From positions 1 to 35,731 of IMG/VR virus record IMGVR_UViG_3300006735_000092: a DNA stretch of 35,731 nucleotides. One strand, written 5' to 3'. The DNA is from a virus. Of this stretch, positions 1-35,731 are shown piece by piece. Every line of letters begins with the position of its first letter. The stretch's first letter is position 1. The notes under the pieces were generated by a model. It saw only the letters and a program-made list of their open reading frames with translations. It was not told where the DNA came from and made no database searches. Position numbers and translations under genes: made by a program.

Positions 1-2
1 AT

Positions 3-95
3 TTTATTGGAAAATCTGACGAATCTTTCTTAAATTTTACAAGACCATTCCTTTTATTGAGTAGAGTCGAAAAAAATAAATTTAAATCAAACTAA
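3..95 (+). CDS. C-terminal end of an upstream gene (partial)
   Basis: The third reading frame is open from the window edge to a TAA at 93-95 and encodes about 30 residues ending in KNKFKSN. The stop lies 2 bases before the ATG of the next gene, the same tight packing seen in the rest of the window, and the other two forward frames close within the first 33 bases. The fragment is too short to recognise. It could be chance open sequence, but the spacing makes the tail of a real upstream gene likely. Confidence 0.5.
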   Translation, partial: FIGKSDESFLNFTRPFLLLSRVEKNKFKSN

Positions 96-97
96 AA

Positions 98-523
98 ATG
101 GAAAGAAAAGAAAATCAAAAATTTGAGTTTTTATTAACTTTAAATAAAAACATTATTTGTCAAAGGTATTTTAATGTTCGAAACTTTAACCCAAAAAGTG
201 TAAAGTCTCTCGATTTATATTATACCGTAAGTAACATTGTTGATGACATAATCGACACTTTAAAGGGTAAAACCACTGATATTATAGGGGAATTTTATAA
301 AGATGAAGTGTCAAATTTACAGGGTGACGGCGAGTATTTTACGATAACTGTCAAGAAAGAAAATACCAACATAATACAATATATCTTCCCTGCCGATTTG
401 TATCCCCCAAGAGTTAAATATTCAGTAGATATAAGGCCACAAATTTCTTACTTTTTAAGGGAGATTACTGACACATTGTCAAGAAAAAAATTAACTACCA
501 AATACCTAAATAAACAACTTTAA
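98..523 (+). CDS. Conserved-looking phage protein of unknown function, upstream of the helicase
   Basis: The protein has 141 residues and I do not recognise it. It looks soluble, with no signal peptide or membrane segment, and is a mix of basic and acidic residues. It opens with a hydrophobic/aromatic patch (FEFLLTLNKNIICQRYFNVR, residues 9-28) and ends in a basic stretch (SRKKLTTKYLNKQL). The start ATG has five A residues directly before it and no Shine-Dalgarno sequence. It sits 35 bases before the replicative helicase on the same strand, so a replication-linked role (helicase loader, primase partner or single-strand-binding accessory) is possible, but nothing in the sequence shows it. Confidence 0.75.
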   Translation: MERKENQKFEFLLTLNKNIICQRYFNVRNFNPKSVKSLDLYYTVSNIVDDIIDTLKGKTTDIIGEFYKDEVSNLQGDGEYFTITVKKENTNIIQYIFPADLYPPRVKYSVDIRPQISYFLREITDTLSRKKLTTKYLNKQL

Positions 524-537
524 TACGCCCTTTTACG

Positions 538-545
538 TATTTATT
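538..545 (+). promoter_or_regulatory. TATTTATT octamer before the helicase gene
   Basis: The octamer TATTTATT lies in the 35-base gap before the helicase ATG, ending 13 bases upstream of it. It is one mismatch from the TATTTATA octamers at 4239, 4453 and 6843, which also lie in gaps. It could be a promoter element or simply the A+T-rich leader of a Bacteroidetes-type start. The assignment is weak because one TATTTATT also occurs inside a coding region at 17413. Confidence 0.25.
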
Positions 546-558
546 ACTAAAGAAATAT

Positions 559-1935
559 ATGATGACAGAAACAGGAAACTTCGGCTATTTAGGATACAAC
601 TTTCAGGTAAAACTTCTTAACTTAATTATTATTGATAAAGGTTTTGCTCATTCTATTTTAGATGTGGTAGACCCTAAATATTTCGATAACCAGTATTTTA
701 AATTAATAGTACAGATAATTAAAGAGTACTATGAAAAATATCAGTCCGTACCTTCTTTTGAAACTCTTGAACAACTAACACATTTAGAAGTAAGTTCTGA
801 AATGGCAAAAAAGTGTGTAATTGATATGTTAAAAGAGGTAAAAGGGAGTTCTTTTGAAGACCACCTTTTTATAAAAGAAAAATCCATCAAATTCTGTAAA
901 CAACAAGAATTAAAAAAAGCTATTCGTAAAGTTGAAAAAATTATGGAAAAAGGTGAATTTGAAAGTTATGATAAGTGTGAAGAGTTTATCCGAGATGCAA
1001 TCCAAATAGGTGAAACTGACCATGACAGTCTAGAGGTATTCCATAATTTAGAAGAAGTTCTAAAAGATGATTATAGACACCCAACCCCTACTGGCATAGG
1101 TGGAATCGACAATTTACTAAATGGTGGACTAGCAAAAGGAGAGATAGGTGTTATACTTGCACCTACTGGTGTTGGTAAAACAACAATACTTACAAGATTT
1201 GCAAATACTGCTTTTAATATGGGTTATAATGTTTTACAAATATTTTTTGAGGATAATCCTAAAATTATACAAAGAAAACATTTTACATGTTGGACCGGTA
1301 TTGTTCCAGATGAGTTAAGTGAAAATAAAGAAAAAGTAATTTCTAAGGCAGATGAAATGAAAAAAAATGGTGGTAAATTAATTCTTAAGAAGATGGCTTC
1401 AGATGAATTTAATATGACTACTATTAAAAATCAGATTAGAAAAGTAATTTCTGAAGGTAATCAGGTAGACCTAGTAGTTTTAGATTACATCGATTGTGTA
1501 ATACCTGATAGAAGTTTTAGTGATGAATGGAAAGGTGAAGGTTCTGTTATGAGAAAATTTGAAGCTATGTGCCATGAATTAAATCTAGTGGGTTGGACAG
1601 CAACTCAAGGAAATAGGTCCTCAATTTCATCAGAAGTAGTAACAACAGACCAAATGGGTGGTTCTATCAAGAAAGCTCAGGTAGGACATGTCATTATTTC
1701 AGTCGCAAAAACTCTACAACAAAAAGAATTAGGTTTAGCTACTATAGCTATAACAAAATCCCGAATAGGGAAAGATGGGATTATATTTGAAAATTGTACA
1801 TTTAATAATGGTACATTAGAAATCGATACAGAATCCACACAAACATTCTTAGGTTTTGAAGAAGATAAAACCGAAAGAAATCGACAAAGAGTATTAGACG
1901 CTCTAGAGAGAAGAAACAAAGTATTAAAACAATAA
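559..1935 (+). CDS. Replicative DNA helicase, DnaB/T4 gp41-like
   Basis: This is the ring helicase that unwinds DNA at the phage replication fork, normally working with a primase. At 458 residues it matches DnaB and T4 gp41 (about 470). Residues 1 to about 160 form the helical N-terminal region. The RecA-type ATPase follows: Walker A APTGVGKTT at 201-209, a hydrophobic strand ending in acidic residues (LVVLDYID, 305-312) as Walker B, and a downstream TQGNRSS that corresponds to the DnaB 'TQxNRS' motif. An ATG doublet at 559 and 562 leaves the start uncertain by one codon. No primase gene is visible in the window. The stop lies inside an 11-base tandem repeat that leads into the ribonucleotide reductase gene. 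Confidence 0.92.
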   Translation: MMTETGNFGYLGYNFQVKLLNLIIIDKGFAHSILDVVDPKYFDNQYFKLIVQIIKEYYEKYQSVPSFETLEQLTHLEVSSEMAKKCVIDMLKEVKGSSFEDHLFIKEKSIKFCKQQELKKAIRKVEKIMEKGEFESYDKCEEFIRDAIQIGETDHDSLEVFHNLEEVLKDDYRHPTPTGIGGIDNLLNGGLAKGEIGVILAPTGVGKTTILTRFANTAFNMGYNVLQIFFEDNPKIIQRKHFTCWTGIVPDELSENKEKVISKADEMKKNGGKLILKKMASDEFNMTTIKNQIRKVISEGNQVDLVVLDYIDCVIPDRSFSDEWKGEGSVMRKFEAMCHELNLVGWTATQGNRSSISSEVVTTDQMGGSIKKAQVGHVIISVAKTLQQKELGLATIAITKSRIGKDGIIFENCTFNNGTLEIDTESTQTFLGFEEDKTERNRQRVLDALERRNKVLKQ

Positions 1936-1951
1936 ATAAACAATAAATAAA
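1930..1951 (+). repeat. Perfect 11-base tandem repeat (CAATAAATAAA x2)
   Basis: CAATAAATAAA occurs twice head to tail at 1930-1940 and 1941-1951. The first copy carries the helicase stop codon and the second ends 3 bases before the reductase ATG. It sets an A-rich leader for that start and may have arisen by slippage. Each copy contains ATAAATA, which resembles the late-promoter core of T4-like cyanophages, but position and composition alone do not show promoter function. Confidence 0.6.
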
Positions 1952-1954
1952 ATT

Positions 1955-3853
1955 ATGAATATGGAAATTTCTAACAAAATTTTATCAGACATTACTGTCT
2001 ACATGAAGTACGCGAAGTACCTTCCCGAATTAAATAGAAGAGAAACGTGGGAAGAGTTAGTAACAAGAAATAAAAACATGCACATTAAAAAATATCCTTA
2101 TTTGAGGGAAGAAATTAATGAAAAATATAAATTGGTTTACGAGAAAAAAGTACTACCATCAATGAGGAGTATGCAATTCGGTGGTAAACCAATAGAGATA
2201 AGCCCTAACAGGATATACAATTGTGCATATATGCCTATTGACCATATTGATTCCTTCGCGGAATGTATGTTCTTATTATTAGGTGGAACAGGTGTAGGTT
2301 ACTCAGTTCAAAAACACCACGTTGCTAAATTACCAGTAATTCAAAAACCATACCCAAAGAGAAAAAGAAGATTTTTAATTGGAGATTCTATTGAAGGATG
2401 GGCAGACTCAGTTAAAGTTTTAATGAAATCATATATGAATGGAGGCGGTTCAAGAGTAGAATTTGACTATTCAGATATTAGACCAAAAGGTGCTAGATTA
2501 ATAACTTCTGGAGGTAAGGCACCAGGACCTCAACCACTCAAAGAATGTTTGGTTAAAGTAGAAGGATTATTAAACGCAAAAGAAAATGGAGAACAACTTA
2601 CAACTATTGAAGTACATGACATCGTATGTCATATTGCAGATGCTGTCTTGGCCGGTGGTATTCGTAGAGCAGCTCTTATTAGTTTGTTTAGTGCTGATGA
2701 TGATTCTATGATTGGATGTAAAGCTGGTAATTGGTGGGAACTTAACCCACAAAGAGGAAGAGCAAATAATTCAGCAGTATTAATGAGACATAAAATAACA
2801 AGAGAGTTTTTTAATGAAATATGGAAACGTGTAGAATTATCAGGAGCAGGGGAACCAGGAATTTATTTTAATAACGATAAAGACTGGGGAACTAATCCGT
2901 GTTGTGAGATAGCTTTAAGACCTTATCAATTTTGTAACTTATGTGAAGTAAATGTTTCAAATATTGAGTCTCAAGAAGATTTAAATATGAGAGTAAAAGC
3001 AGCAGCATTCATTGGAACACTCCAAGCGGGATACACTGCTTTTCATTATTTAAGAGATGTTTGGAGAGAAACCACTGAAAAGGACGCATTAATTGGTGTT
3101 TCAATGACTGGTATAGGTTCGGGTAAAGTATTAAATTATGATATGAAAAAAGCTGCAAGTCTAGTAAAAAGAGAAAATACAAGAGTTTCTAAGTTATTAG
3201 GAATTAACCAAGCAGCAAGAACAACTACAGTAAAACCAGCGGGAACAACATCATTAACATTAGGAACATCATCTGGTATTCATGCATGGCACAATGATTT
3301 TTATATTAGAAGATTACGTGTTGGTAAAAATGAAGCTATTTACACTTATTTAAATGTTAACCACCCAGAATTAGTAGAAGATGAATATTTCAGACCACAT
3401 GATACAGCTGTAATTAGTATTCCACAAAAAGCACCTAAAGGTTCAATTATGAGAACTGAATCTCCATTTGATTTATTAGAAAGAGTAAAAAGAGTTGCGA
3501 CGGAATGGGTTAACTCTGGTCACAGAAAAGGTTCTAATTCACACAATGTTTCAGCCACTATTTCTTTGAGAGAAGATGAGTGGGAAGCAGCTGGTGAATG
3601 GATGTGGAATAATAGAAAATACTATAATGGGTTATCGGTACTACCTTATAACGGAGGTACATATACTCAAGCACCATTTGAGGATATTACAGAGGAGAAA
3701 TATGAAGAAATGATGAAATCATTAAAAGACGTTAATTTATCCAATGTTATAGAATTAGATGATAATACGGATTTATCTGGTGAATTAGCTTGTGCGGGAG
3801 GAAGTTGTGAAATTGACGTTGACTTAAACAAGTTAGAAAAGAGTGAAGCATAA
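1955..3853 (+). CDS. Adenosylcobalamin-dependent (class II) ribonucleotide reductase
   Basis: It reduces ribonucleotides to deoxyribonucleotides, using the 5'-deoxyadenosyl radical from vitamin B12, and so feeds phage DNA synthesis. The 632-residue protein has the full catalytic set by comparison with the monomeric Lactobacillus enzyme: Cys90 (YNCAYMP), Asn314-Pro-Cys316-Cys-Glu318 with the thiyl cysteine at 316, and Cys327, 11 residues later, matching the 408/419 spacing. A C-terminal CAGGSC pair (613/618) has the CX4C spacing of the re-reducing cysteines. VKPAGTTSLTLGTSSGIHAW resembles the family's conserved P-x-G-T loop. It is about 100 residues shorter than the 739-residue Lactobacillus protein, and I see no ATP-cone. 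Diphosphate versus triphosphate substrate cannot be read from the sequence. Its last codons overlap the GTG of the next gene. Confidence 0.93.
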   Translation: MNMEISNKILSDITVYMKYAKYLPELNRRETWEELVTRNKNMHIKKYPYLREEINEKYKLVYEKKVLPSMRSMQFGGKPIEISPNRIYNCAYMPIDHIDSFAECMFLLLGGTGVGYSVQKHHVAKLPVIQKPYPKRKRRFLIGDSIEGWADSVKVLMKSYMNGGGSRVEFDYSDIRPKGARLITSGGKAPGPQPLKECLVKVEGLLNAKENGEQLTTIEVHDIVCHIADAVLAGGIRRAALISLFSADDDSMIGCKAGNWWELNPQRGRANNSAVLMRHKITREFFNEIWKRVELSGAGEPGIYFNNDKDWGTNPCCEIALRPYQFCNLCEVNVSNIESQEDLNMRVKAAAFIGTLQAGYTAFHYLRDVWRETTEKDALIGVSMTGIGSGKVLNYDMKKAASLVKRENTRVSKLLGINQAARTTTVKPAGTTSLTLGTSSGIHAWHNDFYIRRLRVGKNEAIYTYLNVNHPELVEDEYFRPHDTAVISIPQKAPKGSIMRTESPFDLLERVKRVATEWVNSGHRKGSNSHNVSATISLREDEWEAAGEWMWNNRKYYNGLSVLPYNGGTYTQAPFEDITEEKYEEMMKSLKDVNLSNVIELDDNTDLSGELACAGGSCEIDVDLNKLEKSEA

Positions 3854-4010
3854 ATTTAGTAGAGAAATATTATACCACTTTAATTGTGGTAAATGTAATA
3901 AATGGTGGTCAGTATCTGACTACCATTTATTATCTATAGATAATAATAAAAAGGTGACTTGTCCTCACTGTAAACACACTGAAAAAATGATAGAAAATGA
4001 GAAAAGATGA
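3843..4010 (+). CDS. Small zinc-ribbon protein with GTG start
   Basis: The protein has 55 residues, overlaps the reductase stop by 11 bases and overlaps the next ATG by 14 bases. It has a textbook zinc-ribbon layout: CGKC near residue 15, a WW pair at 21-22, then CPHC near residue 40, followed by a charged tail ending ENEKR. GTG at 3843 is the only usual start codon in this frame, because a TAG lies at 3834 just upstream. Preceding A-rich sequence (GAAAAGA) fits the start style of the other genes. Small ribbons of this kind are common in T4-like phages; the role could be nucleic-acid binding or a protein contact. Because it is coupled to the reductase, a link to nucleotide metabolism or replication is reasonable but unproven. 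Confidence 0.8.
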   Translation: MKHKFSREILYHFNCGKCNKWWSVSDYHLLSIDNNKKVTCPHCKHTEKMIENEKR

Positions 4011-4233
4011 TTGGATATCAGAATTATATCTAAAAGAAGAAAGAAAAAGTCTTTTAAAACAAGAAGATTTTTATATTAATGAAGAAGGTATGAAGGTAAT
4101 GACTGAGGGATACCACATTCGTAGAGGAAGTTGTTGTGGGAGTGGATGTAAACATTGTCCGTATTCCCCACCACACAAAAAAACGAATACTAAGTTAAGA
4201 GATGAGGTAAAACAAACCCAACTTACCCAATAG
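3997..4233 (+). CDS. DUF5522-like small Cys-rich protein
   Basis: The protein has 78 residues. The core, roughly residues 25-56, reads FYINEEGMKVMTEGYHIRRG followed by SCCGSGCKHCPYSPP. This is the pattern of the DUF5522 family as I recall it, in which a Glu/Thr-rich turn leads into CC-x2-GC-x-HCPY. Four cysteines plus histidines suggest a metal site; the function of the family is unknown to me. The tail is Lys/Thr/Gln-rich and probably disordered. Its ATG overlaps the end of the zinc-ribbon gene, so reductase, zinc ribbon and this gene form a coupled set. DUF5522 proteins occur in bacteria including Bacteroidetes, so acquisition from a host is possible. Confidence 0.75.
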   Translation: MRKDDWISELYLKEERKSLLKQEDFYINEEGMKVMTEGYHIRRGSCCGSGCKHCPYSPPHKKTNTKLRDEVKQTQLTQ

Positions 4234-4238
4234 AGATA

Positions 4239-4246
4239 TATTTATA
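4239..4246 (+). promoter_or_regulatory. TATTTATA octamer 4 bases before the 66-residue gene
   Basis: TATTTATA ends 4 bases before the ATG at 4251. The identical octamer occurs with the same 4-base spacing before the gp25-like gene (4453-4460) and again, 15 bases out, at 6843-6850. I found no copy inside coding sequence on the + strand by eye. It lies at the boundary between replication and virion genes. It may be a late promoter element or a translation-leader element; used as a -10 box it would give nearly leaderless transcripts. Confidence 0.35.
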
Positions 4247-4250
4247 TCAT

Positions 4251-4451
4251 ATGAAACCATTAATCAAAAAAGTATTAAGAGAATATTGGGAACAAGAACC
4301 TGATAAGTGGGATTTATTAGCTGATGACTTAAAAGATTGTTTAGAAGAACTAATCACCAAACATAAATCTGAATGGTATGATGACCAATATGCGGTTATT
4401 TCTGCTATAGAGAACATTATGGATGAAATGTTTGCAAAAGTAGGGCGTTAG
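4251..4451 (+). CDS. Small acidic protein of unknown function
   Basis: The protein has 66 residues. A basic first turn (KPLIKKVLREYW) is followed by an acidic, probably all-helical body with many Asp and Glu residues and a C-terminal helix around IENIMDEMF. There are no membrane segments or cysteines beyond one at the centre. It stands alone between the coupled replication-side genes and the baseplate operon, with a TATTTATA octamer on each side. It could be a regulator of the transcription switch or a small baseplate factor; the sequence does not decide between them. Confidence 0.65.
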   Translation: MKPLIKKVLREYWEQEPDKWDLLADDLKDCLEELITKHKSEWYDDQYAVISAIENIMDEMFAKVGR

Positions 4452-4452
4452 G

Positions 4453-4460
4453 TATTTATA
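4453..4460 (+). promoter_or_regulatory. TATTTATA octamer 4 bases before the gp25-like gene
   Basis: This is the second exact copy of the octamer, ending 4 bases before the ATG at 4465 as at 4239. Its place directly at the head of the long virion gene cluster makes it a candidate late-transcription signal. On the opposite strand it reads TATAAATA, the T4 late-promoter core, but no gene lies in that direction, so orientation is unresolved. Confidence 0.35.
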
Positions 4461-4464
4461 AAAT

Positions 4465-4932
4465 ATGGATATTACAAATCAAAGATATGGTGTAGCATTT
4501 CCTTTTAGGGATAGTCCTAGTGGTTATTTTTTAAGAACTACTAATAATCCTAGAGAAGAAATAAAAAGTAATCTAATACATTTATTATTAACTAGAAAGG
4601 GTAGTAGGTATTTTTTACCTGATTTTGGTACTAGATTATACCAGTTTATTTTTGAACCTATAGACGCAACAACATTTAAAGCGATAGATGCTGAAATTAA
4701 ACAAGCTGTAGATACGTATATCCCTAATATTAAAATAAATGAAATAAAAATAGAACCGTTAGACCTAAGTCAACCTACAGACCAGAATGATGTTTCAGCT
4801 ACAGAATTAAATAGTAGTATATATAGAGTTGCTGGTGATGGGACTGAAGAACATACGGCAAAAATATCTATAGATTTCACAGTAAAAGATGATGTTTTTG
4901 GAAACAGAGATTTTGTAATAATTAATTTATAA
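4465..4932 (+). CDS. Baseplate wedge protein, gp25/GPW family
   Basis: This is a small baseplate wedge component with a lysozyme-like fold that contacts the sheath-initiating end of contractile tails. At 155 residues it is slightly longer than T4 gp25 (132). Family signs are an N-terminal glycine/proline loop (FPFRDSPSGYF), then NLIHLLLTRKGSRYFLPDFG and a tail of the form RLYQFIFEPID at about residues 53-67. This matches the conserved 'Ll-t-x-GeR-x-P-x-fG-x-l-x-x-lfEp' line of the family. Its stop is 2 bases before the gp6-like gene, the classic gp25-gp6 pairing of contractile tails. Confidence 0.88.
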   Translation: MDITNQRYGVAFPFRDSPSGYFLRTTNNPREEIKSNLIHLLLTRKGSRYFLPDFGTRLYQFIFEPIDATTFKAIDAEIKQAVDTYIPNIKINEIKIEPLDLSQPTDQNDVSATELNSSIYRVAGDGTEEHTAKISIDFTVKDDVFGNRDFVIINL

Positions 4933-4933
4933 T

Positions 4934-6793
4934 ATGGCATACACACCAACAAGTACAGGTAAACAAATATCATATACCGAAAGAGATTTTGTAGGTATTA
5001 GGAATGAGTTAATTAGACTAACCAACATATACTACCCTAACCTTATACAGAATACAGATGATAGTTCTATATATTCCGTATTTTTAGATTTAAACGCGGC
5101 AGTAGCTGATAACCTCAACTTCCAAATCGATAGGACATTACAGGAAACGGTGTTACAATATGCTCAAGAAAGGTCATCATTATATAATATAGCTCGTACT
5201 TATGGATTAAAAATCCCGGGAAATAGACCGTCTGTTTGTTTGTGTGATTTTTCTATTATAGTACCACCTTTCGGTGATAAAGAAGATGAAAGGTATTTAG
5301 GTTTTCTTAGAAGAGGAAGTCAGGTAAGAGGTGGTTCACAAGTATTTGAAACAGCAAATGATTGTGATTTTTCGTCACCATATTCAGTAGACGGAGTACC
5401 TAATAGGACTAAAGTCCCTAATTTTGACGCTAACGGGGTAATAGTAAGTTATACTATGACTAAAAGAGAGGTTGTTGTAAATGGTGTAACTAAAGTGTTT
5501 AAAAAATCTATAACAGATGTAGACTCTAAACCATTTTTTAAAATTTATTTACCTGATAGAAATGTGTTAGGTGTAACATCAGTAATTGAAAAGTCAGGTT
5601 TGGGGTATTCTACATTACCTTCTAGTAGTGAATTTATAACTACATCTGATGATAGGTATTATGAGGTGGATTCACTAGCTCAGCAAGAAATATTTGCTTT
5701 AGACCCTTCCGCACCAAGTGACCAACCCGGGGTAAAACCAGGTAGGTATATTAAAACAGGTAAAAGATTTGTAAGTGAATTTACACCTGAAGGGTTTTTC
5801 TTTTTAACCTTTGGTGGTGGAAATGACAACTCCCAAAACCTACTAGAAAGTTTTAGTAAATTTGGGACTACGGTAACCCCTAGTAAATATTTAAATAACG
5901 TTTCTCTAGGTACAGCGGTTAGACCAAATACAACACTATTCATCCAATATAGGGTGGGTGGTGGTAAATCATCTAATTTAGGTCCAGGTTCCATATCATC
6001 GATAGGGTTAATAGATTTTACTATTTCAGGACCTGCACCCGCGATTAATCAACGAGTTAGAAGTAGTTTAAAAGTCAATAATGTTACAGCAGCTATAGGT
6101 GGTGACGATTTAATGAGTACAGATGAAATAAGAAATTATATAGCTTTTAATTTTGCTGCACAAAATAGAGCTGTCACACTCAATGATTATGTAGCAAAAG
6201 TAAGGATGATGCCAGCACAATTTGGGGCCGCAGCCAAAGTAGGTGCGATAGAAACCGAAAATAAAGTTAGAGTAAGTGTCTTATCGTACACCCCACAAGG
6301 ACAATTAACATCTATGGTTTCATCGGTTCTTAAACAAAATATATCGGAATACTTATCTAATTTTAGAATGATAAATGATTATATTGAAGTGGGTGGAGGT
6401 AAAGTAATTGATTTAGGTGTTGATGTAGACTTACTTATACAAAATACAGCGACACAAGGTGAGGTAGTTTCTTCTGTTATTAATTGTGTTAAAGAATTTT
6501 TTAGTGTAGACTCTAATGAAATGGGAACACTAGTTAATGTTAGTACTTTAGTTAGTGAAATAGTGACTAAACCAGGAGTTATTAATTTAGTAGATATTAA
6601 AATCTTTAATAAAGTAGGTGGTAGATACTCTAATTCCGTTATACAACAACCATTTATACCTCAGACAGACAATGAAATATCACTATTAGATGGGGCTTTA
6701 TTTTTCCAACCAGACGAAATACCTCAAGTAAGATTCCCTTCTACAGACATTAGGGTTAGGGTTAAACAAGGGGAGAACGTAACCTATACATAA
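4934..6793 (+). CDS. Baseplate wedge protein, gp6/baseplate-J-like
   Basis: The 619-residue protein (T4 gp6 has 660) should form the main wedge scaffold of the baseplate, normally as a dimer in each wedge. The N-terminus carries the family pattern: YTERDFVGIRNELIRLTNIY, then a segment where a structured helix places DNLNFQIDRTLQETVL near residues 59-74 and an ARTYGLKIPGNRP turn. The baseplate-J-like core starts around residue 389 (GGDDLMSTDEIRNYIAFNFA) with AVTLNDYVAKVRMMPAQFG following. The C-terminus is beta-rich and may contact the next wedge protein. The order gp25-gp6 followed by very large proteins matches the contractile-tail baseplate plan. Confidence 0.85.
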   Translation: MAYTPTSTGKQISYTERDFVGIRNELIRLTNIYYPNLIQNTDDSSIYSVFLDLNAAVADNLNFQIDRTLQETVLQYAQERSSLYNIARTYGLKIPGNRPSVCLCDFSIIVPPFGDKEDERYLGFLRRGSQVRGGSQVFETANDCDFSSPYSVDGVPNRTKVPNFDANGVIVSYTMTKREVVVNGVTKVFKKSITDVDSKPFFKIYLPDRNVLGVTSVIEKSGLGYSTLPSSSEFITTSDDRYYEVDSLAQQEIFALDPSAPSDQPGVKPGRYIKTGKRFVSEFTPEGFFFLTFGGGNDNSQNLLESFSKFGTTVTPSKYLNNVSLGTAVRPNTTLFIQYRVGGGKSSNLGPGSISSIGLIDFTISGPAPAINQRVRSSLKVNNVTAAIGGDDLMSTDEIRNYIAFNFAAQNRAVTLNDYVAKVRMMPAQFGAAAKVGAIETENKVRVSVLSYTPQGQLTSMVSSVLKQNISEYLSNFRMINDYIEVGGGKVIDLGVDVDLLIQNTATQGEVVSSVINCVKEFFSVDSNEMGTLVNVSTLVSEIVTKPGVINLVDIKIFNKVGGRYSNSVIQQPFIPQTDNEISLLDGALFFQPDEIPQVRFPSTDIRVRVKQGENVTYT

Positions 6794-6819
6794 AGGTTTA
6801 CATAGTTTTAACCAAACCT
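6794..6819 (+). other. Weak inverted repeat in the 72-base gap after gp6
   Basis: AGGTTT at 6794-6799 can pair with AAACCT at 6814-6819, leaving a 14-base loop. The stem is only 6 base pairs and the downstream sequence (ATCTTTAATTTTAG) is a broken T-run. It could be a weak transcript end or an RNA processing site. It lies in the longest gap of the virion cluster, just before the third TATTTATA octamer. Confidence 0.2.
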
Positions 6820-6842
6820 ATCTTTAATTTTAGCAATATAAC

Positions 6843-6850
6843 TATTTATA
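6843..6850 (+). promoter_or_regulatory. TATTTATA octamer before the 1167-residue gene
   Basis: This is the third exact copy, 15 bases before the ATG at 6866, in the 72-base gap that follows the gp6-like gene. Together with the weak hairpin just upstream it marks a plausible transcription boundary inside the baseplate cluster. The spacing differs from the 4 bases at the other two copies, which argues against a purely translational role. Confidence 0.35.
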
Positions 6851-6865
6851 AATTAAAGAATTTAA

Positions 6866-9800
6866 ATGCCAAAACATATACGTATAAGAACAAAAGTTGG
6901 TAGCAATCGAGTTGTTAATGTAAACTTGAACCAGGATTTTGACATGTTAGAAATATTAAGTCTCAATATGCATCAAGTAGATGTCTATAGAAGAGATTGT
7001 GCTGATTTTGGTGTTGTTTGTGGAAGAGTCATAGCTAATGGTGGTTTCGGAGTACCAAACGCAAAAGTTTCTATTTTTATTGGGTTAGATGATGTAGATA
7101 ATGAAAATGAAGTAATAAAACAATTATACCCATATAAAAGTAGTAGTATTAGAAATGAAGATGGGTACGTCTATAATCTATTACCACAAGATGCTAGTTA
7201 TAATGGGCACGTTCCCACAGGTAGTTTTCCTAAAGTTTCCGAAGTACTATTAAACCAAGAGGTAAAATACGTATACGAAAAATATTATAAATTCACCGCG
7301 AAGACTAATGAATCGGGTGACTATATGATTTATGGTGTACCACCAGGTAGTCAAAGAATTGTAATGAATTTGGACTTATCCGATATGGGGTGTTTCTCCA
7401 TGGTTCCTGAAGATTTTAAATTACAAGGTTCTCCAGAGTCTGCGTTTGACGGTGCTAGATTTAAATCAGACAGTGACCTTTCATCACTCCCTCAGATAGC
7501 ACAAGAACAAAAACAACTTGACGTAAAACCATTTTGGGGTGACGATGAAGCAGGTTGTGATGCTTCCATTACAAGAATGGATTTTGATTTAAGGGATTTA
7601 GGTATAGAAATAAAACCTACAGCTGTTTTTATGGGCTCACTAGGTAGTGACACTAATAAAGATTCTGTTAATAAAAATTGTAGACCTAGATGGGGACAAG
7701 GTGAATTATGTTATACAGAACCCCAACAAGGTACCATAGAAGGAATTAGATGGACTCCTTTTTGGAAAGAAGAGGAAAGACCAGGAGACTACGTAAATAG
7801 ACCTGGAGAGACAGACTTAGTTCCTGTTTTAGAGAGATTTAATATTGATGGTGGTCACAATATTAATGAAGACGGTGCATTCCTTGTAAACGTACCCATG
7901 AATCTAGATTACTTAGTAACTAATGAATTTGGGGAACAAGTTGTATCACAAGACCCAGAAAAAGGAATACCCACAAAAGGAAAATATAGATTTAGGATAA
8001 AACCATCAAACACTACAGGTACATCACGACTAAGGAGAAGAGGAGCTTATTTAGTACCTAATATTCGTGAATGGAATTATAATAATGGTAGTGGTACTTA
8101 TGGTAAAACACCAGGACAACAATATGGGCAAGCTCCTATTGGAGCCGGGAAGGAAAAATATAAATCTTACGCCTTTTCGGTTAAATGGTTTGATTATCCA
8201 GAAGAAGCTATAGAAAATGGAAACCTTATCACCTGTGAGGATTATTTTTATGAGTTTAGTTTTGCTAAGGTATATACAGTATCTCAGTTTTTTAATTTCT
8301 GGAAACATAGACATAGGGATGGGTTTATTGGAATAAAAGAAGTACTCCCTAGAGAATCTGAGAGATGTGAAAGACTACCATTCCCAATAAATAACGCAAG
8401 TAGAAACGTTACCTTTGCTATCATATTTAATCAATTTGTGACTAGATTTTTACAAATTTTATGGCAAACTATATGGATTATAATGAATATATTATGTCTT
8501 ATAGTACCAGTAGTAATGATTATTGTGACTGTTATATTAGTAATATATGAAATAATAGCATTTATTGTTAACGCTATCTCCTGGTTATTAGGTGGAGGAC
8601 CAATTCTACCAACACCAACTTACCCAGAAATATTTTGTGAAGATTTATTTCCGTGTGTTAAATTAAGAGTTACGAAATATCCAGAATGTCAAAAATGTGG
8701 ATGTTCAGAAAATGCTATGAGTTGTGGTATTGGGGATTGTACAGGTCCTGCGGACGACCCAGATATATATGCTGACGGTTCAATGCATAATGAGGACGAT
8801 GATTATATGGAGTGTAATGGACCTGATGATTTACAATATGACACTAATGCAGGAAATACAATCAACTACGGTGCAGATGGTTGTTATCTAATTAATTTTA
8901 CATCTATTATAGGTACTATAATTAGTGGTGGATTCCAGAACTTTAATGTCCCTATGAGGTGGAGAAGGATGGAGGTTACCATGAGGTCACTATGTGACGG
9001 TCTTTTAAATTATTTTTGGGCTAATAATTGGATGAATGGATTTCTTTACGCTTTTCAGTTTAAAGGAAAATTAAAACCAGATGATAGTTACGCTAATGGT
9101 TATAGAGCAAAGTTTTGTGCGGAAGTAATGCATTTTGACCCTATAATGCAAGAATTTTATTATCGTTCTTGTCCTACGGAACTTAGAAGAGGTTTAGGTG
9201 GGCAAGGTGACTTTCTAGGTGATGAAGATACCGCACTAATATCAAACCGTAAACAGGGAGGGTTCTTAGGTATCGGTAGATTAAAAGGTGAGAATGATAG
9301 AAACATACACTTCCCAACCACTATTTTAGATTTAGGTCCAGTACAAGAATATATAGGGGAAATATGTAATAAAGAAGGTTATAGAGAAGGTTGTAGTGTG
9401 GGTGATGACCTCGAAGATACTACATTTACTAATCCAGGTAACATTCTTTATAATGGACTTACAGAAAGAATAACCCAGTTTGGAAATTGGGATTGGTGGA
9501 GCCTAGGTCAAATATTTAGAAAAGAACATAAACAAGTAGGTGGAGATATAGCGGCTATATTTTCTCAGTTTCAAGAAGTTGGAGTATTAGAGTATGAAGA
9601 ATTAGACTTTGCTGAGTTAAGTGCCTTAGGTGACCCTTGGGGTTATCTAGAAGGTGTACCAGGTATATATTTTATGGGAACACCACCAGGGCCACCTTCA
9701 TTAGATTTAATGGAAGTAAATTATGCCCCAGCAGGTTACTATACCTCTCCTTATGGTGAATATGCACACTTTGGTGATTGTATCAACGATTTAGTACCAT

Positions 9801-10369
9801 GTACAGGACAAAATACTAACCCTTGTGATGATGGTAATAATCAACCATCTTGGGATATTAATATAACTCCACCTTCAGCGGGTTCTTGGGGTGATTACTC
9901 ACTTAGTTCCCCTAGTCCAGCATTAATAGCGTTGTCCCCTAGAATACTTTACCCTGTTGATGTACCATTCCCTACAGTTGCTCAATCACCAGGAAGTGAA
10001 GTAAGAGATTGTATTATTAATAGAAATAGTGGTTCATCTCAAACAGTACCTTACTATCCATTCTGGACAGACCCTAATATTAATGGTGGTACAGGGTTTA
10101 TAGGGACACAAGCCCAATGGAATACTGGACAAGGAGTAGCAGGAATGACAAGTTATGGGATTCAACCAATGAACTACCAACACCAACTAACTTCTCCTTT
10201 CCCAACAACCCCAATCTATACCAACATGGAAGATAATGTTAGGTTGGGTCCAGGCTTACATTTTTATTTTGGATTAATTCCAGGTGCAACAGCTTACGAT
10301 ATTTTTCTCGAAAAGTACGTACCATTACCTCAAGATGAAGTGGAGGAAGATGAATATTTTGTAATATAA
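6866..10369 (+). CDS. Very large baseplate/tail protein with transthyretin-like segment and internal hydrophobic stretch
   Basis: A 1167-residue protein, probably virion structural by position. Residues 5-26 (IRIRTK...QDFD) form a short N-terminal module shared with the gene at 12095. Residues about 49-71 (VCGRVIANGGFGVPNAKVSI) and 147-167 (TNESGDYMIYGVPPGSQRIV) look like the two halves of a carboxypeptidase-regulatory/transthyretin-like beta sandwich separated by an insertion. Residues 531-575 are almost uncharged (one Glu at 562) and long enough for two membrane helices, which is unusual for a tail protein. A cluster of seven cysteines follows (591-625, including CQKCGC), suggesting metal or disulfide bonds. 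The C-terminal third is Pro/Gly/Asn-rich, ending in an acidic tail (DEVEEDEYFVI). I do not recognise an exact T4 counterpart. Its stop overlaps the next start (TAATG). Confidence 0.8.
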   Translation: MPKHIRIRTKVGSNRVVNVNLNQDFDMLEILSLNMHQVDVYRRDCADFGVVCGRVIANGGFGVPNAKVSIFIGLDDVDNENEVIKQLYPYKSSSIRNEDGYVYNLLPQDASYNGHVPTGSFPKVSEVLLNQEVKYVYEKYYKFTAKTNESGDYMIYGVPPGSQRIVMNLDLSDMGCFSMVPEDFKLQGSPESAFDGARFKSDSDLSSLPQIAQEQKQLDVKPFWGDDEAGCDASITRMDFDLRDLGIEIKPTAVFMGSLGSDTNKDSVNKNCRPRWGQGELCYTEPQQGTIEGIRWTPFWKEEERPGDYVNRPGETDLVPVLERFNIDGGHNINEDGAFLVNVPMNLDYLVTNEFGEQVVSQDPEKGIPTKGKYRFRIKPSNTTGTSRLRRRGAYLVPNIREWNYNNGSGTYGKTPGQQYGQAPIGAGKEKYKSYAFSVKWFDYPEEAIENGNLITCEDYFYEFSFAKVYTVSQFFNFWKHRHRDGFIGIKEVLPRESERCERLPFPINNASRNVTFAIIFNQFVTRFLQILWQTIWIIMNILCLIVPVVMIIVTVILVIYEIIAFIVNAISWLLGGGPILPTPTYPEIFCEDLFPCVKLRVTKYPECQKCGCSENAMSCGIGDCTGPADDPDIYADGSMHNEDDDYMECNGPDDLQYDTNAGNTINYGADGCYLINFTSIIGTIISGGFQNFNVPMRWRRMEVTMRSLCDGLLNYFWANNWMNGFLYAFQFKGKLKPDDSYANGYRAKFCAEVMHFDPIMQEFYYRSCPTELRRGLGGQGDFLGDEDTALISNRKQGGFLGIGRLKGENDRNIHFPTTILDLGPVQEYIGEICNKEGYREGCSVGDDLEDTTFTNPGNILYNGLTERITQFGNWDWWSLGQIFRKEHKQVGGDIAAIFSQFQEVGVLEYEELDFAELSALGDPWGYLEGVPGIYFMGTPPGPPSLDLMEVNYAPAGYYTSPYGEYAHFGDCINDLVPCTGQNTNPCDDGNNQPSWDINITPPSAGSWGDYSLSSPSPALIALSPRILYPVDVPFPTVAQSPGSEVRDCIINRNSGSSQTVPYYPFWTDPNINGGTGFIGTQAQWNTGQGVAGMTSYGIQPMNYQHQLTSPFPTTPIYTNMEDNVRLGPGLHFYFGLIPGATAYDIFLEKYVPLPQDEVEEDEYFVI

Positions 10370-12108
10370 TGAGTTTTCCAGATTTTATAAGAGCTTTAAG
10401 AGGGTCCCAAAGATATATGGGGGCTTTAGATAAGGATGTGGTTATTCGTCATAGTTTAGAACAGACACATAGGATGTTGTTTGAAACAGAAAGAAATGCT
10501 GTTCTAAATTTAAATGAACAATACTTTATAGAAAGGGAAGAATCTAAAACCTATCGACCATATGGTAAAATAAAACCACTAGTAGACAATGTGGTTTCTG
10601 GGTATACTTCTGACCCCCTAATGTGTGGATTCCAAACCTATTATTATCCACCATTTCCAGCGTCTACATCTTCTGGAGCGGAAGGATATCCATCTATAAA
10701 CTTTTTTGATTTTTTTACCCCCACAGCTTTAACTACTACACATAATTATACAGAACCTAATAGTTACAAAGATAATTGGTTAGTGTACGCTTCTTATGTT
10801 AGAGGTAATATAGATAAATCAATGAGATACTATGCTAATAAAGATACTAATCAGTACATTAACTTTAATAGTAGGGATGGCATAGCTTTTCATGTAAGAT
10901 TAGTAAAGATTAATGGAAAAAGTGCCTTACAATGTGTATGTTCGGCTGAACACGGTTTATTGGAAAATGAGTATGTAGAGATACAAGATAGTGGAAGTAT
11001 TAATACAGTAAACAATAATCACATAACTACTATAAATGGAGGAATCCAAGTACCAGTATACTCTTTTGGGGATGAAATGATTGGTTCCGAGAAAAAAATA
11101 TTTAATATATTATTACGTTCTGATGTCAATAACCCTAACACTATAATTGGGGGTGATTGTGGTGTATTTAAAAGACTATCCGACCCTAGTAACTATGATG
11201 AAACCTTATCACGTTATTACGTACACCAACATACCATTTTAACTGATTTGGATGAGTCTGTAGTAGATAGAACCGCTTTTGAGTTTGGTATATACAATAA
11301 AAGATTTAGATATTATAGAGAAGACCACTCACCTCCTTTTGGTATTGGTCACGAAGTAGTAAAAAACCAAAGCAGTAGCTTTTTATGGAATTTTTCTAAA
11401 GATATAGACGTAACTAAATTAAAAGATAACTATAATAGACCTATATTAGATTTGTACGCAACAATTTTAGTTGGAAATCAAACTAATATTTGGCAAAAAA
11501 GGAAAGTAGAGAAAAAAATAATAAGAGGTGTGCCTACTCTAGTTGCCGTCGCTGGATATGGGATGGGGTGGGACTGGAACTTTGTACCTTCTGGACAAAC
11601 TTTAGATAGTTACCCCAATAACTTCTTCTCGAACCTATCAACCCCAGACGACATACCTAAAAAAGACGACATGTTCGCTGGAGCATTTGTAGAATATAAT
11701 GAGTTTGAACTAAAGGAAAGAATTATATCAGAAGTTCATCACGCTCTCCATTTTAATGAAGAGATATTTCACGATGGAAAGGAAAGAGAAATAACAGATG
11801 GGTACTTCTATCAACCACACTATAGGATACCCATAAGAAAAATAGCTAATAGTATCTCTACTTATCCGGACTATAGATTTGTTCCATCATACGCTACTTT
11901 TTCTATATCGGAACAAACTTGGAGATGGAGAAATGTTTTAAATATTGGATTTTTTGATTCTGATAAAAACGGAGTAAATTACCCATTTGTAAATGGAGCA
12001 CACTACCCATACACTAATATTGATTTTTTTATAAAACCTTGGTTAGTGGATAAACCATTCCTTTCGGATGGAATAATAGAACCATTAGATGTAGATGACT
12101 GTGAATAG
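10369..12108 (+). CDS. Tail/baseplate structural protein, unknown family
   Basis: A 579-residue protein translated from an ATG that overlaps the previous stop by one base, so the two are probably coupled. It opens with a helical, charged segment (MSFPDFIRALRGSQRYMGAL, then several Glu/Arg-rich turns to about residue 60). The rest is rich in aromatic residues and predicted beta. The C-terminal part is Trp/Tyr/His-rich (GYGMGWDWNF, HYRIPIRKI, EQTWRWRN) and ends in an acidic tail. There is no signal peptide or membrane segment. It lies between two proteins that share the QDFD module and overlaps the second by 14 bases, so the three probably assemble together. No named homologue is recognised. 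Confidence 0.75.
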   Translation: MSFPDFIRALRGSQRYMGALDKDVVIRHSLEQTHRMLFETERNAVLNLNEQYFIEREESKTYRPYGKIKPLVDNVVSGYTSDPLMCGFQTYYYPPFPASTSSGAEGYPSINFFDFFTPTALTTTHNYTEPNSYKDNWLVYASYVRGNIDKSMRYYANKDTNQYINFNSRDGIAFHVRLVKINGKSALQCVCSAEHGLLENEYVEIQDSGSINTVNNNHITTINGGIQVPVYSFGDEMIGSEKKIFNILLRSDVNNPNTIIGGDCGVFKRLSDPSNYDETLSRYYVHQHTILTDLDESVVDRTAFEFGIYNKRFRYYREDHSPPFGIGHEVVKNQSSSFLWNFSKDIDVTKLKDNYNRPILDLYATILVGNQTNIWQKRKVEKKIIRGVPTLVAVAGYGMGWDWNFVPSGQTLDSYPNNFFSNLSTPDDIPKKDDMFAGAFVEYNEFELKERIISEVHHALHFNEEIFHDGKEREITDGYFYQPHYRIPIRKIANSISTYPDYRFVPSYATFSISEQTWRWRNVLNIGFFDSDKNGVNYPFVNGAHYPYTNIDFFIKPWLVDKPFLSDGIIEPLDVDDCE

Positions 12109-12991
12109 AATTAGAATAAAAACTAAAGATAGTGATAAGCGTGTAGTTATCCCTATAGCTCAGGACTTTGATGAGGTACTAGGTAAAGAACAACAATTAG
12201 CACTCTGGGATAGAGACCAGATAGAAAGACACACCAACCCAATCCTAGATTTTGAAACTATGAGGTTTTCACCGGCAACTATATTACCTGATAATAAAAT
12301 TTTTTATAGTTTATTGTTTGCGACACAGACCACACCTAATGGTAATGCTGCTATGTATTCTAATGATTATAGTTGGGCAGGTATCTATTATCCAGATATT
12401 AACAAAAGAAGAGACGTATTTAATAAAAGTTTTTTTAAGTTTGACTTCTATACCTTTCCCTTTGTTACTGAATTAAAAATAAGTTTTTCTGTTACGATGC
12501 CTATTAATAATGGTTTAAAAGTTAGTAGACAGATAGATAACAACCCAAATTCACCTAATTATGACCAATTTGCGTGGACTAGAGCCTTGGCAGAGGATGA
12601 TGATTTTACTATGGGGCCCTATTATTATGATATAGAATCTTCAGATTTTGTATTTAATAGTGTGGGAAAAGGTAAAGAAAATTATTACATACAGTGGTTA
12701 AAAGATGATTTTGTAGTTCCTGATAAAAACTTCTACATGACTTGTAGATTTTTTAACGCAGCGACGGGAAAGGTTCACAGATTTATAAACAAACCACAAC
12801 CAATAGACGGTAATGGTAACCCTGTGTACACATTAAACGGACAAGATTACTTCTTTTATAGGATTACATTCGACAGGTCCAACTTCACCTATAAATTTAG
12901 AGAATATGAACAAGGTCTATGGTCTGCAGCTGATATAGTTGGAGATAGTTTGGGCAACTCAATAAAATTTTATGAATATCTTAACCCATAA
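12095..12991 (+). CDS. Structural protein sharing the IR-K-TK...QDFD N-terminal module
   Basis: A 298-residue protein. Residues 5-26 (RIRIKTKDSDKRVV, then IAQDFD) repeat the N-terminal module of the 1167-residue protein: an alternating Arg/Ile strand, a basic turn, a Val strand and QDFD. The remainder is a compact, aromatic-rich, probably all-beta domain (FYTFPFVTELKISFSVTMPI; YYIQWLKDDFVVPDKNFYMT; FFYRITFDRSNFTYKFREYE). The start ATG lies inside the upstream gene's last codons, and its stop overlaps the next ATG. The shared module suggests that both proteins bind the same partner in the baseplate, which is inference. Confidence 0.75.
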   Translation: MTVNRIRIKTKDSDKRVVIPIAQDFDEVLGKEQQLALWDRDQIERHTNPILDFETMRFSPATILPDNKIFYSLLFATQTTPNGNAAMYSNDYSWAGIYYPDINKRRDVFNKSFFKFDFYTFPFVTELKISFSVTMPINNGLKVSRQIDNNPNSPNYDQFAWTRALAEDDDFTMGPYYYDIESSDFVFNSVGKGKENYYIQWLKDDFVVPDKNFYMTCRFFNAATGKVHRFINKPQPIDGNGNPVYTLNGQDYFFYRITFDRSNFTYKFREYEQGLWSAADIVGDSLGNSIKFYEYLNP

Positions 12992-15789
12992 TGGACGTTT
13001 ACAAATATACAATATGGACAGGTAATATCCCGGGGTCAGAACCAATAGACCCATGTAGTAGAGGGAGTGTTAACCCAACCAATACAATGACGGATTGTAA
13101 CTGTCCACCATTTGTGATGGCTACTACTCCTAGTGGGGGGTATGGGGCATTATCTACTAATTTTACAGGATTATTAGACCCTGATAGGTTAAGTGGTACG
13201 ACATATAACACTGGAACTTCTGTGTGGGAAGCTACCGAACCGGTGTCTCCTTTAGGTGGTTATAGATTAGGGGATGTGGTTTTAGCCGACCATGACGCGA
13301 TAACACCTTTTAATCCACGTGCTGGATGTTTAAATGAACAAGGACCACATTGTTTTGTATATGTACAACAAGATTATAATTTTACAGGATACAATTACTT
13401 TACCACACCAAACGGACCAGCACCCTGGAAGTCACCTATATATCCAATGGATTCACCCTACTACGAACCCGGAATGGGAATAGTAGGAATGCCTGCAGGA
13501 CCACAACTTTATGCTGGTACAGGTACAGGTGGTGGGTCTTATGATGGAGGCCCTTGGGTATGTTGCGATAGTGAAGATATATTTGATATTACAGCTCATG
13601 AAGGACCAGACCACCAGATACCAATATTCTTAGACCAAGATTTTAATGATATTGGGTATTACACACCTTTTGACGGTGGGATATTCCAGAAAGACCTATT
13701 CTCTAACTTTATAGTAACTTCAGACTTATCACAATCAAATGCGGGATATGTTATCACAGTTACAAATAGTACCCCATTTGGTTTATATAACGATACTCAA
13801 GGATTTAATTTTTCTATAGATTGGGGAGATGGGTCAGTACAGACACTACAATACCCAACAATTTCTATAACACATATTTACCCATTTGGACAAAATAGTG
13901 CTAATATTACAATACAGATGGTAGCACCTTGGGGGATAACAGCTATCTCACAACCTATAACTTTACCATACTTGACGGGTAGTTCAGTGAATATACCCAA
14001 TCCAAATCTATCATTTACCTTTAATCCACCATCGGGAGGGGCACCCGTAACACAAAATTGGATGTATTCTAGTTTCGGTCCTTTAGATAGTGGTACTAAT
14101 GTTTACGATTATGTTTCTGCAAATTTTGCACCAGTACCTATTTCAGTTACAGGGACAACAGATAGTCAGTTAAGTAACTTCCAGTTATATTCTACAGCTC
14201 CTTCTAATAGTCCTTATTTACCTAATGGTTATATGTTGAATCAACTAGTACCTCTTGGTGGGGAAATTGAAATGGGGTTAGGTGACTTTCAACCAACACT
14301 ATTCGGTGAGATAATAAGTGCTTCAAATAATTTTACAGCGTATACTATTTCTGATGGTGGAGCAGGAGGTAACCCAGTTACTATGTTTGATTATGAAAAT
14401 GGTGTTACACTATTTGAAGTAGATACTGTAGGTTTAAATGAATATAACTTGTTTACTCAGAGTTGTGACCCAGTAGGGTTAGAAGATTTAGAAGAAGACC
14501 CAGATATATGTGAGTTCTGTATAGGTGTTCAAAACCCACCTGCAGGTGTAAGTGTTGTAGTGACAACTAATCAAGGTATGTGGCAAACAGGTACAGGATA
14601 CCAAGTAGGTGATTTAGTTAGATTCGCTGGGTGTTGTTGGTATGCGGGGGGTACGATACCACCAATGAATAATGTACCACCTAATAATCCTGACGCTTTT
14701 GAAGGTGGTACACAAGGTACTGGTGTTGGTTATGCACCCGGTTTACAAGGGTGGTGGCCGTGTCCAGGACAGGTCTGTGAAGCGACTGATATTTTTACTG
14801 GAGCTGAGATTGATGGATGTACTGATAGTAGTGCATTAAATTATAATCCCCTTGCCACCAACGACGATGGTAGTTGTGTTTATAATGGAGATGACTGGTT
14901 AGGTGGTGGTGTGACAAGTAATCCTGATTATGGGATAGATGATGATGTAGGAATTGGTGTAAGTACGGGTGGAACAGGTACAAATACGACTGGTACCATA
15001 ACTTCTACAGCTGCATGTTGTGACCCACTAGCTAATAATACGGACCCTAATTGCGGTCAAAGTGGTGTTTTCAATGACGCTTCTTTATGTACTTATCCAT
15101 ATACTACTGGAGGACAATGGGTGTGTGACCCTAATAATGCATTAGAACTTAGATGTCAGGCAAATTCTGCTGGTAACCTAACAGGTCTTGGATGTTCAGC
15201 AGTAGAACATCCAGCAGAATTCGAACATATTGGTTTTGGTTGGACTTCACCTACAGCACCAAACACAGTAGTTAACTGTTCAAATGCGGTACCTACACCT
15301 AGCCAATCAGAAATATCAGATTGTACAAGCACATTAGGTTTACCAGGTCTTATGAATCAAGTAGAGTTTTCAACCAACGCATCAGGCGGTAGAGGTACTG
15401 GGTGTGTAAAAATTGACAAAGCATGGCATCCACGTAACCTCCAATACTGGAGTTCTCCAACAGGAACTTATGCTGACGGACCAACAGATTACGGTTGTTT
15501 TTACCCATTAAATTGTTTTCATTGGGAATACGCAACTTACTTCGGTGGAGTACAGTCATCTGGTTCAGACCCATATTACGCCACAATAAATGGTTTTGCG
15601 GCAATACCACCAGGTACATTTGGTAGAGATATTAGTGGTGCGTTAACTGGAGCTAATAAAATAAACCCTGTAACGGAACTAATAGACGCAAATAGTATGA
15701 TATACACCCAAGTAGTGTATAATAGTTATTGTGAATGTATGTCAGTTACTGATGGGTGCCCATCTCAAGTTAAAAACTATGTGTGGTAA
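12991..15789 (+). CDS. Large adhesin-like tail protein (PKD-like, CBM5/12-like and GCTD-type motifs)
   Basis: A 932-residue protein rich in Gly, Pro, Thr, Tyr and Cys. Segments visible in order: a Pro/Cys-rich N-terminus; a PKD-like beta domain around residues 265-325 (FSIDWGDGSVQTL and a downstream HIYPFG); a segment at 530-590 beginning MWQTGTGYQVGDLVRFAGCC and ending GWWPC, which has the W...Y..GD.V...G...Y layout of chitin/cellulose-binding module 5/12; the motif GCTDSSALNYNPLATNDDGS at 609-628 followed by CVY; and a weaker repeat near 675 (CCDPLANNTDPNC). These resemble surface proteins of flavobacteria and suggest binding of glycans or cell-surface polymer. The role as receptor-binding or baseplate decoration is inference. 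It starts within the previous stop codon (TAATG). Confidence 0.78.
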   Translation: MDVYKYTIWTGNIPGSEPIDPCSRGSVNPTNTMTDCNCPPFVMATTPSGGYGALSTNFTGLLDPDRLSGTTYNTGTSVWEATEPVSPLGGYRLGDVVLADHDAITPFNPRAGCLNEQGPHCFVYVQQDYNFTGYNYFTTPNGPAPWKSPIYPMDSPYYEPGMGIVGMPAGPQLYAGTGTGGGSYDGGPWVCCDSEDIFDITAHEGPDHQIPIFLDQDFNDIGYYTPFDGGIFQKDLFSNFIVTSDLSQSNAGYVITVTNSTPFGLYNDTQGFNFSIDWGDGSVQTLQYPTISITHIYPFGQNSANITIQMVAPWGITAISQPITLPYLTGSSVNIPNPNLSFTFNPPSGGAPVTQNWMYSSFGPLDSGTNVYDYVSANFAPVPISVTGTTDSQLSNFQLYSTAPSNSPYLPNGYMLNQLVPLGGEIEMGLGDFQPTLFGEIISASNNFTAYTISDGGAGGNPVTMFDYENGVTLFEVDTVGLNEYNLFTQSCDPVGLEDLEEDPDICEFCIGVQNPPAGVSVVVTTNQGMWQTGTGYQVGDLVRFAGCCWYAGGTIPPMNNVPPNNPDAFEGGTQGTGVGYAPGLQGWWPCPGQVCEATDIFTGAEIDGCTDSSALNYNPLATNDDGSCVYNGDDWLGGGVTSNPDYGIDDDVGIGVSTGGTGTNTTGTITSTAACCDPLANNTDPNCGQSGVFNDASLCTYPYTTGGQWVCDPNNALELRCQANSAGNLTGLGCSAVEHPAEFEHIGFGWTSPTAPNTVVNCSNAVPTPSQSEISDCTSTLGLPGLMNQVEFSTNASGGRGTGCVKIDKAWHPRNLQYWSSPTGTYADGPTDYGCFYPLNCFHWEYATYFGGVQSSGSDPYYATINGFAAIPPGTFGRDISGALTGANKINPVTELIDANSMIYTQVVYNSYCECMSVTDGCPSQVKNYVW

Positions 15790-15806
15790 TATAAAAAACA
15801 AGAATT

Positions 15807-17537
15807 ATGGCTAATACATGTACAGGTAAAATACAAATTCCAATTACAGGAAGTACTACGGATGGGGTAGCATATATAGCGGCCAATTATCCTAACGGTA
15901 ATATTGCTGATTATACTTTTTTCATCACACCATCGGAATATAATAGTGTAATGAGTCCAACTAATAGTAGCCCTTTCAATATAGGGGGTTCATTTGGACA
16001 AACCGCACCTTGTGCAGTGTATGATACTACAGGAGCGGTTATGGCATATCAAGTGTATGTCCAAGAATATAAATTTATACATATATTAGCTCCCCCAGGA
16101 CAATATGGGGGTCAAGGTGCAAATAATGGGCCTTATAGTATACCTCCACAATCAACCTACTCCGATTTTGTAGATGCGATAAATATGACCATTCACCTTC
16201 CTTTGCTGGGTGCAATGCTTGCAAATATCAATATAGATTATTATACTGTGTGTGATAAAGCAAATGCTACCATTATCGGTTCAACACAATACAATAATTC
16301 TACTAGTACCATTGGGTGTCAAATTACGTCACAAATTTGTAATTGTCCTAATACAGTAATTAATCCATGTGCGACGACAGCTTTAAATACTGGTATACAA
16401 CCCACAAATGTAATTGCTGCTACATATAGTTTACAAGGAGCTTATGTTACTGGTACTTACCTAGAATGGCCTATAGGAAGTGGTGACTACTGGTTTTTAT
16501 ATGCGATTGGATATACAGTTAGTACTCCTTTTGTTTGGGCTCTGACAAATACCAACCCATCAACACACGATGCGTGGGTACCATGTGGGGTAGACCCAGG
16601 ACCTACAGAGAACCCTAACGATTGTCCCAATGAGTTCTTATCTTACCAAGACTTAAGTCCCACCCCATATCAAACATACCCTAGTGGTCCATGGGACCCA
16701 AATATAGGGTACCAAGTAGGTGAAACCTTCACTATGGATTGGTACAATGATGGTTTAGGTATATTATTAAGTCATTCGGACCCAAACTGGATTAACTTCA
16801 TATCAGGTCAAGGATTATCAAACCCTATAACTCAATTTGAGTTACCTGATTATGATTGGGTTGACCAAGAATGGATTAATCAAGGGTCTGGGATAATAGT
16901 AGAATTTTTAGGGAATTGTAATAATGTACCAGGAGTACACGAATATATATCTCTTGTCCATAACATACCACCATTTAACGACTCAACACCGAATGATTGG
17001 ACAGATGGGTTTTCTATACCTGGTTTTGCGAGTGCGGGTGGTATAGGTATACCTTATTGGCAATCACCAGGAGCTGACGACTATCCAGGTGTGTACCCAA
17101 CTGATGTTGTGTGGTATGCACAACAAGGTCTATCTCTTGTGAATGGAGAGGTAGCTTGTTGTAAGGAGTTACTCATAGGCTGTATGGACCCTATAGCGGT
17201 AAATTATAACCCAACCGCTGACCTAGCGTGTCCTGACTTACCACAAATGGGTACTGACCAATGGGGTAATCCAGTATCTCTAGGCCCACCTGACGGTCTT
17301 CCAGATTGTTGTGAGTATAATGATGTAGGTGAAGTAGCAGAGTGCCTACCAAAACTAACTAAAGAAGAATTTTTAATGAACATCGCACAGAAACCAGAAA
17401 CACGTTCAGATGTATTTATTGAAAGAGGGAAAACTTCAGTTTTTGAAAGAACCCAAAGATTAGCACAGACCCCGACCATAGGAGAATTAACAATTCATGG
17501 TTATGGGTACTATAAAATTAACGAACAAAGATTTTAA
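15807..17537 (+). CDS. Adhesin-like structural protein with a second GCTD-type motif
   Basis: A 576-residue protein, beta-rich and Asn/Gly/Thr-rich. The N-terminal 200 residues hold several Cys residues (CNCPNTVINPC). Mid-protein aromatic stretches (GPWDPNIGYQVGETFTMDW) echo the W...Y..G pattern of its neighbour. From residue 458 it carries GCMDPIAVNYNPTADLACPD, then a 20-residue insertion and DCCEYND, a variant of the GCTD motif of the preceding protein. The last 70 residues change character to a charged segment with SDVFIERGKTSVFERTQRLA and GYGYYKINEQRF, which looks like a separate docking domain at the C-terminus. It lies 17 bases after its neighbour, which suggests a pair. Confidence 0.75.
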   Translation: MANTCTGKIQIPITGSTTDGVAYIAANYPNGNIADYTFFITPSEYNSVMSPTNSSPFNIGGSFGQTAPCAVYDTTGAVMAYQVYVQEYKFIHILAPPGQYGGQGANNGPYSIPPQSTYSDFVDAINMTIHLPLLGAMLANINIDYYTVCDKANATIIGSTQYNNSTSTIGCQITSQICNCPNTVINPCATTALNTGIQPTNVIAATYSLQGAYVTGTYLEWPIGSGDYWFLYAIGYTVSTPFVWALTNTNPSTHDAWVPCGVDPGPTENPNDCPNEFLSYQDLSPTPYQTYPSGPWDPNIGYQVGETFTMDWYNDGLGILLSHSDPNWINFISGQGLSNPITQFELPDYDWVDQEWINQGSGIIVEFLGNCNNVPGVHEYISLVHNIPPFNDSTPNDWTDGFSIPGFASAGGIGIPYWQSPGADDYPGVYPTDVVWYAQQGLSLVNGEVACCKELLIGCMDPIAVNYNPTADLACPDLPQMGTDQWGNPVSLGPPDGLPDCCEYNDVGEVAECLPKLTKEEFLMNIAQKPETRSDVFIERGKTSVFERTQRLAQTPTIGELTIHGYGYYKINEQRF

Positions 17538-17540
17538 AAT

Positions 17541-18473
17541 ATGGCATTAGGAGCATACGGAATAAAAAGACCAGCAGACGTTTCACCAGAAGACGTAGAA
17601 GTACTATACCACTACTCTCCAACGAGAGATTCGGGTAGTAATTTCCAATTAAGGAGACTTGACTCAGCTCAGGTATTAGCTCCTTATTTACATAATAATA
17701 ATACAGCGGTAGGAACTAACCCACCAACATCAGGTGTTGAGATTTTAGGTGGATTATATCAACTGACACTACCTAATGACCAATTTAATGTAAAAGGGAT
17801 ATATACTGTTTATATTAGACCAGCGGAAATTAGAACAACAATTGTAGATTGTGGTATACTCGCCGCTCTACCAAATGTTAAAGGTTTAGTGTTTGATTTA
17901 AATAATGTACCAGCACAGTATAGAAATAGAATGTCACCTATGAGTTTAGTGGGATATAGGATAGAATATTTGAATAATGACGGGAGTAAGATATCTAACT
18001 TTTTTAGAGTAGTTACCTCTAATTTCTATTGTGAACCAGTTCCAGCTAATCTTACACAAACCAACCAAGTATCTCCTAGGTATGTGTATACCGATAACCC
18101 TACTAATCTAGTTTTTTGTACACTATCACCAACAGCCGCACCTACAAATCAACCTAATGCGATACCATTTATCGGTCAACCGACACAAGGTGTTGTTATA
18201 ACTAATACATATTTTAATCCTATAACGTTAGATATAGAAATGGTGGACCACGATTTTGAAACTTTAGCTATTGGATTATATGGTAACCAGACTAAGTCTA
18301 TAGAAGATGGTATATATACACTTTATGACTTAACTGGAGCTAATAACATATACAAACAATATAATTTATTTGAAATAAGAGACCAGTTTGATAAGAAATT
18401 ATTTGAGGTGAGACAAGATAGAGGAACCCAGATAGATTTCAGTAAAAACTTTAATACAGTAATTACTCAGTAA
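17541..18473 (+). CDS. Structural protein of the baseplate cluster, unknown family
   Basis: A 310-residue soluble protein with no signal peptide, membrane segment or visible repeat. Notable segments are MALGAYGIKRPADVSPEDVE at the N-terminus, VYIRPAEIRTTIVDCGIL near residue 95, and a C-terminal LFEIRDQFDKKLFEVRQDRG. The even mixture of beta-type hydrophobic residues and Asn/Pro turns fits a baseplate or tail protein. It sits 3 bases after the previous stop and shares its TAA with the next ATG, so it is probably translated together with the 1161-residue wedge candidate. Nothing identifies it more closely. Confidence 0.72.
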   Translation: MALGAYGIKRPADVSPEDVEVLYHYSPTRDSGSNFQLRRLDSAQVLAPYLHNNNTAVGTNPPTSGVEILGGLYQLTLPNDQFNVKGIYTVYIRPAEIRTTIVDCGILAALPNVKGLVFDLNNVPAQYRNRMSPMSLVGYRIEYLNNDGSKISNFFRVVTSNFYCEPVPANLTQTNQVSPRYVYTDNPTNLVFCTLSPTAAPTNQPNAIPFIGQPTQGVVITNTYFNPITLDIEMVDHDFETLAIGLYGNQTKSIEDGIYTLYDLTGANNIYKQYNLFEIRDQFDKKLFEVRQDRGTQIDFSKNFNTVITQ

Positions 18474-21400
18474 TGGCAAAATTTTATTACCCACCAGCAC
18501 CTGGTAGTGGAGCCGGGACATTTAGTGATAATCTAGTAGGACTTCAGATTACTGATGGTTCTTCTATGGCTACAATGGGTAATTTTACTTTTAATCAAGG
18601 TACAACTCAACAAAATGTATTTAACTACTCATTAGGTGGTTTTTCAGAACCTATAACACTAGAACTTTTAGCGAAAGGTAATGAAGAATTATTAGAGTAC
18701 CTTTCTAATTCATCTCTCTTTATAAAATTTAATTATGACCACGACGATATTAGTAAGTTGGTTCAGTATGGTTCTTTAAAAGAAAGATTAAGAGTATCGA
18801 CTCAAGAAATTATTAATTTTTTCCCCGCAGCATTTTATGTTGATGGTGTTAATGTTATAGATGGGTCTAGTGGTAACACTACTCATAGTGTGACTTACTC
18901 TGACGTTACGGACCAAACAACTATTGTGGTTTCTAAGTTTAAATTTTCTAACCCATTTGGTATAGAATATACCGAAAGAGGTTTATATGGTGTAGAAAGT
19001 TCAATGGATATGGACTATGTGGTAATTCCAGAAAATACCGATATTAGTACGGTAGCTTCTAAGGTAGATTTAGGAGAACTTAGTCCACTAAGAAACTTTT
19101 CATTACAATATCCGAACTACGTACTAAGTTTTGATGGTAGTGGAACCACAGAATATAAAGTAATAGATTACACACCTATAGATGATAATAGTACGGGATT
19201 AACAATAACAATAGAGGGTAAACCTTTCGGGTTAAACCCAACCCCGTCAACTACCAACTTTTATATAAAACCTAATAAGTTAGAAAGTCAGAAAGTATTT
19301 GATAATTTAGGTAGTGTAGAGAAATTCATAGTAAACCAAAGAAGTGTACCTCAATATACTTCCACCTTTAAAGTGATGAGTGAAACAGATGGTGGAAGAA
19401 ATTATATACAAAAAATTAAATATACCTGGCCTAAAAGTGATTTAGTAAACCTAGATTTATCATCTCAAGAATACACTAACTATATCCAAAATTTGGTAGA
19501 TATAGGGAATAGAATAGATGAAGAAAAAACTAATTTAGTATCTAGATTTTTAACATCAGGAGCTTTAAAAGATTTTGATACGGGAGATAGGAAAGTTGAG
19601 AAAACCCTACAAATATACGGAAGAAGTTTTGATGATGTAAAAAGATTTATAGATGGGATATCATATATGACCAATGTCACATATGATGGTGTAGAAAATA
19701 TACCTAACAAACTTCTAAGAAATTTTGCATTAATGTTGGGGTGGCAAACACCTAATATTATAAATAGGAAGGATTTTCTAGACACATTATTAGATACCGC
19801 TCCCCCACAATTTTCTGGTGAATCTATAGGTTTAACACCAGCTGAGTTAGATATAGAATTATACAGAAGAATAATAATGAACACTGCTTACCTTTTTAAA
19901 TCTAAGGGGACAAGAAAAGTAGTAGAATTTATTTTTGAATTGATTGGTGCACCTGAAGCGATGACTCAGATTAACGAGTATGTTGTATTAGCGGACGGGA
20001 GGTACAAAACGGGTAAGATGGTTGAGGATAGAAAATTAGGTGTTGTTTACGAGGAATATGATAACGGTTTTGACTACTACTGGTCTTTCTTATCGGCAGG
20101 AGTAATAACCTATCCAAACATAGAATATAATGCTGCTATGTCTACTTATGGTGGTACTAGTTATCTTACACCAGAAATTAAAACACATGGTTACACCAGA
20201 GAAGACTATCCGATAGACGACGAAGGATACCCAACTAAACCTAGATACACTAACAATTATTATTTCCAAAGAGGAGCTGGATGGTATGAAGAAAATTTAC
20301 AACATAGAGGTGAAGTAATAATAGATTTAGCGAATTCCGTTTTTACAGGATGTACACCAGTAATTAATACTAAATTTAATCAATTTACGTGGGGTGGATT
20401 CTTTGGAAATGTACCTTATGGTGTGACATCTGATGACCCTGGAGCTCCTTACCTTGAAAGGTTTAGGAGATTTCCATTTATGCCATTTGGTTTTGGGTTA
20501 ACACATGAAATTGACGATAAAAAATCTTGGGTAGAGACTATACAATATCCTAATTTAATAGGGAAAATAGATGGAATATCTTTATGGAGAGACCGTGCAA
20601 CAGCAGAAATGGAAGCACGTGAGGTGGGCTGCCCTGGAATACATACCCACACCTTATATAATGAAATGGGGTATATGGCTTGTAAAGACCACCAAACCGC
20701 TACTAATGTAATGTTACAAACATATGTAGAACCACAAGAAAAAATACAGAGAGTATATGATTTTACAATAAATAGATATAGTGATTATCTTACAGATAAT
20801 GAAAAATTCATTATAAATGTAAAGAATACTGATGTCTTCATTAACCCCTCACAAGGGTTTGTTTATGATGTATGGAAGAACTCAATTTTAAGTGGTTCTC
20901 CATTCAACGGAACACCACTTACACCATCTAGATATGGGTGGAATAATACCGAAGTAGCTTACCCAGGGTTAGGAAAACTTGATGATACATTAACACTAAT
21001 TAACGCTAAAGACTTTCCATTTAAAGCATTTAAAAAAGGACTTATAGAGACCTTTATTAATGTTAAAAATAGATTAACCATATCTGATGGTAAAACCGGT
21101 GGGTACGCCACACTAGATATGCTATTCTTAGACTATGTTAAGAAAAAAAATGGGGAGAATAATGATTATACGTATAGTAAATTAATTGAATATGCATCTA
21201 TTATAGGTACAGATTGGTTAAAAATTATGGAACAATTTATTCCAGCTACCACCTTATGGCAAGGGGGACAACGAATAGAAAATTCCATATTTCATAGAAA
21301 TAAATTTGACTACACTAATTTAGCTGATAGTATATATTCTGGTACAGTATCGGGACCTACAGGTGGTGACAATGGTGGTGACAATGGTACTGGTGGTGAC

Positions 21401-21958
21401 CCAGAAGGGGGTGTCGTTGACTCAACAGGTGGAGGTACTACTACTGGTGGTTGGACTCCTGTATTAAGTGGGTCTAATTCGGTAGTTGAAGGATGTTGTT
21501 ATAGTGGTGTCCCAGTTAATGTTAGCACAGGTGTGATAGGTGTGGGAAGTGACATTAATAGTGTGATAGCTACTGCTACCACATCAGCAGGAACCACTTG
21601 TATTTTACCAGAAACAGCGATGACTTTAGCTTCTCGTACACCTAATTTCCCTAACGGATTCGCTCTTACAGATTTTGAAGTCACCTGTAAGTCTAACTAC
21701 CCTTCTTATTATAATTTTATAGGAATAAATCCTAACGACGTAACATTTACACCACCAACAGGTGTTATAAATAACATATTATTAGTAGTAAATACAGCGG
21801 GAGCAAATAATCAGAATTTAGTTACCCCCGATAATTTACCACTTTACACTGTAGAGGGTGGGTATAGTGAAATAATAGCGAGTGGTGGAGACATAGAAGT
21901 AGAAATAAATCAATTAGCGGAAACAGAGGGGAACTCTTTACCATTTGATACCATATAA
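18473..21958 (+). CDS. Candidate gp7/Tri1-type baseplate wedge protein with tail-protein-I-like segment
   Basis: A 1161-residue protein, near the size of T4 gp7 (1032). Residues about 405-500 resemble phage tail protein I: NFALMLGWQTPNII, a run of helices with LYRRIIMNTAYLFKSKGTRK, then VVEFIFELIGAPEAM; the 'LxxLGW...KGT...l' layout is the family hallmark. In contractile particles this family is the wedge partner of gp6 (Tri1 with Tri2). Near residue 920 the sequence IMEQFIPATTLWQGGQRIEN continues a conserved-looking core. From about 964 a Gly/Asn/Asp linker with a 12-base tandem repeat leads to an extra C-terminal domain of about 175 residues containing CCYSGVPVNV. The start overlaps the preceding stop (TAATG). 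Assignment as gp7 analogue is inference. Confidence 0.7.
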   Translation: MAKFYYPPAPGSGAGTFSDNLVGLQITDGSSMATMGNFTFNQGTTQQNVFNYSLGGFSEPITLELLAKGNEELLEYLSNSSLFIKFNYDHDDISKLVQYGSLKERLRVSTQEIINFFPAAFYVDGVNVIDGSSGNTTHSVTYSDVTDQTTIVVSKFKFSNPFGIEYTERGLYGVESSMDMDYVVIPENTDISTVASKVDLGELSPLRNFSLQYPNYVLSFDGSGTTEYKVIDYTPIDDNSTGLTITIEGKPFGLNPTPSTTNFYIKPNKLESQKVFDNLGSVEKFIVNQRSVPQYTSTFKVMSETDGGRNYIQKIKYTWPKSDLVNLDLSSQEYTNYIQNLVDIGNRIDEEKTNLVSRFLTSGALKDFDTGDRKVEKTLQIYGRSFDDVKRFIDGISYMTNVTYDGVENIPNKLLRNFALMLGWQTPNIINRKDFLDTLLDTAPPQFSGESIGLTPAELDIELYRRIIMNTAYLFKSKGTRKVVEFIFELIGAPEAMTQINEYVVLADGRYKTGKMVEDRKLGVVYEEYDNGFDYYWSFLSAGVITYPNIEYNAAMSTYGGTSYLTPEIKTHGYTREDYPIDDEGYPTKPRYTNNYYFQRGAGWYEENLQHRGEVIIDLANSVFTGCTPVINTKFNQFTWGGFFGNVPYGVTSDDPGAPYLERFRRFPFMPFGFGLTHEIDDKKSWVETIQYPNLIGKIDGISLWRDRATAEMEAREVGCPGIHTHTLYNEMGYMACKDHQTATNVMLQTYVEPQEKIQRVYDFTINRYSDYLTDNEKFIINVKNTDVFINPSQGFVYDVWKNSILSGSPFNGTPLTPSRYGWNNTEVAYPGLGKLDDTLTLINAKDFPFKAFKKGLIETFINVKNRLTISDGKTGGYATLDMLFLDYVKKKNGENNDYTYSKLIEYASIIGTDWLKIMEQFIPATTLWQGGQRIENSIFHRNKFDYTNLADSIYSGTVSGPTGGDNGGDNGTGGDPEGGVVDSTGGGTTTGGWTPVLSGSNSVVEGCCYSGVPVNVSTGVIGVGSDINSVIATATTSAGTTCILPETAMTLASRTPNFPNGFALTDFEVTCKSNYPSYYNFIGINPNDVTFTPPTGVINNILLVVNTAGANNQNLVTPDNLPLYTVEGGYSEIIASGGDIEVEINQLAETEGNSLPFDTI
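21362..21385 (+). repeat. Two perfect 12-base repeats encoding a GGDN linker
   Basis: GGTGGTGACAAT occurs twice in tandem (21362-21373 and 21374-21385) and is followed by a degenerate third unit reaching 21400. It encodes GGDNGGDNGTGGD, a flexible linker between the conserved core of the wedge candidate and its extra C-terminal domain. Confidence 0.7.
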
Positions 21959-21974
21959 TAACTTTTTAGTGTAG

Positions 21975-24900
21975 ATGGAAGTAACAAATTACATACAAAA
22001 AATAGATTTAAGAAGGACCTTTACGGAATTTACCGTAAGACTTACAATGTCTGGGAGATATGCGGGCATACCGTATCAAAATACACCTATTTTAATGTTA
22101 AAATATGACATTGAAAAACCTGTAGATATGTATGTTTCTTATGATAAGAACGGAAAGATAATAGATGGGTATCTCTACTTAGAAAGAAAAAATTTCCTAT
22201 TTAGTAGGATAACATTAAAAACTGCACCTAAGAAAAATTGGAATCCCACAAAACCCCTAAATCCTTTAAAAGACAATCCATACATTTCAGTCAACCCCAA
22301 CCCACAACAAACCTGTGTTTGTTCATGTTATGCGGGAGCTGCGAGAAATACATACTGGCCTGTTACTAGTAAAAATGGTGAAACTTGTGAACAAACTTGT
22401 ATGAGCCAATCTACTTACCTAGGGTGTGCGAGTAGAGATTCTTTTTATGTTAATACTCCACCTGTAGATAATGAAGTTACATATTTGGGTTCTAAAACTA
22501 AGACTACATTTTTGACTGATGTTGTTATACCTATATTTGATAATGGTAAGTTAGGTTTAAGAAAATTAACCCAAGCTAATATTACTTCTACCCTAACTAA
22601 TAGTAGAATGTGGAGACAGGGTAAATCTATGTTACAACTAAGACCTTTTAAATCAACTAAACAAGGAAAATATAACGCGGTCCAACTAGTAATGCCACAG
22701 ATTACGGATTTTTTACATCTCAATCAACAACCTATTTCTTTTAATGTTGAGGTTGTTGCACGTAATGGTAAAACCCCTGTTAATAAATTTACTATTAATC
22801 CTACAGATAGAAAAACCCAAAGTAGAAAAGTTAAAAGACCTATTGATAATCTCTACACCAAAGGGTTCGAATACCAACGACTAGACGGTTCTAATTATAT
22901 TGGTTTCTACCATATAGACCCAGTAGCAGGTGCTAGAATAGGGAAAAATGGTAGTAATTCTGGGGAGAGGTTAAAATCTTTAAGTTTTGTCCCTTCCGTA
23001 CAAGTGGTAAAACCTAAAGTTTCCGCAAGGGTCCCACGTACACAAACTTTCTATACCTCTCTACAACAAAAAGAAGTGGAAAAAGGTAAGGTAGAGTTCA
23101 ACTTTAATCACCCCATTAAGAATTTTACTGAATTTAAAATATTAAAAAATGAAGTTTTTATTATAAAAAATGATGAAAATTATTCATTATCTCTATGTAA
23201 TGTATTAAAAGAGGATGTTAGGGAACTACCCTATAATGTGACAAGAGTGGTTACTAGAGGTAAAATTACACCATCTACCCCTTACTATGAGGAAGGTGTA
23301 AAAAAATACCCACTCTCATGGCCTGTAGATTTAAGTAATAATGTTATTTTTTCAGACTGTAAACAATGTATGTCTTTTTCCTTTTATTCACAAGCTCATG
23401 AGGATAATTTCGGTCAAATACTTAGACAAAATCAAATAGCTAATCTAGAAGAAGATTATTTTTTAAATGACATGCAAACCCTAAGTTATACACCTAGATT
23501 TTTTACAGGTTTAAATCAGTGGTTAGAAAGGTCTAGTTCCGATATTTTTAGTGACCTACAAATTATAAGGGATAGTAAAGGTGAATTAGATAGTTTACAA
23601 ATTTGTCCATCCAAAGACACCATTTTAAATGGTTATGAAGGGATATATTCTAAAGCCCAGAAAAAATGTAATTGCCAATATTCTGATAGTACCGATGAAG
23701 AAATAGTTGAGGTAGAAGTACATTGTCCAGATGGTGATTGTGTAAAATGTTGTACTTCACAACAAGACGTAGAAGGTTGGGATGATTGTTGGACGTGTGA
23801 AGAGGATTACTCAGCCCCTATAGGAAATTATGCAACTGATTTATTTACTAGTACTTACGCTACATTTAAAGAAGTTTTTACAGGTGGTACGAAACTATAT
23901 TCTGGTTATACTAATTCGCCCTCTACTTCTGCTAATACATATGACATATATATTTCGGCCAGTACTTTTACTGGTGATACTATTATTCCTATTTCTAACA
24001 TTAAAAGAATTAAACACCGACCTCTAGCAAATGTAGTAGACCCACGTTATGTACCACACTATGGTTATCAGGTATTTTCAGGTAATGGAGGTAACCTAAC
24101 TATAGAATCAGGTAATAGTAGTAACTATATGACCTATAGAGTAAGAGAAAACGGAACTTACAGATTCCAATACAACGCTTATCTAGATGTCACCTACCAA
24201 GATTCTAAATGGGCAGATTATGTATTCTCTAATTACCTAACCGCTGCTACACAGTCTATAGGTTATCCTACTAGTGACTATGCTATTAAAAGATTAATAA
24301 ATTCTTCTATACTTAGAGCAGGTGCCAATGAAGGTGATGTGGTATTAGAAGACACTAACGGACAGTTTTTCCCAGGTAAAAATGGTTTTGCGGGAGGTAG
24401 TGGAGTAACAATGTTTGACTTTAAAGTCTTTATTGAAAGAGAAACTACAGCAACAACTAAAACTAACTTAGATATTTTTACAGTATCAAATGACCCAGTA
24501 AGTGGTATAGACTCAGACGCTTATCTAACACAAAGCACTAATATCGTACAAGATGTTTTTAGTGGGTACACTAATTTATTTGACGCTGCAGCTACAGCTA
24601 ATACTGTTTTTAGAAAAATGATTCCTGTTAGTTTAGATACGGGTTTAATATCTTTAAGTGGTGGTGATGTAGTAAGATTAAAATATAGTGCAGATTGGGA
24701 TACCACTTCTAAAGGGACAACAGGGACTACCGCTATTAAACTTAATTTAGGTCATCGACTAAACGTCAGTGGTAACCCCACATACTCACCTTCTTATAGG
24801 GTGGTTAAATTTGATAGTTTATATGTTGATAAAACTCTCTTCTTTAACGCACATAAACAATCACGAGCTGAAACTTATTTTGAGAATGGTATAAAAACTA

Positions 24901-26057
24901 AAAAATCTTCACAAGGAGCGTTATATACTATTAATGATAATTATGAACCCATCACAGTACCCAAAGTCGACCCTACCACGTTTGACACTTTAACTTTTGT
25001 GGATAATATTATAGGTTCTAAAAAATTAGAACTCGGTAGAGAGGCAAATAGTCCTACAAATCAATGGGCTAAACAACTAAGTTCTGGCACACTAGAAGAC
25101 TATTACTTACCTTTTGGAGAGTTGATTTCAGTGAATAACGGGATACTAACATTTAACCTACCAAGGTATGACCAAGAGTACGCTTTGAGTTGTAATTATG
25201 TTTTCCCACAGATAAATCATAGTTATGTTGTTAAAACTACAATAGCGGATAACAATAATGCGGTTTCTGAAATGTATGTGGTAATAACACCTTCTCTTAA
25301 TTTACAAGTGCCTTGTTTTACACCACCTTTAGATGAACAATATAAATTAGTAAGTACTGAATTATTATCTGGAGCTACAGTAGAACAATATAATGATGAA
25401 TTTTTAATAGATGGTAAACCAGCGGTAATTAAAACTTCACGTTCCCAACCCTTAACAACAACTAAAGCCCCTAACACTTTTAAGTGTCAGTTTTATTGTA
25501 AATGTCAAGATTTAGATATGGAAGGTGTGGACCCTTATTTTGGTACTACTTCTGTTATAACGGATAATACTGTGTTTGATTGTGAGGAATGTGAGGAATT
25601 AGCAGCAAATTATTGTGGTCACCTATCAGGTGATTGTGAATCCATAGTATTCACTACGGAATGTCAACCTACATCTATAACAGACCCAACACAAACCAAT
25701 TATGCTAAATGGACTTGTGGTGGTGGAGGACAGAATTGCACTCAGTGTACAGCGGAATTTATGTCGAATAATCCTGGGGTACAATGTCCTTATACGTCTT
25801 GTACTCATTGTGAAGCACAATCATATTATGACACTACTAGTATGTGTTATTGTAACACCACTGGCCATCATAGATATAATTGTGGCCCATTAGGTGATTG
25901 TATATTAGATACTAATGGTCCTTATATGAGTCTAGGTGAATGTGAAGATAGATGTAGTTGGTTCATACAAAATAATAATGGGAATAGTACTAACACCACA
26001 ATAGGTAATTATGCTAACCCTATTTTAAGAAATACTAATATAAGTGGTGGGTATTAA
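21975..26057 (+). CDS. Giant Cys-rich tail/fibre protein
   Basis: A 1360-residue protein, no family recognised overall. Three cysteine clusters stand out: residues 114-151 (CVCSC, then C138, C142, C151), 565-608 (with CPDGDCVKCC and CWTCEED), and a C-terminal run of about 20 cysteines in residues 1171-1325. The last contains CTQCTAEF, CPYTSCTHC and YNCGPLGDCILDTNGPYMSL followed by GECEDRC. The final unit looks like a small disulfide- or zinc-bonded knot. Between the clusters the chain is Ser/Thr/Asn-rich and probably beta. Position after the wedge genes suggests a fibre or baseplate-periphery protein. No signal peptide is present, so cysteines would be reduced in the cell and could oxidise only after release. 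Confidence 0.75.
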   Translation: MEVTNYIQKIDLRRTFTEFTVRLTMSGRYAGIPYQNTPILMLKYDIEKPVDMYVSYDKNGKIIDGYLYLERKNFLFSRITLKTAPKKNWNPTKPLNPLKDNPYISVNPNPQQTCVCSCYAGAARNTYWPVTSKNGETCEQTCMSQSTYLGCASRDSFYVNTPPVDNEVTYLGSKTKTTFLTDVVIPIFDNGKLGLRKLTQANITSTLTNSRMWRQGKSMLQLRPFKSTKQGKYNAVQLVMPQITDFLHLNQQPISFNVEVVARNGKTPVNKFTINPTDRKTQSRKVKRPIDNLYTKGFEYQRLDGSNYIGFYHIDPVAGARIGKNGSNSGERLKSLSFVPSVQVVKPKVSARVPRTQTFYTSLQQKEVEKGKVEFNFNHPIKNFTEFKILKNEVFIIKNDENYSLSLCNVLKEDVRELPYNVTRVVTRGKITPSTPYYEEGVKKYPLSWPVDLSNNVIFSDCKQCMSFSFYSQAHEDNFGQILRQNQIANLEEDYFLNDMQTLSYTPRFFTGLNQWLERSSSDIFSDLQIIRDSKGELDSLQICPSKDTILNGYEGIYSKAQKKCNCQYSDSTDEEIVEVEVHCPDGDCVKCCTSQQDVEGWDDCWTCEEDYSAPIGNYATDLFTSTYATFKEVFTGGTKLYSGYTNSPSTSANTYDIYISASTFTGDTIIPISNIKRIKHRPLANVVDPRYVPHYGYQVFSGNGGNLTIESGNSSNYMTYRVRENGTYRFQYNAYLDVTYQDSKWADYVFSNYLTAATQSIGYPTSDYAIKRLINSSILRAGANEGDVVLEDTNGQFFPGKNGFAGGSGVTMFDFKVFIERETTATTKTNLDIFTVSNDPVSGIDSDAYLTQSTNIVQDVFSGYTNLFDAAATANTVFRKMIPVSLDTGLISLSGGDVVRLKYSADWDTTSKGTTGTTAIKLNLGHRLNVSGNPTYSPSYRVVKFDSLYVDKTLFFNAHKQSRAETYFENGIKTKKSSQGALYTINDNYEPITVPKVDPTTFDTLTFVDNIIGSKKLELGREANSPTNQWAKQLSSGTLEDYYLPFGELISVNNGILTFNLPRYDQEYALSCNYVFPQINHSYVVKTTIADNNNAVSEMYVVITPSLNLQVPCFTPPLDEQYKLVSTELLSGATVEQYNDEFLIDGKPAVIKTSRSQPLTTTKAPNTFKCQFYCKCQDLDMEGVDPYFGTTSVITDNTVFDCEECEELAANYCGHLSGDCESIVFTTECQPTSITDPTQTNYAKWTCGGGGQNCTQCTAEFMSNNPGVQCPYTSCTHCEAQSYYDTTSMCYCNTTGHHRYNCGPLGDCILDTNGPYMSLGECEDRCSWFIQNNNGNSTNTTIGNYANPILRNTNISGGY

Positions 26058-26082
26058 AAAAGAAAATAATATTTAAAGATAA

Positions 26083-29000
26083 ATGGCGACAGGGAATATT
26101 TTTATAAGTGAATATACGGTTACACCTACACTATCAGGTCAAACTACTGGTACTATAACAGTAGAAGACATTAGTGGTGGGACAGCACCTTATATAATAC
26201 AATGGTATGGTCCAGGGCCTCACCCACAAACTTACGCGTTAAATTCAGGTAGTACATTTAACCCAACAGGGTTATCCGCTGGAACTTATAGTGGAAGAGT
26301 TATAGATTATGTGGGGTTAAGTGCGGACACTCAAATAACAGTATCCGCTTTTACAGCTCCACAATTTTCAGCAACAGTAAGTGATAATGGTTGTGTAAAT
26401 GACCCTAATTTACCGTGTACATTTACAGTGTGGTCTGCGGGTACAGATACTGCTTTTCAGTCAGCAAGCACATTTAATTATACATTATACAAAAATGGTG
26501 AATTAGTAAAAGAAGTTTATGTAAGTAGTGCTACCACATCACCTAATCAAGGTGCTCCAGGTAGAGGGGGTTATTATGTATTCTCTGGTTTAACTAATGG
26601 AGAGTATGTATTTAATATTTCTACGGTATCTTCACATATAGAACACAGAAGAGATGTAAGACAATCTGTATGTACCGCGAGTACAACTATAGATGCTGGT
26701 GACACTCTAATAATGGGGAACCATCCTAACTGGGCATCCTTCTCAGCAATGACATCAGCATGGACAATGACCAATACTTTTTGTCCAGGTCAAATCCAGA
26801 TTAAACCTACAAGTGTAGGGGAGACAATAAAGAACTATACCACAGGTATCTTTAAAAATGGTATAGTTACAGATTCCCCGAATCACTGGTTGTTTACGGG
26901 TAACTCACAAACAGGAGCATTAAATTATCCTACTAGTAACCCTAACAGTGGAAGAACAACAATAGTTAAAAATTTCTATTTAGGGGTTACGGGTGCAACT
27001 GATATGCAAGAAGGATATAACTGGGGACCATCAGGTGGTGGTGGACATCCTTTAGTAGATGGTACAAGTAAAGATTTAGATGGCGTAGATATAGTTCATG
27101 ACTGGCAAGACGGTTATTTTTATTATAATAATAACATACAAAAATTTGTAATATTTAGAACAATTAGTGGTAGTGTATCTAGTACTCTCACTACTATGGG
27201 ATGGCAAACACTATGTCCTAGTAGAGAGGATAATAATATTGGATACAATGTTGGGTTTAATACCAATTCAGGTAGTCCTACATCTTCTTTAGCTATAACC
27301 ACAGCAAAATATAGTCCTTTTGTTCAAAAATTAGATGTAGCTGGGACATGTATGGGTCCCATAGGTTCAAATGACGCGTACCCAGGAATAACTAATTCAG
27401 ACGTTGTTCAGTCCTTTATCAAAACCAACCCAGCTAATACTACAGCTAACGCTTTTACCGGGTTCACACCACAATCAAGTGCTACCAGTCTTAGTTTTGT
27501 AAGTTCATGTGAATACAATGATTATACCTTCCAATTGAGTACTCTCTTTAGTGGAACCACCACATCAGATAATAGAGGTTGTATTGCTGATATAGTATTA
27601 GCACAAATGAGAGATAGTAGAGGGTTGTACGGTATGAGTGGACAGACACACCAGTTAGTTTTAAGAATTTCAGCCTCTGGAACTAGTGTTATGGAGATGT
27701 TAGAGAGTAATGTATTGGAAAGGGCAGCATCTTCATCACCAATTGAAAACAACTTACAATATACCCAAGGACTAACATTCCAACGAGACTTACACGGAGA
27801 CGAAATTATTTTAGAAGATAACCACACTACAAGTGATGTGTTACAACCCCCTAGAATGATAACTAAAAAAGAAATCGCAAATAGAAAAGATAAATTTTTA
27901 CCATCAGTAAAGTTTGACTATAGTAAAGTGGTTAAAAATGAAAAGTTTGGTGACCCAGTGACTTATGTAAGTGAAGGACTACAAACTAAAGAATTTAATG
28001 GGACCATCTTAAGGTATCCAGATGCTAGTGTAAGTGCAACAACTTCACTTACATCACCCTATAGAGCTAATAAAACAATGTCCCTACAAGGAGCAGTGCG
28101 TATTAGAATTACTAGGAGTGGGTCTGAAGGAGAACAATTTAGGGTACAAATGACTGATACTATGGGGGATAACAGTATTTACGTCGCTTGTACAAAACAT
28201 GTTGGAGACACTAACGAATTTAACGATAAGTTTGAAATGAACTTCAATCTACTAGATAAGACCACTTGGTCTGGTAGTTCTTTTAGTGCACCATCTTGGG
28301 TGATTGGTAATGAATTGGTTAAATATTTAGGAACTACGAAAATTGGATTTAAAGCCGCTCCACGTAAAACTACTGGTAGTTTGGGACTTGCCCATTATTA
28401 TGATGTTGGTTTAAGTGGTAATACAGGGACTACAATAACACCAGTAAGTCACGGTGAACATCCTATTATTTTTTCTGGTACAGCTTTTACATTAACTTCT
28501 ACCGCCACAACTAATGTTATAACAACTAAAAATTGTGATTATTACAATGACTGTGAATATACGGTACCTAAGATAAGACCACAGATGGATGCCATATTTC
28601 AGAGTTTACCAGAACCTGATTTTGATTTGTCGGGTGGTACTCTAGGTAATAATTTAGGAATATCGGGTGAATCCATTTATAATTTATCTGCTGAAACAGG
28701 TATGGACTTAAATGTGTTTTTAAGTGGTAACACAGCAGATTTCATAAATAAACAGGCTTACCTTAAGTTGGATGTTTATCCTTATGAATTCTCGAAAGAA
28801 AAATTTTCAGTACAACCAGATTATAGATATGTTTTTGATGTTCCAGCAAGAGTTTCCACACCAACCCTAACAACTAAGACTACACCTATATCCGCAACAA
28901 CATTTTTTCCTTTTTCAGCGTTTTCTACAGGTACATCATGGCAGTTTTTAATAAAACCATCATCTTTATTTAGAGATAAGAGTGACCTTACAAATAATGT

Positions 29001-30126
29001 TTATATTGACACATCAACAGTTTTAGATAAAGTTACCTATGATAGACAAAGGGATTCTATAGTGACACTAGTAGAACCACCTAGAGAACCTTCACTTAGA
29101 AATCAACAAGTTCAGTTCGCTTCAAACGTGGAAGCAAGACTAGAAAGTGAAGCGTTTACGGTTACTGGAGTTCCTGAACCATCAGACCCAAACTACTCTG
29201 CGTTTACTTGGTCAGGAGCTGTCTTAAGTTATAATGTAGGTTCTAGTATGTTGGTTAGTGTAAACGGAGTTACTGTACGTGAAGAAGGTTATAGTACTAC
29301 CTTTGGTACTCCTTCAGGGACATTTGTTACTGGTAGTACATCTGCGGACACCAACGGTGGGGATTATAGAGTAAGTAGTATTAGAGGAACAGCTTCACAA
29401 ATTACATTTAGGGGTGGGACACTAAGGAATGGTGATGTAGTTAATGTGATTTACCCACTTAGGGATAGTAAGAGTTATTGGAAACAAACTGTAGACTTTT
29501 TCGGAACCATAACAACTAACAGTGCTTCAACACTCTATAGAGATAGTTTCTATTATTATATTAATTTAGATTATCCAGCTTTAGGTGCTGTGGGTATTGT
29601 ATATAACGGACAAATACTAGTGGAAAACAGTGACTTCCAAAGAGTAGGTAACGGATTAATCCAGTTATTAACTATTACTTATGACAATGGAGATTTAAAT
29701 AACTGTGCCAAATTAGGTGAATGTAGTTTTACCTTATATTACTTAACACAATACACTGTTGTTGGTAGAACAAGTACCAGAGAACCAACTTCTTTAGTGA
29801 CTTACACTAAAACATTAGGATTTAAAGAATCTCTAAAACAGATGGTTTATAATTATAGCACGGGTGAAGTAGTCCAGGAAAACTATAAATTCTATAAACA
29901 TTCTGATTTTGGAGGTAAAGAAGAAAAATTTAAAATTACGGTTCCTAGTGCAGGGACATATAATTATAGGGTAATTGCTACTAGATATTACCCACTTTTT
30001 AATGGTGAGGAAGTGACCACCAGTAGAATTACACCAGATGTGAGATTTGAAGTAAGTAGACAAACATTCTTCTCACCTTATAAACTACCCGGACAAAGAC
30101 AAGTTAATAACCGAGGTGGATACTAA
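26083..30126 (+). CDS. Giant fibre-like protein with N-terminal SprB-like segment
   Basis: A 1347-residue protein. Residues about 22-88 resemble the SprB repeat of Bacteroidetes gliding adhesins: ITVEDISGGTAPYIIQW, then NPTGLSAGTYSGRVID, the 'GGxxPYxxxW...GLxAGTYxxxVxD' pattern. A second Ig-like stretch follows to about 200 (GLTNGEYVFNIS). The middle is Ser/Thr/Gly-rich, with a charged, phage-like section near residues 560-640 (NVLERAASSSPIENN, MITKKEIANRKDKFLPSVKF) that may begin an assembly domain. The C-terminal third is beta-rich and ends VNNRGGY. It is likely a tail fibre or baseplate-periphery protein; receptor contact by the SprB-like end is inference. The leader is A-rich with TATTTAAA at 26070. 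Confidence 0.78.
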   Translation: MATGNIFISEYTVTPTLSGQTTGTITVEDISGGTAPYIIQWYGPGPHPQTYALNSGSTFNPTGLSAGTYSGRVIDYVGLSADTQITVSAFTAPQFSATVSDNGCVNDPNLPCTFTVWSAGTDTAFQSASTFNYTLYKNGELVKEVYVSSATTSPNQGAPGRGGYYVFSGLTNGEYVFNISTVSSHIEHRRDVRQSVCTASTTIDAGDTLIMGNHPNWASFSAMTSAWTMTNTFCPGQIQIKPTSVGETIKNYTTGIFKNGIVTDSPNHWLFTGNSQTGALNYPTSNPNSGRTTIVKNFYLGVTGATDMQEGYNWGPSGGGGHPLVDGTSKDLDGVDIVHDWQDGYFYYNNNIQKFVIFRTISGSVSSTLTTMGWQTLCPSREDNNIGYNVGFNTNSGSPTSSLAITTAKYSPFVQKLDVAGTCMGPIGSNDAYPGITNSDVVQSFIKTNPANTTANAFTGFTPQSSATSLSFVSSCEYNDYTFQLSTLFSGTTTSDNRGCIADIVLAQMRDSRGLYGMSGQTHQLVLRISASGTSVMEMLESNVLERAASSSPIENNLQYTQGLTFQRDLHGDEIILEDNHTTSDVLQPPRMITKKEIANRKDKFLPSVKFDYSKVVKNEKFGDPVTYVSEGLQTKEFNGTILRYPDASVSATTSLTSPYRANKTMSLQGAVRIRITRSGSEGEQFRVQMTDTMGDNSIYVACTKHVGDTNEFNDKFEMNFNLLDKTTWSGSSFSAPSWVIGNELVKYLGTTKIGFKAAPRKTTGSLGLAHYYDVGLSGNTGTTITPVSHGEHPIIFSGTAFTLTSTATTNVITTKNCDYYNDCEYTVPKIRPQMDAIFQSLPEPDFDLSGGTLGNNLGISGESIYNLSAETGMDLNVFLSGNTADFINKQAYLKLDVYPYEFSKEKFSVQPDYRYVFDVPARVSTPTLTTKTTPISATTFFPFSAFSTGTSWQFLIKPSSLFRDKSDLTNNVYIDTSTVLDKVTYDRQRDSIVTLVEPPREPSLRNQQVQFASNVEARLESEAFTVTGVPEPSDPNYSAFTWSGAVLSYNVGSSMLVSVNGVTVREEGYSTTFGTPSGTFVTGSTSADTNGGDYRVSSIRGTASQITFRGGTLRNGDVVNVIYPLRDSKSYWKQTVDFFGTITTNSASTLYRDSFYYYINLDYPALGAVGIVYNGQILVENSDFQRVGNGLIQLLTITYDNGDLNNCAKLGECSFTLYYLTQYTVVGRTSTREPTSLVTYTKTLGFKESLKQMVYNYSTGEVVQENYKFYKHSDFGGKEEKFKITVPSAGTYNYRVIATRYYPLFNGEEVTTSRITPDVRFEVSRQTFFSPYKLPGQRQVNNRGGY

Positions 30127-30140
30127 AATTTGAAATATAA

Positions 30141-30148
30141 TATTTATT
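30141..30148 (+). promoter_or_regulatory. TATTTATT octamer before the 865-residue gene
   Basis: TATTTATT lies in the 37-base gap between two large genes, 15 bases before the ATG, followed by an A-rich run directly at the start codon. It has the same spacing as the TATTTATA before the gene at 6866. It could be a promoter for the last fibre genes or a neutral A+T-rich leader. Confidence 0.25.
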
Positions 30149-30163
30149 AATAAATAATAAAAA

Positions 30164-32761
30164 ATGGCTTATATATTAAAAGACTCAACACAAGGACAAG
30201 TTTCGGTTAAATTAACCGACGCTGGAAGAAAAAAATTATCTGAGGGGAAGTTGAATATAGAACTATTCCAATTAGGGGATAGTGAATATTGTTACGACTG
30301 TTATAACGGTTTACCTCAACAAAGTAGGGGGATACACATCCAACAGGCAAACTTTAACGCTCAGAATCTTAACCCTATCCCTGAAAGGAATAAGGCACAC
30401 GTAAAATACCCAATACCTATATCACAAAATGCTACAGGTACAACTTTTGGAGCGGTACAAGCTGCTCACAATTACCAAGAGGTTTTTAATCGTGCATCTC
30501 AAAGAGGATTCTATAGTGCGAATACAGGTGATTGTTGTAGTTTTTCAGCTTTTACTGGGTCAGCTTATACATTAAATGCGAATTTCTTTTTCCCTGTTTC
30601 AGCCATGACAGGTGGAAGTCAAGTAGCACTTCTTTCAGCTAATACTTTTCAAAATCAAGCTTTTTCAGGTGGTCCAGGAAGTATACCAGGTTACTCACCA
30701 ATTGTAGGTGACCTGTTGAGTATTAGATACATATTTCAAAGTGGAGCAACAGGAACTACTAATTGTTTTAATTTACCATGTACAACACCATCCGCTCAAT
30801 TATTTTATCAAGTTACAGCGGGTAATACGGTATCTGGGAGAACCGGAGGTACTTGGAAAGGTACTTCTAACGACCCTTTATACCTCACAGTCGATAGGAA
30901 TTTACCAGACTTCGGTGCTTTTTCTGGTGGTTCAGCAGGGACAGATATTGTACCTATAAAAAATTATACAGGTGCAACAGGAACATTAGTGGGGGCATGT
31001 GTAAAAGTATACCCATCCACAAGTGGTGGTACTTACTCCGCAAACTCCGCGAATCCAATGTTAACATATTTTGGAGCTGACACGCCAATACCTTACTGGT
31101 CACCAGGTTCACTTTCATTTGAAAATAATTGTGATGTGTCAGTTAAAGACGTTAAAGTTTGGAATATGAATATAAACTGGACTGAAACTGTCGCAGGTGT
31201 AGACACAGTTAATGAGGGTTATGAAAATGTAAATGAATATGGCTCAACTGGTTATTGTGGTACTAAAGAATATTTAGGTTATTCTAATAGTGAAGGTCAG
31301 GTAGATACGGGAGAAAGAACTGATTTCTATACTGGACTAAAAAGTTCTTCATGGTATTATGATTCTTATCATAATATTAAATGCGTAGTCCCAGAAAGAC
31401 AAAAAGCTATAGCTATCCTACATTACACCAACCAAACAATTTCTAATTTTTATGGTGAAAAGTTTGCTCTTAAGAAGAGTGGAAGTACCCAAACAGGGAT
31501 AGGAGAAGCTCGAAACTTTAGAATTAATATGCCGTGGTTAATGTGGCATAAGAAAAATACAGGAACATCTATAGCTGCTACCGCACAGGACGGATGTCAA
31601 GGAGCAGATAAGTACGGTCAATGTTTCTATGTGGACCCACCTAACTATCCAGATATATTTCCATCACAACCATATATAATGCAATCTACGGTAAATCCTA
31701 ATATGAACCATAATGGTCTGAGATATTATTATCTCTGGGATGATAATTCTGACACTGTAGTTGGTGAAGGTTCGGTAGTAGCGGGACCTAATCCAGTAGG
31801 TAAGGTATTTCCTGATTTAAAAATGGCTGTAATTCATGATGAAGAGTTAGTTGCTGCCATGTCTTACAAAGCTAATAGAAGTTGGACATTACCAGCTCCT
31901 AGAATTCAGATGATTAATGCTGGAACCAATTGTTGCGGTTCCGCATCAACACTAGGTGTATTCACCCAACCATACCAAAAAATGTTTGTAAGTTATCTAG
32001 TGGAGAGTAATTCGGGTTTAACTACGGGATTACATTGTAATTATTATATTGATGTTAAAAACCCTAATGATGGTAAGTCTTACGATTTAGAAATTGAGTT
32101 TGGTGCAGAGTTTCCTTACTTAAAACCTTTTGATTTAGGTGGAACAGCAGGAGCATCAGGAGGAACAGGATGGCAAGGTAATAAAGTTCACTTATTATGG
32201 CAAAGAGTTACAGCACCACAGACAGACCCATTACCAGACCAATGGACTAGAACAGAAGTAACCGACCAAATTGGTCCATGTGATACTTTTGGATTTGGAA
32301 ATCAACTGCCTCTAAGTGGGTGTCAAATATCAAGCGCGGCAACCAAGATATACCTAACAAGAGCAAATCAAGTTACAGGTACAACTTATAACTTACATGA
32401 TTACATTAATATTCCTTTACAAACCACAGAAAAAGACCTATTACAATTTGGTGATGAATACTTCTTTTATGGTGAACTGGAGTCTGATATTATGGCGACC
32501 ATGTACGAAATGAAGTATTATATAAATTTAGCAAGTTCTCAGTTTGCGGGAGACACTAATAATTTAAGTGTGGGTAATTCGTTAAATCCTTCCTACAAAG
32601 ATTATTATCAACAAAATCAAATATACCCTAACGTCTATATTACTGAAGTTGGTTTATTTAATAATGATAATAATTTTCCAGAACTAATGGCAATAGCTAA
32701 ATTTATGAATCCACAATTAAGAGATGGAGCACAACAATTTGTCTTAAGTTTAGACTTTTAA
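30164..32761 (+). CDS. Tail fibre-type protein with shared N-terminal domain and collar-like C-terminus
   Basis: An 865-residue protein, first of three consecutive genes sharing an N-terminal domain: KLTDAGRKKLSEG at residues 16-28 and FQLGDSEYCYD at 35-45. The central region is rich in Gly, Thr, Ser and aromatic residues, with short Cys pairs (YCYDCYNG, NCCGSAS). The C-terminal 45 residues read YITEVGLFNNDNNFPELMAI followed by AKFMNP and end QQFVLSLDF. This resembles the 'vtEiGLyd...LvAv' element of phage tail-collar/fibre proteins, which is usually near the N-terminus, so its C-terminal place is unusual. Likely located at the baseplate rim as a fibre or attachment protein. It is separated from the next start by 4 bases. 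Confidence 0.77.
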   Translation: MAYILKDSTQGQVSVKLTDAGRKKLSEGKLNIELFQLGDSEYCYDCYNGLPQQSRGIHIQQANFNAQNLNPIPERNKAHVKYPIPISQNATGTTFGAVQAAHNYQEVFNRASQRGFYSANTGDCCSFSAFTGSAYTLNANFFFPVSAMTGGSQVALLSANTFQNQAFSGGPGSIPGYSPIVGDLLSIRYIFQSGATGTTNCFNLPCTTPSAQLFYQVTAGNTVSGRTGGTWKGTSNDPLYLTVDRNLPDFGAFSGGSAGTDIVPIKNYTGATGTLVGACVKVYPSTSGGTYSANSANPMLTYFGADTPIPYWSPGSLSFENNCDVSVKDVKVWNMNINWTETVAGVDTVNEGYENVNEYGSTGYCGTKEYLGYSNSEGQVDTGERTDFYTGLKSSSWYYDSYHNIKCVVPERQKAIAILHYTNQTISNFYGEKFALKKSGSTQTGIGEARNFRINMPWLMWHKKNTGTSIAATAQDGCQGADKYGQCFYVDPPNYPDIFPSQPYIMQSTVNPNMNHNGLRYYYLWDDNSDTVVGEGSVVAGPNPVGKVFPDLKMAVIHDEELVAAMSYKANRSWTLPAPRIQMINAGTNCCGSASTLGVFTQPYQKMFVSYLVESNSGLTTGLHCNYYIDVKNPNDGKSYDLEIEFGAEFPYLKPFDLGGTAGASGGTGWQGNKVHLLWQRVTAPQTDPLPDQWTRTEVTDQIGPCDTFGFGNQLPLSGCQISSAATKIYLTRANQVTGTTYNLHDYINIPLQTTEKDLLQFGDEYFFYGELESDIMATMYEMKYYINLASSQFAGDTNNLSVGNSLNPSYKDYYQQNQIYPNVYITEVGLFNNDNNFPELMAIAKFMNPQLRDGAQQFVLSLDF

Positions 32762-32765
32762 TGGA

Positions 32766-33869
32766 ATGGGATTTGTTAACACAGGAAATACAAATACACT
32801 AGAATTAAACCTTACGGAAAGAGGTAAGGCATTAATTGGTGGTGGAGGTGGAGGTATTAGTTTATTTACCACTTTAGCTAGTGCTAAATTCGCTCTTCGA
32901 GACCAAGGAATGGATTATAGAAGATTCTCTTCCGCCCCTGTACCAGGTTCAACCGTTACCATTAGTGATGGGCCTTGTTTTGACCAACAATATAGTACAA
33001 GTCCATTTAATGAAAGACTATCGGGTACGTGTTTTTTTAATTATGCTGACATAAGGGGTAGAGGTGGTAATGCACCATGTAATAAAACTGTGTTACGTTT
33101 GAATGATATCGAAGCGGGTGGACCATTCGAAGATTTAGGAATCAACGATAATCTATTGTATTTAAATGAACCTGGAATTCCTAGTGTTCCTGAAATAGAA
33201 GAAGAAGAAGTGATTCCACCACCACCTCCAGTATGTTTTGATTTGGGGTACGACTCGACATTCGGTCAACAACCAAATCCTGATAGTTGTGCGTGTACCA
33301 CTTATGGGACTGTTTGGGAACCTTTAATTGGTGAATCGGAAAATATATTTAATGGTTGGAATATGCAAGAGACTATAGCGGGTGGTTATAATCCCGCACT
33401 AGGTTGGAATGATTCAGGTCTTACCCCAGCTAATACTCAGGGGGGTGGTTGGTTAGGTTTCGCTTACTATTATCCATCTTATGAGGCAGTACTGAATGTC
33501 ATTCTAAATCTATCTATACAGAATAACACACCTCTACCAGCGTTAACTGGTTTACTGGGTCCTGCCGACGGTTTACTCGCACAAATAGGGACTCAAACTC
33601 AACTTATGGTTAGTGATACAGGGGGTGTTGTTGGTGATGTATATGGTGACGGTAGTTTAGCGTGTAGTGATTTATCATGGGTTATGAAGTGTCATTGTCA
33701 AGGTGTTCTTGAAGGAGACGTAATACCAACACCAGGTTACCTTAGTATGCAAACTGCTATTAATAACGTAATAGATTCATATATAGTAGCTGTAGGGTGT
33801 GATAATATCCCTAGTTCTATGTGTGATGGGTCTACGGCACAATGTCAAAATCCTTCTTTATGTGCATAA
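32766..33869 (+). CDS. Fibre-type protein with shared N-terminal domain, E/P linker and dockerin-like loop
   Basis: A 367-residue protein, second of the three paralogous starts: NLTERGK at 15-21 and KFALRDQGMDYR at 41-52, but with six glycines (25-30) inserted between them. A rigid acidic/proline linker (EIEEEEVIPPPPP, about 143-155) separates this from a C-terminal half with paired cysteines (DSCACTTYG). Residues 290-303 (GDVYGDGSLACSDL) have the Asp-x-x-Gly-Asp-Gly calcium loop of a dockerin or EF-hand repeat, but only one copy is seen where type I dockerins have two. The start at 32766 is chosen over ATG 32761, which is in another frame and soon hits a stop. The C-terminus is Cys-rich (MCDGSTAQCQNPSLCA). 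Confidence 0.77.
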   Translation: MGFVNTGNTNTLELNLTERGKALIGGGGGGISLFTTLASAKFALRDQGMDYRRFSSAPVPGSTVTISDGPCFDQQYSTSPFNERLSGTCFFNYADIRGRGGNAPCNKTVLRLNDIEAGGPFEDLGINDNLLYLNEPGIPSVPEIEEEEVIPPPPPVCFDLGYDSTFGQQPNPDSCACTTYGTVWEPLIGESENIFNGWNMQETIAGGYNPALGWNDSGLTPANTQGGGWLGFAYYYPSYEAVLNVILNLSIQNNTPLPALTGLLGPADGLLAQIGTQTQLMVSDTGGVVGDVYGDGSLACSDLSWVMKCHCQGVLEGDVIPTPGYLSMQTAINNVIDSYIVAVGCDNIPSSMCDGSTAQCQNPSLCA

Positions 33870-33933
33870 GAGAATAGTTTACAAATAAAAAAGAATAATT
33901 AAGATAATTATATAATAAGAAAGAAATAAAAAT

Positions 33934-35731
33934 ATGGGATATATAAGTTCAGCATCAACAGTCTATATGGACTTCAACTTAACCGACGCGGGTAGAACTG
34001 CTATGGTTACAGGTGATTTAAGTCAGGCAATAACTAAATTTGCTTTATCAGATGGTGATATAGATTATAGACAACCTACATCAACAGGACATACTGTAGT
34101 TGCACAAGGAGGGTTTTTAACAGATGTTACAGGTACACATAATAGTTGTTCAGGAGCTATTACAGCGGGTTACCAACAAAATCCTGACGCGATGTTACAG
34201 ATGGATGTACAAGCCGCGATTAATACCGGTGGGGGTACTCCAACGGGTACTATATCTACACCACAAGTAGTGGTAGGTTATACTAATGATATAACTAATC
34301 AGATGGAATATTACTCTTCTTTAGAGGTTGAGGTTTATCTACATGATTACCTAGTATTACAAAAACATTTAATGCAAGCCTTCCCTGATGCACACCAGTT
34401 ATTATACGAATACCAGTCAGGGGGAACAATAACACCACAAATTTGGAAAGATGCTTTCTTAAATGGTTTTGTACAGTTAAGTGGACAAACATTTAATGCC
34501 AGTCATTTAAAACAAGCTTTAAACTTAATACAATCTTCTCCAGGTAGAGGACAATTTTTAGATTTCTATGATGAGGTAAAAATAAAAGATGGAGCATCTT
34601 TTCTAGATGATAATTTTAGGGTTTCAGCTACGACTGATTCTCTAATGAATAATATCCTCAATCTGTCACAAAGACAAATGATATTTGATACAGGTTCTAT
34701 GGGCACAGATAGTGGTTCAGGACCAGGACAACTGGATGTTGTTAAACCAGTTAGATTAGCCACTCAAGATGGGTTGAGTAGTAGTAGTGAATACCTGCAA
34801 AACCACCCATACCAATTATCATTTAGTAATAAAGGAGCACAGTACCACGGTAATGGACCAGCAGGGTTAGGATTATCTTCACAAGGATTTGGTTATTTAG
34901 TATTACCACAACAAAATAGTTTTGCGGCGTCTACTTTAAACACTAGTGCGAGATATCCTGATTGGCAGAATGCAACTTTCAACACAAATGTTGATTATCA
35001 GAATGCTACGGGGACACAAGATTTCGCTACTTACGCTCTAGGTTTTGTTAGTCCTTGGTTATTAGAAAACTTTAATACGGGTGGTGGACCTTTAACATTA
35101 ACTAACAATGCTATGATGGGGGCAAATGGTGTATCAGCATCATATATGAACCCAGTAGACCCTGTGGGGACGAATGGTGTCCAAGCAGGGACTTATGATT
35201 CGGTAGAATATATTATACCAACGATAAGAACTAGAAAACAATTAAATGAATATAACGGTATAAACTACTATTACCCTATACCTACCCCTTATTTAGATGG
35301 TAGTATTGATATTTCTTATGGTGATGCACAAATGGGTGTACCTACTACATTTATTGGTGATAACATTTATATGAGATTATTATCTCCTGGAAATTATTTA
35401 AGTAGTTGGGGAGTGATAATGGGTAATCTCGAATATGTGGATATGGGTGTTACACAGCAGAATATATATGGGCAGGTGGACATTACTCCTTCTGTTTTTG
35501 CACCTCCACAATCTACTAATACTACTAACATACAAAACGGTGGAAGATACTATAATTTCTTAAGTAGAGCCTTACTGAATACAGATAAAATGTTAGCTCA
35601 AATGCAATCAACATCAACGGTAGGGAACGCAAACGTTAACAATACTCAGATGACGGAAATTACTCAAGGGTCTAACGCGACGGGAGGTACTTACTATAGT
35701 GGATTTACCAGTACATCAAACGGTGTGGATG
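33934..35731 (+). CDS. Fibre-type protein with shared N-terminal domain (3' end outside window)
   Basis: Open from ATG 33934 to the window edge: 599 codons without a stop. It is the third protein with the shared N-terminal domain (NLTDAGRTAM at 15-24; KFALSDGDIDYR at 35-46). Residues about 100-250 are more helical and charged than in its two neighbours (YLHDYLVLQKHLMQAF; FLNGFVQLSGQTFNASHLKQ), and the following part is Gly/Asn/Ser-rich and fibre-like. No Cys clusters are visible, in contrast to the preceding proteins. The 64-base gap before it is A-rich with no hairpin, and the ATG is preceded by AAATAAAAAT. The remaining length and the C-terminal domain cannot be known from this window. Confidence 0.8.
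   Translation, partial: MGYISSASTVYMDFNLTDAGRTAMVTGDLSQAITKFALSDGDIDYRQPTSTGHTVVAQGGFLTDVTGTHNSCSGAITAGYQQNPDAMLQMDVQAAINTGGGTPTGTISTPQVVVGYTNDITNQMEYYSSLEVEVYLHDYLVLQKHLMQAFPDAHQLLYEYQSGGTITPQIWKDAFLNGFVQLSGQTFNASHLKQALNLIQSSPGRGQFLDFYDEVKIKDGASFLDDNFRVSATTDSLMNNILNLSQRQMIFDTGSMGTDSGSGPGQLDVVKPVRLATQDGLSSSSEYLQNHPYQLSFSNKGAQYHGNGPAGLGLSSQGFGYLVLPQQNSFAASTLNTSARYPDWQNATFNTNVDYQNATGTQDFATYALGFVSPWLLENFNTGGGPLTLTNNAMMGANGVSASYMNPVDPVGTNGVQAGTYDSVEYIIPTIRTRKQLNEYNGINYYYPIPTPYLDGSIDISYGDAQMGVPTTFIGDNIYMRLLSPGNYLSSWGVIMGNLEYVDMGVTQQNIYGQVDITPSVFAPPQSTNTTNIQNGGRYYNFLSRALLNTDKMLAQMQSTSTVGNANVNNTQMTEITQGSNATGGTYYSGFTSTSNGVD

Follow-up and report, generated by a model that had tools for sequence, protein, structure and literature searches.

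The long run of co-directional large genes that follows the baseplate wedge genes in the DNA analysed here can be read as specifying the baseplate of a phage with a contractile tail, together with the layer by which it contacts its host; the encoded modules would act as virion-borne adhesins and a hypervariable insertion site would be the likely host-contact region (probability about 0.6). The DNA, referred to below as the window, comprises all 35,731 bases (35.7 kb) of one virus record and represents a fragment of a larger phage, whose host is most likely a Bacteroidota bacterium. This reading is considered the most likely since fixed ends with a fast-changing, module-rich middle are typical of regions in contact with receptors or glycans. 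In the mechanism proposed, an ancestral baseplate protein of ~360 aa, made up of a core resembling PKD and a small domain at its C-terminus, would serve as an insertion platform, with CBM5/12-like, GCTD and Cys-rich modules being inserted between its halves and rapidly replaced or multiplied without change at either end. Adjacent fibres carry a domain of SprB type and, among relatives, also a dockerin, and the inserts, which we infer to bind host glycans or surface proteins from a position on the virion, would in this way set host range.

A first-pass annotation had proposed six motif types in this cluster, mounted on a contractile baseplate and typical of Bacteroidetes surface proteins. All six were found where it had located them, and the contractile setting is supported by the gp25 and gp6 homologues in the same gene string. 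The surface-protein character is supported for the SprB repeat, the dockerin, GCTD and the PKD-type fold, but not for the Cys-rich and CBM5/12 modules.

Baseplate gene string and its relatives

Both wedge proteins expected of a T4-type contractile baseplate, gp25-like and gp6/J-like, are encoded in the window (Table 1; genes are named by their first position), along with a DnaB-like helicase and a ribonucleotide reductase. The reductase, a class II-type enzyme encoded just upstream of the baseplate genes (1955-3853), shares 68% identity with the enzyme of Microcystis phage Mel-JY01 and 63-65% identity with proteins of Oceanospirillum and Vibrio phages that carry a recombinase annotation, and a small DUF5522 protein (3997-4233; E 3.5e-19) lies between it and the baseplate genes. 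The 1,167-aa protein of gene 6866-10369 contains a ~65-residue hydrophobic stretch in its middle (window 8405-8629) which is kept in all aligned relatives; the N-terminal part of the protein resembles CarboxypepD_reg (E 0.0015 in one relative), and the protein could be a membrane-inserting tail component.

Searches of Pfam, PHROGs and PDB sequences with single window proteins gave next to no matches, and profiles of relatives were required. At least 247 viral contigs carry gp6 relatives, and the tail regions of 18 long ones were fetched; scanning for gene 17541, whose conservation is the highest among the neighbours, contributed the best 80 of at least 595 related stretches. Relatives of the variable region were found via this neighbour, a pattern scan with the whole of gene 12991 having found no close relative. 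The order gp6 - 6866 - 10369 - 12095 - [variable] - 17541 - 18473 - 21975 - 26083 - 30164 - 32766 - 33934 is identical in every one of the 18 contigs that extends that far. The evidence from relatives strengthens the case well beyond what the window alone provides.

Table 1. Features of the baseplate and fibre region of the window
Feature	Position	Strand	Basis
gp25-like baseplate wedge protein	4465..4932	+	PF04965 E 4.2e-13, above cut-off; PHROG 261
gp6/J-like baseplate wedge protein	4934..6793	+	PHROG 219 E 4.3e-18; at least 247 related viral contigs
Baseplate-cluster protein with long hydrophobic stretch	6866..10369	+	orthologues in 18/18 fetched relatives
Conserved cluster protein	10369..12108	+	orthologues in 18/18 relatives
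Conserved cluster protein, left flank of variable cassette	12095..12991	+	orthologues in 18/18 relatives
Split baseplate protein, first piece: PKD-like core and variable insert	12991..15789	+	giant-orthologue profile; L400 alignment
PKD-like beta-sandwich (gene 12991 aa ~238-326, IDWGDG motif)	13702..13968	+	AlphaFold model, Foldseek, alignment
CBM5/12-like segment (gene 12991 aa 531-551)	14581..14643	+	PF02839 E 0.068; alignment conservation; recurrence
GCTD motif GCTDSSALNYNP in gene 12991	14815..14849	+	DNA motif match
Split baseplate protein, second piece: variable insert and conserved C-terminal domain	15807..17537	+	L400 alignment
GCMD variant of GCTD motif in gene 15807	17178..17212	+	DNA motif match
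Conserved C-terminal domain (gene 15807 aa 515-576)	17349..17534	+	
Right flank of cassette, most conserved cluster protein	17541..18473	+	at least 595 related viral stretches
Large baseplate-cluster protein	18473..21958	+	distant relative of immuto gp109 and Mel-JY01 protein
1,360-aa tail protein with C-terminal Cys-rich module	21975..26057	+	family alignment
Cys module YNC..GDC..GPYMSLGECEDRC in gene 21975	25875..25958	+	conserved cysteines in 13 orthologues
1,347-aa fibre-like protein with N-terminal SprB-type domain	26083..30126	+	family alignment
SprB-type domain (gene 26083 aa ~6-90)	26098..26352	+	Pfam, family alignment, family profile
865-aa fibre with N-terminal LTDAGRKKL motif	30164..32761	+	profile; C-terminal ~70 aa shared with immuto and Mel-JY01 proteins
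Short fibre with 30164-type N-terminus and half dockerin	32766..33869	+	profile, alignment
Remaining dockerin half GDVYGDGSLACSDLSWVMKC in gene 32766	33633..33704	+	orthologues above Dockerin_1 cut-off
Third gene with LTDAGRKKL-type N-terminus, cut by window end	33934..35730	+	

A split baseplate protein and its insertion site

Genes 12991 and 15807 constitute two pieces of one baseplate protein, since a compact relative (L400) aligns to both: its aa 54-298 to 12991 aa 210-487 and its aa 301-359 to 15807 aa 515-573. In the 18 fetched relatives the same position is occupied by a single very long gene, whose product has 2,440-2,991 aa, 7.4-8.5% of them cysteine, and a profile built from these giant orthologues gives 241 bits (E 1.5e-73) over aa 208-551 of gene 12991. 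Giant orthologues such as L087:8382-17357 (2,991 aa) have up to ~250 Cys per chain, a content that is unusual for proteins folding in the reducing cytoplasm.

The spacing from gene 12095 to gene 17541, measured in the 69 contigs having both neighbours, which are not independent samples, varies from 1.08 to 9.6 kb. Less than 2 kb is found in 55 of the 69, where a single gene of 357-412 aa is present (in a few, with a second small ORF); six have a giant gene with a separate 73-77-aa ORF, and the widest spacing, 9.6 kb, holds a 2,902-aa gene with 212-aa and 73-aa ORFs. The split is not a sequencing error, given that the two-gene form, with GCTD motifs and the arrangement of the window, also occurs in eight other contigs (8/69). 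Across the whole range the core and the tail domain stay at the ends, the C-terminal domain being continuous with the core in the compact forms but standing apart, as the 73-77-aa ORF, next to giants. In expanded forms, CBM5/12-like, GCTD and Cys-rich sequence fills ~2.5 to 8.5 kb between the PKD-like core and the 60-aa tail, with the result that one conserved baseplate protein ranges from ~360 to ~3,000 aa among relatives; in the window, the split protein includes an insert totalling ~960 residues, and its N-terminus is longer than that of the compact form. The inserts diverge much faster than the flanks: between the window and the contig L393, identity is 35% and 27% in the inserts, compared with 76% in the tail domain and 80% in gene 17541. 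A profile of the N-terminal part of the split protein found no bacterial match in 199 Flavobacteriales genomes.

The PKD-like segment claimed for gene 12991 has been supported by structure prediction and Foldseek, but not by Pfam. The AlphaFold model of aa ~238-326 is a beta-sandwich of moderate confidence (pLDDT mostly 56-85), whose strands may correspond to the seven of a PKD domain with a WGDG motif; the Foldseek matches agree with this, including the PKD domains 1l0q and 1wgo, while the best PDB match of the core region, obtained with a low-confidence model, is laminarin-binding SGBP-B, a Bacteroides surface glycan-binding protein. Neither PF00801 nor PF18911 has a match in the window, and relatives reach E 0.0024-0.045, below cut-off. 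WGD at the core is kept in 20/31 relatives, and the core matches a viral 364-aa 'PKD domain-containing protein' (E 4.6e-16). As the size of the latter corresponds to the compact form, the PKD-like domain is ancestral to the split protein and not a late acquisition from the host. The PKD-like and SprB-like domains, both found in distant compact relatives, are old components of the tail proteins and not recent host captures.

Among the inserted modules, the CBM5/12-like segment is the first copy of a module repeated in giant orthologues. Giant orthologues each contain its pattern (W..Y..GD.V...CCY) 2-4 times, compared with 0.01-0.02 occurrences after shuffling, although PF02839 remains below threshold everywhere: the window reaches 13.6 bits (E 0.068) against a cut-off of 26.2, and no copy in a relative passes, the best being E 0.0013-0.0031. 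The GCTD-type motif was correctly placed in both 12991 and 15807, with two DNA matches in the window against 0.00 expected from shuffling. As a host marker it is only partial: 63 of the 80 genome matches listed are Bacteroidota, the others including archaea and further phyla, and it is common in viral contigs, where at least 12 of 80 matches adjoin baseplate genes of the same kind. The Cys-rich segment of gene 21975 is present throughout its family, and giants carry similar modules; its supposed host-like character was not borne out. It has no Pfam name, occurs in 9/10 phage records, and is taken to be specific to the phage family because it is absent from 150 Flavobacteriales genomes.

SprB-type and dockerin modules of the fibres

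The SprB-like segment proposed for gene 26083 has been upheld, even though the Pfam family (PF13573, cut-off 28 bits) scores below cut-off on the protein (E 0.0012, 18.9 bits) and in the genome search of the window (25.3 bits). All 13 aligned orthologues begin with a domain around the motif SGxTxPYxxxW, and the family profile matches 186/199 genomes of Flavobacteriales, in almost every case through its N-terminal part (profile positions ~8-120), but 0/144 control genomes from the phylum of a Bacteriovoracaceae MAG. In the two host proteins examined in detail (L371 and L372) the matches are tandem repeats, and several others fall in host proteins that also bear Pfam SprB. A tail gene of the relative L424 has five SprB stretches above cut-off (71.3 bits, E 4.9e-20), and compact relatives have SprB-like domains in the gene following 18473. 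Judged from these alignments and profiles, the homology of the 26083 N-terminus to SprB-type repeats of Bacteroidetes surface proteins is real. The window fibre differs from the host repeats in having a single, N-terminal copy, and Pfam scans of the tail proteins revealed no T9SS sorting-domain family. The N-terminus of a fibre usually attaches to the virion rather than contacting the host. An AlphaFold model of gene 26083 (aa 1-1180) had a mean pLDDT of 43, and its Foldseek matches, generic Ig/FnIII folds, were set aside.

Genes 30164, 32766 and 33934 have a common short N-terminal motif, also found in immuto gp107, which would fit a common virion attachment site. The last ~70 residues of gene 30164-32761 (ITEVGLFN...LMAIAKF) are also found in a number of immuto and Mel-JY01 genes from the fibre region and recur in a ~390-aa downstream protein of relatives, indicating a portable fibre C-terminal module. 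The family PF12571, considered for these fibre termini, was rejected, with no match in the window and weak matches elsewhere. Nor did any PHROG family significantly match one of the ten genes of the window from 12095 onwards, and the claim that the segments differ from ordinary phage fibre families therefore stands.

The dockerin-like loop reported in gene 32766 is half of a genuine domain. Orthologues of ~260 aa end in CADFNGDGxVDxxDL...GDFNGDGxVDxxDL, a complete dockerin whose two duplicated calcium-loop segments are those of type I, and 13 of 16 score above the Dockerin_1 (PF00404) cut-off. In the window and its close relatives (L379-L381), however, only the second half is kept, and this single calcium-loop segment does not reach Dockerin_1. 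A pattern scan located the full-length protein in 19 viral contigs, and no isolated phage record gave a significant match. Unlike typical type I dockerins, the domain sits on a fibre-type N-terminus, and a cohesin partner was found in none of the group's 19 records, one of them 210 kb long. It is doubtful, though conceivable, that the intact dockerin of relatives provides calcium-dependent, cellulosome-type docking to a cohesin, carried either by the host surface or by a different virion protein; if so, the virus would exploit a cohesin-dockerin pair for attachment or tail assembly.

Known systems and alternative readings

As in the T4 baseplate wedge, gp25 and gp6 family members stand in tandem in the window, whereas families 6866, 12991 (N-terminal part), 18473, 21975, 26083 and 30164 gave only chance-level matches in profile searches of the PDB and match no T4 protein. 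Flavobacterium phage vB_FspM_immuto (immuto) and Mel-JY01 share with the window gp25 and gp6 homologues (gp6 at 25-27% identity), a distant relative of gene 18473 (family profile against the Mel-JY01 protein, E 2.6e-10) and fibre N- and C-terminal modules, but their compared ORFs include no detectable homologues of 12991/15807 or 21975 and no clear one of 26083. A cohesin domain above cut-off (E 2.5e-10) is present in immuto gp015 (L377:5692-6423), two genes after a lectin C-type protein, and immuto gp079 has a weak dockerin match.

The arrangement described could also reflect structural spacers, with the SprB, PKD and Cys-rich modules stabilising the tail tip without host binding and the divergence representing drift in permissive loops. 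Such a role is consistent with the single, N-terminal SprB-type domain of the window's family and with a PKD-like domain that belongs to the ancestral core, and Ig-like domains on phages are often expendable. Nonetheless, inserts that are large and modular, have been replaced repeatedly and include CBM-like and GCTD modules go beyond loop drift, and dockerin has a known docking role; this explanation is considered rather unlikely. Less probable still is that the modules bind to particles or polysaccharides of the environment (chitin, laminarin, algal glycans) in which the hosts live and glide, the phage waiting on the surface in a manner comparable to the mucus-adherence model for gut phages. 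The CBM5/12-like repeats, the SGBP-B fold match of the core and the precedent of epithelial adherence in PKD/BACON phages (PMC13370021) point in this direction, yet CBM5/12 is below threshold and the fold match covers a low-confidence model.

The first-pass annotation had further suggested that the fibres mimic or compete with host gliding and attachment proteins, a proposal that is not supported and is considered highly improbable. The SprB-type domain of gene 26083 is genuine, but SprB repeats are generic modules, of which a Flavobacteriales genome has 2-133 copies distributed among many host surface proteins, and homology to them therefore does not imply a gliding role; the copy is single and N-terminal, and no T9SS signal was found. 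The resemblance of some modules to bacterial surface proteins might also be expected of a chimeric contig or of bacterial DNA misassembled into a phage record. This is scarcely credible when other contigs have an identical gene order and the same split, and when the N-terminal profile of the split protein has no match in the Flavobacteriales genomes.

A host-contact region built on the baseplate remains the preferred reading. In Bacteroidota gut phages, PKD and BACON adhesins bind epithelial layers (PMC13370021). The Ig-like, PKD and BACON adhesins of that study are likewise modular Ig-superfamily domains near structural genes of Bacteroidota phages, myoviruses included, but the window modules, as predicted from sequence, are of SprB-type, dockerin, CBM5/12-like, GCTD and Cys-rich kinds, and here they expand one conserved baseplate protein. 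SprB-type repeats and dockerin would extend the known Ig/PKD/BACON repertoire of these phages; no report of either on phage tails was found in the open-licence literature searched, which is weak evidence of novelty.

Taken together, the data describe a widespread uncultured T4-like phage group whose tail tip would be assembled from modules otherwise typical of Bacteroidetes surface proteins, and suggest that a baseplate protein has been stretched into an evolving set of attachment domains. An insertion site between the fixed ends of a small baseplate protein, whose content ranges from zero to over 2,000 residues, is a candidate for reading host range from metagenomes, and gives a specific and testable model of the way in which a large uncultured phage group may equip its contractile baseplate for attachment.
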